Positions 1 to 64,000 of a stretch of DNA of 64,000 nt are shown piece after piece; the first letter of the stretch is position 1, and the number at the start of each line of letters is the position of its first letter. A program made the translations under genes and the position numbers. Origin of the DNA: Cyclobacteriaceae bacterium (GTDB lineage Bacteria > Bacteroidota > Bacteroidia > Cytophagales > Cyclobacteriaceae); assembly GCA_028281285.1 (NCBI GenBank), contig JANQKF010000013.1, forward strand, positions 372,001 through 436,000. Direction: 5' to 3'. The notes under the pieces are model-generated. The model ran no database searches, had not been told where the DNA came from, and saw only the letters and a list, made by a program, of their open reading frames with translations.

Positions 1-110
1 ACAAAGGGCTTGACATAATCCAACCAAATCTGCTGACCTGAAGACTCAAACCCAGTCGGAGAAGCGTTATTAAGATACTTTACGAGGAATTCTCTACTCT
101 TCTTGTCCAT
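1..110 (-). CDS. M42 family metallopeptidase, N-terminal fragment (cut by window edge)
   Basis: Only the first 36 codons lie in the window; the gene runs off the left edge. The reading begins MDKKSREFLVKYLNNASPTG and continues FESSGQ, with the SPTGFE segment that opens M42 (glutamyl aminopeptidase / endoglucanase-like) peptidases. Members of the family are cytoplasmic, dinuclear-metal aminopeptidases that form large tetrahedral complexes; the metal ligands would lie outside the window. The ATG sits one base beyond the stop codon of the SDR gene, so the two are almost certainly co-transcribed. The assignment rests on a short N-terminus and on the conserved opening motif, so it is probable rather than certain. 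Confidence 0.7.
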   Translation of the reverse strand, partial: MDKKSREFLVKYLNNASPTGFESSGQQIWLDYVKPF

Positions 111-111
111 G

Positions 112-810
112 TTAAATACTCTTGGTTATCCCACCATCCACTTTAATATTCTCTCCCGAAATATAGGCACCTCCCGCTGACGCGAGAAAGGCCACGGTTT
201 TTCCAATTTCTTCGGTTGTTCCAGGTCTACCCAAAGGAATTTGTTGCCGGATTTCGTCTGTAACGGGATAACTTTCAATAAATCCCGGCAAGACATTATT
301 CATTCTGATGTTTTTAGGTCCATATTCTTCAGCATAGAGCTTAGTAAAACTTGCCAGGGCCGTTCTCATAACTGATGAAACAGGAAAGGAGAGTGACGGC
401 TCAAAAGCTGCAAATGTGGATATATTAATAATAGAACCTCCACCTTGTGACTCCATAATAGGAGTCACCATCCGTGCCATTCTAATCACATTCATCAATA
501 CTAAATCACTACCTGTTTGCCAATCGACATCCGAAATTTCAAGAAGTTGACCTTTTGGAGGGTGACCAGTATTATTCACCAACACATCAATTCTCCCATA
601 TTCCCGCATGGCAAGATCGACAGCTCTCTTCAAGTCGATTTCATTAGTTACCGAGCCCTTGAGCCCTACACCTCCCAATTCTTTAGACAGGTTTGATGCG
701 TCCTCGGAACGCGACATCAGGACCAAACTAAAACCGTCTTCGGAAAGCGCTTTTGCACATGCTGCCCCCATACCTTTGCCGGCAGCAGTAATTAATGCCA
801 CTTTATTCAT
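112..810 (-). CDS. Atypical short-chain dehydrogenase/reductase (SDR) family protein
   Basis: A 232-residue protein of the usual SDR length with a Rossmann fold: cofactor loop TAAGKGMG at residues 8-15, NNTG at 79-82, the serine strand SIINIS ending at S131, and the C-terminal PGF and DGG motifs. The position that normally carries the catalytic YxxxK reads SSVMR (residues 145-149), so Tyr is Ser and Lys is Arg. Related SDR-like proteins with this PVSS..R.AL pattern exist, so this looks like a subgroup property and not damage; whether it is an active oxidoreductase is unclear. It lies between a carboxyltransferase gene (2 bp upstream) and an M42 peptidase (1 bp downstream) in one operon. The substrate is unknown. 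Confidence 0.85.
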   Translation of the reverse strand: MNKVALITAAGKGMGAACAKALSEDGFSLVLMSRSEDASNLSKELGGVGLKGSVTNEIDLKRAVDLAMREYGRIDVLVNNTGHPPKGQLLEISDVDWQTGSDLVLMNVIRMARMVTPIMESQGGGSIINISTFAAFEPSLSFPVSSVMRTALASFTKLYAEEYGPKNIRMNNVLPGFIESYPVTDEIRQQIPLGRPGTTEEIGKTVAFLASAGGAYISGENIKVDGGITKSI

Positions 811-812
811 AC

Positions 813-2399
813 CTATAGTGGAATATTGCCATGTTTCTTTTTAGGTAATTTATCTACCTTGTTCTCCAGCATCTTGAATGCTTTGATCAACTTGATTCTG
901 GTGTTCTCCGGAACAATTACCTCATCTATAAAACCTCTTCGCGCGGCTCTATAAGGATTAGCAAACTTACTTGTATAGTCGTCTACTTTCTCCTGAAGTT
1001 TTTCTTCCGGGTTTTCGGATTCAGCAATTTCTTTTCTAAAGATGATTTCAGCAGCTCCTTTTGCACCCATTACTGCAATCTCAGCAGTAGGCCAGGCGTA
1101 ATTCATATCAGCACCAATGTGCTTGGAATTCATTACATCATATGCTCCGCCATATGCCTTTCGAGTAATCACGGTGATTCTAGGTACTGTGGCTTCAGAA
1201 AATGCGTACAGCAGTTTTGCACCATTGGTGATAATGGCATTCCATTCCTGATCAGTACCTGGCAAAAATCCGGGAACATCTTCGAGCACTAAAAGTGGTA
1301 CGTTAAAACTATCACAGAATCTCACGAATCTTGCGCCCTTAACACTGGCGTCAATATCCAAGACCCCAGCCAAAGAAGCCGGCTGGTTGCCGACAATACC
1401 TATACTTCTTCCTCCTAGTCTTGCAAAACCAACTACGATATTCTCAGCATAGTTCTTGTGCACCTCAAAGAACGACCCTTCATCCACAATTCCATCAATC
1501 ACATCTCGCATGTCATAAGGTTGATTAGGATTGTCAGGCACAATATCATTCAAAGAGACTCGTGTTTCATCCGATAAGTTGTACTCATACACCGGTGCAT
1601 CATCTTCACAATTCTGAGGAATGTATGAAAGTAATTTCTTTACATCTTCAATGCATTTTGCATCATTGGCCGATGTGAAATGGGTGACTCCACTCTTTGT
1701 GCTATGCGTGCTTGCCCCTCCAAGTTCCTCAGACGTCACTTCTTCTTGCGTAACCGTCTTCACCACATTAGGCCCGGTAACAAACATATATGAAGTGTTC
1801 TCTACCATGAATATAAAGTCCGTTATGGCAGGAGAATACACAGCTCCGCCTGCACATGGCCCCATCACTGCCGAGATCTGAGGCACCACTCCTGACGCCA
1901 AAGTGTTTCGATAAAAAATATCTGCATAACCGCCTAAGCTCACTACACCTTCCTGAATTCTGGCACCTCCGGAATCATTAAGCCCTACTACTGGAGCTCC
2001 GTTCTTCATAGCCATATCCATGATTTTGCAAATTTTTTCGGCATGTGTCTCACTTAAGGAACCACCAAAAACTGTAAAATCCTGGCTATAAACATAGGTA
2101 AGTCTCCCGTTGACTTGTCCATATCCTGTCACCACTCCGTCACCCAGATACTGCTCCTTATCCAACCCAAAATCCGTACTGCGATGAGTCACAAACTTTC
2201 CAATCTCTTCGAAGGTGCCTTCGTCAACCAATAAGGCTATTCGCTCTCTTGCTGTTAGCTTTCCTTTCTTATGCTGAGATTCAATTCTCCTTTCTCCTCC
2301 ACCCAACAGCGCTTCTTGATTCTTCTTCTTTAAGAGTTCCAGTTTCTCTTCTTTAGAGAGTATTTTTTGTTCCGTTTGTGCGATGTTATTCTCTGCCAT
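813..2399 (-). CDS. pccB: Acyl-CoA carboxylase carboxyltransferase subunit (propionyl/methylmalonyl-CoA type)
   Basis: A 528-residue carboxyltransferase that moves CO2 between carboxybiotin and an acyl-CoA, typically propionyl-CoA, giving methylmalonyl-CoA. The N-terminal crotonase-like half shows [11 protein letters not shown] (residues 141-151) and [12 protein letters not shown]; the C-terminal half shows [15 protein letters not shown] and [19 protein letters not shown], all typical of the PccB/Mmd family. An open frame extends 45 codons further upstream, but that extension is low-complexity, runs into the divergent ppx promoter region and would put the -10-like box inside the gene. The ATG at 2399 (MAENNIAQ) is therefore preferred. 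It heads the operon with the SDR and M42 genes. The biotin carrier at 40867 could be a partner, but it is encoded far away. Acyl chain specificity is not proven. Confidence 0.93.
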
Positions 2400-2419
2400 C
2401 CCTACTTTTTTAGCGTTGT

Positions 2420-2427
2420 CAAATATA
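2420..2427 (-). promoter_or_regulatory. Candidate -7 box for the pccB operon
   Basis: On the minus strand this reads TATATTTG, a match to the Bacteroidota -7 consensus TAnnTTTG, ending 20 bp before the pccB ATG. No TTG lies at the expected 19-21 bp upstream, so the match is partial. Confidence 0.4.
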
Positions 2428-2480
2428 GAGAGCCCTCCACAAAAAAAGAACCCACAATTGACTAAATAAAGACTTGTGAT

Positions 2481-2509
2481 TTGACATTCACCGATATCTC
2501 TTATCTTGC
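2481..2509 (+). promoter_or_regulatory. Candidate promoter for ppx
   Basis: TTG at 2481-2483 followed after 18 bp by TATCTTG, one mismatch from TAnnTTTG, about 19 bp before the ATG of the phosphatase gene. It lies in the short divergent region shared with pccB. Confidence 0.35.
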
Positions 2510-2527
2510 GCCATTCTTTTAAAGAAT

Positions 2528-3466
2528 ATGCCAAAAACTGCGATTATAGACTTGGGGACGAACACTTTCCACCTCTTCATTGCCGAAGTAAGTGGTAAAA
2601 ACCTTCGTACTCTTTACAAGGAAAAAATTGCAGTCAAAATTGGGCGCAATGGAATTAGTAGGGGAAAAATTGCAGCGGATGCCCAGAAGCGAGCACTTCA
2701 TGCGCTGAAGATTTTCAAAAACGTCATCGATCAATTTGGTGTTGATGACGTCAGAGGTGTGGCCACAAGTGCTATAAGAAATGCCAAAAATGGTCAGGAA
2801 CTTCTGGACAAAATCAAAGAATCAACCGGAATCAAAATTGAGGTAATAAGCGGTGATCGGGAAGCTGAACTAATTTACTTTGGCGTCAAAGCAGCGATAA
2901 AATTGAAATCCAGGCCACAGCTTATCATGGATATTGGAGGTGGTAGTGTCGAGTTTATTATTGGAAACGATACCGAAATCCTATGGAAGCAGAGTTTTGA
3001 AATAGGAGCCCAACGGCTACTGGACCGATTTCATAAGGTCGATCCAATCCAAGAAGACTCAATTGTTGAAATGAATAGTTTTCTGGAGATTGAACTGGCA
3101 GATCTCATCGAAGCCATTCGTGAATACAACCCTACAGGCTTGATCGGTTGTTCGGGAACATTTGACACTTTGAAGGAGATTTATTTTAGTGCAAATAAAT
3201 TGGAAGCATCATCTGATTCAAGATACTTCGTCTTACCAAAACAGGCCTATAATACCATCCATCTGGATCTTGTCACAAAAAACAGGCAAGAGAGATTGTC
3301 TATTCCAGGTATGGTAACCATGCGTGTGGATATGATCGTAGTGGCCAGTAGTCTGATTAACTTTGTATTGAGATTTATGGATATTCCTGAAATTGTCTCT
3401 TGCACATTTGCCTTAAAGGAAGGTGTACTTTTTCATAATAATGAAGGTGCGACAATTATCAACTAG
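2528..3466 (+). CDS. Ppx/GppA family phosphatase (exopolyphosphatase-like)
   Basis: A 312-residue protein of the ASKHA ATPase-like fold. Phosphate-binding motif 1 is [13 protein letters not shown] (residues 5-17), the acidic segment [15 protein letters not shown] (105-119) carries the glutamates expected in catalysis, and the second glycine-rich loop is [10 protein letters not shown] (134-143). The family hydrolyses terminal phosphates of polyphosphate or of pppGpp. At about 310 residues it is the short form, lacking the C-terminal HD-like domain of E. coli Ppx/GppA, so polyphosphate versus pppGpp preference cannot be read from the sequence. It is followed 6 bp later by the dehydrogenase gene and probably shares its transcript. 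It is divergent from pccB. Confidence 0.9.
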
Positions 3467-3472
3467 CTGAGT

Positions 3473-4549
3473 TTGACTAGAACGTTTACATACGAAGAGC
3501 TTTTTTCATTTACAGTCTCCATTTTTAAGGAGATTGGTTGCCCTCAGAAAGATGCCATAACAGCAAGCAGGGTCTTGCTTTCAGCGGACTTGAGAGGGGT
3601 TGATTCTCACGGAGTTGCTCGATTGAGCGGATATATTAGGCTATGGGAGAAGGGTCGCATCAATGCAAAACCACAAATCAAAGTAGTTCATGAAACTCCT
3701 AGCACAGCAACAATTGATGGAGATGCAGGTCTGGGGCTTGTAGTGGCACCCACTGCTATGGAATTAGCAATGGAAAAAGCATATGACGTGGGCTCAGGAT
3801 GGGTATCAGTCAAAAATTCGAATCATTATGGTATAGCGGGCTATCACTCACTTATGGCCACAACGAAGGACATGATTGGCATATCAATGACGAATGCCAG
3901 CCCGTTGGTAGCACCTACATTTTCGAAAGAACGCTTGTTGGGAACAAACCCCATCGCTGTTGCGATTCCAGCCGGTGAAGAACCTCCTTTTGTGGGTGAT
4001 ATGGCCACAACCACCGCAGCGAATGGAAAGCTTGAAATTCTTCAACGAAAAGGATCAGAAGCACCCTACGGTTGGATTCAGGATTCTGACGGTCAACCCA
4101 CCACAAATTCATTTGGTGTGAAAGATGGAGGAGCGTTACTTCCACTCGGTGGAGATAGAGAGCATGGCAGTCATAAGGGATATATTCTTGGATCCGTGGT
4201 GGACATCTTTTCAGCGGTTTTGTCTGGTGCTAATTATGGTCCGTGGGTTCCTCCTTTCGTGAGTTTTCTGGAACCCTCGCAAAACCCCGTTGGGGAAGGG
4301 CTTGGGCATTTCTTTGGTGCCATGAGAATTGATGCATTTCGACCCGCACAGGAGTTTAAAGACAACATGGATCAATGGATAAGAAGGTTTCGTGACTCTG
4401 AACCCGTTGATCCGGATCAAAACGTTATTATTCCGGGCGATCCTGAACGAGCTCTTGAATTAGAACGTAAGAGGAATGGTATACCCCTTTTAATGACTGT
4501 TGTGGAAGATCTTTATAGTCTTTCCGAAAAGTTCGGTATCGGTCTATAG
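3473..4549 (+). CDS. Ldh family (type-2 malate/L-lactate/ureidoglycolate) oxidoreductase
   Basis: A 358-residue NAD(P)-dependent 2-hydroxyacid dehydrogenase of the malate/L-lactate dehydrogenase-2 family, which is unrelated to classical LDH. Signature segments are RGVDSHGVARLSGYIRLW (residues 41-58), with the conserved Asp-Ser-His, and KNSNHYGIAGYH (114-125), followed by TNPIAVAIPAG. The only reasonable start is a TTG at 3473, giving (M)TRTFTYEEL at the normal family N-terminus; the gap to the preceding stop is 6 bp. Its last 6 bases overlap the convergent beta-barrel gene, so there is no room for a terminator between them. Which 2-ketoacid it uses (malate, lactate, ureidoglycolate or a sugar acid) cannot be decided. 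Confidence 0.88.
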   Translation: MTRTFTYEELFSFTVSIFKEIGCPQKDAITASRVLLSADLRGVDSHGVARLSGYIRLWEKGRINAKPQIKVVHETPSTATIDGDAGLGLVVAPTAMELAMEKAYDVGSGWVSVKNSNHYGIAGYHSLMATTKDMIGISMTNASPLVAPTFSKERLLGTNPIAVAIPAGEEPPFVGDMATTTAANGKLEILQRKGSEAPYGWIQDSDGQPTTNSFGVKDGGALLPLGGDREHGSHKGYILGSVVDIFSAVLSGANYGPWVPPFVSFLEPSQNPVGEGLGHFFGAMRIDAFRPAQEFKDNMDQWIRRFRDSEPVDPDQNVIIPGDPERALELERKRNGIPLLMTVVEDLYSLSEKFGIGL

Positions 4550-5116
4550 AACAATCCCTCCCCGCACAACTACGGCACTGCCATAGGGACTCTTAAAATT
4601 ATCATGCAGAAAGTTATACAGCACAGTGATATTGATTGAGCTATTGGCAAAAAAGGGAGTCATCATGCCACCACCAAGAAAAAGGCCGGGAACCCATTCT
4701 CTTTCAGTTTCATTTCCGATACCGGTACCCAATTCAACACTTATGGATTCAAATTCGGCTTGAGCAAAATAGATGTCGTCAATCTGTCGTCTACCGAATA
4801 TTCTGCCTCCGAACTGACTTGAACTAATGGAGAAACTTGGTTGACCCTGAAAATTAAAATCTCTTTCCAACCACAAGTAAGAAATGCCCACACCCATGGA
4901 GAACTCAGGAGTAAATCGATAACCTGCAATTGGAGAAACATTGAGGAATTTGAAGTCTCCAAATAAATTGAAACCAAACCCTCCTCCAAAATAGAATGGG
5001 TCGACTACGGGAGCTTCATCTTCAGTATCTTCCTGTGATTCTTCAAAATACTCCTGACCATTTGAAAGTTGGATCGCGGCCAGAATCATAATAAAAGTTA
5101 ATAGCAGTTTCTTCAT
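4544..5116 (-). CDS. Predicted outer-membrane beta-barrel protein of unknown function
   Basis: A 190-residue protein with a clear signal peptide (KKLLLTFIMILAAIQLSNGQ, cleavage expected near residue 21), then a short acidic linker and a chain of alternating hydrophobic and aromatic strands such as FGGGFGFNLFGDFKFLNVSP and SMGVGISYLW, ending in a hydrophobic C-terminal strand (VVVRGGIVL). This is the pattern of small Bacteroidota porin-like barrels. No enzymatic motif is visible. It overlaps the convergent dehydrogenase gene by 6 bp and is preceded by a hairpin that probably terminates the upstream divIC gene. The start ATG directly follows that hairpin by 15 bp. Confidence 0.7.
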   Translation of the reverse strand: MKKLLLTFIMILAAIQLSNGQEYFEESQEDTEDEAPVVDPFYFGGGFGFNLFGDFKFLNVSPIAGYRFTPEFSMGVGISYLWLERDFNFQGQPSFSISSSQFGGRIFGRRQIDDIYFAQAEFESISVELGTGIGNETEREWVPGLFLGGGMMTPFFANSSINITVLYNFLHDNFKSPYGSAVVVRGGIVL

Positions 5117-5127
5117 ATGTCTTACAA

Positions 5128-5153
5128 CGAAAAAGTCCTCAAATGAGGACTTT
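5128..5153 (-). terminator. Hairpin with T-run after divIC-like gene, inside the leader of the barrel gene
   Basis: Perfect 9-bp stem AAAGTCCTC (5132-5140) / GAGGACTTT (5145-5153) with a 4-nt loop. On the minus strand it is followed by TTTTTC. It lies 22 bp after the divIC-like stop and 15 bp before the next ATG, so it could act as a terminator or a leader attenuator. Confidence 0.7.
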
Positions 5154-5175
5154 AGTAATCAATTATTTTTGTCAC

Positions 5176-5472
5176 TTATTTGTCAACAACAACATAAAGA
5201 TCTTCTGAACGCTTCTTCATTAGATAGTTTTCTCTGGCAAACTTTTCAAGAAGCTCTGTATTGGTAGACAATTCTTCCTTCTTTTTTAGTACATCCCCCT
5301 TCTTATCCAGGTAATAGGTCTTCTGATTCTTTAGATTTTGCAGTTTACGATTGAGTTTATACTGAGAAACAAAGTCATTTGAATCAACAAAAAACATCCA
5401 TACAACAAAGAAAAGACCAAAAAGGAAATAGAAGTTCTTTATGAACCTGGGGAGCTTGGTGAAAGGCTTCAT
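5176..5472 (-). CDS. Septum formation initiator family protein (FtsB/DivIC-like)
   Basis: A 98-residue bitopic membrane protein with a basic cytoplasmic N-terminus, one membrane segment (NFYFLFGLFFVVWMFFVD, residues about 13-30) and then a heptad-like coiled coil (KLNRKLQNLKNQKTYYLDKK to about residue 75), ending in ENYLMKKRSEDLYVVV. This is the standard layout of FtsB/DivIC, which bridges FtsL and FtsQ/DivIB in the divisome. Bacteroidota usually keep this gene just downstream of eno; here a lipoprotein gene has come between them. It has a hairpin terminator downstream. No clear promoter was found in the 51 bp ahead of it, so it may be transcribed with the lipoprotein gene. Confidence 0.85.
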   Translation of the reverse strand: MKPFTKLPRFIKNFYFLFGLFFVVWMFFVDSNDFVSQYKLNRKLQNLKNQKTYYLDKKGDVLKKKEELSTNTELLEKFARENYLMKKRSEDLYVVVDK

Positions 5473-5523
5473 ACTCTAAAATTAACGAACTTTAGGATAT
5501 AAAGCCAAACCAATCTCTTGCTA

Positions 5524-6117
5524 CTAGTTATTTGGTGCTCCAGCATCCACCCAATCAGCAATGAGCTGAATTTGTCCATCAGTTAGTTGAGGACTTCCGG
5601 AGGGAGGCATTGTTTTGGCCTGTGTCCTGGCCTTGATTGCGGCAGCACTCGCACTTATTTGAGCATGACTAGCAAAAACTGTTGGTGCATTTCCACCGGC
5701 CACATGACACCCTGAGGTGGCGCATCTACTTTGAATGATAGGCAGTATTTCAGCTGAAAATGATGGAACGTTCCCTACTGATTCAACGATTCTCACTTGT
5801 AAATCTACACTACAGCTATTGGAATCTACAACTGTAATGACATGATCGCCAGCTGGAAGGCCTGTGAATATTCTGGATGTTTGAAAATCACCACCATTAA
5901 TACGGTATTCATATGGTGGTGTACCCCCCTGAGCCAGGATCGTAATAGATCCATTGGATTGACCTAAGTTTGCATCAGACTGGCTTTCGGCAACAGCCGT
6001 TACAGGATTATTCAGGCAATCGTTTGCCACCGATGGGCTGTCATCTCCTCCGCTGTCGCCACATGAGCTGAGAAAGATGAAGGGGGCAAGGAGAAGAAAT
6101 TGCAATAACTTTTTCAT
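5524..6117 (-). CDS. SprB-repeat lipoprotein with c-type-heme-like C-terminal domain
   Basis: A 197-residue predicted lipoprotein: signal sequence with lipobox LSSC and lipidated Cys19, then Gly/Asp/Ser-rich residues, a SprB-like adhesin module (about 40-110, with GGTPPYEYRINGG and LPAGDHVITVVDSNSCS), then a cytochrome-like tail. The tail has CATSGCH (C132, C137, H138), a CX4CH variant of the haem attachment motif, followed by KTMPPSG with Met170 as possible distal ligand and ADWVDAGAP at the end. Such tails are found in Planctomycete-type cytochrome domains of marine Bacteroidota. The function is unknown; an exported electron-transfer or sensory role is possible. An inverted repeat abuts its start codon. 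Confidence 0.75.
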   Translation of the reverse strand: MKKLLQFLLLAPFIFLSSCGDSGGDDSPSVANDCLNNPVTAVAESQSDANLGQSNGSITILAQGGTPPYEYRINGGDFQTSRIFTGLPAGDHVITVVDSNSCSVDLQVRIVESVGNVPSFSAEILPIIQSRCATSGCHVAGGNAPTVFASHAQISASAAAIKARTQAKTMPPSGSPQLTDGQIQLIADWVDAGAPNN

Positions 6118-6146
6118 AGTACAGTGTTTGGACTAACAACTGTACT
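6118..6146 (-). repeat. Inverted repeat directly upstream of the lipoprotein ATG
   Basis: Perfect 8-bp arms AGTACAGT (6118-6125) and ACTGTACT (6139-6146) separated by 13 bases, ending immediately at the ATG of the lipoprotein gene. It could be an operator or an mRNA hairpin at the ribosome-binding region; no T-run follows, so it is not a terminator. Confidence 0.6.
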
Positions 6147-6175
6147 GCTGAAAGATTGTTAAGGCTGCGTTATCC

Positions 6176-6204
6176 ATAAAAAAAGCCTCAGAGAACCGAG
6201 GCTT
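6176..6204 (-). terminator. Rho-independent terminator after eno
   Basis: Stem AAGCCTC (6183-6189) / GAGGCTT (6198-6204) with an 8-nt loop; read on the minus strand it is followed by a run of seven T. It ends the carA-eno transcript 20 bp after the eno stop. Confidence 0.85.
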
Positions 6205-6224
6205 TCATTAAAATCAAGTTTCTG

Positions 6225-7511
<1,287 letters not shown>

Positions 7512-8621
7512 TTATGATTTGAATAGTTTTATGAACTCGTCAAACAGGTACCTTGAATCATGTGGTCCCGGAGATGCTTCTGGGTGGTGCTGTACAGAAA
7601 ATGTTTTCTTGCCTTTCACCCGAATGCCTGCCACAGTATTGTCATTTAGATTTATATGTGTAAGCTCAACCACATCTGAATTCTCGACTTCTTCGCGTTT
7701 GACCGCAAAGCCGTGATTCTGAGAAGTCACTTCACTTCTTCCTGAAATCAAATTCTTGACAGGATGATTGAGTCCCCTGTGACCGTTGTGCATTTTGAAA
7801 GTAGGAATTCCGCATGCAAGGGAAATCACCTGATGACCTAGGCAAATTCCGAACAAAGGCTTGTCGGTTTCCATGATTTTCTTTGTCGTTTCAATCGCAT
7901 AATCCATTGCTGATGGATCACCGGGTCCATTGGATAGAAAGTAACCGTCAGGCTCCCAACTTTCCATTTCTTCAAATGACGTCTTTGCATTGAAAACTTT
8001 GAGATAGCACCCTCTTTCAGCCAAATTTTTGAGAATGCTCTTTTTAACTCCGATATCAAGAACCGCTACTTTATAAGGGGCATTTTCATCACCCATAAAA
8101 TAAGGTTCTTTTGTACTGACAAAGGAAGCAAGCTCTAAGCCATCCATATTCGGCACCTCGTCCAGACTTTTCTTGAGATCAGAAATGTCGATATCCTCAG
8201 AACAGATGATCGCATTCATCGCGCCTTGATCTCGTATATGACGAACCAACAAGCGGGTATCCAATTCAGATATTCCCACAATATTGCTCTTTTCAAGATA
8301 CTCCTGCAATGACCCATCACCGGTCTTTCTGCTAAAGTCCTCGGAAAATGTATTTACTACTAGCCCTCTGATCTTTGGTGAGTCAGATTCCTGTTCATCA
8401 TCCTCTACTCCATAATTTCCAATATGGGAGGTGGTATTTACCACAATCTGTCCATAATACGAGGGGTCGGTGTAGATTTCCTGATAGCCAGTCATTCCGG
8501 TGTTAAAGCAAATTTCACCGCCAGCTATCCCAATTTTTCCTATCGCAATTCCTTCAAATTTTAAACCGTCTTCAAGAAGGAGAATTGCCTTTCTTTTTTC
8601 GTGGGATTTTTCTGTAGACAT
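7512..8621 (-). CDS. carA: Carbamoyl-phosphate synthase small (glutaminase) subunit
   Basis: A 369-residue glutamine amidotransferase subunit that releases ammonia from glutamine for carbamoyl phosphate synthesis (arginine and pyrimidine pathways). The N-terminal CPSase small-chain domain shows LLEDGLKFEGIAIG and GMTGYQEIYTDPSYYGQI; the class I amidotransferase domain shows FLSNGPGDPS, nucleophile Cys in FGICLGHQVISLACG, and the catalytic His-Glu in VQHHPEASPGPHDS. Family length is normal. The large subunit carB is not in the window. A well-matched promoter lies 34 bp upstream, and eno follows in the same transcript. Confidence 0.97.
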   Translation of the reverse strand: MSTEKSHEKRKAILLLEDGLKFEGIAIGKIGIAGGEICFNTGMTGYQEIYTDPSYYGQIVVNTTSHIGNYGVEDDEQESDSPKIRGLVVNTFSEDFSRKTGDGSLQEYLEKSNIVGISELDTRLLVRHIRDQGAMNAIICSEDIDISDLKKSLDEVPNMDGLELASFVSTKEPYFMGDENAPYKVAVLDIGVKKSILKNLAERGCYLKVFNAKTSFEEMESWEPDGYFLSNGPGDPSAMDYAIETTKKIMETDKPLFGICLGHQVISLACGIPTFKMHNGHRGLNHPVKNLISGRSEVTSQNHGFAVKREEVENSDVVELTHINLNDNTVAGIRVKGKKTFSVQHHPEASPGPHDSRYLFDEFIKLFKS

Positions 8622-8654
8622 GTAGGTTGATTAGTACGACTTATTCGAGTTGTG

Positions 8655-8684
8655 CAAAAGTAAATAAAAAAGAGATTCTGTCAA
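8655..8684 (-). promoter_or_regulatory. Bacteroidota-type promoter for carA-eno
   Basis: On the minus strand: TTG (8682-8684), exactly 19 bp spacer, then TACTTTTG (8655-8662), a full match to TTG-N19-TAnnTTTG. The leader to the carA ATG is about 27 nt after the expected start site. Confidence 0.8.
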
Positions 8685-8749
8685 CCTCCAATTCTCATGT
8701 AAACAATCAAACTCACTTTAGGTTTGAGAATGCACAATGAATTATGTAC

Positions 8750-8778
8750 AAAAAAAGGAATAGACTCATGTCTATTCC
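8750..8778 (-). terminator. Terminator of the S10-spc-alpha ribosomal operon
   Basis: Perfect 9-bp stem GGAATAGAC (8757-8765) / GTCTATTCC (8770-8778) with loop TCAT. On the minus strand it is followed by seven T, 35 bp after the rplQ stop. Confidence 0.9.
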
Positions 8779-8812
8779 CTTAATATCTGTAACTAAGAAA
8801 GAAAGATAGATA

Positions 8813-9550
8813 CTACTCTTCGTCTTTCTTTTCTTCTTCGCTTTCTTCTTCAGCTGATGCTTCCGGGGTTTCCTCCACTTCTGCAGCAGGCTCTTCCGTA
8901 GCAACTTCTTCAGTTTCAGCTACTGGTTCTTCGGTAACAACCTCTTCTGCTTCCGCAGTAGGCTCTTCCACCATCTCTTCTACTTCAGCAACCGCTTCAA
9001 CTTCCTCAGTTTCTTCTGCTGCTGGTTCTTCAACCACTTCTTCAGTCTCGGCAACAGCTTCCTCAGCTGCCTCCTCAACAACATCTTCAACTACCTCCGT
9101 TGCTTCTACTGCCGGTGTAGCTTCAGTCTTCTTCTTGCCACCACGTCTGCTTCTCTTCTTCTTGGCAGGAGCTGCTTCCTGAAGGAGGTTCTCATTGTAG
9201 TCAACCAATTCGATGATGCACATCTCTGCATTGTCACCAAGTCGGTTACCTGTTCTAATGATTCGAGTATATCCTCCGGGGCGATTGGCCACTCTGTTGG
9301 CTACATCACCGAACAATTCTGTAATTGAATCCTTGTTCTGAAGATAGGAGAATACTACCCTTCTCGAGTGAGTTGTATCCGTCTTTGCTTTGGTGATCAA
9401 AGGCTCAACATACTTTCTCAACGCCTTTGCTTTCGCAACGGTAGTAGAAATCCTCTTATGCTCGATTAAAGAAGAAGCCATGTTAGAAAGCATCGCTTTT
9501 CTGTGCGGTGCTGTTCTACTCAAATGATTGAATTTCTTCCCGTGTCTCAT
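8813..9550 (-). CDS. rplQ: 50S ribosomal protein L17 with long acidic C-terminal tail
   Basis: Residues 1-125 are a normal bacterial L17 ([20 protein letters not shown] at the start, then [20 protein letters not shown] and a CIIELVDY strand), a protein of the large-subunit exit-tunnel region. It continues for about 120 more residues: a basic patch ([13 protein letters not shown], 129-141) and then a low-complexity stretch of Glu/Ala/Val/Thr with repeated [10 protein letters not shown] and VEE units, ending SEEEKKDEE. The whole is 245 residues against roughly 116-160 in most bacteria. It is the last gene of the operon, 3 bp after rpoA, and is followed by a strong terminator. The tail's role is unknown. 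Confidence 0.96.
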
Positions 9551-9553
9551 TAT

Positions 9554-10543
9554 TTATTCCTCCTCTAGTTTATATTTACCCAAGTCCATTCCGAACGTAA
9601 GGTTCTTATCAGCAACAAGCTGCTCTAGCTCCGCTAATGACTTCTTACCAAAGTTTCTGAACTTCATCATATCAGAAATCTCAAGTCTCACAAGGTCACC
9701 AAGTGTTCTAACATCAGCAGCTTTCAAACAGTTGTAAGCTCTAACTGAAAGATCAAGATCGTTCAACTGAGTTTTCAAGAGCTTTCTCATGTGAAGCATT
9801 TCCTCATCTACCTGCTCTGGCTCATCCAATGCTCCAGTTTCGAGAATCATATTCTGATCAGAGAACAACATGAAATGCTGAATCAAGATATTTGCCGCAC
9901 CTTTCAACGCATTTTCAGGGTGGATTGAACCATCGGTTTCAATATCCAAAACCAACATTTCGTAGTCAGTTTTTTGCTCAACCCTGGTATTCTCCACGCT
10001 GTACTTCACATTTTTGATCGGTGTGAAGATTGCATCAGTTGGGATGTACCCAAACACTTGCTCAGAAGGTCTGTTTTCCTCAGCAGGAAGATATCCTCTT
10101 CCCTTGTCCACTGTCAATTCAATTTCGAATTTCACGTTAGACTCAAGGTGACAAACTACATCATCCGGATTCAAGATTTCATATGAGCTGGTGAACTTAC
10201 CAATGTCTCCAGCATTGAATACATCCTGACCTTCGATAGTTACTGTGATCTTGCTATCAACAGTGTCAGAAATCTTCTTGAATCTTACCTTTTTAAGGTT
10301 CAAAATGATTTCAGAAACATCTTCTACAACACCTTCAATTGTTGAGAACTCATGCAATACACCAGGGATCTTAATTCCAGTGATCGCATACCCTTCCAAA
10401 GAGGAAAGCAAGATTCTCCTCAATGCATTACCAATAGTTACCCCGTAGCCTTTTTCCAATGGCTTGAATGTGAACAGACCGTGAAAATCGTCTGCCTTCT
10501 CCATCACTACCTTTTCCGGGATTTGAAATGCAAGTATTGACAT
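9554..10543 (-). CDS. rpoA: DNA-directed RNA polymerase subunit alpha
   Basis: A 329-residue alpha subunit that dimerises to nucleate RNA polymerase assembly. The N-terminal domain contains [20 protein letters not shown] and [14 protein letters not shown] (assembly interface); the C-terminal domain (about 255-320) contains [19 protein letters not shown] and [13 protein letters not shown], the helix-hairpin-helix-like DNA and activator contact. The frame remains open 29 codons upstream, but [18 protein letters not shown] at 10543 matches the usual Bacteroidota start, and the extension would overlap rpsD. It lies between rpsD (31 bp) and rplQ (3 bp), the classical alpha-operon order. Confidence 0.97.
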
Positions 10544-10574
10544 ATTCTTAAATAGTTTAAGTTTCTTAATTTGA

Positions 10575-11180
10575 TTATTTAGAGTAAAGCTCGACAATAA
10601 GTTGTTCCTTGATATTCTCAGGAATCTCATCCCTTACAGGGAGATTAACCAACTTACCGTTCATTTCAGCGGTATTCCACTCTAACCATGGATACTTGGA
10701 GGCTGAATTGGCAGCTAAACTATCGGTGATTGCCTCAAGAGATTTAGACTTTTCTCTTACCCCAATGACATCACCAGGTTTTAAGGAATAAGATGGAATA
10801 TTGACCACCTCGCCATTCACGGTGATGTGCTTGTGAGAAACAAGTTGTCTCGCACCTCTACGTGTTGGTGAAATTCCCATTCTATAAACAGTATTATCTA
10901 GTCTGGCCTCCAACAACTGAAGTAGGTTTTCACCAGTGATACCGTCTTTTCGAGAAGCTTTATCAAAAAGATTAGCGAACTGACGCTCAAGTACTCCATA
11001 AGTGTACTTCGCTTTTTGCTTTTCCATCAACTGGATAGCGTATTCAGATTGCTTTCTTCTTCTCCCTCTGCCATGCTGGCCCGGAGGATATGCTTTCTTC
11101 TGTAATGCTTTACTGTGACCAAAAATAGGATCGTTAAATCTTCTTGCGATCTTGGCCTTAGGCCCTCTATATCTTGCCAT
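10575..11180 (-). CDS. rpsD: 30S ribosomal protein S4
   Basis: A 201-residue primary 16S rRNA-binding protein that nucleates 5'-domain assembly. It begins [15 protein letters not shown], has the RNA-binding S4 domain around residues 92-150 ([20 protein letters not shown] then [11 protein letters not shown]) and ends LIVELYSK. There are no cysteines in the N-terminal region, so it is the zinc-free form. In E. coli S4 is the feedback repressor of this operon; the present sequence shows no recognisable alpha-leader pseudoknot, so that control is not claimed here. Confidence 0.98.
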
Positions 11181-11200
11181 TACTAATAAATTTCTTAGGA

Positions 11201-11593
11201 TTAAACTCTTCTACGTTTTGGAGGACGACACCCATTATGAGGTAGTGGAGTTACATCTTTGATCATAGTAACTTCAATACCTGTATTCTGGATGGTTCTG
11301 ATAGCAGATTCTCTACCTGCACCAGGTCCTTTAACGAATACTTCTACTTTTCTCAAGCCTAAGTCGTATGCTTTTTGAGCACAGTCCTGAGCAGCCATCT
11401 GAGCAGCATAAGGGGTGTTCTTTTTAGAACCTTTAAATCCCATCTTACCGGCAGAAGCCCAGGAAATCACTTGTCCTTGCTGGTTGGTCAACGAGATAAT
11501 GATGTTATTGAACGAGGCTTTAATATGCGCCTGGCCCATTGCATCCACTCGGACAACTCTCTTCTTAGCTTTATCTTTTCTTTTCTCAGCCAT
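11201..11593 (-). CDS. rpsK: 30S ribosomal protein S11
   Basis: A 130-residue small-subunit platform protein contacting 16S rRNA near the mRNA exit. Core segments are [19 protein letters not shown], the glycine-rich loop [16 protein letters not shown], and the conserved C-terminus [18 protein letters not shown], whose Asn-Gly is the site known to form isoaspartate in E. coli S11. The N-terminus has a lysine/arginine-rich extension ([20 protein letters not shown]). It lies 20 bp upstream of rpsD and 40 bp downstream of rpsM. Confidence 0.98.
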
Positions 11594-11633
11594 TTCTCAA
11601 AATATTTTAATAGTCTGATCGACTACCCAACCC

Positions 11634-12011
11634 TTATTTGGTTGCAATCTTTTTGTTAGCAACTGTTTTTCTCTTACCCTTTCTCGTTCTAGAGTTGTTT
11701 TTGGTATGTTGACCTCTTACAGGAAGCCCTTTTCTGTGTCTCAAACCTCTATAGCAACCGATATCCATCAATCGCTTGATGTTCAGTTGCACCTCAGACT
11801 TAAGTACACCCTCTACCTTAAACTCTTCACTGATGATGGTACGAATAGCTTTCTGCTGCTCATCATTCAAATCACCAATCTTAGTATTGACATCAATACC
11901 GGCTTTTTCCAAAATGTAATTAGCCGAGCTTCGACCAATACCAAAAATGTAGGTCAAGCCAATTTCGGCTCTCTTGTGATCTGGAATATCTACTCCTGAA
12001 ATTCTTGCCAT
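11634..12011 (-). CDS. rpsM: 30S ribosomal protein S13
   Basis: A 125-residue head protein of the small subunit that forms inter-subunit bridges and touches P-site tRNA. It opens [20 protein letters not shown], includes the helix-two-turn-helix core ([19 protein letters not shown]) and [19 protein letters not shown], and ends with the lysine-rich tail expected to reach the tRNA anticodon stem. The start ATG follows the rpmJ stop by 2 bp. The order infA-rpmJ-rpsM-rpsK-rpsD-rpoA-rplQ is conserved across bacteria. Confidence 0.98.
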
Positions 12012-12013
12012 AA

Positions 12014-12130
12014 CTATCCTTGTCTTTGTTTGAATCGAGGATTCTTTTTGTTAATCACATACAGCTTTCCTTTTCTTCGGATGATCTTACAATCAGCGCT
12101 GCGTTTTTTTATAGATGCTCTAACTTTCAT
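12014..12130 (-). CDS. rpmJ: 50S ribosomal protein L36 (cysteine-poor form)
   Basis: A 38-residue gene read as [20 protein letters not shown] followed by [18 protein letters not shown]. It has the size and the basic pattern of L36, the smallest large-subunit protein, and lies at the usual place between infA (4 bp) and rpsM (2 bp). Only one of the four zinc-ribbon ligands (a Cys at residue 14) remains, so this is the zinc-independent type that is common in Bacteroidota. It is easily missed because of its length. Confidence 0.95.
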
Positions 12131-12134
12131 CTCC

Positions 12135-12353
12135 TTATTTATATCTATAAGTAATTCTTCCTTTGCTCAAATCATAAGGCGACATTTCCAGTTTTACCTT
12201 GTCACCCGGTAATATTTTAATGTAGTGCATTCTCATTTTACCTGAGATATGCGCAGTTACGATATGCCCATTCTCAAGCTCTACACGGAACATTGCATTG
12301 GACAATGCTTCGAGTATTGTACCATCTTGTTCTATAGACGCTTGCTTAGCCAT
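12135..12353 (-). CDS. infA: Translation initiation factor IF-1
   Basis: A 72-residue S1/OB-fold protein that occupies the ribosomal A site during initiation. It reads [20 protein letters not shown], then [20 protein letters not shown] and [20 protein letters not shown], ending GRITYRYK, all standard for IF-1. It starts 1 bp from the map stop and 4 bp before rpmJ, so it is inside the spc/alpha transcript. Confidence 0.98.
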
Positions 12354-12354
12354 T

Positions 12355-13128
12355 TTATAGTTTAAATACTTCTTCTATATACTTATGTGTGGTAAGCACC
12401 TCCGTTCGATCCTTAAACACTGCCACAGTATGCTCATAATGAGCCGAGGGTTTTCGATCCCTCGTACGGATGGTCCAGCCATCATTTTCCTGCACAATGT
12501 TTCTGGATCCAAGATTCACCATGGGTTCAATGGCAATCACCAACCCATCCTGAAGCTTCGGTCCTCTACCGCGCTTGCCATAATTAGGAACTTCGGGACT
12601 CTCGTGAAGGCTACGCCCCAATCCATGTCCAACCAGTTCTCTAACCACCGTGTACCCACGATCTTCGACATGCTTCTGGATGGCATAACTCACATCACCC
12701 ATTCTGTTGCCGAATTTGGCTTGTTCAATACCTTTATACAACGACTCTTTCGTTGCTTTAAGAAGTGACATGGTCTCGGGGGAAATTTCTCCTACTGGAT
12801 AGGTATAAGCGGAATCGCTATGAAAACCTTTGTAGAAGACTCCACAATCTATCGAGATTATATCACCGTCTTTCAATTCGTACCCGCTCGGAAATCCATG
12901 AACAACTTGCTCGTTCTCAGAAATACAGAGCGCTGCCGGAAATCCATTGTATCCCTTGAATGATGGCTCTCCACCATGGTCATGGATGAACTCATCCGCC
13001 ACCTTATCAAGGTCTTTTGTCTTAACCCCAGGCTTTACCAGCTTGGCTACTTCTCCGTGAGCTCTACCGAGAATCTCAGCACTCTCCCGAATTAGTTGGA
13101 CTTCCTCTTCAGTCTTATATAAGATCAT
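12355..13128 (-). CDS. map: Methionine aminopeptidase, type I
   Basis: A 257-residue cytoplasmic enzyme that removes the initiator methionine from nascent proteins. Pita-bread-fold metal ligands are recognisable: Asp in [20 protein letters not shown] (two aspartates), His in [19 protein letters not shown], Glu in [10 protein letters not shown] and the final Glu in [11 protein letters not shown] at 13128 (MILYKTEEE) is chosen; a TTG three codons earlier would overlap the secY stop and adds only MHK. It sits between secY and infA as in many Gram-positive bacteria and Bacteroidota. Confidence 0.97.
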
Positions 13129-13129
13129 T

Positions 13130-14449
13130 TTATGCAACAGCCACGTTCTGAGACCTACCTCTCATCTTGCCTGACTTCATCATGCCTTCGTAGTGTCTCA
13201 TCAACAAGTAGCTCTCTATTTGTTGCAAAGTATCCAGGATTACCCCTACCATAATCAATAGTGACGTTCCTCCATAGAATTGAGCAAATTGCTGACTAAC
13301 ACCGGCAATTTGAGCAAAAGCAGGAATGATCGCGATGATCGCAAGGAAAACAGATCCCGGAAGTGTTATTTTATCCAAAACATTACCGATGAAGTCTTTC
13401 GTAGGCGCACCAGGTTTGATACCCGGAATAAAACCGCCACTACGTTTTAAATCATCTGCAATGTTCGATGGATTCACTGTGATCGCTGTATAGAAGAATG
13501 TGAAAAGCACAATCATCAAAGCAAACAATGTATTGTATTGCCAAGACACCGGATTAGAAAATGCCACACCTACGGCATTCGCCAATTCACTCGTTTCAGA
13601 CCAGATTCCTGCCAACAATGTTGGAATAATCATCAAAGCCTGAGCGAAGATAATCGGCATTACTCCAGAAGCATTCACTTTCAATGGAATGAACTGTCGC
13701 TGGCCACCATAGACCTTGCCACCAACCACTTGTTTGGCATATTGAACCGGAATTCTTCTTGTTGCTTGTACCAGAGCCACTGTCACAACCACAATGAAGA
13801 ACAATACAATTATTTCAATTACTGAGAACAGTGCTCTTGAAAGTCCATTCTGAGTAAATATTTCATAGTAAGCTGATCCTGGCAATCTGGAAATAATCCC
13901 AATCATAATCAGCATAGAGATACCGTTACCGATACCCTTGTCTGTTATCTTCTCTCCCAACCACATACAGAACATGGTTCCTGAGGTCAAAAGGATCATT
14001 GAAGAAACAGTAAACAGGGTAGGATCAATCGCAATGGCCTCAGTTGGAATGGTCACTTTCAGATAACCAATACTCTGCGCCATCGTCACGATGATCGTCA
14101 ATACCCTTGTTATTTGATTTATCTTTTTCCTACCAGATTCACCTTCTTTCTGCATTTTCTGGAAACTAGGCACAGCTACCGTCATCAACTGAATTACAAT
14201 TGATGCCGAGATATATGGCATAATACCTAAACCAAAAATGGATGCATTACTAAATGCACCTCCTAACAAGGTGTCAAGAATTCCAAGAATTCCGGTATAC
14301 TCTCCATCCAAGGCAGCCGGATTAACTCCAGGCAAAACAACGAATGAGCCAAGTCTGAAAATAACAAGGAACCCTAGCGTAGCCAGGATTCTGTTTCTTA
14401 GCTCTTCAATAGAGTATATGTTCTTTATGGTAGTGAAAAACTTCTTCAT
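13130..14449 (-). CDS. secY: Protein translocase subunit SecY
   Basis: A 439-residue inner-membrane channel of the Sec translocon with ten predicted membrane segments. Identifiable landmarks: IRNRILATLGFLVIFRLGSF-like first segment near residue 20 (here ELRNRILATLGFLVIFRLGS), the plug and SecY signature region around LGIMPYISASIVIQLM, GNGISMLIMIGIISRLPG, and the cytosolic loop GGFIPGIKPGAPTKDFI. It works with SecE (encoded at 38425 in this window) and SecG and receives substrates from SecA or the ribosome. It lies between rplO (4 bp) and map (1 bp). Confidence 0.98.
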   Translation of the reverse strand: MKKFFTTIKNIYSIEELRNRILATLGFLVIFRLGSFVVLPGVNPAALDGEYTGILGILDTLLGGAFSNASIFGLGIMPYISASIVIQLMTVAVPSFQKMQKEGESGRKKINQITRVLTIIVTMAQSIGYLKVTIPTEAIAIDPTLFTVSSMILLTSGTMFCMWLGEKITDKGIGNGISMLIMIGIISRLPGSAYYEIFTQNGLSRALFSVIEIIVLFFIVVVTVALVQATRRIPVQYAKQVVGGKVYGGQRQFIPLKVNASGVMPIIFAQALMIIPTLLAGIWSETSELANAVGVAFSNPVSWQYNTLFALMIVLFTFFYTAITVNPSNIADDLKRSGGFIPGIKPGAPTKDFIGNVLDKITLPGSVFLAIIAIIPAFAQIAGVSQQFAQFYGGTSLLIMVGVILDTLQQIESYLLMRHYEGMMKSGKMRGRSQNVAVA

Positions 14450-14453
14450 AAGA

Positions 14454-14900
14454 TTAAAGTGTTGTAACGGTTCCCCCAGCTTTTTCTATTGCAGCTACAG
14501 CTGTCGCAGAAAATTTATGGGCAGTTACATCTACTTTAGCCGTCAACTCTCCTCTTCCCAAGATTTTGATCAAGTCATTTTTTCCAGCCAACCCATTCTC
14601 TACAAGAACGGTGTTATCGATGGCTTTCGCTTTTGTCTTGTCAACCAATCCCTGGAGTGTATCAAGGTTAATTGCCTTGTATTCCACTCTATTCGGATTA
14701 GTAAAACCAAACTTAGGTACACGTCTCTGCAAAGGCATTTGACCTCCTTCGAAACCTTCTTTTCTTGAGTAACCTGATCTGGACTTTGCTCCCTTATGAC
14801 CTCTTGTAGAAGTACCTCCTCTTCCGGATCCCTGTCCACGACCGATTCTCTTTTTATTTTTTACTGAGCCTTCTGCAGGCTTAAGTGTATTCAGTTTCAT
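14454..14900 (-). CDS. rplO: 50S ribosomal protein L15
   Basis: A 148-residue large-subunit protein with the extended glycine/arginine-rich N-terminal arm typical of L15 (KRIGRGQGSGRGGTSTRGHK, residues 18-37) that threads into 23S rRNA, followed by the GFEGGQMPLQRRVPKFGF segment and a compact C-terminal domain ending KAGGTVTTL. It is placed between rpmD (1 bp) and secY (4 bp), the conserved spc-operon order. Confidence 0.98.
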   Translation of the reverse strand: MKLNTLKPAEGSVKNKKRIGRGQGSGRGGTSTRGHKGAKSRSGYSRKEGFEGGQMPLQRRVPKFGFTNPNRVEYKAINLDTLQGLVDKTKAKAIDNTVLVENGLAGKNDLIKILGRGELTAKVDVTAHKFSATAVAAIEKAGGTVTTL

Positions 14901-14901
14901 C

Positions 14902-15081
14902 TTAAAGTTCCTTTACAGATACCAAGTGACTTACTTTATTGATCATACCTTCAATCTGTGGAGTCTTTTCTACTTCCACAGTTCGGTTGATTCTACCAAG
15001 ACCTAAGGCCTGAATTGTTCTCTTCTGCCTTTCTGGTCTGTTGATAACGCTTTTTAATTGTGTAATCTGAACCTTTGCCAT
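14902..15081 (-). CDS. rpmD: 50S ribosomal protein L30
   Basis: A 59-residue protein reading [20 protein letters not shown], then [20 protein letters not shown] and [19 protein letters not shown]. The pattern (short beta strand, [12 protein letters not shown]-terminal helix) is L30. It lies between rpsE (3 bp) and rplO (1 bp), where L30 is expected. Confidence 0.96.
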
Positions 15082-15084
15082 GAC

Positions 15085-15603
15085 TTACCCATTAAAAACT
15101 TTAGACAATTCAACTCCTCTTTGTTGCGCTACTGTGTAGGCATCTCTCATGCTAAGTAAAGCATCGAAAGTAGCCTTTACCACATTGTGAGGATTCGAAG
15201 AACCTTTAGACTTAGCTAAAACGTTCTGGATTCCAGCACTTTCAAATACGGCACGCATTGCACCACCGGCAATTACTCCCGTACCCGCTGCAGCTGGCTT
15301 CACCAACACAAATCCACCACCAAATTTGCCAAGTGCTTCGTGAGGAACAGTTCCATTCAACAAAGGAACCTTCACCAAATTCTTCTTGGCATCATCAATT
15401 CCTTTAGTGATAGCATCTGTGACTTCGTTGGCCTTTCCCAGTCCATAACCAACAACACCACTTCCATCGCCAACAACTACAATTGCAGAGAAGCTGAATC
15501 TTCTACCACCCTTCACTACTTTGGCCACACGTTTAATCGCTACAACCTTTTCTTTAAGGTCGATTTCGCTGGCTTTTATCGCTTTGATATTTCTTTCAGA
15601 CAT
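15085..15603 (-). CDS. rpsE: 30S ribosomal protein S5
   Basis: A 172-residue protein of the decoding-centre side of the small subunit. The dsRNA-binding-like N-terminal domain contains [19 protein letters not shown] and [15 protein letters not shown]; the C-terminal half contains [19 protein letters not shown] and the RNA-contact segment [15 protein letters not shown]. Normal length. It lies between rplR (5 bp) and rpmD. Confidence 0.98.
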
Positions 15604-15608
15604 GTCGA

Positions 15609-15953
15609 TTAAAATTTAAGGCCTCCTTCTCTGGCACCATCTGCCAAAGCCTTCACTTTACCATGATATATATAACCGTTTCGATCGAAAATCACTTCTG
15701 TGATTCCTGCTGCAACGGCCTTCTCTGCCAATTTCTTTCCAACCTCTTTAGAAAGCTCCACATTTGTGTTTTTAGTAGCTCCAAGCTCTGATGAATTCGC
15801 TGCCACTAAGGTATTACCGTTCAAATCATCAATGATCTGAGCTGATATTCTAGTATTACTTTTGAAAACCGAAATTCTGGGCCTCTCCGGAGTTCCACTG
15901 ATTTTCCTTCTAATACTCTTTTTTCTTCTTGTTCTTCCTACGCTAGTCGCCAT
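15609..15953 (-). CDS. rplR: 50S ribosomal protein L18
   Basis: A 114-residue 5S rRNA-binding protein of the central protuberance, with a basic N-terminal arm ([20 protein letters not shown]), the strand [18 protein letters not shown] and the C-terminal [20 protein letters not shown] followed by EGGLKF. It lies between rplF (8 bp) and rpsE (5 bp). Confidence 0.98.
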
Positions 15954-15961
15954 GATTCCTA

Positions 15962-16516
15962 TTATTTAGCAGCAGTTTTACCAGCTTTTCTTCTAACATT
16001 CTCACCAACGAATCTCACACCTTTACCTTTATAAGGCTCTACCTTTCTCAGAGATCTGATTTTCGCGGCAACCTGGCCGATCAATTCTTTATCGTTGCTT
16101 TCCAATGTCACAATCGGATTCTTACCTTTTTGCATTTCTGCAGAAGTCTTCACTTCAGTAGGTACGGCTACATATATATTATGTGAGTACCCAAGGTTCA
16201 ATTCCAACACATTGTTCGATACAGAAGCTTTATAACCAACACCAACAAGCTCCAATTGCTTTCTGTAACCCTCACTTACACCAATAACCATATTATTGAT
16301 TAATGAGCGATATAGTCCGTGCAAAGATTTGTGTCGTTTTTGCTCTGTTGGTCTTTCAACAGAAACAACTGCATCTTCTACGGCAACTTTAATATCAGGA
16401 TCAACTGCCTGAGTCAGTTCTCCCTTAGGCCCTTTAACAGTAACCACATTTTCAGCGGATACGTCTACAGACACACCTTCAGGAAGATTAATCGGTTTCT
16501 TACCAATTCGTGACAT
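15962..16516 (-). CDS. rplF: 50S ribosomal protein L6
   Basis: A 184-residue protein made of two repeated alpha/beta domains near the factor-binding site. It begins [17 protein letters not shown], contains [12 protein letters not shown] and the C-terminal signature [20 protein letters not shown]. Normal length. It is encoded between rpsH (19 bp) and rplR. Confidence 0.98.
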
Positions 16517-16535
16517 TGCTCTCTATCTCAAATTC

Positions 16536-16934
16536 TTAATAAACGTGACATAAAACTTCACCACCCACATGTTGCGCACGCGCTTCCTTGTCGGTCATGA
16601 TGCCTTTAGATGTAGAAACCACAGCGATTCCAAGGCCATTAAGGACTCTTGGAAGCTCTTTGGCTCCTGTATATTTTCTCAAACCAGGCTTGCTAATTCT
16701 TTCAAGTGCTACGATAGCTGGTGCACTTGTACTAGGATTGTACTTCAAAGCAATTTTGATAGTACCCTGGGGACCTTTATCATCCTCAAACTTATAGTTT
16801 TGGATGTAACCCTTGTCGAACAACACTTTGGTGATCTCCTTCTTAACGTTAGAAGCAGGCACCTCTACGATTCTGTGGCTCGCCTTAATGGCATTCCGCA
16901 GTCGGGTCAAATAATCTGCTATTGGATCAGTCAT
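16536..16934 (-). CDS. rpsH: 30S ribosomal protein S8
   Basis: A 132-residue 16S rRNA-binding protein of the central domain: [20 protein letters not shown] at the N-terminus and the C-terminal signature [20 protein letters not shown] with the final VLCHVY. A 125-bp gap to rpsN, far larger than the other gaps in this operon, carries a strong -7 promoter match, so rpsH and the genes after it may have extra transcription. In E. coli S8 is the spc operon repressor; no comparable target is claimed here. Confidence 0.98.
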
Positions 16935-17016
16935 TGTTTTTTTATTAACTCCCCTCTGGCGATATCACCCAGAAATGGGATACATTTTATTTTTACCTCC
17001 GGCCAAAACCGGCCTG

Positions 17017-17024
17017 CAAAGGTA
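17017..17024 (-). promoter_or_regulatory. Candidate internal promoter ahead of rpsH
   Basis: Minus strand TACCTTTG followed by CAGG, a full -7 match of the same form as the rpsL and rplC promoters. No TTG occurs 19-21 bp upstream, where the sequence is T/A-rich, so it is a half match. It lies in the only long spacer inside the S10-spc-alpha run. Confidence 0.45.
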
Positions 17025-17059
17025 TGGAATTAATCTCTCTTTTTAAAAAGAAAAAGTAA

Positions 17060-17329
17060 CTACCAGCTAGCTTTGGTTACACCAGGAATTTTTCCTGCTG
17101 CAGCCATCTCTCTGAACGTTACTCTGGAGATGCCGAACTTACGCATATACCCCTTAGGACGTCCAGTCAATTTGCACCTGTTGTGCAATCTTACCGGAGA
17201 AGAATTCCGAGGTAGTTTGTCCAAACCAACCCAGTCTCCTTCAGCCTTAAGAGTAGCTCTTTTTTCAGCATATCTGGCAACCAGTCGCTCTCTTTTTCTT
17301 TCTCTAGCTTTAATTGCTTCTCTAGCCAT
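17060..17329 (-). CDS. rpsN: 30S ribosomal protein S14 (long, zinc-free form)
   Basis: An 89-residue S14, a head protein of the small subunit. It opens [20 protein letters not shown] and carries [20 protein letters not shown] and [19 protein letters not shown]. The four-cysteine zinc ribbon of the short form is absent, so this is the C-minus type of about 89-101 residues. It lies 9 bp after rplE; the following gap of 125 bp to rpsH contains a promoter candidate. Confidence 0.98.
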
Positions 17330-17338
17330 TATCTAAAC

Positions 17339-17893
17339 TTATTTTTTGCTGGATGAAAAAGGCATTCCAAAAGCCTTCAACAACTCATAACTTTCTTCGT
17401 CCGTATTGGCAGTTGTCACAAATGTGATGTCCATGCCGGAAATCTTGTTCACTTTGTCGATCGAAATCTCAGGGAAGATGATTTGTTCTTTCACTCCCAA
17501 AGTATAGTTACCTCGACCGTCAAAACCTTTGTCGTTCACTCCTCTAAAGTCACGCACTCTTGGAAGGGCAACATTCAAAAGACGATCCATGAATTCGTAC
17601 ATTTTCTCGCCTCTCAAAGTCACTCTCGCACCAATTGGCATTCCTTCTCTCAACTTAAAGTTTGAGATGGAGTTCTTAGCAATAGTAGGAACAGCCTTCT
17701 GACCTGTAATAGTGGTCAACTCCTCGACACCAACGTCTACTAATTTCTTATCAGCTACAGCTGCACCAATACCCTTATTAACCACAACTTTGGCCACTTT
17801 CGGTACTTGCATCACTGTGGTGTACTGAAACCTATCCTTCAATGCAGGAACGATTTCGCTGTTGTATTTTTCTTTTAACCTAGGACTAGCCAT
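17339..17893 (-). CDS. rplE: 50S ribosomal protein L5
   Basis: A 184-residue 5S rRNA-binding protein that contacts P-site tRNA and bridges to S13. Key segments: [60 protein letters not shown] and the C-terminal [20 protein letters not shown]. Length is usual. It lies between rplX (14 bp) and rpsN (9 bp). Confidence 0.98.
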
Positions 17894-17907
17894 CTTAATA
17901 AACCCTC

Positions 17908-18234
17908 CTACTTAGTTTTAAAATATCTTTCCAGTTTCCCAGCGTCATTCAACTTTCTACCCGATCTCGCGAATTGTCCTGAAGCAGGATCTTTCACCAT
18001 TAGATTAGAAAGGTGAACCGGTGCCTCGGTCTTCTCTATTCCACCATTTGGATTAGAAGCCGAAGGCTTAATGTGCTTAGAAACCACATTAACATCTTTC
18101 ACAATCGCTCTGTACTTGTCAGGAAATACTTTTAGTACTTCTCCTTCTTTACCCTTTGCGTTTCCGGCAATCACCTTTACGATATCACCTTTCTTCACAT
18201 GTAGCTTCATACGCTTTGTATTCTTCTTTTGCAT
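17908..18234 (-). CDS. rplX: 50S ribosomal protein L24
   Basis: A 108-residue assembly-initiator protein of the large subunit with a KOW motif near the N-terminus ([20 protein letters not shown], then VLKVFPDK) and the loop [20 protein letters not shown]. It lies between rplN (3 bp) and rplE (14 bp). Confidence 0.98.
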
Positions 18235-18237
18235 GAC

Positions 18238-18606
18238 TTAAAGTACTTCTGGAGCCAATGAAACAATCTTCATGAATTGCTTCTCGCGCAATTCTCTAGC
18301 TACAGGGCCGAACATACGAGTACCTCTTGGTTCATCGTTGTCGTTCAACAACACCGCAGCGTTATCTTCAAATCTGATATAAGAACCATCTTTTCTTCTT
18401 ACCTCCTTCTTGGTTCTTACAATTACTGCTTTTGAAACAGTGCCTTTCTTAAGATTACTTGAAGAGTGAGCAGCCTTGACAGAAACAACAATCTTGTCGC
18501 CTACGCTGGCATACTTGGTACCTGTACCGCCAAGTATTCTGATACACAGTACTTCTTTAGCACCACTATTATCAGCTACATTTAGTCTTGATTCTTGTCT
18601 GATCAT
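18238..18606 (-). CDS. rplN: 50S ribosomal protein L14
   Basis: A 122-residue protein at the subunit interface. It starts [20 protein letters not shown], a highly conserved opening, and includes [20 protein letters not shown] and [20 protein letters not shown], ending SLAPEVL. It lies between rpsQ (2 bp) and rplX (3 bp). Confidence 0.99.
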
Positions 18607-18608
18607 GA

Positions 18609-18866
18609 TTACTTAGCTCTTTCAATTACTTCAACTAATCTCCATCTCTTGTTTTTACTCAGCGGACGAGTTTCCATGATTTTTACAGTATCACCGATAC
18701 CACAATCATTTTTTTCGTCATGAGCCGCAAACTTGGAAGTCTTTTTCACAAACTTTCCATAAATCGGGTGTTTCTCCCTTCGCTCTACAGCCACAGTGAT
18801 GGTTTTATCCATTTTGTTGCTGGTTACGATCCCGACTCTCTCTTTTCTAAGATTTCTAGCCTCCAT
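18609..18866 (-). CDS. rpsQ: 30S ribosomal protein S17
   Basis: An 85-residue OB-fold 16S rRNA-binding protein: [20 protein letters not shown], then [20 protein letters not shown] and the C-terminal [20 protein letters not shown]. It lies between rpmC (7 bp) and rplN (2 bp), as in most bacteria. Confidence 0.98.
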
Positions 18867-18873
18867 GCGATTA

Positions 18874-19068
18874 TTAATTTGCGAGTTGTTTGGCTTTCAA
18901 TTCAGTTTTTAATCGAGCAATAAACCTTCTTGACTCTCTGATTTTCATCGGATTTTCAATTGGGCTAATTGCCTGGGCAAACTTTAACTTGTTGTATGCC
19001 TCAGTCTCTGTGCCTATTTTTTCTGTCAACTCTTCGACAGTAAGCGCTTTGATTTCTGAATTTTTCAT
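18874..19068 (-). CDS. rpmC: 50S ribosomal protein L29
   Basis: A 64-residue two-helix protein near the exit tunnel, where it helps form the trigger factor/SRP docking site. It reads [20 protein letters not shown], with the second helix [20 protein letters not shown]. It lies between rplP (2 bp) and rpsQ (7 bp). Confidence 0.97.
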
Positions 19069-19070
19069 AA

Positions 19071-19490
19071 CTAACCAACGTAATCTCTACGTACAACAAA
19101 CTTTGTTGAAATAGGAAGTTTTTGGGCAGCAAGCCTCAAAGATTCCTTCGCCAACTCGATATCTACACCTCCAGATTCGAAAAGGACCGTGCCAGGCTTA
19201 ACCACAGCTACCCAATAATCAGGTGCTCCTTTACCCTTACCCATCCTAACTTCTGCAGGTTTTTTCGTAACAGGCTTGTCAGGGAAAATCCTAATCCAAA
19301 CCTGACCTTCTCTTTTCATAGCCCGGGTCATCGCGATACGAGCCGCCTCAATCTGACGACTTGTGATCCAACCTGGCTCCAATGCTTTTATACCAAATGA
19401 TCCGAAAGCCAAAGAGTGTCCTCGCTGCGCGAGTCCCTTCACTCTGCCTTTCTGCATTTTTCTAAACTTTGTTCTTTTTGGCTGTAACAT
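19071..19490 (-). CDS. rplP: 50S ribosomal protein L16
   Basis: A 139-residue protein close to the peptidyl-transferase centre and A-site tRNA. Landmarks: [40 protein letters not shown] and the loop [19 protein letters not shown]. It lies between rpsC (22 bp) and rpmC (2 bp). Confidence 0.98.
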
Positions 19491-19512
19491 TCTCTTCTAC
19501 GTTATCAGGTGA

Positions 19513-20232
19513 TTAGTTTCTTCGATTACCAGCTCTGTTTGGTCTTCTTCTTCCACCGCCTCTTTCATTCTGGCCGCCAAGACCAACGTTTGGAGAAAGA
19601 TCTCTCTTACCGAAAACCTCACCTTTGAATATCCAGACTTTTATTCCGATTTTACCGTACACCGTGTTTGCTTCAGAAATTGCATAATCGATGTCGGCTC
19701 TAAGTGTATGCAAAGGAATTCTACCTTCTTTATACATTTCAGAACGTGCCATTTCAGCACCACCAAGTCTACCAGAACATTTGATTTTAATTCCCTGGGC
19801 ACCTACTCGAATTGCAGAAGCAATCGCTTGCTTCATTGCTCTTCTGTAAGAAATACGAGCCTGCAATTGCTGTGCAATAGACTCTCCCACTAACTTGGCA
19901 TCAAGCTCAGGTCTTTTAATCTCGAAAATGTTGATTTGAACATCCTTGCCAGTCAGCTTCTTCAACTCTTCCTTGATTCTATCTACTTCAGCCCCGCCTT
20001 TACCGATAACAACACCTGGTCTTGCGGTATGAATCGTAATTGTGATTCTCTTAAGGGTTCTTTCGATGATAATCTTCGAAATTCCACCTTTAGGGATACG
20101 GGCGTGAACGTATTTTCTGATTTCCTGGTCTTCAACCAATTTGTCAGAAAAGTCCTTGCCACCGTACCAGTTAGAATCCCAACCTCGAACGATACCTAGT
20201 CTAAGACCAACAGGATTTACTTTTTGTCCCAT
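19513..20232 (-). CDS. rpsC: 30S ribosomal protein S3
   Basis: A 239-residue head protein at the mRNA entry channel with helicase-like function. The type-2 KH domain includes [19 protein letters not shown], the C-terminal domain has the signature [20 protein letters not shown] and [20 protein letters not shown], and the protein ends in an Arg/Gly/Asn-rich tail ([15 protein letters not shown]). It lies between rplV (5 bp) and rplP (22 bp). Confidence 0.98.
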
Positions 20233-20237
20233 CTTTA

Positions 20238-20651
20238 TTAATTATCAGTTTCGTTAGTTACTTCTTCTTCAACCTCAACCACTTCTTCTGCTACACTCTC
20301 TCCCGCTTGATTGTAAGAAGCTACAACCAACGTTACGTGATTAGATCTTTTTCTTATTCTATGAGCTCTACCTTGAGGGGCAGGCCTCAATCTTTTCAAC
20401 ATTCTACCGGAATCAACAAAAATCTCCTTCACATAAAGATCAGCGTCTTCTAATCTCTCGTCTTCATTTTTTGCCTGCCAGTTAGCGATTGCTGAAAGCA
20501 ATAGTTTCTCCAGTCGTGCCGCACCTTCTTTGGCCTCAAACTTCAAAATGTTCAAAGCACGGTTCACACGCTCACCCCTGATCAAATCAGCTACCATCCT
20601 CATTTTTCGAGGAGAAGTAGGTACATTTCTCAACTTAGCTACTGCTTCCAT
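20238..20651 (-). CDS. rplV: 50S ribosomal protein L22 with acidic C-terminal tail
   Basis: A 137-residue tunnel-lining protein. The core has [20 protein letters not shown], the extended beta-hairpin loop that reaches the tunnel constriction ([20 protein letters not shown]) and the strand SNHVTLVVA. Beyond the usual end (about residue 115) comes an acidic tail ([17 protein letters not shown]) whose composition recalls the tail on L17. It lies between rpsS (2 bp) and rpsC (5 bp). Confidence 0.97.
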
Positions 20652-20653
20652 GA

Positions 20654-20926
20654 TTATCTCTTATTCTTTTTCGCGATGTGACCACGGAAATTTCTGGTAG
20701 GAGCAAATTCACCGAATTTATGTCCAACCATATTCTCCGTTACAAACACCGGGATGAACTTATTACCATTATGGACAGCGAAAGTATGTCCAACAAAATC
20801 AGGTGAGATCATTGATCTTCTTGACCAAGTCTTAATGACAGATTTCTTTCCAGACTCGTTCATAGCCTCAACTTTGTTCTCAAGTCTGAAATCGATATAA
20901 GGTCCTTTTTTTAACGAACGTGCCAT
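20654..20926 (-). CDS. rpsS: 30S ribosomal protein S19
   Basis: A 90-residue head protein forming a complex with S13. [20 protein letters not shown] at the start, then [20 protein letters not shown] and [20 protein letters not shown], ending GHIAKKNKR; every segment is canonical. It lies between rplB (3 bp) and rplV (2 bp). Confidence 0.99.
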
Positions 20927-20929
20927 TTC

Positions 20930-21760
20930 TTACTTCTTCTTTTTACCAATGATCATCTTATTCGAATATTTCTTAGGTGTTCTTGTCTTCTGACCTTTGG
21001 CATAAAGTCCATTTCTAGATCTTGGATGCCCTCCTGAAGACTTACCTTCACCACCACCCATTGGGTGATCGACTGGGTTCATTACCACACCTCGTACTCT
21101 TGGTCTTCTACCCAACCATCTCTTTCTACCGGCTTTACCAAGATTTACGTTCATGTGCTCCGAATTACCTACAGATCCTACTGTAGCCATACATGTCACA
21201 AGCACATTTCTCATCTCACCAGAAGGCAATTTCAAGGTTGCGTATTTTCCTTCTCTTGCTACCAACTGCACGTAAGTACCGGCACCTCTTGCCATTGCAC
21301 CACCTTTACCAGGCTTCAATTCCACGTTGTGTACAATAGTACCCAACGGAATTGCAGAAAGAGGAAGCGCATTACCTACTTCAGGAGCTACTTTTTCGCC
21401 CGAAACTACGGTCTGACCTACTTGCAAGCCCTGAGGAGCAATGATGTATCTTTTCTCACCATCAGCATAGAAAAGCAAAGCAATTCTTGCAGATCTGGTA
21501 GGATCATATTCAATTGATTTTACAGTAGCAGGAACATCAAATTTGTTTCGCTTGAAATCAACAATCCTGATTTTCTTCTTATGACCACCGCCCATGTAGC
21601 GCATCGTCATTTTTCCTGTGTTGTTACGACCGCCTGATCTCTTCGAAGGAGCAGTCAGGGATTTCTCAGGGTTACTTTTCTTGACGGTAACGTCAGCAAA
21701 GTCAGGAGCGATTCGCTGCCTGGTCCCCGGAGTCATTGGTCTTAATTTCTTAACGCCCAT
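20930..21760 (-). CDS. rplB: 50S ribosomal protein L2
   Basis: A 276-residue protein required for subunit association and peptidyl transfer, one of the most conserved ribosomal proteins. It contains [40 protein letters not shown] and the C-terminal [20 protein letters not shown] with the conserved His. Normal length. It lies between rplW (10 bp) and rpsS (3 bp). Confidence 0.99.
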
Positions 21761-21770
21761 TTCTGTTCAA

Positions 21771-22058
21771 TTAAATGCCGCTGTAAAAATCTATAATATC
21801 ACCTTCAGCAACTGTAACAATTGCTTTCTTGAATGAGGCAGACTTTCCCTTGATTACTCTTGACTGAGTATATCTTGATTTAGTCTTACCTGCATATCTC
21901 ATAGTGTTCACATCTTCAACCGTGACGCCATACATGGCTTCAACAGCTTTCTTGATCTCCACTTTGTTCGCAGATTTATCCACGATAAAGCCATACTTAC
22001 CTTTCTCGTTCAAGGCAGATACTTTCTCTGTAACCAATGGTTTCTTTAGAATACTCAT
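21771..22058 (-). CDS. rplW: 50S ribosomal protein L23
   Basis: A 95-residue exit-tunnel protein that docks trigger factor and SRP. It begins MSILKKPLVTEKVSALNEKG, with YGFIVDKSANKVEIKKAVEA and the hairpin YAGKTKSRYTQSRVIKGKSA. It lies between rplD (6 bp) and rplB (10 bp). Confidence 0.97.
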   Translation of the reverse strand: MSILKKPLVTEKVSALNEKGKYGFIVDKSANKVEIKKAVEAMYGVTVEDVNTMRYAGKTKSRYTQSRVIKGKSASFKKAIVTVAEGDIIDFYSGI

Positions 22059-22064
22059 GCTCTT

Positions 22065-22691
22065 TTACTTGAATAGGTTTTCGATCTTTTCCACTGAACT
22101 TTCACTAAGCAACAAGCTTTCAGCATTCAATACATCATACGTATTCAATGAATCAGCAGTGATTACCTTCGCATTAGGAAGATTTCTGCTTGACAAGAAT
22201 ACATTCTTGCTTTGTTCACCTAATACCAAAAGTGTTTTCTTGTCACCAAGAGAAAGACTGTTCAATACACCAACAAATTCCTTGGTTTTAGGAGCTTCGA
22301 AGTTGAAGTCTTCCAATACCACCACACACTTGTCTTTTGCTTTATAAGTCAAGGCAGATTTTCTAGCCAATGATTTCAATTTCTTATTCAGTTTGAAATC
22401 ATAGTTTCTTGGTCTTGGGCCAAATACTCTACCTCCACCTCTGAAGATTGGGGACTTGATACTACCAGCTCTCGCTGTACCCGTTCCCTTCTGTCTTTTT
22501 ATTTTTCTCGTAGATCCAACAATCTCTCCTCTTTCCTTAGACTTGTGAGTTCCTTGTCTTTGGGCAGCGAGGAATTGCTTAACGTCAAGATAGATTGCGT
22601 GGTCGTTTGGTTCTATACCAAACACGTCCTTAGGAAGCTTTACTTTTCTTCCGGTGTCCTCTCCACTGTTTTTAATTACTGCAACTTCCAT
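22065..22691 (-). CDS. rplD: 50S ribosomal protein L4
   Basis: A 208-residue tunnel-constriction protein. The extended loop is visible as [20 protein letters not shown] then [20 protein letters not shown], followed by the globular domain ending in a C-terminal helix. In E. coli L4 represses the S10 operon; here rplC leads the operon with a short leader of about 45 nt, so an E. coli-type S10 leader is unlikely. It lies between rplC (4 bp) and rplW (6 bp). Confidence 0.98.
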
Positions 22692-22695
22692 CTTT

Positions 22696-23328
22696 TTATT
22701 TCTCTAGAACTACGATAGAATTCTTTGCTCCTGGTACTGAACCACTCACTACGATAAGGTTTTTCTCAGGGACTACTTTCATTACTTGCAGGTTCAAGAC
22801 TTTTACTCTGTCACCACCCATTCTTCCTGCCATTCGCATTCCTTTGAATACTCTTGCCGGATAAGAAGCTCCACCGATCGAACCGGGTGCTCTCATTCTG
22901 TTGTGCTGACCGTGAGTTGCTTGTCCAACACCACCAAAATTGTGACGCTTAACAACACCTTGGAAACCTTTACCTTTTGAAGTTCCGATAGCATCCACAA
23001 AGTCACCTTCATTGAAGACATCACCTACTTTGATCTCGTTACCGAGTGCTACCTGTCCTTCAAACTCTTCACGGAAATTTCGGAACTCAACAACTTCTTT
23101 TTTTGGAGTGGTGTTGGCCTTTTTAAAATGACCTTTTAGCGCGTTGGGAGTGTTCTTTTCTTTGCGCTCACCATAACCCAATTGTACTGCTGTGTATCCG
23201 TCTGTATCCTCATCTTTTACTTGCGTAATTACGCAAGGACCAGCCTCTATCACCGTGCATGCGACACTCCGTCCATCGGCACTGTAAATGCTAGTCATTC
23301 CGATTTTTTTTCCGATAATTCCAGACAT
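22696..23328 (-). CDS. rplC: 50S ribosomal protein L3
   Basis: A 210-residue assembly-initiator protein reaching the peptidyl-transferase centre. The family signature [20 protein letters not shown], followed by [12 protein letters not shown], carries the conserved glutamine region. It starts [20 protein letters not shown]. It is the first gene of the S10-spc-alpha transcript here because rpsJ is separated by a terminator and a new promoter. Confidence 0.98.
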
Positions 23329-23380
23329 CTTTTTACTTGTTTAAAACACCATAAACATAGTGCTCCCGTCAAAGGGACTG

Positions 23381-23410
23381 CAAAGATAGGGATTTAAATT
23401 TCTGGATCAA
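23381..23410 (-). promoter_or_regulatory. Promoter of the S10-spc-alpha operon (rplC start)
   Basis: Minus strand TTG (23408-23410), 19-bp spacer, TATCTTTG (23381-23388) followed by CAG: a full match to the Bacteroidota consensus. It is 53 bp upstream of the rplC ATG and downstream of the str-operon terminator. Confidence 0.85.
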
Positions 23411-23483
23411 ATCCCGAAATTGAAATTTCACCAAGATTTTGAATCATAATTTCACCCTATCCGTAGAAGGCCCCTTTAAGCAC

Positions 23484-23518
23484 AAAAAAGAGGCCTGCCA
23501 CCACGACAAGCCTCTTTT
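23484..23518 (-). terminator. Terminator of the str operon (after rpsJ)
   Basis: Stem AAAAGAGGC (23486-23494) / GCCTCTTTT (23510-23518) with a partly paired 15-nt loop; on the minus strand it continues into a run of T. It lies 20 bp after the rpsJ stop. Confidence 0.85.
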
Positions 23519-23538
23519 AAAATTTATGATTTAGGTAC

Positions 23539-23844
23539 TTATACCTTGATCTCTACGTCTACTCCACTTGGCAATTCCAGCTTCATCAATGCATCCACCG
23601 TTTTCGCGCTGCTTGAGTAAATATCAACCAGTCTTTTGTAGGTGCAAAGTTGGAATTGCTCACGTGATTTTTTGTTCACGTGTGGTGACTTCAATACTGT
23701 AAACTTTTCCTTCACAGTCGGCAACGGAATAGGACCACTAACGATCGCTCCGGTTGTCTTTACTGCTCTCACGATTTTCTCCGATGACTTATCCACCAGG
23801 TTGTGATCGTATGACTTTAATTTAATTCTGATTTTCTGTGTCAT
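23539..23844 (-). CDS. rpsJ: 30S ribosomal protein S10 (NusE)
   Basis: A 101-residue protein of the small-subunit head that also serves as NusE with NusB in antitermination. It contains [40 protein letters not shown] and [20 protein letters not shown]. It is read with fusA (4 bp upstream) and is followed by a terminator, so it belongs to the str operon and not to the S10 operon it names in E. coli. Confidence 0.98.
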
Positions 23845-23848
23845 TGTA

Positions 23849-25960
23849 TTAAGAGTTTACAGTCTCTCCTTTTGATTTTGCAATTACTTCTTCAGCGATA
23901 CTGTTAGGAACAATCTCGTAATGAGAGAATGTCAAACTAGCGGTTGCTCTACCTGAAGACATGGTTCTTAGGTCGGTAACATATCCGAAAAGTTCTCCCA
24001 GAGGAACATCTGCTTTAACAACAGTTGAAGTTCCTTTGGTATCCATACCCTTCATGATACCTCTTCTTCTATTCAAGTCACCAGTGATAGAACCAGTATA
24101 CTCGTCCGGAGTAACAACCTCCACACTCATAATCGGCTCCATCAATTTAGGTGTTGCTTTTTTAGCCGCTTCCTTGAACCCAAGTCTTGCCGCCAATTCA
24201 AAAGAAAGAGAATCTGAATCCACATCGTGGAATGATCCGTGGAACAATCTCACTTTCATGTCTTCCACTGGGAAGCCGGCAAGTGGACCATTGTCCATGG
24301 CATTTTTGAATCCTTTCTCGATTGCAGGAATGAATTCCTTAGGAATCACACCACCCACAATATTATTTACAAACTGAAGGCCTTTACCTTCGAAGTCTTC
24401 ATCCTTAGGACCAAGCTCAAATACGATATCGGCAAATTTACCTTTACCACCAGTTTGTTTCTTATATACTTCTTTGTGTTCAACAGTAGCGTTGATTGAC
24501 TCTTTGTAGGCTACCTGAGGAGCTCCCTGGTTCACTTCTACTTTAAACTCTCTTTTCAAACGATCCATGATGATATCAAGGTGAAGCTCACCCATACCTC
24601 TCAGAATAGTCTGACCTGTTTCCTCATCAGTGTTTACTGTCAAAGTCGGATCTTCTTCTACCAACTTCGCTATTGCCATTCCCAATTTGTCAACATCAGC
24701 CTGAGTCTTAGGCTCAATAGCGTATCCAATTACAGGATCAGGAAAGATCATAGATTCCAATACGATCCTGTGCTTTTCTTCACAGAGGGTATCCCCCGTC
24801 TTGATATCCTTAAACCCTACTACAGCAGCAATATCACCTGAATGCAAACGCTCAATAGCATTTTGTTTATTGGCATGCATTTGGAAGATCCTTGAAATCC
24901 TTTCTTTCTTACCCGTTCTTGAGTTGTACACATAAGAACCGGAAGGCAGCATACCTGAGTAAGATCTGATAAAGCAAAGACGACCTACAAACGGATCTGT
25001 AGCAATCTTAAAGGCCAATGCAGAGAAAGGCTCATCCGGAGATGGCTTTCTTGAAATGGTTTGCTCCGTATCAGGATCAGTACCTTCGATACTATCTCGA
25101 TCAAGTGGAGAAGGCAACAACTCCATCACGTAATCAAGTAGCGTCTGCACACCTTTGTTCTTAAAGGCAGATCCACACATCATCGGAACAAAGTCCATAT
25201 TGATGGTAGCCTGTCTTAGTGCCGCAAGAATTTCAGCTTTTGTGATCGAATCAGGATCATCGAAGAATTTCTCCAACAACGTATCATCATACTCAGCGAT
25301 CGCCTCCAAAAGACCTTCTCTGTACTCGGCAACCTCATCGACCATATCCGCAGGAATTTCAACTTCCTCGAAAGTCATTCCCATATCTTCCTCGTTCCAG
25401 ACGATTGCTTTGTTCTCTACTAAATCAACGACTCCCTTGAAGTTCTCTTCAGCACCGATAGGCAACTGCAATGGTACAGCTTTAGTACCAAGCATTTCCT
25501 TCACCTGCTTACACACGTTCAAGAAATCAGCACCTGCCCGGTCCATTTTGTTCACGAACCCTATTCGGGCCACATTGTAGTTATCTGCTAGTCTCCAGTT
25601 AGTCTCAGACTGAGGCTCAACACCATCAACTGCAGAAAACAAGAATACAAGACCATCCAATACACGCAATGATCTGTTTACCTCAACAGTAAAGTCAACG
25701 TGTCCGGGAGTGTCAATAATGTTAATATGGTATTCCTTCTCTTTGTAAGGCCAGAATACGGTGGTTGCTGCCGAAGTAATAGTAATACCTCTTTCCTGCT
25801 CCTGCTCCATCCAGTCCATGGTAGCAGCACCATCGTGAACCTCACCTATTTTGTGAGAAACACCAGTATAATAAAGGATACGCTCAGTAGTGGTAGTCTT
25901 ACCGGCATCAATATGCGCAGCGATCCCAATATTTCTAGTTAAACTTAAGTCTCTTGCCAT
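23849..25960 (-). CDS. fusA: Translation elongation factor G
   Basis: A 703-residue translocation GTPase. G1 is [20 protein letters not shown] (residues 12-31), the switch region [14 protein letters not shown] precedes G3 [21 protein letters not shown]4 is [11 protein letters not shown], and domains II-V follow, with the domain IV loop [19 protein letters not shown] and [20 protein letters not shown] in domain V. Normal length. It lies between rpsG (13 bp) and rpsJ (4 bp). No second fusA copy is present in the window. Confidence 0.99.
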
Positions 25961-25973
25961 CGTAGTTTAGGAA

Positions 25974-26441
25974 TTAAAATCTAAAGTGTGAGAATGCCTT
26001 GTTAGCTTCGGCCATTCTGTGAGTATCATCTTTCTTTTTAACAGCAGCACCTTCTCCTTTTGATGCTGCGATGATTTCACCTGCAAGTCTCTCCTTCATG
26101 GTTTTCTCTCCTCGCTTTCTTGCAAAACTGATCATCCATTTAATGCCTAGTGAAGTTTTTCTTGTTGGACGTACTTCGGTAGGAACCTGAAAAGTGGCTC
26201 CTCCCACTCTTCGGCTTTTAACTTCCACTGAAGGCATGATGTTACTCAATGCTTTTTTCCAAGTTTCAAGACCATTCTCACCAGTTCTTTCTTCCACCAA
26301 TGCTACTGCATCATAGAAGATTCCGTAGGCAATACTCTTCTTTCCATCGACCATTAGGTAGTTCACAAACTTTGTTACCAAAGTATCCTGGAACTTGGGA
26401 TCGGGAAGAATATATCTCTTCTTTGGTTTAGCTTTTCTCAT
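25974..26441 (-). CDS. rpsG: 30S ribosomal protein S7
   Basis: A 155-residue head assembly-initiator protein near the E site. It starts [20 protein letters not shown], has [20 protein letters not shown] and [20 protein letters not shown], and ends [16 protein letters not shown]. It lies between rpsL (20 bp) and fusA (13 bp), the classical str order. Confidence 0.99.
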
Positions 26442-26461
26442 TGCTTATCTACTGTTCTGAT

Positions 26462-26836
26462 TTATTTCTTTGGCATTTTCGCCCCGTACTTCGATCTTCT
26501 CTGAAGACGGCCATTAACACCTGCGGTATCTAATGCACCACGGATGATGTGATATCTTACACCAGGAAGGTCTTTTACTCTACCTCCTCTGATTAGCACA
26601 ATTGAGTGCTCTTGAAGGTTGTGACCTTCACCGGGAATGTACGCGTTTACTTCTTTACCATTAGTCAACCTTACCCTGGCTACTTTTCTCATAGCTGAGT
26701 TAGGTTTCTTTGGCGTAGTCGTGTAAACCCTAGTACATACCCCTCTTCGTTGCGGGCAGCTGTCCAACGCTGGAGATTTTGACTTGGAAGTCAATTTCTT
26801 TCTACCCTTTCTTACTAGTTGTTGTATAGTAGGCAT
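26462..26836 (-). CDS. rpsL: 30S ribosomal protein S12
   Basis: A 124-residue decoding-centre protein. [20 protein letters not shown] at the start, the loop [20 protein letters not shown] and [18 protein letters not shown]. The lysines at the two positions where streptomycin-resistance changes usually occur (in KKPNS and VKDLPG) are wild type. It leads the str operon and has a well-matched promoter upstream. Confidence 0.99.
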
Positions 26837-26882
26837 TTACAATTATTTAGATTTAATTTTCCTTCTTACGAATTTCGGACTG

Positions 26883-26912
26883 CAAAGGTAAGAAAAGAAG
26901 TAGATGAAACAA
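26883..26912 (-). promoter_or_regulatory. Promoter of the str operon (rpsL start)
   Basis: Minus strand TTG (26910-26912), 19-bp spacer, TACCTTTG (26883-26890) followed by CAG. Full consensus match, 47 bp before the rpsL ATG. Confidence 0.85.
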
Positions 26913-26956
26913 ACGGGCCTGATTAAAATTCTATTAAGTCTTTTTATGCTCCTCAC

Positions 26957-26992
26957 AAAAAAAATAGGCGACTCAAAAGTCGCCTATTTTTT
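26957..26992 (-). terminator. Terminator of the rpoBC-DUF3467 operon
   Basis: Stem of 15 bp: AAAAAATAGGCGACT (26959-26973) / AGTCGCCTATTTTTT (26978-26992), loop CAAA. On the minus strand the T-rich arm continues into further T. It lies 24 bp after the DUF3467 stop. Confidence 0.9.
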
Positions 26993-27016
26993 GTAGTAAT
27001 TATATCGTTAGCCCAT

Positions 27017-27334
27017 TCAGGCTTCGCCTATCGTTCCACCAAAATTCATTGGGAATTTTGGTGGTTCGTCACTCTGCTTGACTGGGCCAAAAGTGGCTTC
27101 GAACTTATCAATGTTGTCTTTCAGGGCATTTAACAATCGCTTGGCATGTTCAGGAGTGATCACGATTCGTGATTTCACCTTTGCCTTGGGAACACCGGGC
27201 ATCATTTTGATGAAGTCAATGACAAACTCACTATTAGAGTGAGCAATCATTGCCAGATTCACATACTGACCTTCGGCAATCTCCTCCGAAAGTTCAATAT
27301 TGAGTTGTCCCTGGTTTTGTTCCTTCTCTGCCAT
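27017..27334 (-). CDS. DUF3467 domain-containing protein
   Basis: A 105-residue cytoplasmic protein with NIELSEEIAEGQYVNLAMIA, then HSNSEFVIDFIKMMPGVPKA and SRIVITPEHAKRLLNALKDN. The pattern (acidic N-terminus, YxNLAMI.HS.SEFV.DF, P...V.SRI..TP.HAK.LL..L..N) is that of DUF3467, a family of unknown function often found beside rpoC in Bacteroidota. It begins 1 bp after the rpoC stop and is followed by a strong terminator, so it is produced together with RNA polymerase, which makes a link to transcription possible but unproven. Confidence 0.9.
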   Translation of the reverse strand: MAEKEQNQGQLNIELSEEIAEGQYVNLAMIAHSNSEFVIDFIKMMPGVPKAKVKSRIVITPEHAKRLLNALKDNIDKFEATFGPVKQSDEPPKFPMNFGGTIGEA

Positions 27335-27335
27335 C

Positions 27336-30300
27336 TTATCCGAATGTTACTTCCTCTTCAGAAGACTCAGACCTGTAAGCATCTTTCGCTGCCATCAGTC
27401 TTTCGTACTCTTCCTTGTTACCTACGATCAAGTCATCGTATTCTCTCAATCCTGTACCAGCAGGGATCAAATGTCCTACAATCACATTCTCCTTCAAGCC
27501 CATCAACTTATCAGCTTTTCCTCTGATTGAAGCCTCACTCAATACTTTGGTAGTTTCCTGGAAGGAAGCCGCTGAAATAAAGCTTTCAGTTCCCAAAGAT
27601 GCCTGAGTAATACCCTGAAGTTTAGGACTAGATACTGCAGGCTGAGCATCACGTACTTCAACCAACTTCATATCCTTTCTTCGAAGGCTTGAGTTCTCAT
27701 CTCTCAACTGCCGTGGAGTTACGATTTGCCCTTGCTTCAAGTTTTCAGAGTCACCAGCTTCAACCACCACTTTCATGTCAAGGATAGCATCGTTTTCTTC
27801 TCTGAAGATGAATTTATCTACTACCTGACCCGGAAGGAAGTTAGTATCACCAGCATCCTTGATCTCAACTTTCTGCATCATCTGTTTCACGATCACTTCG
27901 ATGTGCTTATCATTGATTTTCACACCCTGTAGTCGGTATACTTCCTGAATCTCGTTCACCAAGTATTCCTGAACTGCAGTTGGCCCTTGAATATTCAAGA
28001 TATCATTAGGCGTAATCGCTCCATCAGATAGAGAATAACCTGCTCTCACAAAGTCTTGGTCCTGAACAAGGATGTGCTTAGACAATGGAACCATGTATTT
28101 CTTCTTCACACCATCCTTAGACTCAATGAAGATTTCACGGTTACCACGCTTGATACCACCGTAGGTTACCACACCATCGATCTCTGAAACTACGGCAGGG
28201 TTCGATGGGTTTCTTGCTTCGAAAAGTTCGGTTACCCTTGGAAGACCCCCGGTAATATCTCTCGATTTACCCATGGTTCTTGGAATCTTAGCGAGTGGCT
28301 GTCCAACTCTCACTTTATCTCCTTCATTCACCGCCAAGTGGGCCCCTACCGGAATGTTGTAAGACTTAGCATTGTCTTTCGCGTTAACAACAATTGCAGG
28401 GTTCTTTGTTTTATCCTTAGTATCGGTAATTACTTTTTCTCTGTGACCCGTCTGCTCATCCGATTCCTCCTTATAAGTAATGCCTTCTTCAATTGATTCG
28501 AATTCAATCTTACCGTCAAATTCGGACAGAATCACCGCGTTATACGGATCCCACTTACAAAGTTGATCTCCTTTCGCTACTTTCTGACCTTCCTTCACTT
28601 CAAGGAATGCACCGTAAGGCACGTGGTTTGAGATCAGTATTTTATTGGTCTTAGGCTCAAGAATCTGAATCTCGCCAGTTCTACCCATAACCACTTCCAT
28701 TTTCTCACCTTCGTCATTGGTAGTTTGCAATGATCTTACTTCTTCGAAAGCAACAACACCATCAAACTTGGCCTTAACAGTCGCATCAACAGCGATGTTC
28801 GAAGCAGTACCCCCTACGTGGAAAGTTCTCAACGTAAGCTGTGTACCTGGCTCGCCAATTGACTGCGCGGCAATTACACCCACTGATTCTCCTTTTTGTA
28901 CCATGTTAGAAGTAGAAAGGTTTCTACCGTAACATTTCGCACAAACCCCTCTTTTAGTCTCACAAGTCAGTACTGATCTGATTTCTACTTCTTCAATCGC
29001 TGTTTCGTCAATTCGAGCAGCAATCGCCTCAGTGATTTCACCACCAGCTTCGATGATCAATTCATCAGTATGTGGATCGTAAACATCATGAACCGATACT
29101 CTACCCAAAATTCTTTCAGACAGTGGTTCAACGATATCTTCATTATCCTTGAGTGCAGAAACGGTTAGTCCTCTAAGCGTTCCACAATCCTCTTCGTTTA
29201 CTACCGCATCCTGAGCCACATCCACAAGACGTCTTGTCAAGTAACCTGCATCGGCTGTTTTCAAAGCCGTATCCGCAAGACCTTTACGTGCACCGTGAGT
29301 AGAGATAAAGTACTCCAATACATCAAGACCTTCTTTAAAGTTTGAAAGAATTGGGTTTTCAATAATCGCACCAACGGAACCTGCAAGGTTTTTCTGTGGC
29401 TTGGCCATCAAACCTCTCATTCCACCAAGCTGACGAATCTGCTCTCTGGAACCCCTCGCTCCTGAGTGCATCATCATAAAGATGGAGTTGAATCCTTGCT
29501 GATCCTCTTCCATCTCGTTCATTAGACCATTGGTCAATCGTGTATTTACACGTGTCCAAATGTCAATTACCTGGTTATATCTTTCATTGTCCGTGATAAG
29601 ACCCATCAAGTAGTTTTGCCATACAGCATCTACTTCTTCCTTCGCACTTTCAACAAGTGAATCTTTATTTTCTGGAATGTGAATATCATTCAATCCCATC
29701 GACAGGCCACCTTTATAGGCCATCTGGAATCCAAGCTCTTTGATGTCATCAAGGAACTGGGCAGTTCTGGCCATTCCAGCAATACTGAATACTCTGGCAA
29801 TAATTTTCTGTAGCTTTTTCTTGGTCAATAGCTCATCCACGAAACCTACTTCCTCAGGAACAGTCTCGTTGAACAATACTCTACCTGCTACCGTCTCGAT
29901 AACTTTGTCGACAAGCTCATCTCCTTCTCTCACTTTCGTTTTGACATGGATATAAGCATGCTTAGAAAGAACACCTTCGTTCATTGCGATGATCACCTCC
30001 TCTGCCGAGTAGAATCTCATTCCTTCGCCACGAACTTTGTTGTCGTCAGTCGACCTTCTTCCTTTTGTTACATAATAAAGACCCAATACCATATCCTGAG
30101 AAGGTACGGTAATAGGCGCACCGTTAGCCGGGTTCAAAATGTTGTGAGAAGAAAGCATCAACATGGAGGCTTCCATCACCGCATCGTGTCCTAGTGGCAC
30201 GTGAACGGCCATTTGGTCACCATCAAAGTCAGCGTTAAATGCAGTACACACAAGTGGGTGTAACTGTATTGCCTTACCTTCGATAAGTTTAGGCTGGAAG

Positions 30301-31649
30301 GCCTGAATACCCAATCGGTGAAGTGTAGGAGCCCTATTCAATAGTACTGGGTGTCCTTTCAGTACATTTTCAAGGATATCCCAAACTACAGGATCTTTTC
30401 TATCAACAATTTTCTTCGCTGACTTCACAGTCTTCACAATACCTCTTTCAATCAGTTTTCTAATCACAAAAGGTTTGAAAAGCTCAGCTGCCATGTTCTT
30501 AGGCAAACCACATTCGTGGAGTTTTAACTCAGGACCTACAACAATTACAGAACGTCCAGAGTAATCCACCCTTTTACCCAATAGATTTTGACGGAAACGT
30601 CCTTGCTTCCCTTTAAGCATATCACTCAAAGATTTCAAAGCACGGTTACCGTCTGATCTTACAGCATTTACTTTTCTACTGTTGTCGAACAATGAATCAA
30701 CAGCTTCCTGAAGCATACGTTTCTCATTTCTAAGGATTACTTCCGGAGCTTTAATATCGATCAGCCTTTTAAGACGATTGTTTCTAATGATCACACGTCT
30801 GTAAAGGTCGTTCAAATCTGAGGTTGCGAATCGACCTCCATCCAGTGGCACCAATGGTCTTAGTTCCGGTGGAATAACCGGTACCATTTTGATGATCATC
30901 CACTCTGGGCGATTTTCGATTCTTGTTTTGGCATCTCTGAATGCTTCAACTACTCTCAAGCGTTTAAGGGCCTCTGCCTTTCTTTGCTGGGAGGTATCAG
31001 TAGCTGCCTGGTGTCTTAGCGAGTAAGAAAGACCGTCAAGGTCGGTTCTTGCCAACAACATCTCAAGTGCTTCAGCACCCATTTTTGCGATGAATTTTTG
31101 CGGATCATCATCGTCAAGCATTTGGTTTTCACGAGGAAGCTTATCCAGAATATCCAGGTATTCATCCTCAGTAAGGAAGTCCATGTGAGCAATGCCCTCT
31201 TCTTCCTTGATACCCGCTTGAATTACAACGTATCGCTCGTAGTAGATGATTTGATCCAACTTCTTGGTTGGCAATCCAAGAAGGTAACCAATCTTGTTTG
31301 GCAAAGATTTGAAGTACCAAATGTGAGCTACCGGAACCACCAATTCGATGTGTCCCATCCTTTCTCTCCTTACCTTCTTCTCAGTAACCTCAACACCACA
31401 ACGGTCACAAATAATGCCTTTATAACGAATTCTCTTATACTTACCACAATGACATTCCCAATCCTTCACTGGTCCGAATATTCTCTCACAGAATAAGCCT
31501 CCCATTTCAGGTTTGTAGGTTCTATAGTTAATGGTCTCCGGTTGCGTAACCTCTCCATTGGAACTTTCCAGGATCGATTCCGGTGAAGCCAAGCTAATAG
31601 TAACCTTGTTGAAGTCGCTGATAAGTTTTTTATTCTTTTTAAATGCCAT
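27336..31649 (-). CDS. rpoC: DNA-directed RNA polymerase subunit beta'
   Basis: A 1437-residue catalytic subunit. The N-terminal zinc ribbon is [20 protein letters not shown], the active-site Mg2+ motif is [18 protein letters not shown], the bridge helix/trigger loop region holds [20 protein letters not shown], and the second zinc site is [19 protein letters not shown]. The rest, including [20 protein letters not shown], is canonical. It lies 50 bp after rpoB and 1 bp before the DUF3467 gene. Confidence 0.99.
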
Positions 31650-31699
31650 AGCTTTTTTGTGTTCTTGTTTTTAGGCTTAAGCCAATTGTTAATTAGGGA

Positions 31700-34600
31700 T
31701 TAGTCCAAAGTGATTTCCAATGCCAAACCTCTCAGTTCGTGAACCAATACATTGAATGATTCAGGAATGTTCGGTTTAGGAATGGTCTCACCCTTAACGA
31801 TGGCCTCGTAAGCCTTGGCCCTACCGATTACATCATCAGATTTAACTGTCAAGATCTCTTGAAGTACATGAGAAGCACCGAATGCTTCGAGCGCCCATAC
31901 CTCCATCTCACCAAATCGCTGACCACCAAATTGAGCTTTACCACCCAACGGCTGTTGCGTAATCAATGAGTAAGGTCCGATTGATCTTGCGTGCATCTTA
32001 TCATCAACAAGGTGACCTAGTTTCAGCATGTAAGCGATACCCACTGTTACCGGCTGATCGAACTTCTGTCCGGTCAATCCGTCAAATAGGTAGGCCCGGC
32101 CTGCATTTGGCAACCCTGCTTCAGAAAGCTCAGCCTGTACTTCCTCCATGGTAGCACCATCGAAAATCGGAGTAGCATATCTTCTACCCAATTCAAGACC
32201 AGCCCAGGCAAGTACAGTTTCGTAAATCTGACCTATGTTCATCCTTGAAGGTACACCCAGTGGATTAAGAACGATATCCATCGGTGTTCCATCCTCAAGG
32301 AATGGCATATCTTCTTCTCTAACAATCTTAGCGACAACACCTTTGTTACCGTGTCGACCTGCCATTTTATCACCAACTTTCAACTTACGCTTCTTGGCGA
32401 TATACACTTTAGCAAGTTTTACGATACCTGTAGGCAGTTCATCACCTACTTCAATGGTAAACCTCTGACGTTTGAATTCTCCCGAAATCTCATTTCTCTT
32501 AAGATTATAATTCTTGACCATCTTCTTCACCAAGTTATTGGTATGTTCATCGGTGGTCCAATTATCAAGATTCAAATCAGAAATCAAGTTTACCTCTTCC
32601 TGAACGTTATAATTAGACTCATCACGATAGATGTTCTTTTCAGGGAATAGGTTTTCGCTAATGTTAGCCTTATTGAATTTCACTCCTTTGGAAATTATTT
32701 CATCTCCAAACTTGTGATTGACTCCTTGCGAAGTCTTTCCAGAAAGCAGGGTAAACAGCTTATCAATCATCTGAGTTCTCACCTCAGAAAGATCCTTGCT
32801 GTATTGTGCCTTAAGCACTTCCACTTCTTTCTTTGACTTGGCGCGAAGGTCTTTGTCTTTCTTAGGTCTTGAGAATAGTTTGGTGTCAATTACCACTCCT
32901 CTCAATGATGGAGAAGCTTTCAATGAAGCATCCTTCACATCGCCTGCTTTGTCACCAAAGATCGCTCTAAGCAGTTTTTCTTCTGGAGTTGGATCCGTTT
33001 CTCCTTTAGGAGTAATCTTACCAATCAGAATATCCCCTTCCTTGATTTCAGCACCAATTCTAATGATACCATTTTCATCAAGGTTTTTCACAGCTTCCTC
33101 ACTTACGTTTGGAATCTCAGAGGTCAACTCCTCTTCACCTCGCTTAGTATCTCTTACTTCCAGCTCATATTCATCGATATGGATAGAAGTAAAGATGTCG
33201 TCTCTTACAACTTTCTCGGAAATTACAATCGCATCCTCGAAGTTGTACCCTTGCCAAGGCATGTAAGCTACTCTCAGGTTCCTACCAAGAGCGAGCTCTC
33301 CGTTTTGAGTAGAGTATCCTTCGCAAAGCACCTGACCTTCAGTTACTTTATCTCCTTTGAGCACAATTGGCTTCAAGGTGATTGAAGTGTCCTGGTTGGT
33401 TCTTCGGAATTTGATTAAGTCGTATGACTTGTATTCTGTATTGAAATTGACCAAACGATCTTCATCGTCCTGATCATATTTGATTACAATTTTGTCAGCA
33501 TCAACGTAGTCAACAACACCAGTACCTTCAGCGATCACCAGAGTTCTGGAGTCCATGGCAGCACGTGCTTCAAGACCCGTACCTACAATTGGCGCTTCAG
33601 GAGTCATCAATGGCACTGCCTGACGCTGCATGTTTGATCCCATCAATGCACGGTTCGCATCATCATGCTCCAGGAAAGGAATTAACGAAGCTGCCACCGA
33701 TACAATTTGGTTAGGAGCTACGTCCATGTAGGTCAATTCCTTCGGTTCAACCACAGGGAAGTCACCTTCGTATCTCGCTTTTACACGGTCATTCACAAAG
33801 TTTCCATTGTCTTGCAATGGAGCATTTGCCTGTGCGATGTTGTGTGTGTCCTCCTCCTCTGCAGTCAGGTAGATCACGTTCTCGGACATGTTCACCTTTC
33901 CATCTTTCACTTTTCTATAAGGAGTTTCGATGAATCCCATTGAATTCACCTTAGCATGCACACAAAGAGAAGAGATCAAACCAATGTTCGGTCCTTCCGG
34001 TGTTTCAATCGTACAAAGTCGACCGTAATGTGTATAGTGAACGTCACGTACCTCGAAACCGGCTCTTTCTCTGGAAAGACCACCTGGTCCTAGCGCGGAC
34101 ATTCTTCTTTTATGAGTAATCTCAGCCAGAGGATTGGTTTGATCCATAAACTGAGATAGCTGATTCGTTCCAAAGAATGAGTTAATTACAGAAGACAATG
34201 TTCTTGCATTGATCAAGTCAACAGGCTTGAAATCTTCATTGTCACGAACATTCATTCTTTCCTTGATGGTTCGAGCCATTCTGGCCAAACCAACTCCGAA
34301 CTGAGCATAAAGCTGCTCACCTACGGTTCTAACCCTTCTGTTTGACAAGTGATCGATATCATCAACTATGGCCTTAGAGTTGATCAAACCAATCAAATAT
34401 TTCACGATGGAAATAATGTCTTCAGTAGTAAGGACAAGTTTCTCAGCGTCAATTTCAAGGTCAAGCTTCTTATTGATTCTGTATCGTCCAACTTCTCCAA
34501 GATTGTATCGCTTATCAGAGAAGAACAAGCTGGTGATAATATCACGTGCGGTCTGCTCATCCGGAGCTTCCGTATTTCTCAGCTGTCGGTAGATTTGCTC

Positions 34601-35575
34601 AACGGCTTCCTTCTCAGAGTTTGAGTTATCTTTTGAAAGGGTATTATATATAATAGTATAGTCGGCAATGTTGATATCTTCTCTATGAAGAATAACTGAA
34701 TCTACATTTGACTCAAGAATCAAATCAATGTCTTCATCAGAGAGTACAGAGTCTCTTTCCAACAATACTTCGTTACGATCGATAGAAACTACCTCACCAG
34801 TATCTTCATCTACGAAATCTTCTGTCCAGGTTTTCAACACCCTTGCCGCAAGCTTTCGACCCGTAACTTTTTTCAGTTGCGCCTTATTGGCTTTTACTTC
34901 TTCAGACAAACCGAATAGATCAAGGATGTCTTTATCAGTACCATAACCGATTGCTCTCAATAGTGTGGTTACAGGAAATTTCTTCTTTCGGTCGATATAC
35001 GCATACATCACGCTGTTCACATCAGTTGCGAATTCGATCCAAGATCCCTTGAAAGGAATAATTCTTGCCGAATAGAGGGTGGTTCCGTTGGTGTGCTTGC
35101 TTTGAGCAAAGAATACACCAGGTGATCTATGCAATTGCGAAACGATAACACGTTCAGCACCATTGATCACGAATGACCCTTTTTCAGTCATATAAGGGAT
35201 GTTCCCCAAGAACACCTCTTGTTCCATGGTTTCAAAGTCTTCGTTGTCTTCATCATTACAAGACAATCTCAACTTTGCTTTTAAAGGAACAGAATAGGTA
35301 AGTCCTCGATCGATGCATTCAGCAACATCGTATTTCGGAGGGTCTACCATGTAATCGACAAATTCAAGAACAAAGTTCTCACGAGAATCTGAAATCGGGA
35401 AGTTCTCAGAAAACACTTTAAAAAGTCCATCCTGGGTTCTTTTCTCCGCTGGGGTTTCCAACTGGAAAAAATCCTCAAATGACTTCACCTGAACGTCTAG
35501 GAAGTCAGGGTAGTCAAGAACCGACTTGATGGAGGAGAAATTTATTCTTTCGGTTTTATTTGCTGTAATAGCCAA
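31700..35575 (-). CDS. rpoB: DNA-directed RNA polymerase subunit beta (TTG start)
   Basis: A 1291-residue catalytic subunit with the rifampicin-pocket segment [20 protein letters not shown] then [16 protein letters not shown] (wild-type residues at the usual resistance positions) and [20 protein letters not shown] near the active site. The start is a TTG: upstream in frame there is only GCC, ACG, TTT, AAA and then a stop, and the next in-frame Met is about 75 codons in, beyond the conserved N-terminal region. A 16-bp perfect palindrome and three further hairpins lie in the leader between rplL and this start, so initiation may be controlled. Confidence 0.98.
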
Positions 35576-35586
35576 GGCCGTAAATT

Positions 35587-35602
35587 TTTAGTTTAAACTA
35601 AA
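35587..35602. repeat. 16-bp perfect palindrome just upstream of the rpoB start
   Basis: TTTAGTTTAAACTAAA, self-complementary, ending 11 bp before the TTG of rpoB. In the mRNA it could pair next to the initiation region; as DNA it resembles a binding site for a dimeric protein. No protein is assigned. Confidence 0.6.
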
Positions 35603-35610
35603 TCCATGTT

Positions 35611-35652
35611 GTGTACTCGAAGCGTACACGGCTTTTTGGAGGCATTCGCCTC
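35611..35652 (-). other. Two short hairpins in the rpoB leader
   Basis: GTGTAC (35611-35616) pairs with GTACAC (35624-35629), and GAGGC (35639-35643) pairs with GCCTC (35648-35652). Neither is followed by a T-run on the minus strand, so they are RNA structure candidates and not terminators. Confidence 0.5.
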
Positions 35653-35670
35653 AAATTGTATACAAACAGG

Positions 35671-35709
35671 AAAAGACCCGTGATTCCGACTGCTATCGGG
35701 ACCAGGGCC
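35671..35709 (-). terminator. Possible attenuator between rplL and rpoB
   Basis: Imperfect stem whose outer arms are GACCC (35675-35679) and GGGCC (35705-35709) around an inner TTCCGA/TCGGGA stem; on the minus strand TTTTCC follows. It could lower rpoBC transcription relative to rplJL, as the E. coli rplL-rpoB terminator does. Confidence 0.4.
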
Positions 35710-35744
35710 TGTTCCATTAGCCATAAATACTATGGCCGATCAAA

Positions 35745-36128
35745 TTACTTGAGCTCTACTTCAGCGCCAGCTTCTTCAAGTTGCTTCTTAAGCGCTTCGG
35801 CTTCGTCTTTAGCAACTCCTTCTTTGATTGCTTTAGGAGCACTGTCAACGATTTCTTTAGCGTCTTTCAATCCAAGACCAGTCAAGTCTTTCACCAACTT
35901 CACAACGGCTAGCTTAGAACCACCTGGAGAAACGAGTACTACGTCAAATTCTGACTTTTCTTCAGCTCCACCTTCTTCACCGCCACCACCAGCAGCAGGG
36001 CCAGCAACAGCAACAGCTGCAGCAGCAGGTTCAATACCGTATTCTTCTTTTAGGATATCAGCTAATTCGTTTACTTCCTTCACAGTTAAGTTTACCAACT
36101 GCTCTGCGAATTCTTTCAAATCTGCCAT
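35745..36128 (-). CDS. rplL: 50S ribosomal protein L7/L12
   Basis: A 127-residue stalk protein present in several copies per ribosome. N-terminal dimerisation domain ([20 protein letters not shown]), an Ala/Gly/Glu-rich hinge ([16 protein letters not shown], about 43-58), and the factor-binding C-terminal domain with [20 protein letters not shown]. It lies 40 bp after rplJ and is followed by a 169-bp structured leader for rpoB. Confidence 0.98.
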
Positions 36129-36168
36129 TTTAGTTTTTGTTATTAGATTTCTAAATCTTGATTAATAA

Positions 36169-36702
36169 TTAATTTTCACGTTCAGACAATGTCTGGAGAA
36201 TACCAGCCAACTTGCCACCTGCACCCTGAAGACCAGAGATAACATTTTTTGCAGGAGACTGAAGTAGGGTGATCACTTCGCCAATAAGCTCAGCCTTAGA
36301 CTTAAGCTTACTTAGCATGTTCAAGTTCTCTTCGCCAATGAAAAGATCGGTATCGATGGAAGCACCTTTCAACATTGGAGATTCACCGCCTGATTTTTTA
36401 CGGAATTCTTTGATCAGCTTTGCAGGAGTGTTCGCATTCTCACCTGAGAACATAATTCCCGAAAAACCTTTCAAAACTGATTCATCAAAAGGAGTATAGT
36501 CCGTATCCATACGTTCTAAAGCCTTCTGAATCATCGTATTTTTAAATACTCTGTATTCGACACCTTTTTCGAAACAGAGTCTTCTTAATGCGTTCGTTTC
36601 AGCAACTGTCATCCCGGACGCATCAGTGATATAGAAGTTGGAATTGTCAGATAGTTTCTGAACCAACTCATCAACTACGATTGCTTTTTCTTCTCTAGTC
36701 AT
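36169..36702 (-). CDS. rplJ: 50S ribosomal protein L10
   Basis: A 177-residue protein that anchors L7/L12 dimers to the ribosome. Contains TREEKAIVVDELVQKLSDNS, FYITDASGMTVAETNALRRL and EYRVFKNTMIQKALER, and a C-terminal helix (AGKLAGILQTLSEREN) for L12 binding. The gap to rplA is only 2 bp, so the L10 leader hairpin found before rplJ in many bacteria has no space here. Confidence 0.97.
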   Translation of the reverse strand: MTREEKAIVVDELVQKLSDNSNFYITDASGMTVAETNALRRLCFEKGVEYRVFKNTMIQKALERMDTDYTPFDESVLKGFSGIMFSGENANTPAKLIKEFRKKSGGESPMLKGASIDTDLFIGEENLNMLSKLKSKAELIGEVITLLQSPAKNVISGLQGAGGKLAGILQTLSEREN

Positions 36703-36704
36703 GA

Positions 36705-37403
36705 TTATAAACCGGAAATTGTGCTTTTATCAACTTTTACACCTGGACTCTGAGTAGTAGACATGTTGATACTTTTAAAATAAGTACCCTTTGCCGATGC
36801 AGGTTTCAATTTGGAAATGGTTTGGATCACCTCTTCAGCATTGTCAGCAATCTTCTCAGGTGAGAAACTTGCTTTTCCAATACTCGCATGAATGATTCCG
36901 AACTTATCAACTTTAAAGTCGATCTTTCCTCCTTTTACATCCTGAACTGCTTTACCTACTTCCAGAGTAACTGTACCAGACTTTGGGTTTGGCATCAAGC
37001 CTCTTGGTCCGAGTACACGTCCCAATCGACCTACCTTAGCCATTACAGTTGGCATCGTGATGATCACATCGATATCGGTCCAACCTCCTTCGATTTTAGT
37101 GATATAGTCATCAAGACCAACGTAGTCAGCTCCAGCAGCTTTTGCTTCTTCTTCCTTATCAGGAGTACAAAGCACAAGTACTTTCACTTCTTTACCCGTA
37201 CCGTGAGGAAGTGCAACAACACCTCTCACCATCTGGTCTGCCTTTCTAGGATCCACTCCTAAACGAATATCCAAATCAACAGAAGCATCAAAATTTGCAC
37301 TATGAATTTCCTTCACAATGCCAGATGCTTCGGCCAATGAATATTGCTTGGCAGGATCGTATTTACTTAAAGCTTCTTTTTGCTTTTTTGTCAACTTTGC
37401 CAT
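36705..37403 (-). CDS. rplA: 50S ribosomal protein L1
   Basis: A 232-residue two-domain protein of the L1 stalk that binds 23S rRNA and E-site tRNA. Signatures are [17 protein letters not shown] and [20 protein letters not shown], then [20 protein letters not shown]. In E. coli L1 represses its operon; a target was not looked for beyond noting a 17-bp rplK-rplA gap. It lies between rplK and rplJ. Confidence 0.98.
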
Positions 37404-37420
37404 TTGTACAAATCTTTAGT

Positions 37421-37858
37421 TTACCAGGGAGCTTTACCCGTAACTCTCAATCCCATGCTTCTAGCTGTACCAGCGACCATCTTCATAGCAGATTCTACTG
37501 TGAAGGCATTTAGGTCGGGCATTTTCACTTCGGCAATCTCCTTAACCTGATCCCAGGTCACGCTACCCACCTTAATTCGGTTAGGCTCTGCAGACCCTTT
37601 CTTGGCTTTGGCCGCCTCCATCAACATTACTGGTGCTGGAGGTGTCTTGATTACAAAGTCAAAAGACTTATCAGCATAAATGGTAATTACAACAGGGAGT
37701 ACCTGTCCCATTTTATCCTGGGTTCGTCCGTTGAATTGCTTACAAAACTCCATAATGTTAAGCCCTTTGGCACCAAGTGCCGGCCCAACTGGCGGAGAAG
37801 GATTGGCTTGGCCTCCCCTGACTTGTAACTTCAGATAACCAGATATTTCCTTAGCCAT
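37421..37858 (-). CDS. rplK: 50S ribosomal protein L11
   Basis: A 145-residue protein at the GTPase-associated centre, needed for stringent-response signalling by RelA. It shows [20 protein letters not shown] then [20 protein letters not shown], and the C-terminal [16 protein letters not shown]. It lies 1 bp after nusG and 17 bp before rplA. Confidence 0.98.
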
Positions 37859-37859
37859 C

Positions 37860-38417
37860 TTAATCTTCTTTTTCGACTTGCATGTAACTTAATTCAACAG
37901 GGGTATTTCGACCGAAGATCTTAACCATAACATTAAGCTTTCTTCTTTCTTCGAATACCTCTTCAATAGTACCCGTAAAACCACTAAAGGGACCGTCCAT
38001 TACTTTCACGGTCTCTCCGACTATATATGGTGTATCTAGTTGTTCGTCAAACTCATCAATCTCCTCAACCTTACCTAAAATTCGGTCGACCTCGGGTTGA
38101 CGCAATGGAACTGGCGGAGTGGAAGCAGTGCCAGCCTTTTGACCTAAGAACCCTATGATACCAGGGATATTTTTAATCATATGGATTACCTCACCATTGG
38201 ACAGGTCAGCTTGAACCATCACATAGCCAGGGAAAAGATTTCGATCACGCGAACGTTTTTTACCGTTACGCATTTCGTACACTTTTTCGGAAGGAGTAAT
38301 TACTTGAGGAATGAATTCTTGAAAGTTCTCACGTTCAATCTCATTCTCCAGGTATTCCTTCGCTTTTCTCTCCTGACCAGATACGGCTCTGACCATGTAC
38401 CACTTTAGTTCAGCCAT
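37860..38417 (-). CDS. nusG: Transcription termination/antitermination factor NusG
   Basis: A 185-residue factor that binds RNA polymerase through the NGN domain ([40 protein letters not shown]) and has a C-terminal KOW domain with [20 protein letters not shown]. Normal length. It sits between secE (7 bp) and rplK (1 bp), the conserved secE-nusG-rplK order. Confidence 0.97.
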
Positions 38418-38424
38418 CCTCGTA

Positions 38425-38619
38425 TTATCTTCTTATTGCGTAAAACCAATCCATCAAATTGTCGAAGCCAAGATCCATCACCCCAATCAACAAGGCAAAG
38501 ATCAAAGACGCCACAAGCACAAGCACTGAGCTACTCTGAAGATCAGAGTATTTTGGCCAAGATACCTTGTGCATCATCTCATCATAAGATTCTCGAACAA
38601 AAGAAATGACTTTATTCAT
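38425..38619 (-). CDS. secE: Preprotein translocase subunit SecE
   Basis: A 64-residue single-span SecE: an amphipathic N-terminal helix with the conserved [19 protein letters not shown] and a membrane segment [20 protein letters not shown]. It is the short one-helix form typical outside Enterobacteria and stabilises SecY. The gene directly follows tRNA-Trp (23 bp) and precedes nusG (7 bp). Confidence 0.96.
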
Positions 38620-38642
38620 TTGGTTTTACTTTTTAAAATCCG

Positions 38643-38715
38643 CACGGGTGGTAAGATTCGAACTCACGACCTTTGGTTTTGGAGACCACTGCTCTACCAG
38701 CTGAGCTACACCCGT
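38643..38715 (-). tRNA. tRNA-Trp (anticodon CCA)
   Basis: A 73-nt cloverleaf with acceptor stem ACGGGTG/CACCCGT and discriminator G, D-arm GCTC...GAGC, anticodon loop CTCCAAA and T-arm GTTCGAATC. It is placed just ahead of secE and is read from the same promoter. The CCA end is not encoded. Confidence 0.96.
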
Positions 38716-38844
38716 GTATAATTTCTAAACAAGTTTTTCTCAACTGTAAAAGGCTCTTTTTCAACCTTTTGAGTCTCAACTTCACCTTCCCTAAAAACCT
38801 CCGGTTGAGACGCACCTGTTTAGATACAACCCCAAAACGGGCTG

Positions 38845-38875
38845 CAAATTTAGACAATAATTATTAACGAAACAA
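38845..38875 (-). promoter_or_regulatory. Promoter of the tRNA-Trp-secE-nusG-rplKAJL operon
   Basis: Minus strand TTG (38873-38875), 20-bp spacer, TAAATTTG (38845-38852) followed by CAG. Full consensus match. Its -33 element overlaps the downstream arm of the tuf terminator. Confidence 0.8.
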
Positions 38876-38904
38876 ACGCGTTTCCGAAAATCGAAAACGC
38901 GTTT
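38874..38904 (-). terminator. Terminator of the tRNA-tuf operon
   Basis: Long stem AAACGCGTTTCCGA (38874-38887) / TCGAAAACGCGTTT (38891-38904), 14 positions with one mismatch and a 3-nt loop; minus strand continues GTTTCG. It lies 27 bp after the tuf stop and shares bases with the next promoter. Confidence 0.75.
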
Positions 38905-38930
38905 GGCATTTATTTTAAGTAAGAATTTAC

Positions 38931-40118
38931 TTAGTCAAGAATCTCAGTCACCTGACCAGCACCTACCGTTCTACCACCTTCACGGATAGCGAATCTCAAC
39001 CCTTGCTCAAGAGCTACTGGGTTAATCAAGTTTACTTCGATAGTTACGTTATCACCAGGCATTACCATTTCGATGTCAGCAGGAAGTTTGATCTCTCCAG
39101 TAACATCAGTGGTTCTCAAGTAGAACTGAGGTCTGTACTTGTTAAAGAATGGAGTGTGACGTCCACCTTCTTCTTTTGAAAGCACGTATACTTCAGCTTT
39201 GAAGTGAGCGTGAGGAGTAACAGATCCAGGCTTACAAATAATCATACCTCTTTTGATCTCAGACTTCTCAATACCTCTCAATAGAAGACCAACGTTGTCA
39301 CCAGCTTCTCCTCTATCCAAGATTTTACGGAACATCTCAACACCAGTGATAGTAGAAGTCATGTTCTCAGCTCCCATACCGATGATGTCAACAGGATCAC
39401 CAGTGTTAGTGATACCTCTTTCAATTCTACCAGTAGCTACAGTACCACGACCAGTGATTGAAAATACGTCTTCAACTGGCATCAAGAAATCCTTGTCAGT
39501 CAAACGCTCAGGAAGTGGAATGTAGTTGTCCACTGCTTCCATCAATTCTTTGATTTTCTCAACCCACTGAGGCTCGTTGTTCAAGCCACCAAGAGCAGAA
39601 CCTTGGATCACAGGAATATCATCACCAGGAAACTCGTAGAAAGAAAGTAATTCTCTTACTTCCATCTCAACTAGTTCAAGAAGCTCTTCATCATCAACCA
39701 AGTCTACTTTGTTCATGAAAACAACCAAAGCAGGAACACCTACCTGACGAGCAAGCAAGATGTGCTCACGAGTCTGAGGCATTGGTCCGTCAGTAGCGGC
39801 AACCACAAGGATTGCACCATCCATCTGAGCAGCACCCGTTACCATGTTCTTAACGTAGTCAGCGTGACCAGGACAGTCAACGTGTGCGTAGTGACGATTA
39901 GCAGTTTGATATTCAACGTGAGAAGTATTAATAGTAATACCTCTTTCTTTTTCCTCAGGAGCGTTATCGATCGCAGAGAAGTCTTTTACTTCAGCAAGAC
40001 CATCGCTTGCTAATACAGTTGTAATTGCAGCAGTTAAAGTGGTCTTACCGTGGTCAACGTGACCGATAGTACCAATATTAACATGCGGCTTGGAACGGTC
40101 AAAGGTTTCTTTAGCCAT
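38931..40118 (-). CDS. tuf: Translation elongation factor Tu
   Basis: A 395-residue GTPase that delivers aminoacyl-tRNA. G1 [20 protein letters not shown] (residues 17-36), G2 [15 protein letters not shown]3 [16 protein letters not shown]4 [10 protein letters not shown] and G5 GSALGG are all present, followed by domains II and III ([17 protein letters not shown]-terminal [14 protein letters not shown]). It is the only tuf in the window and is preceded by tRNA-Tyr, tRNA-Gly and tRNA-Thr, the same tRNA set found ahead of tufB in E. coli. Confidence 0.99.
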
Positions 40119-40190
40119 GTTTGAAATTAGTTAATATTAATTTTTAAAATTTATCTTTTACCAGTGGGCAGCAAGCTACCCTTTTTTGTG

Positions 40191-40262
40191 AGCCAATGAC
40201 GAGATTTGAACTCGTGACCTCTTCCTTACCAAGGAAGCGCTCTACCCCTGAGCTACATCGGC
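40191..40262 (-). tRNA. tRNA-Thr (anticodon GGT)
   Basis: A 72-nt cloverleaf: acceptor GCCGATG/CATTGGC with one G-T pair, D-arm GCTC...GAGC, anticodon stem CTTCC/GGAAG with loop TTGGTAA, T-arm GAGTTCAAATC. It is the last tRNA before tuf, 72 bp away. Confidence 0.96.
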
Positions 40263-40277
40263 TTGAAAGCTTCAAGC
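40261..40277. repeat. Small dyad in the tRNA-Gly/tRNA-Thr spacer
   Basis: GCTTGAA (40261-40267) and TTCAAGC (40271-40277) around a 3-nt loop, directly upstream of tRNA-Thr; variants of TTCAAG or CTTGAA recur three more times up to 40315. It may mark a processing site or be a relic of repeated sequence. Confidence 0.5.
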
Positions 40278-40333
40278 TCCTGGTTTCAAGTTTGAAGCAA
40301 CTCAGCACCTTGAACTTGCAGCTCAAAGAATTG

Positions 40334-40406
40334 AGCGGGAGACGAGGCTCGAACCCGCGACCTACAGCTTGGAAGGCTGTCGCTCTACCAACTGAGCTAC
40401 TCCCGC
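40334..40406 (-). tRNA. tRNA-Gly (anticodon TCC)
   Basis: A 73-nt cloverleaf with acceptor GCGGGAG/CTCCCGC and discriminator T, anticodon stem/loop ACAGCCTTCCAAGCTGT (anticodon TCC) and T-arm GGGTTCGAGCC. It lies between tRNA-Tyr and tRNA-Thr. Confidence 0.96.
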
Positions 40407-40409
40407 TTG

Positions 40410-40488
40410 TGCACCATAGCTTTAGCGAAGGTGCACATGCACTTTCAGTCTATGGAGCAGCACACCTCCGCTAAAGCTTCGGTGTGCG
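40410..40488. repeat. Paired inverted repeats in the tRNA-Tyr/tRNA-Gly spacer
   Basis: First hairpin: GTGCACC (40410-40416) with GGTGCAC (40431-40437). Second: GCACACC (about 40461-40467) with GGTGTGC (about 40481-40487). The loop of the first contains AGCTTTAGCG and that of the second CGCTAAAGCT, which are reverse complements of each other, so the whole 80-bp spacer is one larger dyad. Confidence 0.65.
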
Positions 40489-40491
40489 ATG

Positions 40492-40574
40492 TGGGGGGAG
40501 CAGGATTCGAACCTGCGAAGTCATAAGACAACGGATTTACAGTCCGTCCCAGTTGGCCGCTTTGGTATCCCCCC
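40492..40574 (-). tRNA. tRNA-Tyr (anticodon GTA)
   Basis: An 83-nt class II cloverleaf with a long variable arm: acceptor GGGGGGA/TCCCCCC, discriminator A, anticodon loop ACTGTAAAT (anticodon GTA), T-arm AGGTTCGAATCCT. It is the first gene of the tRNA-tuf operon, about 60 bp after a consensus promoter. Confidence 0.96.
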
Positions 40575-40633
40575 TTTTGGTATTACAATACGTTTAAGAA
40601 CGACATAAAAAATCCTTTCAGCGAAAGGAAGTG

Positions 40634-40663
40634 CAAAATTATACCCTTTTTTATTTTAATCAA
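40634..40663 (-). promoter_or_regulatory. Promoter of the tRNA-Tyr-Gly-Thr-tuf operon
   Basis: Minus strand TTG (40661-40663), 19-bp spacer, TAATTTTG (40634-40641) followed by CAC. It matches the consensus and is placed about 60 bp upstream of tRNA-Tyr. Confidence 0.8.
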
Positions 40664-40824
40664 ATATTTGCCATAAAAAGATGAACTAAATTCAAAGCAG
40701 CAAAAAAACCGCTTAAACACGCTGTAATCATGGTTTTTTGCCAGTTTTAATTTCTCCCCAAAAACTGCTGAATCTTCCACCTAAAGTCTGGTCAATTTGA
40801 CAGGGCTGGTAAAAAATATTGCTC

Positions 40825-40832
40825 TATATTTG
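40825..40832 (+). promoter_or_regulatory. Candidate -7 box for the biotin carrier-pyrH-frr operon
   Basis: TATATTTG followed by CGG, 34 bp before the ATG at 40867. The nearest suitable TTG is 25 bp upstream, longer than usual, so only the -7 element is convincing. The rest of 40664-40824 is AT-rich with no gene seen. Confidence 0.5.
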
Positions 40833-40866
40833 CGGAGTTCATTTGACCAATATTCCGATCGGATTT

Positions 40867-41364
40867 ATGTACCAGGCTAAAGTCAACAACAGTGAGAGCC
40901 TAACCCTCGAACAAAAGGGCGATAACTTCTTCATTAACGGACAAGAATACGAGATCGACATCTCTGAGATTTCTTCTGGTTATTTCCACTTAATAACCGA
41001 AAGTAAATCCGTCACGGCTGAAGTGGTCAATGTCGATAGAAAGGCCAAGGAATTTGAAATTAAAGTCAACGGAGAGATTCATCATGTCAGCCTGAAGAAC
41101 AAGATGGATCTTCTGCTGGATGAAATGGGAATTTCATCCACAGATGACAATGCCCTTTCCGAAATTAAGGCTCCAATGCCTGGGTTAATTCTGGATATTT
41201 TAATCGAACCCGGACAAACCGTACAAAAGGGTGATCAGCTTATGGTGCTTGAAGCCATGAAAATGGAAAATGTTTTGAAAGCTCCAGGAGAAGGAGTGGT
41301 CAAGTCCATTGAGGTTAACAAAGGTCAGAGCGTTGAAAAGAATCAAGTATTAATCAACTTTTAA
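40867..41364 (+). CDS. Biotin/lipoyl attachment domain protein (biotin carboxyl carrier protein-like)
   Basis: A 165-residue protein whose C-terminal half is a biotinyl domain: [20 protein letters not shown] (100-119) and [20 protein letters not shown] with the biotin-accepting Lys132 in AMKM. The N-terminal half (residues 1-90) is a charged beta-rich region of the kind seen in acyl-CoA carboxylase carrier subunits. ATG at 40867 is chosen over an earlier in-frame alternative at 40819 because that one lies inside the promoter. No biotin carboxylase gene is nearby, and the carboxyltransferase pccB lies 38 kb away. It is followed 16 bp later by pyrH. Confidence 0.85.
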
Positions 41365-41380
41365 TAGAGAACTGATAGGC

Positions 41381-42094
41381 ATGAAATACAAACGGATCCT
41401 TCTCAAGCTAAGTGGAGAAGCGTTAATGGGTGATCAACAATATGGCATAGACCCTAATCGACTAGATCAATATGCTCAAGAGATCAAAAGAGTGCATGAT
41501 GAAGGGATTGAAATTGCAATAGTTATCGGAGGGGGAAACATTTACAGAGGTGTTCAGGCCGAAGCATCCGGCATCGACAGGGTTCAGGGTGACTATATGG
41601 GCATGCTTGCCACTGTAATTAATGCCATGGCCCTACAAAGTGCCTTAGAAAAAGGTGGAATGTATACCCGTCTAATGTCAGGGATTAAAATGGAGGCCGT
41701 TTGCGAACCATTTATCAGAAGGAGAGCAGTCAGGCACCTGGAAAAAGGACGAATCGTAATTTTTGGTGCCGGTATTGGCAACCCCTACTTCACTACTGAT
41801 TCGACCGCCAGTTTAAGAGCCATTGAAATTGAGGCAGAGGTGGTATTAAAAGGAACACGAGTAAATGGTGTTTATACAGCTGATCCGGAGAAAGATCCGA
41901 ATGCCGTCCGCTTGTCCGATTTGACCTTCGAGGAGGCGATAAGCAAGGGTTATAACATCATGGACATGACCGCGTTTACCTTGTGTCAAGAGAATAATGT
42001 TCCTATTATAGTATTTGACATGAACACTCCCGGCAACCTTCACCGTATAATGGATGGTGAAGAATCGGTTGGGACATTGATCAGTAATCACTAG
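41381..42094 (+). CDS. pyrH: UMP kinase
   Basis: A 237-residue amino acid kinase-fold enzyme that phosphorylates UMP to UDP; bacterial type, hexameric and GTP-regulated. Phosphate-binding [14 protein letters not shown], glycine-rich [17 protein letters not shown], and the C-terminal [20 protein letters not shown] are clear family features. The start ATG follows a good spacing of 16 bp from the carrier gene; frr begins 4 bp after its stop. The pyrH-frr pairing is conserved in most bacteria. Confidence 0.98.
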
Positions 42095-42098
42095 AAAA

Positions 42099-42659
42099 AT
42101 GGAAGAGATAGAACTGTATTTGGAGACCGCTAAGGAAATGATGGAGCAAGCAATAAGCCACTCCAGAAAAGAACTAGCCAAAATCAGAGCGGGTAAAGCA
42201 ATGCCCAGTATGCTTGATGGCATACTGGTGGAATATTATGGTACCCCAACTCCAATCAATCAAGTTGCCTCTATCTCCACTCCTGATGCAAGAACTCTTT
42301 TTATTAAACCTTGGGAGAAATCGATTATTGCCGAAGTAGAAAAAAGCATCATCAACAGCAACTTGGGTTTCAATCCTCAAAATGATGGGGAGAATATTAT
42401 CATCAGCGTGCCTCAGTTGACTGAAGAACGAAGAATACAGCTTACCAAGCAGGCAAAAGCGGTAACTGAAGACGGTAAAGTTCGAGTCAGAAACGCTCGT
42501 AAAGAAGCCAATGACGAGTTGAGAAAATTGAAAAATGACGGGGTTTCAGAAGATGCGATCAAAAATGCTGAGATCGATGTGCAGCAATTGACTGATTCTT
42601 TCGTAAAGAATCTGGATGATCTCCTGTCAGTAAAAGAAAGTGAAATTATGACGGTCTAG
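42099..42659 (+). CDS. frr: Ribosome recycling factor
   Basis: A 186-residue L-shaped protein that, with EF-G, splits post-termination ribosomes. Domain I helices include SHSRKELAKIRAGKAMPSML, domain II contains VEYYGTPTPINQVASISTPD and LFIKPWEKSIIAEVEKSI, and the C-terminal helix has RKEANDELRKLKNDGVSEDA. Normal length. It is 4 bp downstream of pyrH and 5 bp upstream of the next gene, so these four genes are probably one operon. Confidence 0.98.
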   Translation: MEEIELYLETAKEMMEQAISHSRKELAKIRAGKAMPSMLDGILVEYYGTPTPINQVASISTPDARTLFIKPWEKSIIAEVEKSIINSNLGFNPQNDGENIIISVPQLTEERRIQLTKQAKAVTEDGKVRVRNARKEANDELRKLKNDGVSEDAIKNAEIDVQQLTDSFVKNLDDLLSVKESEIMTV

Positions 42660-42664
42660 AGCCA

Positions 42665-43555
42665 ATGCTCAAAAGACTGGTTTTATCTTTAATTATTGCA
42701 GGCTTGTTCATCAAGCCTTCTTATTCTCAATCCCTTTCTAAGCAACGCTTTAATCTAACTATATATAATATAGGTGTTGGTGCCTTGGTTGGCGGAGCAG
42801 GAGGATTTCTCAACAAGGACCCGAATGAAAGAGCCTTAAAATCGATTCTGAGAGGAATGGGAGTTGGAGCAGCAGGCGGAAGCCTGGTAGCTTTTGGAAA
42901 AAGTATCACCTACCAAATTACTAAATCAGAAGCGCTGGAATTCGCCTGGCTTGCCAGACTGACCAATGCAGCTGGATCATCAATCATCCAAAATGCTTAT
43001 AACAATAACAAATGGTGGACGAAGTGGAATTTGAACGCCTTGGGGATGCACTTGGAATATGATGTACCCAACAACCAGTTTCGAGGCCGGGTTTTATTCT
43101 CGTCTTTCATCACGACATTGGTGCTCGCAAAGCAAGCGAAACTCAACGTAGGAAGAACCTTGGCAACGGGCGTCTTCTTTTATGAAAAGGACGGTCTGCC
43201 AAAGGGCTTTGGTTTAATCGGCTCTGGAATTGGTGTAGCCAATTCGATCGCTGTTGATACAAATGTTGAGGCAGGAAGCCGTAACGAGTTCTACTCCTTA
43301 GTGGCCCATGAAATAGTGCACACCCTACAGTTCGATAATCTTTACTGGGCCAACCCGCTCTTCAAACGACTGGATTCCAACCTGAAGAACAAGAGCCGTC
43401 TTTATTCAAATCTTGGTAAATACATTCATCTTGACTTGAACGGAGCACTCCACTATTTAATCTATGAAGTGCAAAAAAGTCAGCCTTGGGGGTGCAGGCT
43501 ATATGAAAGAGAGGCGGAGGTATTCTCAAACCGAATAGTCCCTCCTTGTAACTAA
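42665..43555 (+). CDS. Secreted or envelope protein with HExxH motif, function unknown
   Basis: A 296-residue protein starting with a signal peptide (MLKRLVLSLIIAGLFIKPSY then SQ, cleavage expected near residue 22). Two glycine-rich hydrophobic stretches follow (VGALVGGAGGFL, GMGVGAAGGSLVAFG). Near residue 215 is SLVAHEIVHTLQFDNLYW, a typical HExxH zinc-binding sequence, so a metallopeptidase-like site is possible; a third ligand is not obvious. I do not recognise the family. It begins 5 bp after frr and ends at a spacer with no clear terminator, just before the accessory array. Confidence 0.65.
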   Translation: MLKRLVLSLIIAGLFIKPSYSQSLSKQRFNLTIYNIGVGALVGGAGGFLNKDPNERALKSILRGMGVGAAGGSLVAFGKSITYQITKSEALEFAWLARLTNAAGSSIIQNAYNNNKWWTKWNLNALGMHLEYDVPNNQFRGRVLFSSFITTLVLAKQAKLNVGRTLATGVFFYEKDGLPKGFGLIGSGIGVANSIAVDTNVEAGSRNEFYSLVAHEIVHTLQFDNLYWANPLFKRLDSNLKNKSRLYSNLGKYIHLDLNGALHYLIYEVQKSQPWGCRLYEREAEVFSNRIVPPCN

Positions 43556-43715
43556 GCTCAAGGTAGGGTTGCAACGGTTCACTACCCCCCTTCCCCAACT
43601 CAATACATATTGATTTTTGGTTTCACTTTTCGACCGTATCTAGCATACATGTTAATGTGTCTTAAGTATATATTCATGTTTTGCATAAAAAATAGCGTTC
43701 AGCAGATTCATTTTT

Positions 43716-43735
43716 TATACATTTAGTGAATAAAT
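43716..43735 (+). promoter_or_regulatory. Possible PadR operator half-site upstream of padR 1
   Basis: TATACATTTAGTGAATAAAT resembles the CATTT-n3-AAT-AAAT element repeated before the other padR genes, ending 9 bp before the ATG. No second copy 33-34 bp upstream is clear, so this is a weak match. Confidence 0.3.
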
Positions 43736-43744
43736 AGATTAACA

Positions 43745-44077
43745 ATGAAAGGAACTAATCTGGGAGAATTCGAAGAGCTAGTCTTACTGACCATTGCGGC
43801 TTTGATGGAAGAAGCGTATAGCGTTTCTATCTGTGATGAGATTGAGCGCATCACGGAGCGAAAGATAAAGTTGGGGGTGGTTCATTCGGTTCTCAATCGA
43901 CTGGAGAAGAAAGGCTACGTCCAATCGCATCTCGGTGAAGCTACTAAGGTGAGAGGAGGTAGACGAAAAAGATTCTTCACCGTCACGCATGCCGGGAAAG
44001 CCACATTGCACAAGGTCAAAGAGCAACGCGATCAACTTTGGAACCTGATTCCGGAGTTCACCATGAAACTGGTATGA
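43745..44077 (+). CDS. PadR family transcriptional regulator (paralogue 1)
   Basis: A 110-residue winged-helix protein opening MKGTNLGEFEELVLLTIAAL, followed by the recognition helix region (ERKIKLGVVHSVLNRLEKKG) and wing GGRRKRFFTVTHAG with the R-G-G-R-R-K-R motif. A C-terminal helix (VKEQRDQLWNLIPEF) would dimerise, as in the short PadR-s2 class. Family members repress nearby transporter genes, usually in response to a small ligand. Its TGA overlaps the ATG of the permease at 44074 (ATGA), so the two are translationally coupled. Confidence 0.93.
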   Translation: MKGTNLGEFEELVLLTIAALMEEAYSVSICDEIERITERKIKLGVVHSVLNRLEKKGYVQSHLGEATKVRGGRRKRFFTVTHAGKATLHKVKEQRDQLWNLIPEFTMKLV

Positions 44078-46719
44078 AGACAGAGAAAACTCATTTACCA
44101 CCAAAATGGGCCGAGAGGGTCTTGGAATGGTACTGCCGACCCGGAGTGTTGGAAGACCTTCAAGGTGACTTACATGAGTTTTTTGATCGCAATCTCGAAA
44201 ACAAAGGTCCATTTAGAGCCAAGGTGAACTACGTCATCGATGTGGTCAAATTCATGAGGCCCTATACAGTAAAGAAACTTGAAATATTAGACAACATAAC
44301 CACTTTTATCATGTTCAAAAATTACTTCAAAACTTCAATCAGAAGCATAGGAAGAAACAAACTCTTTTCTGCCATTAATGTCATCGGATTGGCCATCAGC
44401 ATGTCTGTATGCCTGCTAATGATCTCCTTCTTATCTGAAGTATTCAGCTATGACAACTTCCATGTTGATAAGGATCGCATGTATAGAATAATGACTTCCA
44501 ATCAATTCTTACAGGAAGATCCAAGTGATTTTGCATCAACCTCAGTCCTCGTAGGAAAACGATTACAGGAAGAAGTTCCGGGTATTGAATCCTCCGTGAT
44601 TATGCGGAGGAATTTTGGAGGCGATGCGAAGATTGGAGACAAAACCATACCCATCAGCGGAATTTGGGCCGGAGAAGGGTTCTTTGATGTTTTCAAAGCT
44701 TTCCCTCTGATTCAAGGAAACCCCGAAACTGCCCTCAAAGAGCCTTACTCCATTGTACTGACAGAAGAAGCTGCTGTCAAGCTCTTTGGAGATGAAGATC
44801 CGATGGGCAAGATCATTCAACTTAGAAGCGAAAACAGTTATACAGTTACTGGTATCGTCCAAAAGCCTCCACACAATTCCCATTTTACTTTTGAAACTTT
44901 GGGCTCGTTCATCACTTATGAAAACGAGCGAAAGAAAAATTCTACTGGGAATTATTGGATAAGCTGGAACGACATCTGGTCCAACTATGTCTATATGGTG
45001 TTGGAACCGAACACCTCGGCATCACAAGTCAATGCTGCTCTTAAAGCCATTCAGGATGAAGAAAATGCAAAAAATGATCGAGTCAATAATTATGTAAAGC
45101 TTCAATCGATAGGCGCAATCATGCCAGGTCCAGATCTGTCCAACAACATTGGAAAGTCAATGAATACCAGTATTCTATGGCTGCTTTCCGGACTGACATT
45201 TATCGTAATCCTTTGTGCCGGGTTCAATTATACCAATCTGTCAATAGCAAGATCACTTCGAAGAGCCAAAGAGGTTGGTGTGAGAAAAGTAGTAGGCGCC
45301 TCCAGAAAGCAGGTGTTTTCACAGTTCATTGTTGAGGCCATTATCATCTCGTTGATTTCACTGGTTTTTGCCACATTGTTATTCTATGTGATTAAGCCGG
45401 AATTCTTGAATCTGGATGGAGAAATTCAGGAAGTGGCCAAGATTCAAACTACCCCAACATTGTTTATATACTTTTTTGTTTTCAGCATTGTTATTGGAAT
45501 CATGGCTGGGTTTTTCCCGGCAGTTTTCCTATCAAAACTGAAGGCTGTCAAGGTACTGAAAGATGCCGGGTCCACCACCCTATTCAAGAAAATCAACATG
45601 CGTAAAGTGTTGATCGTAGTTCAATTCACCTTATCTCTTGCGTTTATTATTTCCGCAACAATTGGCTATCGTCAGTATAAATATGCACTTGCCTTTGACT
45701 TGGGGTTCAAGACCGAGAATGTCCTTAATGTCAGACTAAGTGGCAATGATGCCAACACTGTAGCCAATGCGTTCAGGTCTATCCCTGAAGTCACGGAAAT
45801 ATCAAAATCATTGATGATCCCGAGTATTGGTAACCGCTATGGGAACACACTCAAATATGATGACCCCATGGATAGCGTAACCCTGTACTATAACATCATT
45901 GATGAAAACTATATTCCTCTGATGGATCATGATCTTGTAGCCGGGACAAACTTTGAAAGCAGGCCTGAACAAGAAAAAGAGGAGGTAATCATCGTTAATG
46001 AACAAGTCCTTAAAAGATTCAACATCGGCACCCCCGATGAAGCAATTGGCAAGCAAATTCAACTTGGAGGAGGTACTAATGGAAATAAAGTCAGGATTAT
46101 TGGTGTGGTCAAGGACTTCCATTATGCCAAGATTAGTGACGGTATCAAATCCTTTGGATTCAGGTATCGTCCTGGCGAATACGACTATCTCAACTTAAAA
46201 ATCAATACCAACGATATCGTTGGAACTATGGATAAACTCAAATCCGCATGGCTAGACATTGACGATGTCCACGAATTTAGTGCAATGTTCTATGATGAGC
46301 GGATTGAGCGCGCCTATTCCGAGTTTTCGGTAATGTTTACCATTGTTGGTTTTCTGGCATTCATCACTATATCACTTGCCGCTTTGGGATTATTAGGTAT
46401 GGCGGTATACACGGCAGAAACAAGATTGAAAGAAATCAGCATTAGAAAAGTTCTCGGTGCTACCGAAGGCAGTCTAATCAAACTGTTGGCAAGAGGGTTC
46501 ATGTGGCTTCTAATTATTGCAGCTTTAATTGCTGTGCCAGCTACTTATTTCTTATTTGATTCCGTTGTACTTGCACAATCTGTCAATAGAATTTCGATAG
46601 GAATAATAGAACTTATGTCTGGAGTAGTCGTGATTTTTGCCATTGGATTCCTGACCATTGGTTCCCAAACCTTGAAAGCCGCAAAATCGAATCCGGCAGA
46701 AACACTGCGAACAGAATAA
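44074..46719 (+). CDS. Orphan MacB/FtsX-type permease with N-terminal prefix domain (1)
   Basis: An 881-residue membrane protein. Residues 1-78 form a soluble prefix (LEWYCRPGVLEDLQGDLHEF at about 18-37), then TM1 (about 99-121), a MacB-like periplasmic domain (about 125-360), three membrane segments with FtsX motif AKEVGVRKVVGASRKQVFSQ (from about 365), a fifth (LIVVQFTLSLAFIISATIGY, about 512), a second periplasmic domain and three last membrane segments with KEISIRKVLGATEGSLIKLL. This duplicated FtsX layout is that of MacB-like and orphan permeases. No ATPase is encoded nearby. The frame is open 12 codons earlier, inside padR, but the ATG in ATGA at 44074 is the natural start. A terminator follows. 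Confidence 0.85.
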   Translation: MKTEKTHLPPKWAERVLEWYCRPGVLEDLQGDLHEFFDRNLENKGPFRAKVNYVIDVVKFMRPYTVKKLEILDNITTFIMFKNYFKTSIRSIGRNKLFSAINVIGLAISMSVCLLMISFLSEVFSYDNFHVDKDRMYRIMTSNQFLQEDPSDFASTSVLVGKRLQEEVPGIESSVIMRRNFGGDAKIGDKTIPISGIWAGEGFFDVFKAFPLIQGNPETALKEPYSIVLTEEAAVKLFGDEDPMGKIIQLRSENSYTVTGIVQKPPHNSHFTFETLGSFITYENERKKNSTGNYWISWNDIWSNYVYMVLEPNTSASQVNAALKAIQDEENAKNDRVNNYVKLQSIGAIMPGPDLSNNIGKSMNTSILWLLSGLTFIVILCAGFNYTNLSIARSLRRAKEVGVRKVVGASRKQVFSQFIVEAIIISLISLVFATLLFYVIKPEFLNLDGEIQEVAKIQTTPTLFIYFFVFSIVIGIMAGFFPAVFLSKLKAVKVLKDAGSTTLFKKINMRKVLIVVQFTLSLAFIISATIGYRQYKYALAFDLGFKTENVLNVRLSGNDANTVANAFRSIPEVTEISKSLMIPSIGNRYGNTLKYDDPMDSVTLYYNIIDENYIPLMDHDLVAGTNFESRPEQEKEEVIIVNEQVLKRFNIGTPDEAIGKQIQLGGGTNGNKVRIIGVVKDFHYAKISDGIKSFGFRYRPGEYDYLNLKINTNDIVGTMDKLKSAWLDIDDVHEFSAMFYDERIERAYSEFSVMFTIVGFLAFITISLAALGLLGMAVYTAETRLKEISIRKVLGATEGSLIKLLARGFMWLLIIAALIAVPATYFLFDSVVLAQSVNRISIGIIELMSGVVVIFAIGFLTIGSQTLKAAKSNPAETLRTE

Positions 46720-46749
46720 ACGCATTTCGATACAACTTTTCTAACGATT

Positions 46750-46788
46750 CAGTCATCAGCAATTACAGTTGATGACTGTTTCTTTTTT
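46750..46788 (+). terminator. Terminator after permease 1
   Basis: Stem CAGTCATCAGC (46750-46760) / GTTGATGACTG (46768-46778), 11 bp with one G-T pair and a 7-nt loop, followed by TTTCTTTTTT. It is 31 bp after the stop. Confidence 0.85.
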
Positions 46789-46794
46789 CATTTT

Positions 46795-46844
46795 ATCGTC
46801 ATTTACGAATTTTATTTGTTAGATTTAATCGTCATTTACGAATT
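46795..46844 (+). promoter_or_regulatory. Paired direct-repeat operator upstream of padR 2
   Basis: ATCGTCATTTACGAATT occurs twice, identical over 17 bp, at 46795-46811 and 46828-46844 (33 bp start to start), ending 15 bp before the padR ATG. Spacing of about three helical turns would let two dimers bind the same face. Confidence 0.75.
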
Positions 46845-46859
46845 AAATCATCAAAAATT

Positions 46860-47204
46860 ATGAAAGGAACCAACTTAGGAGAATTTCAGGAACTCGTCTT
46901 GTTGACTATCGGGTCCTTACATCCGGAGGCATATGGTGTAGCCATCAAAGAAGAGATTTATGCTCATACAGGTAGGAAAGTGACTTTAAGTACAGTACAT
47001 GCTGCACTCAACCGCCTGGAAAAGAAAGGTCTTGTTAAAAGTGACCTGGGTGAAGCAACTAAAATCAGAGGGGGAAAGCGCAAACGCTACTTCACCATTA
47101 CCGCCTATGGTGTAAGAATGTTGTCAGAAGCCAAACAGCAGCGTGAGTCGCTCTGGAATTCAATTCCTGATATCGTGTTTCAAGTGAACCTCAATGGCAG
47201 TTAA
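46860..47204 (+). CDS. PadR family transcriptional regulator (paralogue 2)
   Basis: A 114-residue winged-helix regulator with MKGTNLGEFQELVLLTIGSL, helix VTLSTVHAALNRLEKKGLVK and the wing RGGKRKRYFTITAYG. It is close to paralogue 1 over the whole length. It lies 71 bp ahead of the permease at 47276, without the overlap seen in the other three pairs, and is preceded by two identical 17-bp repeats that are probably its operator. Confidence 0.93.
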   Translation: MKGTNLGEFQELVLLTIGSLHPEAYGVAIKEEIYAHTGRKVTLSTVHAALNRLEKKGLVKSDLGEATKIRGGKRKRYFTITAYGVRMLSEAKQQRESLWNSIPDIVFQVNLNGS

Positions 47205-47275
47205 AATAAAGCAATGCATAAGGTCTTATGTTACCAAAACCGAAGTTAAACGACTGTTAGTCGAGACCCAATAAG

Positions 47276-49966
47276 ATGAATCAAACCACACGTGATCATA
47301 TCCCACCAAGGCTCGCCAGAAGTTTTCTTCGCTGGTATTGCAAGCCAGGACTCCTGGAAGATATTGAAGGAGATATTCACGAGGACTTCAATAAAAGGTA
47401 TATGCGATCCGGGGCAAGGTCGGCCCGGTTTTATTACGTGCTCGATGTCATTCGGTTTTTCAGGCCCTTTGCCATCAGAAATTTCACAAAAATTCAACCT
47501 ATCAATCCAATGTTCAAGATCAACACAAGATTAGCATTCAGGAATCTTGCTAAGAACAAACTCTATTCTACCATAAATATAGCCGGCTTGGCACTGGGAA
47601 TTGCTGCCTGTCTGATGATTGCTCACTACGTCCTTTTTGAGTTAAGCTTCGATCAACAATTCCCAAATTCTGAATCGCTTTACAGAGTCCACACAAGCTA
47701 TTATCAAAATGGAGATTACCAAACAACCAATAAAGGATGTGGATTCGGATTGGGACCGGCATTAAGAAGAGATATTCCCGAAATTGCCAAATCCTCACTC
47801 ATTCACCACTACAATAGAGGTGCTATAGTAAGTCACGTACAAGACTCCTTGAGTCTAACACCCATTAGAGAACGAGGACTAATGTTTGCCGAGCCTGCCT
47901 TTTTAAGCATGTTCTCTCTTAACTTCATTCATGGCAACCCCCAAACCGCTCTGAATCATCATAAGTCGGTGATAATTACAGAATCCATGGTGCAGAAGTA
48001 CTTTGGTCAGGACCCAGGTTCTGTAGTCGGAAAAACGTTAAGAATCGTGGGTGAATGGGGTGAATCTGGTGACCATGAAATATCAGCTGTAGTCAGTGAC
48101 TTTCCATCAAACTCACATATCCGTTTTGACTTTCTTTTGCCTATCGCCAATGTCCTGAAAACGGACCAATACCAGAATGAAGAGGCTCGATGGAACTGGA
48201 CGAATTTCAACTTGTATGTACAGCTCACACCTTTAGCCACTGAAGCCGGTGTGGAACAAAAAATTAGTGGGCTAATGAAAACCTATATGGGAGAATCTCT
48301 TGAGCGCAACGGAGAAAACAGAATATTGCAACTTCAACGCATCACCGATATTCATCTGAAATCTGAGGTAAACAATGAGGCTGGCGGTGACTTACAGTCA
48401 GTCTACTTTCTAAGTATCATTGCTTTCTTTATCCTCATTATAGCTTGGGTCAATTTTGTTAATCTATCTACTGCCAGGGCGTATGACCGAAGTCGTGAGG
48501 TAGGTGTTAAAAAGAGTATGGGAGCCAAAAGACACCAACTGATCGGTCAGTTTCTGGTCGAATCATTTTGGATCAACATACTGGCAATGGTCGCTGGCCT
48601 GTTAATTACATATCTGCTATTGCCTTACTTGAGCTCTGTTGTAGGGCAAGACCTTCATCTGGATTTGACCAATACCCACATGCAGATTATGTTAATCGTT
48701 CTCATATTGACAGGCCCTATGGTGGCGGGAGCATACCCTGCGTTCTTCATGAGTTCCTTTGATACTATCAAGGCATTAAAAGGTCGACATGGTCAAAATC
48801 CCGGGCGTATCTCATTAAGAAAAACTCTTGTCGTTTTTCAGTTCATAATCTCTACGCTCATGATCACGGGAACTTTTGCAGTGACTGAACAACTGCGATT
48901 CATGCAGGAGAGTAAAACCGGGATCGATATGGAGCAGATACTTGTGGTTAAAGGACCTTCTGAAGATAACATGGGTGGATTTGAAAGTTTTAGGAATAGT
49001 GTGACTTCACTGCCCTCAGTAAAAAGCTTCAGTACATCAAGGAGTATTCCGGGGGCAGGCTACAACTGGTCCACAGAACTTATAAAAGAAGGTGCAGAAC
49101 GCTCAAGCCGAAAAGGCGCAAAGATCACCTGGGTAGATCACCACTTTTTTGAAACCTATCAGCTTGAAATGGTAGCAGGTCGCGACTTCACCGATGCCAT
49201 CAGAAGTGTTGGTGAACCAGGTTCTGACGAGGTAATCATTGTAAATGGCCTGATTATCAATGAGACCGTGGTAAAACTGTTTGACCTAGGTACCCCAGAG
49301 CAAGCCCTTAATGAAAAGCTCATTGCCAATGGTATTCCTCTAAAGATCCGAGGAGTAATGAAAGATCACAACTGGAGTTCATTGCATACTCCTGTTTCAG
49401 CAGGTATAATGATGTATACTCCAGATAACAATGAATATTTTTCTTTAAGGCTAAACAGCAGCATTATCGATGAAACCGTTGATGTTATAAAGAGTGCATA
49501 CCTTGAAAACTTTCCAGGAAATCCAGTAGAGTTGTATTTCCTGAATGATTTCTTCGATCGACAGTATCAGTCTGATCAACAATTTGAAACCATTTTCAGG
49601 TCGTTTGCCATGTTCGCGATCCTGGCCTCCTGCCTCGGTCTCTTTGGTCTGACGGCCTTTAACATGTTACATAAGAGGAAAGAAGTGGGCGTAAGGAAAG
49701 TCCTGGGTGCTAGCCTGACCAGTATCAGTTATACATTTTCTAAGGGCTACCTGGTTATGATCTTGTTCGCTAGTGCCCTTGCGCTACCCTTAGCCTATAT
49801 CGGCATTGATCGATGGATCAGAAATTTTGCTTATCAGACCCCGATAACCTTAAAACTACTGGTACTTCCCGTAGTCATACTGATGTTAATTGCATTACTC
49901 ACAATTTCATTCCATGCTATTAAAACCGCCCAAACCAATCCGGTCAATTGCCTTAGAAACGAATGA
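47276..49966 (+). CDS. Orphan MacB/FtsX-type permease with N-terminal prefix domain (2)
   Basis: An 896-residue permease of the same design as the one at 44074. Prefix residues 1-80 include LRWYCKPGLLEDIEGDIHED (18-37); TM1 is about 98-120 (INIAGLALGIAACLMIAHYV); periplasmic domain about 125-375; FtsX core with REVGVKKSMGAKRHQLIGQF near 408; the second half ends with EVGVRKVLGASLTSISYTFS and TISFHAIKTAQTNPVN. Its 5' region is nearly identical to that of the next gene at 50007, pointing to recent duplication. Only 40 bp separates the two, so they are likely co-transcribed. No ATPase gene is present. Confidence 0.85.
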   Translation: MNQTTRDHIPPRLARSFLRWYCKPGLLEDIEGDIHEDFNKRYMRSGARSARFYYVLDVIRFFRPFAIRNFTKIQPINPMFKINTRLAFRNLAKNKLYSTINIAGLALGIAACLMIAHYVLFELSFDQQFPNSESLYRVHTSYYQNGDYQTTNKGCGFGLGPALRRDIPEIAKSSLIHHYNRGAIVSHVQDSLSLTPIRERGLMFAEPAFLSMFSLNFIHGNPQTALNHHKSVIITESMVQKYFGQDPGSVVGKTLRIVGEWGESGDHEISAVVSDFPSNSHIRFDFLLPIANVLKTDQYQNEEARWNWTNFNLYVQLTPLATEAGVEQKISGLMKTYMGESLERNGENRILQLQRITDIHLKSEVNNEAGGDLQSVYFLSIIAFFILIIAWVNFVNLSTARAYDRSREVGVKKSMGAKRHQLIGQFLVESFWINILAMVAGLLITYLLLPYLSSVVGQDLHLDLTNTHMQIMLIVLILTGPMVAGAYPAFFMSSFDTIKALKGRHGQNPGRISLRKTLVVFQFIISTLMITGTFAVTEQLRFMQESKTGIDMEQILVVKGPSEDNMGGFESFRNSVTSLPSVKSFSTSRSIPGAGYNWSTELIKEGAERSSRKGAKITWVDHHFFETYQLEMVAGRDFTDAIRSVGEPGSDEVIIVNGLIINETVVKLFDLGTPEQALNEKLIANGIPLKIRGVMKDHNWSSLHTPVSAGIMMYTPDNNEYFSLRLNSSIIDETVDVIKSAYLENFPGNPVELYFLNDFFDRQYQSDQQFETIFRSFAMFAILASCLGLFGLTAFNMLHKRKEVGVRKVLGASLTSISYTFSKGYLVMILFASALALPLAYIGIDRWIRNFAYQTPITLKLLVLPVVILMLIALLTISFHAIKTAQTNPVNCLRNE

Positions 49967-50006
49967 ATATGCATAAGACAATAGCTACCATCTTTTATGG
50001 AAAAGA

Positions 50007-52685
50007 ATGAAGGTCTCAATTAAGACATATAATCCGCCCAAATTACCCCAGCGCTTCCTTCGATGGTATTGCAAACCAGAACTTCTGGAAGATATTGAAG
50101 GGGATATTCATGAGGACTTTAACAAAAGATATATACGATCCGGGGCAAGGTCGGCCCGGCTTTATTACATACTCGATGTCATTCGGTTTTTCAGGCCCTT
50201 TACCATCAGAAATTTTATGAAAACTCAAATTATCAATCCAATGTTCAAGATTAACACAAGAATAGCGTTCAGGAATCTTGCCAAGAACAAACTCTATTCA
50301 TTCATCAACATTACCGGGCTAGCCATTGGAATAGCAGCCTGTCTAATAATTGCTCATTACGTAATCTTTCAACTCAGCTTTGATCGATTCCATGAAAATG
50401 CTGAGTCTGTATATCGCGTCAACACAACAACCTATCAAAATGAGGAATATGTTGGAACCGGTATTTATTGTGGTCATGCTCTTGCACCTGCCCTCAAACG
50501 AGATGTTCCTGAAATCTCCAAGTACTCCAGGGTACACCCCGAATATGGAGGAGCCATAATGAATCGGGTGATTGATGGGGAAGATTCAGAGCCCTTTAGA
50601 GAGCAGAATATCATCTATGTGGAACCGGCTTTTTTGGAAATGTTCACCATTGACTTTCTTCAGGGTGATCCGGCCACTGCTTTGGATGATGTGAATTCAC
50701 TGCTTATTAGCGAATCCATGGCTAAGAAGTATTTCGGTGATGAGGCCAACAATGCACTCGGCCAATTCATCAAAGCATCAGGGAGTTGGGGCAACGGCAC
50801 GCTGGAAGTCACTGGTATATTCAAGGATTATCCTGCTAATTCTCATTTGGACTTCGACTTTTTAAAACCCATTAGCAAGGTAGTTGAACAAAACAACTAC
50901 GCTGAAGAAGGTACAAATTGGGGTTGGACCAACTTCTTCATGTATGCTCAGTTGGGTGAAAATGTAAGCCAGGATATTGCAGGAGAAAAAATCGCTGATC
51001 TGATGCATACATATACACCGGAGGACCTTGAATCAACCTCTCAACGGGTGGTATTAACCCTTCAACCAATTACTGATATTCATTTAAAGTCTGATGTAGA
51101 CGATGGCGATGGAGAAATAGCCGATACCAAAAGCATCAATTCGGTCTACTTCATGATCCTGATTGCAGGCTTTATTCTCATTATTGCCTGGATCAACTTT
51201 ATAAATCTTTCAACCGCCAAAGCCACTGAGCGTGGCCTGGAAGTGGGTATCAAAAAAGCGATCGGAGCCCATCGTTCTCAATTGATCTCTCAGTTTCTTA
51301 CGGAGTCCTTTTGGATAAACTTCATCGCCATATCTCTGGCACTTGGCTTCACCTACCTCCTATTGCCAATACTAGGAAATACCATTGGGGAACCATTGAA
51401 TTTGCAATTAGGTCATCCCGTGGTACTAGGCGGTATCGTTGGGTTGGTCTTCATCGGTCCTCTTCTGGCCGGAGTATATCCTGCATTTGTGTTGTCCTCA
51501 TTCAAAACCGTAAGTGCTCTCAAGGGAAACCAGTCCATCAAAATGAAGTACCAGTTTTCGATCAGAAAGGGACTTGTGGTATTTCAATTTGTGATATCCA
51601 CCTTGTTAATAGCCGGTACGTTCACGGTTTCCAAGCAAATTGACTTTATGCGTAATGGAGATACTGGTTTCAATCGATCAGAAGTGCTAGTGATTAAGGG
51701 GCCAAGCATAGGAGTGACTCGGGCAAAATTCGATGTTTTCAAAAATAGTATGCTCTCCTTCCCTGGGGTCGAAAACATGGGAACCTCCAGGAGCGTACCT
51801 GGGGCTGGATATAATTTTGCCACTTCAGGTCGAAATGCACTGGCTGAAAAAAGTACGGAACAACGAATTGAAGTCACTTGGGTTGATCCGGATTTCATTC
51901 ATACCTATGATCTGGAACTTATTGCAGGCAGGGACTTTTCAGATGCTATCGAAGATGGACCCAATGGTGCTTTAGTGAGCGCATTTTCTGTAGAGGCATT
52001 CAACCTTGGAACCCCTGAAGAAGCCATAGGGAAAAGAATCTTAATTAGTGAAGATACAGTCTTTGTTAGAGGAGTAATCGAAGATCATAATTGGCAATCA
52101 CTTCACCGCGCGTACATGCCCAGTGCTTTACTACACATTCCTGCTACAGTGAGATACATGTCCATTCGAATTAATCCACAAAACGCCCAATCAGTAATCC
52201 AGGAGGCTGAGAAACAATTTATGGATGTTTTTCCGGGCAACCCGTTGGAGTATTATTTTATGGACGACTTCTTCAATCGTCAATATGAGGATGACCAACA
52301 GTTTGGTAAAATATTCAACGCCTTTGCAGGGTTTGCAATCTTCGCGGCTTGTCTTGGCCTATTCGGACTGGCATCTTACAGCGTAGTTCAGAAAGCAAAG
52401 GAGATCGGGATAAGAAAAGTACTGGGTGCAAGTAGTTCACACATTACCATGCTCTTTTCAAAGCGTTATATGATTTTGGTAGTAGTTGCCAATTTGATTG
52501 CTATACCATTGAGTTATTTTGCAATGAAGCAATGGCTATCAGATTATGCTTTTAGTATTCCGATAACAATAGACTTATTCATACTACCAATTCTGCTTTT
52601 GGCCATTATTGCTACCGTGACCATAATGATGCAAACTGTTAGAGCATCGATGGCCAACCCGGTCAAGAACTTGAGAGCTGAATAG
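50007..52685 (+). CDS. Orphan MacB/FtsX-type permease with N-terminal prefix domain (3)
   Basis: An 892-residue paralogue of the preceding gene. Prefix: LRWYCKPELLEDIEGDIHED (18-37) then FNKRYIRSGARSARLYYILD; TM1 about 99-120 (INITGLAIGIAACLIIAHYV); MacB-like periplasmic domain with VEPAFLEMFTIDFLQGDPAT; FtsX motif LEVGIKKAIGAHRSQLISQF; second half with KEIGIRKVLGASSSHITMLF. It has no PadR of its own and shares the regulator of the preceding gene. It ends at a strong terminator, which closes the padR2-permease-permease unit. Confidence 0.85.
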   Translation: MKVSIKTYNPPKLPQRFLRWYCKPELLEDIEGDIHEDFNKRYIRSGARSARLYYILDVIRFFRPFTIRNFMKTQIINPMFKINTRIAFRNLAKNKLYSFINITGLAIGIAACLIIAHYVIFQLSFDRFHENAESVYRVNTTTYQNEEYVGTGIYCGHALAPALKRDVPEISKYSRVHPEYGGAIMNRVIDGEDSEPFREQNIIYVEPAFLEMFTIDFLQGDPATALDDVNSLLISESMAKKYFGDEANNALGQFIKASGSWGNGTLEVTGIFKDYPANSHLDFDFLKPISKVVEQNNYAEEGTNWGWTNFFMYAQLGENVSQDIAGEKIADLMHTYTPEDLESTSQRVVLTLQPITDIHLKSDVDDGDGEIADTKSINSVYFMILIAGFILIIAWINFINLSTAKATERGLEVGIKKAIGAHRSQLISQFLTESFWINFIAISLALGFTYLLLPILGNTIGEPLNLQLGHPVVLGGIVGLVFIGPLLAGVYPAFVLSSFKTVSALKGNQSIKMKYQFSIRKGLVVFQFVISTLLIAGTFTVSKQIDFMRNGDTGFNRSEVLVIKGPSIGVTRAKFDVFKNSMLSFPGVENMGTSRSVPGAGYNFATSGRNALAEKSTEQRIEVTWVDPDFIHTYDLELIAGRDFSDAIEDGPNGALVSAFSVEAFNLGTPEEAIGKRILISEDTVFVRGVIEDHNWQSLHRAYMPSALLHIPATVRYMSIRINPQNAQSVIQEAEKQFMDVFPGNPLEYYFMDDFFNRQYEDDQQFGKIFNAFAGFAIFAACLGLFGLASYSVVQKAKEIGIRKVLGASSSHITMLFSKRYMILVVVANLIAIPLSYFAMKQWLSDYAFSIPITIDLFILPILLLAIIATVTIMMQTVRASMANPVKNLRAE

Positions 52686-52690
52686 AAGCC

Positions 52691-52727
52691 TCAAGAAGGT
52701 CGGTCTAAAATGACCGACCTTCTTTTG
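52691..52727 (+). terminator. Terminator after permease 3
   Basis: Perfect 13-bp stem AAGAAGGTCGGTC (52693-52705) / GACCGACCTTCTT (52712-52724), 6-nt loop, then TT. It is 8 bp after the stop codon. Confidence 0.85.
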
Positions 52728-52860
52728 AACGCTTCCGAACAGTTTACCGTCCTTAATTGACACACCTGTTAACTGACTAACCCCGTTTTTTCTCCATTTC
52801 GGTACATTTCCCTTATGGCATAGCCTTTGGTTGAGTTTAACCACCTCAAACTCAATACTT

Positions 52861-55308
52861 ATGCTGAAGAGTTTCCTACTCGTCACAATCAGGAAATTAA
52901 AAGGCAAGGGTTCGTCCTTTCCAAGTTTCTTAAGTTTAAGCATCGGAATGACCGCCTGCTTACTCATCTTCGGTTATATCCGCTATGAGCTGTCGTTCGA
53001 TGATTTTCACCAGAAGGCCAAACAGACCTACCGCATTGAAAGTGTTGAATCAGACATTAATGGTGGCCAGTCCATCAACGCCTTCACTGGTTCCTCACTT
53101 GGTGAGCAACTTATGGATGATCAGCCTCAAATTCAGTCGGTCACTCGAGTAATCCCTTTTAGCGAAAATTATAATGGCTTCTTCAGAAGATACAAGGGAG
53201 AAAAAGTAGTGAACAGAATCTATTCGAAAAGGGCCTTTTTCGCAGACCCCAATTTTTTCCAGGTCTTCGATTATGAACTGCTTTTAGGTGACCCACAAAC
53301 CGTGTTGTCAAAACCTGGCAACCTGCTGATTTCCGAAGACCATGCCATGGGGATTTTCGGTGAAGGGTGGTCAAAACATAAAGGATTAATTGGCACTGAA
53401 ATACGAAGCGGTCGAGCAAATCTTGACGAAGCGACTTACCAGATCTCAGGTGTCTTCAAACGAACTCCCGAAAATTCTCACCTACGCTTTGACGTGATTG
53501 TCTCTTCTCTGTCCTCAGAATCAGGAACAAACATCAGGGCTAACCAGGACCCGCCTAATCTCTACACTTATGTATTACTTGAAGATGGGACCACGCTTGA
53601 GCAGTCTAGGCTCGACCTGTTCAAAAGCAACCACTGGTCTGGTAATACCTATGCCATCCGGGCAACGCGAATCGATGATATTCATCTTGGTGATAGTGTC
53701 TCTAATCAACCCGAACCTAACGCAAACAAGCAAATACTTACTTTTCTTATTGCCATAGGAATCATTATTCTGATTATGACATGGGCCAATTATATCAATG
53801 CGGCTCTCATCTCTTCCATTTATCGCATTAAGGAAATCGGGATACGGAAGCTGATGGGCACTCGTCCATTACAACTTGGGTTCACTTTCATCGGAGAAGC
53901 TCTATTACTTAATTTTTCGGCTGCAACGATCTCAGCCTTTCTGACAATTTTTCTCCTGCGCTCCATTGAAGTATTCCCACTTTTAGAATATCCGGTTGAA
54001 CACGTACGGGCCGATGGTCTAATGGGGGTGGCCTTCCTACTGATATTGGTGGTATTCAGCAGTCTGGTCTCCGGCATCTATCCTGCCCTACTTATGGGGA
54101 AAATGAAACCTATTGAATCATTGAGAGGCAGTTTGCAAGTCGCTCAATCCCGATATTCCAACAAGAGTTCAAGAGTGGTAAGAAGCCTGCTGGTAATGCA
54201 GCTAGGTGTGGTGCTGCTCTTTGTTTCGGCACTCCTCACCGTTCACAAACAACTGAAGTATTTGGAAAATAATAGGTTCAGTCTGACAAGAATACAAGTA
54301 GAAGGAATTTTTCCGGGAATCATTGGGGCAGATCATCATTACAATAATCGATATGACGTGTTGTACAAAAAACTTAAGGAACAAGGCCTTCTGACCAATA
54401 TTGAGGTTTCCAATTTGTATCACGGACAGGTGAAAAACACCTATTTAATGAACGCCTTGTACAAGCCCGGGCTGGATTCGTCTGAGATTTATAAAGACCC
54501 CTTTCAACTATTCATTGTCGACCATGCCTATTTTAAAAACTCGGAAGATAAGTTTCTGGCAGGAGAAAGCTTTTCTCCTGTTTTCTCTACTGATTATAGT
54601 TCGGTCATTATCAACGAATCGGCTATGCATGCCATTGGTTATGATTCTCCTGACATTGCCGTCAACAAAGGGGTAGAAGACGTTAATGGGTTGAAAAAGA
54701 TTTCTGGTATCATTGCAAATAAAACCTCAGGTGAGGCACCAAAAATGTACAAGACGGGACTGCGTTATCCTACCTATTTCACTATAGATCTTGAAGTCAG
54801 TGGTACCTCGGGAGAGCGTATACAAGAAGCCCTCAATGTCATTGAAAGAAGATTGAGTTTTCAGTTCCCTTATTTCTATTTACTCGATGAGCAATTCACA
54901 GATCTTTACAAGTCAGAAAAAGAAACGCTCAGTGTATTTGTTTCAGCTAGCATTGTCGCCCTGCTTATTGCCGGAATAGGTTTATTTAGTTTGTCCTCTT
55001 TCACTACCTTGAAACGAAGGCAAGAGATTGGTATACGTAAAGTCTTGGGTGCAAGAATCTCAGACATTCTCCTCATTCTGTATTATGACTTTGGACTTTT
55101 AATGTTTTATGGAACCTGTATTGCCCTTCCTCTGATCATATGGGGGACCTTGAACTGGTTATCGACCTATCAATACAGCATCAGCCTCAATGGCGGTCTT
55201 ATTATTGCCCCTTTGCTGGCTACTGCCCTATTTATTTTGTCCGTTGTTTCTGCGAGATGCTGGCAATCCGCTACTACTAATCCTGCCCAATCACTGAGCA
55301 AGGACTAG
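52861..55308 (+). CDS. FtsX/MacB-type permease without prefix domain and without its own PadR (4)
   Basis: An 815-residue member that lacks the cytoplasmic prefix: from its start MLKSFLLVTIRKLKGKGSSF it goes straight into TM1 (LSLSIGMTACLLIFGYIRYE, about 22-42). Periplasmic domain about 45-295, FtsX segments with KEIGIRKLMGTRPLQLGFTF at about 325, TM5 (LLVMQLGVVLLFVSALLTVH), a second periplasmic domain, and the last three segments with QEIGIRKVLGARISDILLIL. An in-frame TTG ten codons upstream is possible, but the ATG matches the membrane-proximal start of its relatives. It lies between a terminator and padR 3, so it may be transcribed separately; no clear promoter was found. Confidence 0.82.
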   Translation: MLKSFLLVTIRKLKGKGSSFPSFLSLSIGMTACLLIFGYIRYELSFDDFHQKAKQTYRIESVESDINGGQSINAFTGSSLGEQLMDDQPQIQSVTRVIPFSENYNGFFRRYKGEKVVNRIYSKRAFFADPNFFQVFDYELLLGDPQTVLSKPGNLLISEDHAMGIFGEGWSKHKGLIGTEIRSGRANLDEATYQISGVFKRTPENSHLRFDVIVSSLSSESGTNIRANQDPPNLYTYVLLEDGTTLEQSRLDLFKSNHWSGNTYAIRATRIDDIHLGDSVSNQPEPNANKQILTFLIAIGIIILIMTWANYINAALISSIYRIKEIGIRKLMGTRPLQLGFTFIGEALLLNFSAATISAFLTIFLLRSIEVFPLLEYPVEHVRADGLMGVAFLLILVVFSSLVSGIYPALLMGKMKPIESLRGSLQVAQSRYSNKSSRVVRSLLVMQLGVVLLFVSALLTVHKQLKYLENNRFSLTRIQVEGIFPGIIGADHHYNNRYDVLYKKLKEQGLLTNIEVSNLYHGQVKNTYLMNALYKPGLDSSEIYKDPFQLFIVDHAYFKNSEDKFLAGESFSPVFSTDYSSVIINESAMHAIGYDSPDIAVNKGVEDVNGLKKISGIIANKTSGEAPKMYKTGLRYPTYFTIDLEVSGTSGERIQEALNVIERRLSFQFPYFYLLDEQFTDLYKSEKETLSVFVSASIVALLIAGIGLFSLSSFTTLKRRQEIGIRKVLGARISDILLILYYDFGLLMFYGTCIALPLIIWGTLNWLSTYQYSISLNGGLIIAPLLATALFILSVVSARCWQSATTNPAQSLSKD

Positions 55309-55335
55309 GTAAGATTTGCATATTTTTCTATTTGG

Positions 55336-55389
55336 TCTTCATTTAAGAAATAAATATTTCTATATTTCATCTCCATTTTAGAAACAAAT
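55336..55389 (+). promoter_or_regulatory. Paired direct-repeat operator upstream of padR 3
   Basis: TCTTCATTTAAGAAATAAAT (55336-55355) and TCTCCATTTTAGAAACAAAT (55370-55389) match at 17 of 20 positions and are 34 bp apart. The second ends 3 bp before the padR ATG. Confidence 0.7.
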
Positions 55390-55392
55390 ACC

Positions 55393-55725
55393 ATGAAAGG
55401 AACCTATCTCGGAGAATTTCAGGAGATCGTTCTCCTTACCATTATCGTTCTTAACGAGAATGCGTATGGGGTCACCATCCAGGATGAAATAGAAAAGAGA
55501 ACCAATAGAACAGTAAGTCGTGGAGCCTTACACACTGCCTTAACCCGTCTGGACGAAAAGGGCTTTATCACCTCCATATATGGTGGTGCCACTTCGGAAC
55601 GGGGAGGAAGACGAAAAAGATACTACCAGGTTACTAACCTGGGTAAGCAGGCATTACAAGAAGCACGCAGCATTCGTGATGAGCTTTGGAGCCAGGTGCC
55701 AAAGTTTGCATTTCAGAACATTTGA
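55393..55725 (+). CDS. PadR family transcriptional regulator (paralogue 3)
   Basis: A 110-residue winged-helix regulator with MKGTYLGEFQEIVLLTIIVL, helix TVSRGALHTALTRLDEKGFI and wing RGGRRKRYYQVTNLG. It is most similar to paralogue 4 (both have SRGALHTALTRL and YGVTI). The stop overlaps a TTG that starts the next permease (TTGA), so they are translationally coupled. Paired repeats upstream are likely its own binding site. Confidence 0.93.
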   Translation: MKGTYLGEFQEIVLLTIIVLNENAYGVTIQDEIEKRTNRTVSRGALHTALTRLDEKGFITSIYGGATSERGGRRKRYYQVTNLGKQALQEARSIRDELWSQVPKFAFQNI

Positions 55726-58331
55726 AGCCTCGCAACAACATATCGCCACCAAAGTATTATGAACAATTCTTCGAATGGTTTTGTCGTCCGGAGTATTTCG
55801 AAGAATTGCAAGGGGACTTGGAAGAGCGGTATGAAAGAAACTGTATCGAATTAGGCCAAAAAAAGGCCTCAGGAATATACAAAAGGGAGGTACTCAAAAT
55901 GTTCCGCCCATCGGTCATTAAAAAAATCAACACTCAATATCGATTAAACAACATTGCCATGTTCAAAAATTATTCATTGGTCGCCCTTCGCAGTATTGCC
56001 AGAAACAAGCTATTCTCAGCCATTAACATTATTGGTCTGTCCATAAGCATGATGGTCGGTCTCCTTGCTATTTCCTTTATTAGTGAGCTTTACAGTTATG
56101 ACACCTTTCATGAAAAGAAAGACAGAATCTACCGCGTGATCAATACTCTTCATGAAGAAGGGGAAGATCCGGCATACTATGCCAGTACCTCACCATTGAC
56201 CGGTCAACGGCTATCTGAAAACTATTCTGGTTATGAAAAAGTGGTGACGATTTATCGGGGTTTCTCAGCAGATGTGAAAAGAGATGACCAGAAGATTCCT
56301 ATAGCTGGGTTTTACGCCAGTGAAGCGTTCTTCGATGTATTCACATTTACTATGTTATCAGGGGACCATAAACGTACGTTGACCGACCCCTATACCATCG
56401 TACTTACCCGGGCATCTGCTGAAAAAATCTTCGGCAAGACAGATGTTGTCGGTGAGATCATAGAATTGAATGACAATATTCAGCTGACGGTCACAGGAGT
56501 CGTTGAGAACCCACCCAGAACCTCGCATATGAGTTTCGAGGCAATTGTCTCATTCGAAACCCTGAAGAAGGTACAAGACCCGAAACGTATCATGAGATGG
56601 TCAAACATGTGGAATAGCCATGTATATGTTTTGCTCCCACAGGGTACCCATCCAGAAGATCTTCAGGCCAATCTTGAGGAGATAGCCACTCAAGAAAATT
56701 CCTCCTTCGGTACGAGCTCAGTAGAAATGGAATTCCAATCACTTAATTCGATTTTTCCGGGCAAAAAACTCTATAACCAGCTTGGCGCCCGAATGGAAAT
56801 CAAGAACGTCAATTATATGATCATTCTGGCAGTCATAGTCCTGGCCTCCGCTGCCTTCAACTACACCAATTTGTCGGTCGCACGAGCCTTAAAACGATCT
56901 AAAGAAGTTGGTATTCGAAAGGTTGTTGGTGCCAGGAAAGGACAAGTATTCCTACAATTCATACTGGAGGCGATAATTATTTCGACTGTTGCGTTAGTCT
57001 TTGCCTACTTTCTCTTCCAACTCATCAGACCAGAATTCCTTTCTCTTAATAGAGACATTCAACGGACAACCACCCTTGAACTCTCATTCATCCACTATAT
57101 CTACTTTTTTGTGTTTTCGGTAGTAATTGGGATCATTTCGGGACTTCTACCCTCAGCAGTTCTTTCAAGGCTAAAACCATCCACAATATTGAGAGGCAGC
57201 ACGCAATTGAAGGTAACTTCAGGATTCACTCTTAGAAAATTATTGATTGGTCTGCAATTCACCTTATCCATGGCATTCGTAATACTCGTCAGTCTGGCTT
57301 ACAAACAATACCAATTCAATTTGAATTTTGATCTGGGATTCGAAACGGCAGATATACTTAATGTGAGAGTTCAGGGCAATGATTCAGAACTATTGACAAA
57401 TAGCTTCTCACAGGTTCCGGGCGTGAGTTCTGTTTCCAAATCCAGTTGGATACCAAGCGTTGGGTCTTTTTGGACAACCCGAGGAAAGTACATCGAAGGT
57501 GACAATTCCACCACAGTGCATTTACTGAATGTGGACGCCAACTACTTAGACAATCTGGGACATCAAGTACTTGCCGGAAGAAGTTTTACTGAAGGCATGA
57601 CAGTGCCTCAGGTCGTAGTCAATCAGAAGTTGCTGAAGCACTTCGAAATGGGTGAACCGGTTGATGCCATAGGTAAACATATTCGCCTTGAGGGAAAAGA
57701 CAGGGCCATTATCGGAGTTGTGAAAGACTTTCAGCATGCTACGCTTGACAATGAAATCTTTCCATTCGCTTTTCTGAATGAACCTGATAACTATCAGCTA
57801 ATCAATCTAAAAATTGAAAGTGCCGACAACATCAACACAATGCAGCAAATTGAGGAAAAATGGTCGGAACTGGATCCCAGCCATGAATTTCAGGCTTTCT
57901 TTTACAAGGATCGTATCGAACGGGCTTACTCCAAACTTTCCACTTCACTTCAGACACTCGGTCTGCTTGCCATCATCGCAGTATCTATTTCGATTCTCGG
58001 ACTTCTGGGAATGGCTGTATACACCACCGAATCCAGAATCAAGGAACTTACCATTAGGAAGGTGTTAGGAGCTAGTGTTCAAAACCTTATAACCCTGTTG
58101 TCTAAGAACTTTTTACTGATGTTTGTCATCGCCTCTGGCATTACCATTCCGGTAACCATTTACGCTTTTGAGAATTGGATCGTTCCAAACCTCGTCCACC
58201 GGATTGATATTGGTTTCTGGGAAATTGGCAGCGGTTTACTGGCCATATTGGTTCTTGCAACACTCACCATTGGTTCGCAAACACTCAAAGCAGTGAAAAG
58301 AAACCCCGTGGAACACTTAAGAAATGAGTAA
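55722..58331 (+). CDS. Orphan MacB/FtsX-type permease with N-terminal prefix domain (5)
   Basis: An 869-residue permease. The start is taken as the TTG at 55722, overlapping the PadR stop, because it gives (M)KPRNNISPPKYYEQFFEWF, equivalent to the other prefix starts; an in-frame ATG at 55686 would lie 37 bp inside padR. The prefix has FFEWFCRPEYFEELQGDLEE (about 16-35) and EVLKMFRPSVIKKINTQY. TM1 is about 99-121, FtsX motif KEVGIRKVVGARKGQVFLQF near 400, second half KELTIRKVLGASVQNLITLL. Its last 8 bp overlap the next permease, so the two are a coupled pair. Confidence 0.83.
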   Translation: MKPRNNISPPKYYEQFFEWFCRPEYFEELQGDLEERYERNCIELGQKKASGIYKREVLKMFRPSVIKKINTQYRLNNIAMFKNYSLVALRSIARNKLFSAINIIGLSISMMVGLLAISFISELYSYDTFHEKKDRIYRVINTLHEEGEDPAYYASTSPLTGQRLSENYSGYEKVVTIYRGFSADVKRDDQKIPIAGFYASEAFFDVFTFTMLSGDHKRTLTDPYTIVLTRASAEKIFGKTDVVGEIIELNDNIQLTVTGVVENPPRTSHMSFEAIVSFETLKKVQDPKRIMRWSNMWNSHVYVLLPQGTHPEDLQANLEEIATQENSSFGTSSVEMEFQSLNSIFPGKKLYNQLGARMEIKNVNYMIILAVIVLASAAFNYTNLSVARALKRSKEVGIRKVVGARKGQVFLQFILEAIIISTVALVFAYFLFQLIRPEFLSLNRDIQRTTTLELSFIHYIYFFVFSVVIGIISGLLPSAVLSRLKPSTILRGSTQLKVTSGFTLRKLLIGLQFTLSMAFVILVSLAYKQYQFNLNFDLGFETADILNVRVQGNDSELLTNSFSQVPGVSSVSKSSWIPSVGSFWTTRGKYIEGDNSTTVHLLNVDANYLDNLGHQVLAGRSFTEGMTVPQVVVNQKLLKHFEMGEPVDAIGKHIRLEGKDRAIIGVVKDFQHATLDNEIFPFAFLNEPDNYQLINLKIESADNINTMQQIEEKWSELDPSHEFQAFFYKDRIERAYSKLSTSLQTLGLLAIIAVSISILGLLGMAVYTTESRIKELTIRKVLGASVQNLITLLSKNFLLMFVIASGITIPVTIYAFENWIVPNLVHRIDIGFWEIGSGLLAILVLATLTIGSQTLKAVKRNPVEHLRNE

Positions 58332-60945
58332 AGTGGAGTTATTCCCTGCCCCTCCAAAGCGATGGACTCGATTCTTCGAGTGGTTTTGCAATGAGGTTTA
58401 TTTCGAAGAGCTGCAGGGCGATTTAGAGGAGCGGTATTTCCGGAATTGTGGGCGTTTTGGGGTCAGAAAGTCTAAAGCGATTTACCGGAAAGAGATCCTT
58501 AGGATGTTTCGGCCATCAGTGATCAAAAAAATCAAAACTCAATATCAACTTAACAACAGTGCTATGTACAAGAATTATTTGATGGTTGCATTCCGCAACC
58601 TATCCCGAAATAAACTTTTTTCATCCATCAACATTGTTGGTCTTGCTGTCAGCATGGCTGTTGGTCTGCTGGCGATCACCTTCGTTAGTGAAATCCATAG
58701 CTATGATCAGTTTCATGACTTCAAAAGTGATATCTATCGAATCAACAATCTTCGGATCAACATTGGTCGAAGTACAACCGATTATGCCACCACCTCATTG
58801 TTGATGGGTAGGAGACTACAGGAGGAGTCAACCAATTTTGACATGATCGTCCCAATTTTTAATGGATTTAATGGTGATTTGATACATGATGAGAAGCACT
58901 TTCAAATTAAGGGGCAGTATGCAGGGGAAGATTTTCTGAATTTATTTACGTTTCCCCTACTTTCGGGCAATCCCGAATTGGCCCTTAGTGAACCTTTTAC
59001 GGTATTGATCACAGAAGAACTGGCGATCAAAATTTTCAACGCTACAGATGTGGTTGGAGAAGTTCTTGAAAAAAACGAAGAACTCTATACGATCACGGGG
59101 GTACTCAAGAATCCACCTTTAACATCACATATCAAGTTTGATGCAATAGCATCACTCAAAACTTTTGAGGCAAAGCCCTCGCCACGGAGGACTCGAATAC
59201 TGAATGACTGGGGGACGATGTGGAGTAGCTATGTCTATGGAAGATTATCCAAGAATTCTAACCTGCAAAGGGCACAAGAAGAGTTGGATAGAATTGCCCA
59301 AGAGGAAAATGCCAAAGTTGAGCATTTCCGAATCGAACCACATATGGAATCTCTTACAGACATATTCCCTGGAGATGGAAAAAACAATCAAATGAGCATC
59401 GTTATGCCGAAACGGAGCATTAATCAGGTAGTAATTCTCGCACTGATTGTCCTTTTCTCGGCATGTTTTAATTATACCAACTTATCCATTGCACGATCAT
59501 TACGAAGAGCGAAAGAGGTCGGAGTCAGAAAAGTGGTGGGTGCCAAAAAGGCTCAGCTTTATTTTCAGTTCATTCTGGAAGCCATTTTAGTTTCCGTTCT
59601 TGCACTGGTTATTGCCTTTTTTCTATTCAAGTTGATCAGGCCTGGGTTCATTGAGCTAAATTCCTATACTCTGAGCACCACAACGTTGGAGCTAACACCA
59701 AAGATCTACTTATACTTCAGCATATTTGCCCTGCTCATTGGTTTTCTGGCTGGAACCTTACCTGCTTTGCTTATGAGTAAAATCAAAACAATCCATGTGC
59801 TCAAAGGAATTTCAGGACGGAGTAGTTCAAAAGGGTTTAATCTTAGAAGAGTAATTGTCGGTTTGCAGTTTACCCTTTCAGTGGGCTTTGTGATTTTGGT
59901 TGGTTTAGCTCAAAAACAATACAAATACGCCCTCAATTTTGATCTTGGTTATACCACGGATAACATCGTCAATATCTATCTGGATGGACGAGATCCTTCA
60001 CTCCTGTCCACCGAACTAAAGAAGATTCCGGGGGTTGAAAGCCTATCCACCATCTATTTTCTCCATAGCACTGGTACTTTGAATTCAGACTATGTATCCA
60101 ATATACAAGGAACTGATTCAGTCATTACCTACAATAACTATATCGACTATGACTACCTGGATAATATGAATCATAAGATCATAGCCGGACAGAATTTTAC
60201 TGCAGATGGACCCGCCAATCAAGCCATCGTGACCGAATCACTACTTCAAAAGTTAAGTCTCGGTAACCCGGCAGAAGCGATTGGAAAAGAGTTTAAATTT
60301 TATAACCAAAACCGGCTCATTGTTGGAGTCGTGGAGAACTTCCACTATGGCACCATTTTTAACACACTACAACCTTATGCCTTTATTCTGGATCGGGATA
60401 GGGAAATGTATTATATGAATGTGAAACTTAACGGTAACGATATACTGGGGACTATGGATAAAATAGAAAAGGCATGGACTCAACTGTATCCGGAAGAAGA
60501 ATTTTATGCCACATTTTATTCTGACGCCATAGAAAGAACCTACAGCGGTATCTCTTCGTCCATAAAGACCTTCGGCCTTCTCGCCTTTGTGGCAATCTCG
60601 ATTTCATTACTTGGGTTACTGGGTATTGCGGTTTACACCACTCAATCAAGAATCAAGGAAATCACGATTCGTAAAGTATTGGGAGCTTCATTGAACAACC
60701 TTGTATTGCTCCTTTCAAAAAACTTCCTGATCATATTTCTCATCTCATCGGTAGTCGCCATCCCTTTGGCCTACAGCCTATTCAAGAGTTTGGTATTGAG
60801 GAATATTGAATACAGAATTTCAGTGGGCTTCTGGGAGCTTGCCGGTGAAGCACTAATAATTATCATTATTGCTTTGTTAACTATTGGATCTCAGACATTC
60901 AGGGCAGCAAAGTCAAGTCCCGCTGTGAATCTGAGGGACGAATAA
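58324..60945 (+). CDS. Orphan MacB/FtsX-type permease with N-terminal prefix domain (6)
   Basis: An 873-residue paralogue of the preceding gene: prefix RFFEWFCNEVYFEELQGDLE (16-35) and EILRMFRPSVIKKIKTQYQL, TM1 about 103-125 (INIVGLAVSMAVGLLAITFV), FtsX motif KEVGVRKVVGAKKAQLYFQF, second half KEITIRKVLGASLNNLVLLL. The ATG overlaps the previous stop (ATGAGTAA), so translation is probably coupled and the two may work as a heteromeric permease. It has no PadR of its own and ends at a terminator. Confidence 0.85.
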   Translation: MSKVELFPAPPKRWTRFFEWFCNEVYFEELQGDLEERYFRNCGRFGVRKSKAIYRKEILRMFRPSVIKKIKTQYQLNNSAMYKNYLMVAFRNLSRNKLFSSINIVGLAVSMAVGLLAITFVSEIHSYDQFHDFKSDIYRINNLRINIGRSTTDYATTSLLMGRRLQEESTNFDMIVPIFNGFNGDLIHDEKHFQIKGQYAGEDFLNLFTFPLLSGNPELALSEPFTVLITEELAIKIFNATDVVGEVLEKNEELYTITGVLKNPPLTSHIKFDAIASLKTFEAKPSPRRTRILNDWGTMWSSYVYGRLSKNSNLQRAQEELDRIAQEENAKVEHFRIEPHMESLTDIFPGDGKNNQMSIVMPKRSINQVVILALIVLFSACFNYTNLSIARSLRRAKEVGVRKVVGAKKAQLYFQFILEAILVSVLALVIAFFLFKLIRPGFIELNSYTLSTTTLELTPKIYLYFSIFALLIGFLAGTLPALLMSKIKTIHVLKGISGRSSSKGFNLRRVIVGLQFTLSVGFVILVGLAQKQYKYALNFDLGYTTDNIVNIYLDGRDPSLLSTELKKIPGVESLSTIYFLHSTGTLNSDYVSNIQGTDSVITYNNYIDYDYLDNMNHKIIAGQNFTADGPANQAIVTESLLQKLSLGNPAEAIGKEFKFYNQNRLIVGVVENFHYGTIFNTLQPYAFILDRDREMYYMNVKLNGNDILGTMDKIEKAWTQLYPEEEFYATFYSDAIERTYSGISSSIKTFGLLAFVAISISLLGLLGIAVYTTQSRIKEITIRKVLGASLNNLVLLLSKNFLIIFLISSVVAIPLAYSLFKSLVLRNIEYRISVGFWELAGEALIIIIIALLTIGSQTFRAAKSSPAVNLRDE

Positions 60946-60964
60946 TCTTTAAAATACTCTTCTC

Positions 60965-60997
60965 AAGCAGTGAAATGGGCATTTCACTGCTTTTTTT
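60965..60997 (+). terminator. Terminator after permease 6
   Basis: Stem AAGCAGTGAAAT (60965-60976) / ATTTCACTGCTT (60981-60992) with loop GGGC, followed by a run of T. It is 20 bp after the stop. Confidence 0.88.
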
Positions 60998-61006
60998 ATA
61001 CCCAAG

Positions 61007-61060
61007 TCTTCATTTAAGTAATAGATTGTTGACTTTTTCGTCTCCATTTAAGAACATGCA
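61007..61060 (+). promoter_or_regulatory. Paired direct-repeat operator upstream of padR 4
   Basis: TCTTCATTTAAGTAATAGA (61007-61025) and TCTCCATTTAAGAACATGCA (61041-61060) share the same core as the padR 3 repeats at the same 34-bp distance; the second copy ends 20 bp before the ATG. Confidence 0.7.
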
Positions 61061-61080
61061 GTTGGATAAAGTCAAATTCT

Positions 61081-61422
61081 ATGAAAGGATCACATTTAGG
61101 TGAGTTTCAGGAAGTAGTTCTCCTGGTAATTCTTTCCCTCGATGACAATGCTTATGGAGTCACCATTAAGCAAGAAATCGCAGAGAAAGTGAATCGAAGT
61201 ATCAGCCGAGGAGCACTTCATACCGCACTTACAAGACTGGAAGAAAAGGGATTCATTACATCTGAACAAGGTGAATCACATCCTGATCGAGGAGGCCGGA
61301 AGAAGAGGTACTACACAGTGACCAATAAAGGGGTTGCCGCTCTACATGATGCCAAGAGCATCCGAGACCAGCTGTGGAATCAAATTCCGAGACTTAAACT
61401 TTATCCCGGTTATGACAAATGA
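61081..61422 (+). CDS. PadR family transcriptional regulator (paralogue 4)
   Basis: A 113-residue winged-helix regulator with MKGSHLGEFQEVVLLVILSL, helix SISRGALHTALTRLEEKGFI and wing RGGRKKRYYTVTNKG. Its last 11 bp overlap the start of the permease at 61412. Upstream are a terminator and paired direct repeats. Sequence and neighbourhood are closest to paralogue 3. Confidence 0.93.
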   Translation: MKGSHLGEFQEVVLLVILSLDDNAYGVTIKQEIAEKVNRSISRGALHTALTRLEEKGFITSEQGESHPDRGGRKKRYYTVTNKGVAALHDAKSIRDQLWNQIPRLKLYPGYDK

Positions 61423-64000
61423 TCGCCCATCTCCTCCCCCACTCTACGAACGTCTGTTTGAGTGGTTTTGTAAAGAAAATGCCTTTGATGAACTCCAGGG
61501 AGACTTGGAAGAAGAATTCCAGCAGAACTATCGAAAGCATGGAATCAAGACGGCCAACAAGCTCTATAAAAGAGAAGTCATTCGCATGATGAGGCCTTCT
61601 GTAATCAAAAAACTCAAATCAAATCGACAATCAAATTTTTCATCCATGTTTAGAAATTACACCATCGTTGCGTTCAGAAGTATTGCAAGAAACCGATTGT
61701 TTTCGTCCATCAATATCTTTGGACTGGCTATTAGTATGGCTGTTGGCCTTCTGGCTATCTCGTTTCTATCGGAAGTGTACAGCTACGACAAATTCCATGA
61801 AAACCGGGATCGGTTGTATAGAATAGTGACGGATTTACACCGACAAAATGGAGCAATTGCCAACTATGCAACAGCTTCAATCTATACCGGAACACGTTTG
61901 GCGACTGACTTTACGGGCTTTGAAGCCGTTGCTCCGATTACAAAGGGGTTAAGGGGTAACATTGCTGTTGGTGAATCATCAATTCCGATAAATGGAATCT
62001 ATACGAACAACGACTTTTTTAAAGTTTTCTCCTTCGAATTATTGTCTGGAGACCCATCAAAAGTTTTACTTGAGCCGAACGAAGTCATTTTAACCGAGAC
62101 AACGGCAAGAAAGATATTCAATCGGATTGATGTGGTTGGCGAAGTGATTCGGTTCGAAAATGGCACCCAGTACAAAATCACCGGGATTGCCAAAGATCCG
62201 CCAAACTACTCACATTTGAAATTCGAGGCGATAGGATCCTTGATTACTTTACAGGAAAAGAATCGCAGTGTAACAACCGACTTTGGGGTCATTTGGAGCA
62301 GTTATGTCTATGTATTATTACCGGAAGGCTACAGTTTAGACCAGGTTCAACAAAATCTTGACCGGTTGGCCGAGGAAGAGAATCCAAAACTGGTTTATTG
62401 GACGCTGTCAATGGGATTGCAAAACATCGATGATATTTTTCCAGGTGATGGTCGATACAACCAGTTTTCTGTGGTCATGCCCAAAGAAAAAGTCACTTCT
62501 GTAGTGATTTTGGCACTTATTGTTTTATTCTCAGCCTGCTTCAATTATACCAACTTATCACTTGCCAGATCCCTTAAGCGAGCAAAGGAAGTAGGAGTCA
62601 GAAAAGTTGTTGGTGCCAGAAAAGGAAACCTGTTCTTTCAATTCATTCTTGAAGCAATCATGGTATCACTGGTTTCAGTAGTGATTTCGTTTTTATTGTT
62701 CAATGTGGTCAAGTCAGAATTTTTGTCTCTCGACTTATACATCGAAAGGACATTGACACTGGATGTTAGCACCCAGGTTTATTTCTACTTTATAATTTTC
62801 GCAATTGCGATTGGATTTCTAGCAGGCCTATTCCCCTCTTTGATTATGACACGTTTCAAGCCTGTCAATATTCTAAAAGGAGCCAGCTCCATCAAAACCG
62901 GAAATGGGGTGGGTATAAGAAAGGTTCTTGTGGCCATCCAGTTCGCACTATCCATGGGATTTGCCACTCTTGTCGTCATGGCCTATAAGCAGTACAACTA
63001 TGCGTTGAATTTTGACCTCGGCTTTGAAACTGAAAACATATTAAATGTTGATCTACAGTTCAATGATGTGGACTTGGTAAAAAATCAATTTTCCAGGATC
63101 CCAGAGGTGACAGGCATTTCCTCTTCGAGCATCTTGGCCAGTACTGGCAGTTCACAGTCAAACTGGGTCAAGTATAAGGATCGGCTGGATTCCGTGAACA
63201 GTTACACTTTCGATGTGGACTATAGTTATTTCAAGAATATGGGCCATGAACTGGTAGCAGGAACAGGTTTTGATGAAGGCAATGATCAAGGCAAAATCGT
63301 AGTGACTGAATTACTTGTCAAAGAACTTGGAATCAACTCACCATTTGAAGCGATTGGAGAGACAATCAGTTATTTCCAGAAAAACTGGACGATCATAGGA
63401 GTGGTAAAAGACTTCCACTATGGCACCATCAATGATGAAATCTCCCCTTTTGTTTTCACCAGTGGCAGACAGGACCATTACAATATCAATCTAAAAATAA
63501 GCTCAACGAATATTGTTGAAACGATGCGATCTCTTGACGAGGCTTGGAGGCAAGTTGACCAGGCAAATGCCTTTCAGGCAAAGTTCTATGACGAATGGTT
63601 TGAACTTACTTACCAAGAGATCTCCGCCTCTATGAAGATTTTTTCCTTTCTGGCCGGAATCGCCATTTGCATTTCAATTCTGGGTTTGTTAGGCATGGCC
63701 GTTTACACAGCTGAATCAAGGGTGAAGGAACTTGCCATTCGTAAAGTCCTGGGGGCTACGTTGTCGAATTTATTGGTACTGCTTAGCAGAAACTTCATTG
63801 TGATATTCATAATCTCTGCCTTAGTGGCTATACCCGCAGCCTACTATCTCTACCAAGAAACCATTGTGGCAGACGCCATCTACAGCATCGAACTTGGCTT
63901 CTGGGAGTTTGGCAGTGGGGCGTTGTTGATTATTATCATCGCCCTATTGACTATTAGTAGTCAAACTATGAAGGCTGCAAGATCTAACCCTGCGGAAAGC
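61412..64000 (+). CDS. Orphan MacB/FtsX-type permease with N-terminal prefix domain (7), 3' end cut by window
   Basis: An open frame of 863 codons from the ATG at 61412 to the window edge, ending RSNPAES; homologues end within about five residues of that motif, so only the extreme C-terminus is missing. Prefix: LFEWFCKENAFDELQGDLEE (about 15-34) and EVIRMMRPSVIKKLK; TM1 INIFGLAISMAVGLLAISFL; MacB-like periplasmic domain; FtsX motif KEVGVRKVVGARKGNLFFQF; second half KELAIRKVLGATLSNLLVLL. It overlaps padR 4 by 11 bp, in another frame. It is closest to permeases 5 and 6. No frameshift was seen when reading it through. Confidence 0.85.
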   Translation, partial: MTNDRPSPPPLYERLFEWFCKENAFDELQGDLEEEFQQNYRKHGIKTANKLYKREVIRMMRPSVIKKLKSNRQSNFSSMFRNYTIVAFRSIARNRLFSSINIFGLAISMAVGLLAISFLSEVYSYDKFHENRDRLYRIVTDLHRQNGAIANYATASIYTGTRLATDFTGFEAVAPITKGLRGNIAVGESSIPINGIYTNNDFFKVFSFELLSGDPSKVLLEPNEVILTETTARKIFNRIDVVGEVIRFENGTQYKITGIAKDPPNYSHLKFEAIGSLITLQEKNRSVTTDFGVIWSSYVYVLLPEGYSLDQVQQNLDRLAEEENPKLVYWTLSMGLQNIDDIFPGDGRYNQFSVVMPKEKVTSVVILALIVLFSACFNYTNLSLARSLKRAKEVGVRKVVGARKGNLFFQFILEAIMVSLVSVVISFLLFNVVKSEFLSLDLYIERTLTLDVSTQVYFYFIIFAIAIGFLAGLFPSLIMTRFKPVNILKGASSIKTGNGVGIRKVLVAIQFALSMGFATLVVMAYKQYNYALNFDLGFETENILNVDLQFNDVDLVKNQFSRIPEVTGISSSSILASTGSSQSNWVKYKDRLDSVNSYTFDVDYSYFKNMGHELVAGTGFDEGNDQGKIVVTELLVKELGINSPFEAIGETISYFQKNWTIIGVVKDFHYGTINDEISPFVFTSGRQDHYNINLKISSTNIVETMRSLDEAWRQVDQANAFQAKFYDEWFELTYQEISASMKIFSFLAGIAICISILGLLGMAVYTAESRVKELAIRKVLGATLSNLLVLLSRNFIVIFIISALVAIPAAYYLYQETIVADAIYSIELGFWEFGSGALLIIIIALLTISSQTMKAARSNPAES

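Follow-up and report, generated by a model that had tools for sequence, protein, structure and literature searches.

PadR regulators co-vary with the N-terminal prefix, not the body, of FtsX/MacB-type permeases in a Roseivirga genome

The prefix_2-bearing permeases of a marine bacterium of the genus Roseivirga are modular: the divergence of their PadR regulators follows a short N-terminal prefix of the permease, not its body, a relationship that is new here. The analysis started from a window of 64,000 nucleotides, in which a sequence-only reading had described four PadR genes and seven permeases, and took in the whole genome and other genomes. We consider it probable that the units are self-contained circuits, in which the prefix tag would grip its own PadR and the PadR would repress its own unit.

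All eleven genes of the array were found on the plus strand in the order originally described. PadR 1 (43745..44077; PF03551, 37 bits against a cut-off of 27) precedes permease 1 (44074..46719), which consists of prefix_2 and two MacB_PCD/FtsX halves and whose ATG overlaps the PadR 1 stop codon; its prefix_2 domain, the PadR-matched tag, lies at 44098..44277 (NF038404, 83.1 bits in the genome search). The second unit contains PadR 2 (46860..47204; PF03551, 39 bits), permease 2 (47276..49966, from Pfam and NCBIfam; prefix_2 at 47303-47482), and a second permease, permease 3 (50007..52685; prefix_2 at 50034-50210). Permease 4 (52861..55308; MacB_PCD 63 bits, FtsX 58 bits), 815 aa long from its ATG, carries no prefix: NF038404 did not match this protein (ORF 52831, ATG 52861). 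It is followed by PadR 3 (55393..55725; PF03551, 47.1 bits in the genome search; TIGR03433 below cut-off), permease 5 (55722..58331; prefix_2 at 55746-55925), whose TTG overlaps the PadR 3 stop codon, and permease 6 (58324..60945; prefix_2 at 58351-58530), and then by PadR 4 (61081..61422; PF03551, 51.8 bits in the genome search) and permease 7 (61412..64000; prefix_2 at 61433-61612), which leaves the window at its end. Four of these starts (ATG 44074, ATG 52861, TTG 55722, and ATG 61412) were revised by reading the sequence, and a PadR gene overlaps the next permease at 44074, 55722, and 61412. Past the window, the array extends to 9 permeases and 5 PadRs in all.

The PF03551 cut-off was passed by all four window PadR genes; PadR 3 and PadR 4 were over it in the whole-genome search at C9:427441 and C9:433123, which correspond to window positions 55441 and 61123. 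MacB_PCD and FtsX exceeded the Pfam cut-off in all seven permeases, and the internal duplication was seen as two FtsX stretches in 7/7 and two MacB_PCD stretches in 6/7. NF038404 (perm_prefix_2) scored 50.1 to 77.7 bits in six of the seven, above its curated cut-off of 35 bits. A Pfam scan of the permeases at E 0.001 found nothing besides MacB_PCD and FtsX, and the ABC_tran profile search of the genome returned zero matches inside the array, bearing out the description of these permeases as orphans.

The expansion proposed for this Bacteroidota host was evident genome-wide, with 74 matches to prefix_2 (73 over cut-off) and 58 to PadR (57 over cut-off), compared with only 4 to perm_prefix_1; there were at least 150 matches to MacB_PCD (150 of 295 candidates were scored) and 48 to the ABC-ATPase domain ABC_tran (46 over cut-off). 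In the fetched stretches of this genome, 48 of the 73 prefix_2 permeases sit immediately after a PadR gene, 21 occupy a later position in a PadR-headed unit, and 4 have no PadR upstream. Only 4 of 80 permeases lacking prefix_2 directly follow PadR, and all four bear perm_prefix_1. PadR was also upstream at all 40 prefix_2 loci from 18 other genomes, which were hand-picked from a longer list and are mostly single or first matches. Recent amplification was ruled out for the bulk of the family, since 66 full-length prefix_2 permeases of this genome share a mean identity of 29% and a maximum of 67%. On a body tree covering 149 of 153 permeases (a single FastTree topology), the labels prefix_2, none, and prefix_1 changed 37 times, versus a mean of 52 and a minimum of 43 in 500 shuffles, which indicates partial co-inheritance of prefix and body together with many prefix gains or losses.

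The anticipated co-variation of PadR and permease partners was strong for the N-terminal prefix but did not extend to the body. Among 47 pairs from the Roseivirga genome, PadR-prefix distances gave a Mantel r of 0.377, which 0 of 5,000 permutations reached, whereas the PadR-body r was 0.048 and was reached by 1,402 of 5,000. The corresponding values were 0.355 (0/2,000) versus 0.069 (435/2,000) for 62 pairs from genome G007 and 0.518 (0/2,000) versus 0.033 (708/2,000) for 23 pairs from three genomes of other genera. The counts leave out one of the 48 PadR-permease pairs and one of the 21 later permeases of the Roseivirga genome, as well as 2 of 26 later permeases from other genera, because of length or because the first partner was not full-length; in G007, 12 of 105 prefix_2 permeases had no PadR assigned within the fetched stretch and were unused, and G034 and G285 were sampled and incomplete. 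Agreement was not universal: the nearest PadR was among the top three prefix neighbors in 32/47, 34/62, and 14/23 pairs from the own, G007, and other-genera sets, respectively. The covariation signal drops where the prefix ends, ahead of TM1. A weak body signal was discernible: the nearest-neighbor count for G007 bodies was slightly above the null (10/62 versus a mean of 3.1 and a maximum of 9), and PadR-body column pairs had some excess mutual information (MI; 0.008 to 0.018 versus 0.032 for the prefix). Co-evolution of PadR with the whole permease was nevertheless rejected for the body, with r between 0.03 and 0.07 in the three data sets; co-variation of the prefix without the body implies that the units are PadR-prefix pairs on interchangeable bodies rather than co-inherited regulator-permease pairs.

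Four PadR-prefix position pairs exceeded an MI threshold of 0.203, the maximum of 60 shuffles, after APC correction: 31-31 (0.474), 74-19 (0.368), 46-52 (0.307), and 85-13 (0.217). At 31-31, 58 of 132 pairs carried opposite charges and 1 carried charges of the same sign; r was -0.68, the next best of 242 column pairs reaching -0.38, and independent contrasts on the PadR tree were complementary in 20 cases, tied in 5, and opposite in 0. In a separate validation set, the 40 hand-picked loci, 10 of the 12 doubly charged pairs were opposite and 2 were the same (P = 0.006, uncorrected for phylogeny). Named loci supplied 34 more pairs, with 19 opposite and 0 same-sign at 31-31, which were left uncounted because many are orthologues of the window units. 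The four best-covarying PadR positions are 31, 46, 74, and 85. Three of them map to helix 2, the wing, or the recognition helix, which makes the DNA-binding face or its immediate surroundings the most likely docking site of the prefix; position 85 falls outside the winged-helix part.

The prefix is a cytoplasmic, N-terminal segment of 62 residues. An AlphaFold2 model of permease 1 (mean pLDDT 88.8) places prefix helices at residues 11-20, 23-44, and 46-60, and a model of the prefix alone (mean pLDDT 76.4) also predicts three helices. A fold search with the prefix alone matched no PDB structure (12 matches, best E 5.0). In the HAAS-PadR dyad as described, an N-terminal alpha-helical domain of three consecutive helices, the third kinked at GxP, is fused to FtsX/MacB_PCD, and membrane-to-PadR signaling is proposed (PMC11237479). 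Prefix_2 resembles HAAS by eye and was considered as a divergent HAAS, but the homology claim was dropped: against a HAAS proxy made of 16 prefix_1 sequences, the hhalign probability was 0.66%, which is not significant, column-shuffled profiles did equally well or better in 27 of 200 cases, and the two reversed profiles scored higher. No GxP is seen in the prefix_2 consensus, in which helix 3 is followed by an RP.

The sequence-only reading had most units ending in a terminator. Clear terminator-like hairpins with T runs lie on the plus strand at the ends of unit 1 (46750..46778), unit 2 (52698..52726), and the unit holding permeases 5 and 6 (60965..60992). The window total of 19 terminator-like sites is close to the 15.9 (SD, 4.3) found in shuffles, and thus only the hairpins placed at unit ends carry meaning. 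Upstream of unit 1, an inverted repeat, GCATAAAAAAT-N16-ATTTTTTATAC (43683..43720, no strand assigned), is a predicted operator by its conservation and uniqueness: comparing the window with 11 orthologous upstream regions shows the arms mostly kept and the spacer far less, and the pattern occurs once in the whole genome. Inverted repeats scoring at least 8 within 100 bp were found for 17 of 48 PadR units versus 2.85 expected (control, 2/26 versus 0.98), and a strong repeat is absent from the other 31. This narrower test was used because a first scan (score of at least 10; 12/48 versus 2.2% in shuffles; control, 2/26 versus 1.2%) caught some short-loop hairpins resembling the terminators of the preceding unit. 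We saw no one operator motif common to all PadR units, the best repeats varying by unit; the best reading is that each PadR represses its own unit via a unit-specific inverted repeat.

In the circuit that we propose, the small PadR repressor would bind the inverted repeat before its own gene and hold the unit low, a step suggested by the conserved or enriched repeats. The three-helix cytoplasmic prefix of the controlled permease would prefer to bind its own PadR; the covariation shows that evolution keeps the two matched. Once docked, the prefix would compete with the operator for PadR. A ligand or strain at the periplasmic domains could then move the body and change the way the prefix grips PadR, shifting expression of more permease in either direction. 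The bodies, of the DarB/YbbP type, would serve as exchangeable modules for sensing or pumping.

Covariation could also arise from linkage alone, PadR and prefix traveling as one DNA block through recombination between prefix and TM1 and gene conversion within units, with no protein contact. PadR and prefix do adjoin and overlap, the break in covariation falls on a domain border, and prefixes within a unit reach 100% identity. However, a later permease in a unit has an entire body, often an unrelated one, between its prefix and PadR, and such prefixes still match that of their own unit in 20/20 cases in the own genome, 27/31 in G007, and 23/24 in other genera, and 34 of 75 such pairs are below 70% identity and so are not recent copies. 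Linkage also predicts no residue-specific charge swap, at odds with the 31-31 pattern, which recurs in later permeases (31 opposite to 2 same of 75); we regard it as distinctly improbable. Somewhat less improbable, but still unlikely, is that a few shared ATPases in trans power what would be ordinary type VII exporters or mechanotransmitters, with PadR acting simply as a ligand-sensing repressor and the prefix only as an anchor or stabilizer. Each half of MacB/LolCDE/Dar-type ABC exporters has a coupling-helix motif behind its second TM, and here the motifs (KEVGVRKVxGA and KEIxIRKVLGA; 73 sequences) are among the most conserved sites, with G408, R791, and G795 invariant and R397, E400, K405, K786, E787, and K792-L794 at 90% or more; the permease 1 model has short helices at both (398-406 and 785-793). 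Among PDB structures, YbbAP scores best (E 7.3e-20; TM-score of 0.39, normalized by query length), and the DarB model scores 98 to 130 bits in 6/7 permeases, far under its cut-off of 700. The conserved motifs argue that the permeases are more than passive sensors and suggest that an ATPase acting in trans may still serve them; more speculatively, a DarD/DarC/TolC-like cassette, present in the genome without a permease of its own and with its DarD-like ATPase at C13:27073-27786, may power them. Yet an exporter role leaves unexplained why a prefix matches one particular PadR and why permeases right after PadR here bear prefix_2 or prefix_1.

ADOPs are internally duplicated FtsX permeases without an adjacent ATPase gene. 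The kinship with this acidobacterial group drawn by the sequence-only reading was supported in that ADOP (TIGR03434) is the best NCBIfam match for all seven permeases and padR_acidobact (TIGR03433) for all three PadRs scanned, and the arrangement is alike: a duplicated FtsX permease next to PadR, with no neighboring ATPase. A Dyadobacter paper counts 28 and 33 ADOP copies by RAST annotation (PMC11573002). It is nonetheless very improbable that the units are simply ADOP/PadR pairs already named by TIGRFAM/NCBIfam, since scores are far under both family cut-offs (117.5 to 286 bits against 622.3 for TIGR03434 in 7/7) and pairing at the level of the prefix was not found in the literature searched. 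The host also differs, being a member of the Bacteroidota.

Other known systems share parts of the proposed circuit. Escherichia coli YbbAP and the Dar-type (darobactin) exporters have a similarly duplicated FtsX/MacB_PCD permease but their own ATPase gene, whereas the window permeases have neither a fused nor a neighboring ATPase. In BceAB-BceS flux sensing, the type VII permease is proposed to signal to a regulator, and BceAB was among the PDB matches of the permease model; here, however, the regulator is PadR and not a histidine kinase, and there is no local ATPase. The HAAS-PadR dyad likewise sets a stand-alone PadR gene beside an N-terminal helical domain joined to FtsX/MacB_PCD (PMC11237479), but prefix_2 is not detectably HAAS and dominates prefix_1 in this genome, and the pairing was tested here by covariation and residue pairs.

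The periplasmic domains are the most diverged permease regions, which fits the suggestion that parallel units are specialized for different signals. A bolder picture, which we hold only tentatively and think doubtful as a whole, is a phosphorylation-free two-component-like family: dozens of insulated PadR/permease circuits in each cell, separated by a residue code that joins the helix 2, recognition helix, and wing of PadR to an acidic DNA-mimicking prefix helix, with exchangeable periplasmic sensor bodies and one shared DarCD-TolC engine. The prefixed permeases offer a testable system: the tag is a defined segment of 62 residues, four position pairs are candidate contacts, and both an operator and the specificity of the pairing are predicted. 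They also represent a natural experiment in how cross-talk is avoided among many related signaling pairs; histidine kinase/response regulator pairs are a comparable case with other chemistry.

The array that the sequence-only reading had placed at 43745 to 64000 proved correct in outline, with four PadR genes and seven large permeases. Its "conserved translation genes" were also recovered as upstream Pfam matches, including EF-Tu, an amino acid kinase, and ribosome recycling factor. All seven permeases exceeded the Pfam cutoffs for MacB_PCD and FtsX, with two FtsX stretches in every one and two MacB_PCD stretches in six. An N-terminal cytoplasmic domain of ~62 residues, perm_prefix_2 (NCBIfam NF038404; here, the prefix, the remainder being the body), exceeded its cutoff in six, the exception being the permease at 52831. 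Read from its ATG (52861 to 55308), this prefix-less permease also has no PadR gene of its own and lies behind a terminator-like hairpin. The PadR stop overlaps the permease start at 44074, 55722, and 61412. Hairpins with T runs follow permeases 1, 3, and 6, numbered along the window; terminator-like sites of this kind were not enriched over the region as a whole.

The nearest named relatives of permease 1 belong to Roseivirga (78% identity in one Roseivirga MAG, 54 to 67% in ten more Roseivirga records). In the 5.16-Mb genome (40 contigs), profile searches gave 74 prefix_2, 58 PadR, and 4 prefix_1 (the other kind of prefix) matches; MacB_PCD was matched at least 150 times and ABC_tran 48 times, 46 of these over the cutoff. 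Sixteen of 18 other genomes of the genus had 11 to 105 prefix_2 matches each; no match was found in the remaining two, both less than 85% complete. In a sample of 395 genomes of the phylum, scored for up to 15 matches per genome, 32 had a prefix_2 match, over the cutoff in 29.

Scanning 60 stretches of the genome with purpose-built profiles identified 54 PadR and 153 permease open reading frames (ORFs), 73 of the latter with prefix_2 and 80 without. Of the 73, 48 lay directly behind PadR, 21 lay later in a PadR-headed unit, and 4 had no upstream PadR. Four of the 80 were directly behind PadR, and all 4 carried prefix_1 (C37:195599, C31:43556, C37:57375, and C17:18393), each adjoining one of eight high-scoring PadRs; these loci form a second, smaller system alongside, of the kind published for HAAS. 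Prefix-less permeases form tandem arrays of 13 (C26:60232-91996), 15 (C28:211937-248098), and 9 genes (C1:408213-429986, to the contig end), with neither PadR nor an ABC_tran match. Thus, in this genome PadR accompanies a prefix of either kind, not the permease as such. At C3:115669-115842, close to permeases without a prefix, a prefix_2 match has an internal TGA, which looks like loss of the prefix from a gene that once carried one. A PadR-linked permease at C12:97481-100453 is split over two overlapping ORFs (596 and 355 amino acids) and may be frameshifted or decayed.

Covariation of PadR with the permease, which had been proposed as a check on the array, held for the prefix (r = 0.355 to 0.518 in three data sets) and failed for the body (r = 0.033 to 0.069). 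Among 47 pairs from this genome, comparison of distance matrices gave an r of 0.377 for PadR and the 62-residue prefix, reached by none of 5,000 permutations, versus 0.048 for the body, reached by 1,402. For 32 of 47 pairs, the nearest PadR also ranked in the top three by prefix (null mean, 3.0; maximum, 11); by body, this was so for 3, at the null (3.1). In another genome, G007 (62 pairs), r was 0.355 for the prefix and 0.069 for the body; the nearest-PadR count by body, 10 of 62, lay just above the highest null value (9), which may reflect a weak signal from the body in that genome. For 23 pairs from three genomes of other genera, the values were 0.518 and 0.033. In sliding windows, covariation dropped at the prefix end, before TM1.

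Two other explanations, adjacency to PadR and tandem duplication, can be weighed using later permeases, those farther on in a PadR-headed unit. Among the 47 prefixes, the nearest to that of a later permease was that of the first permease of its own unit in 20 of 20 cases, compared to 10 of 20 by body; the corresponding counts were 27 and 9 of 31 in G007 and 23 and 0 of 24 in the other genera. This match is beyond what mere adjacency to PadR can explain. Within units, prefixes averaged 72% identity (41 to 100%) and bodies 39%, the prefix exceeding the body in 74 of 75 comparisons, which is not a product of simple tandem duplication.

The coevolution of PadR and prefix was also seen at single residues. 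Across 132 pairs of PadR and first permease (effective number, 65), APC-corrected mutual information was higher for four PadR-prefix position pairs than in any of 60 shuffles; the excess of raw mutual information was 0.032 for the prefix and smaller, 0.008 to 0.018, for body segments. At the top pair, position 31 of PadR and 31 of the prefix, the charges swap sides (28 minus/plus, 30 plus/minus, 1 minus/minus, and 0 plus/plus); the PadR/first-permease pairs of the window read D/R, E/K, D/R, and Q/Q. When 40 loci hand-picked from 18 genomes outside the discovery set were added (172 pairs), independent contrasts were complementary in 20 of 25 cases on the PadR tree (5 ties) and 20 of 23 on the prefix tree (3 ties), with none opposite. 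Of the 242 charged column pairs that could be tested, none approached the 31-31 pair (r = -0.68; next best, -0.38; mean, -0.01; standard deviation, 0.12). In the 40 added loci by themselves, 10 pairs were opposite and 2 same-sign (null, 5.4 and 4.0; permutation P = 0.006, without correction for phylogeny). The second pair, PadR 74 and prefix 19, joins a basic residue (R or K) to an acidic one (E or D) in 102 of 132 pairs and in 30 of the 40 added loci.

We placed the PadR positions by motif, with PDB alignments as a guide and without superposition, using reports on small-PadR motifs (PMC3506622) and LftR DNA-contact mutants (PMC6457526). On this mapping, position 31 belongs to helix 2, positions 44 to 48 to the recognition helix, and 73 and 74 to the wing; the fourth covarying position, 85, lies beyond the wing. 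The acidic helix 2 of the prefix has a mean net charge of -4.4, and the basic PadR region 40 to 80 one of +5.3. Given these charges and the covarying positions in DNA-contact elements, competition of the prefix with DNA for PadR would be the most natural mechanism. Upstream of unit 1, comparison of the window with 11 orthologous regions (ten Roseivirga records and one Cytophagia MAG) shows the predicted operator arms TTTGTATAAAAAAT and ATTTTTTATACA largely conserved and the spacer far more variable; a genome-wide search with the arm pattern used found this repeat at a single site. Of 48 PadR genes, 17 have an inverted repeat (12- to 22-base spacer, score of at least 8) no more than 100 bp away (2.85 expected), compared to 2 of 26 prefix-less permease controls (0.98 expected). 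Since the arms also vary from unit to unit, this enrichment suggests PadR autoregulation through unit-specific predicted sites.

The AlphaFold2 model of permease 1 (mean pLDDT, 88.8; pTM, 0.79) consists of three prefix helices, TM1, and two MacB-like halves. Its best Foldseek match in the PDB was E. coli YbbAP (E = 7.3e-20; TM-score, 0.39), with MacB, LolCDE, and BceAB ranked below; the prefix alone had no PDB match in a fold search (best E, 5.0). The near-invariant coupling-helix motifs of both halves argue for an ATPase that would be supplied in trans. The genome has six exact DEPTGNLD sites. A candidate shared engine is the cassette at C13:25543-29075 (L149:3544-7076), which encodes a TolC-type outer membrane protein, a DarD-like ATPase (282.6 bits; cutoff, 375), and a DarC-like adaptor (164.4 bits; cutoff, 450), has no adjoining permease, and lies beside a divergent sigma-54 response regulator and histidine kinase. 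The 11 kb analyzed there showed no coupling motif, and the nearest MacB_PCD matches, among those listed, are ~12 and 21 kb away on the same contig. The two periplasmic domains are the least alike regions, both among paralogues in this genome (26% and 25%, versus 33 to 36% elsewhere) and when permease 1 is compared with seven of its orthologues (52% and 56%, versus 66 to 82%), which fits, but does not prove, different ligands for different permeases.

In the PSP paper (PMC11237479), HAAS domains, in some cases joined to FtsX/MacB_PCD, are proposed to pass signals to PadR. Unlike the helical domain of that HAAS-PadR dyad, prefix_2 is not detectably HAAS. The permease family ADOP is already named in TIGRFAM (TIGR03434), but the permeases here score short of its cutoff, and in the open-licence PMC literature searched, neither prefix_2 nor a pairing of it with PadR was found described.
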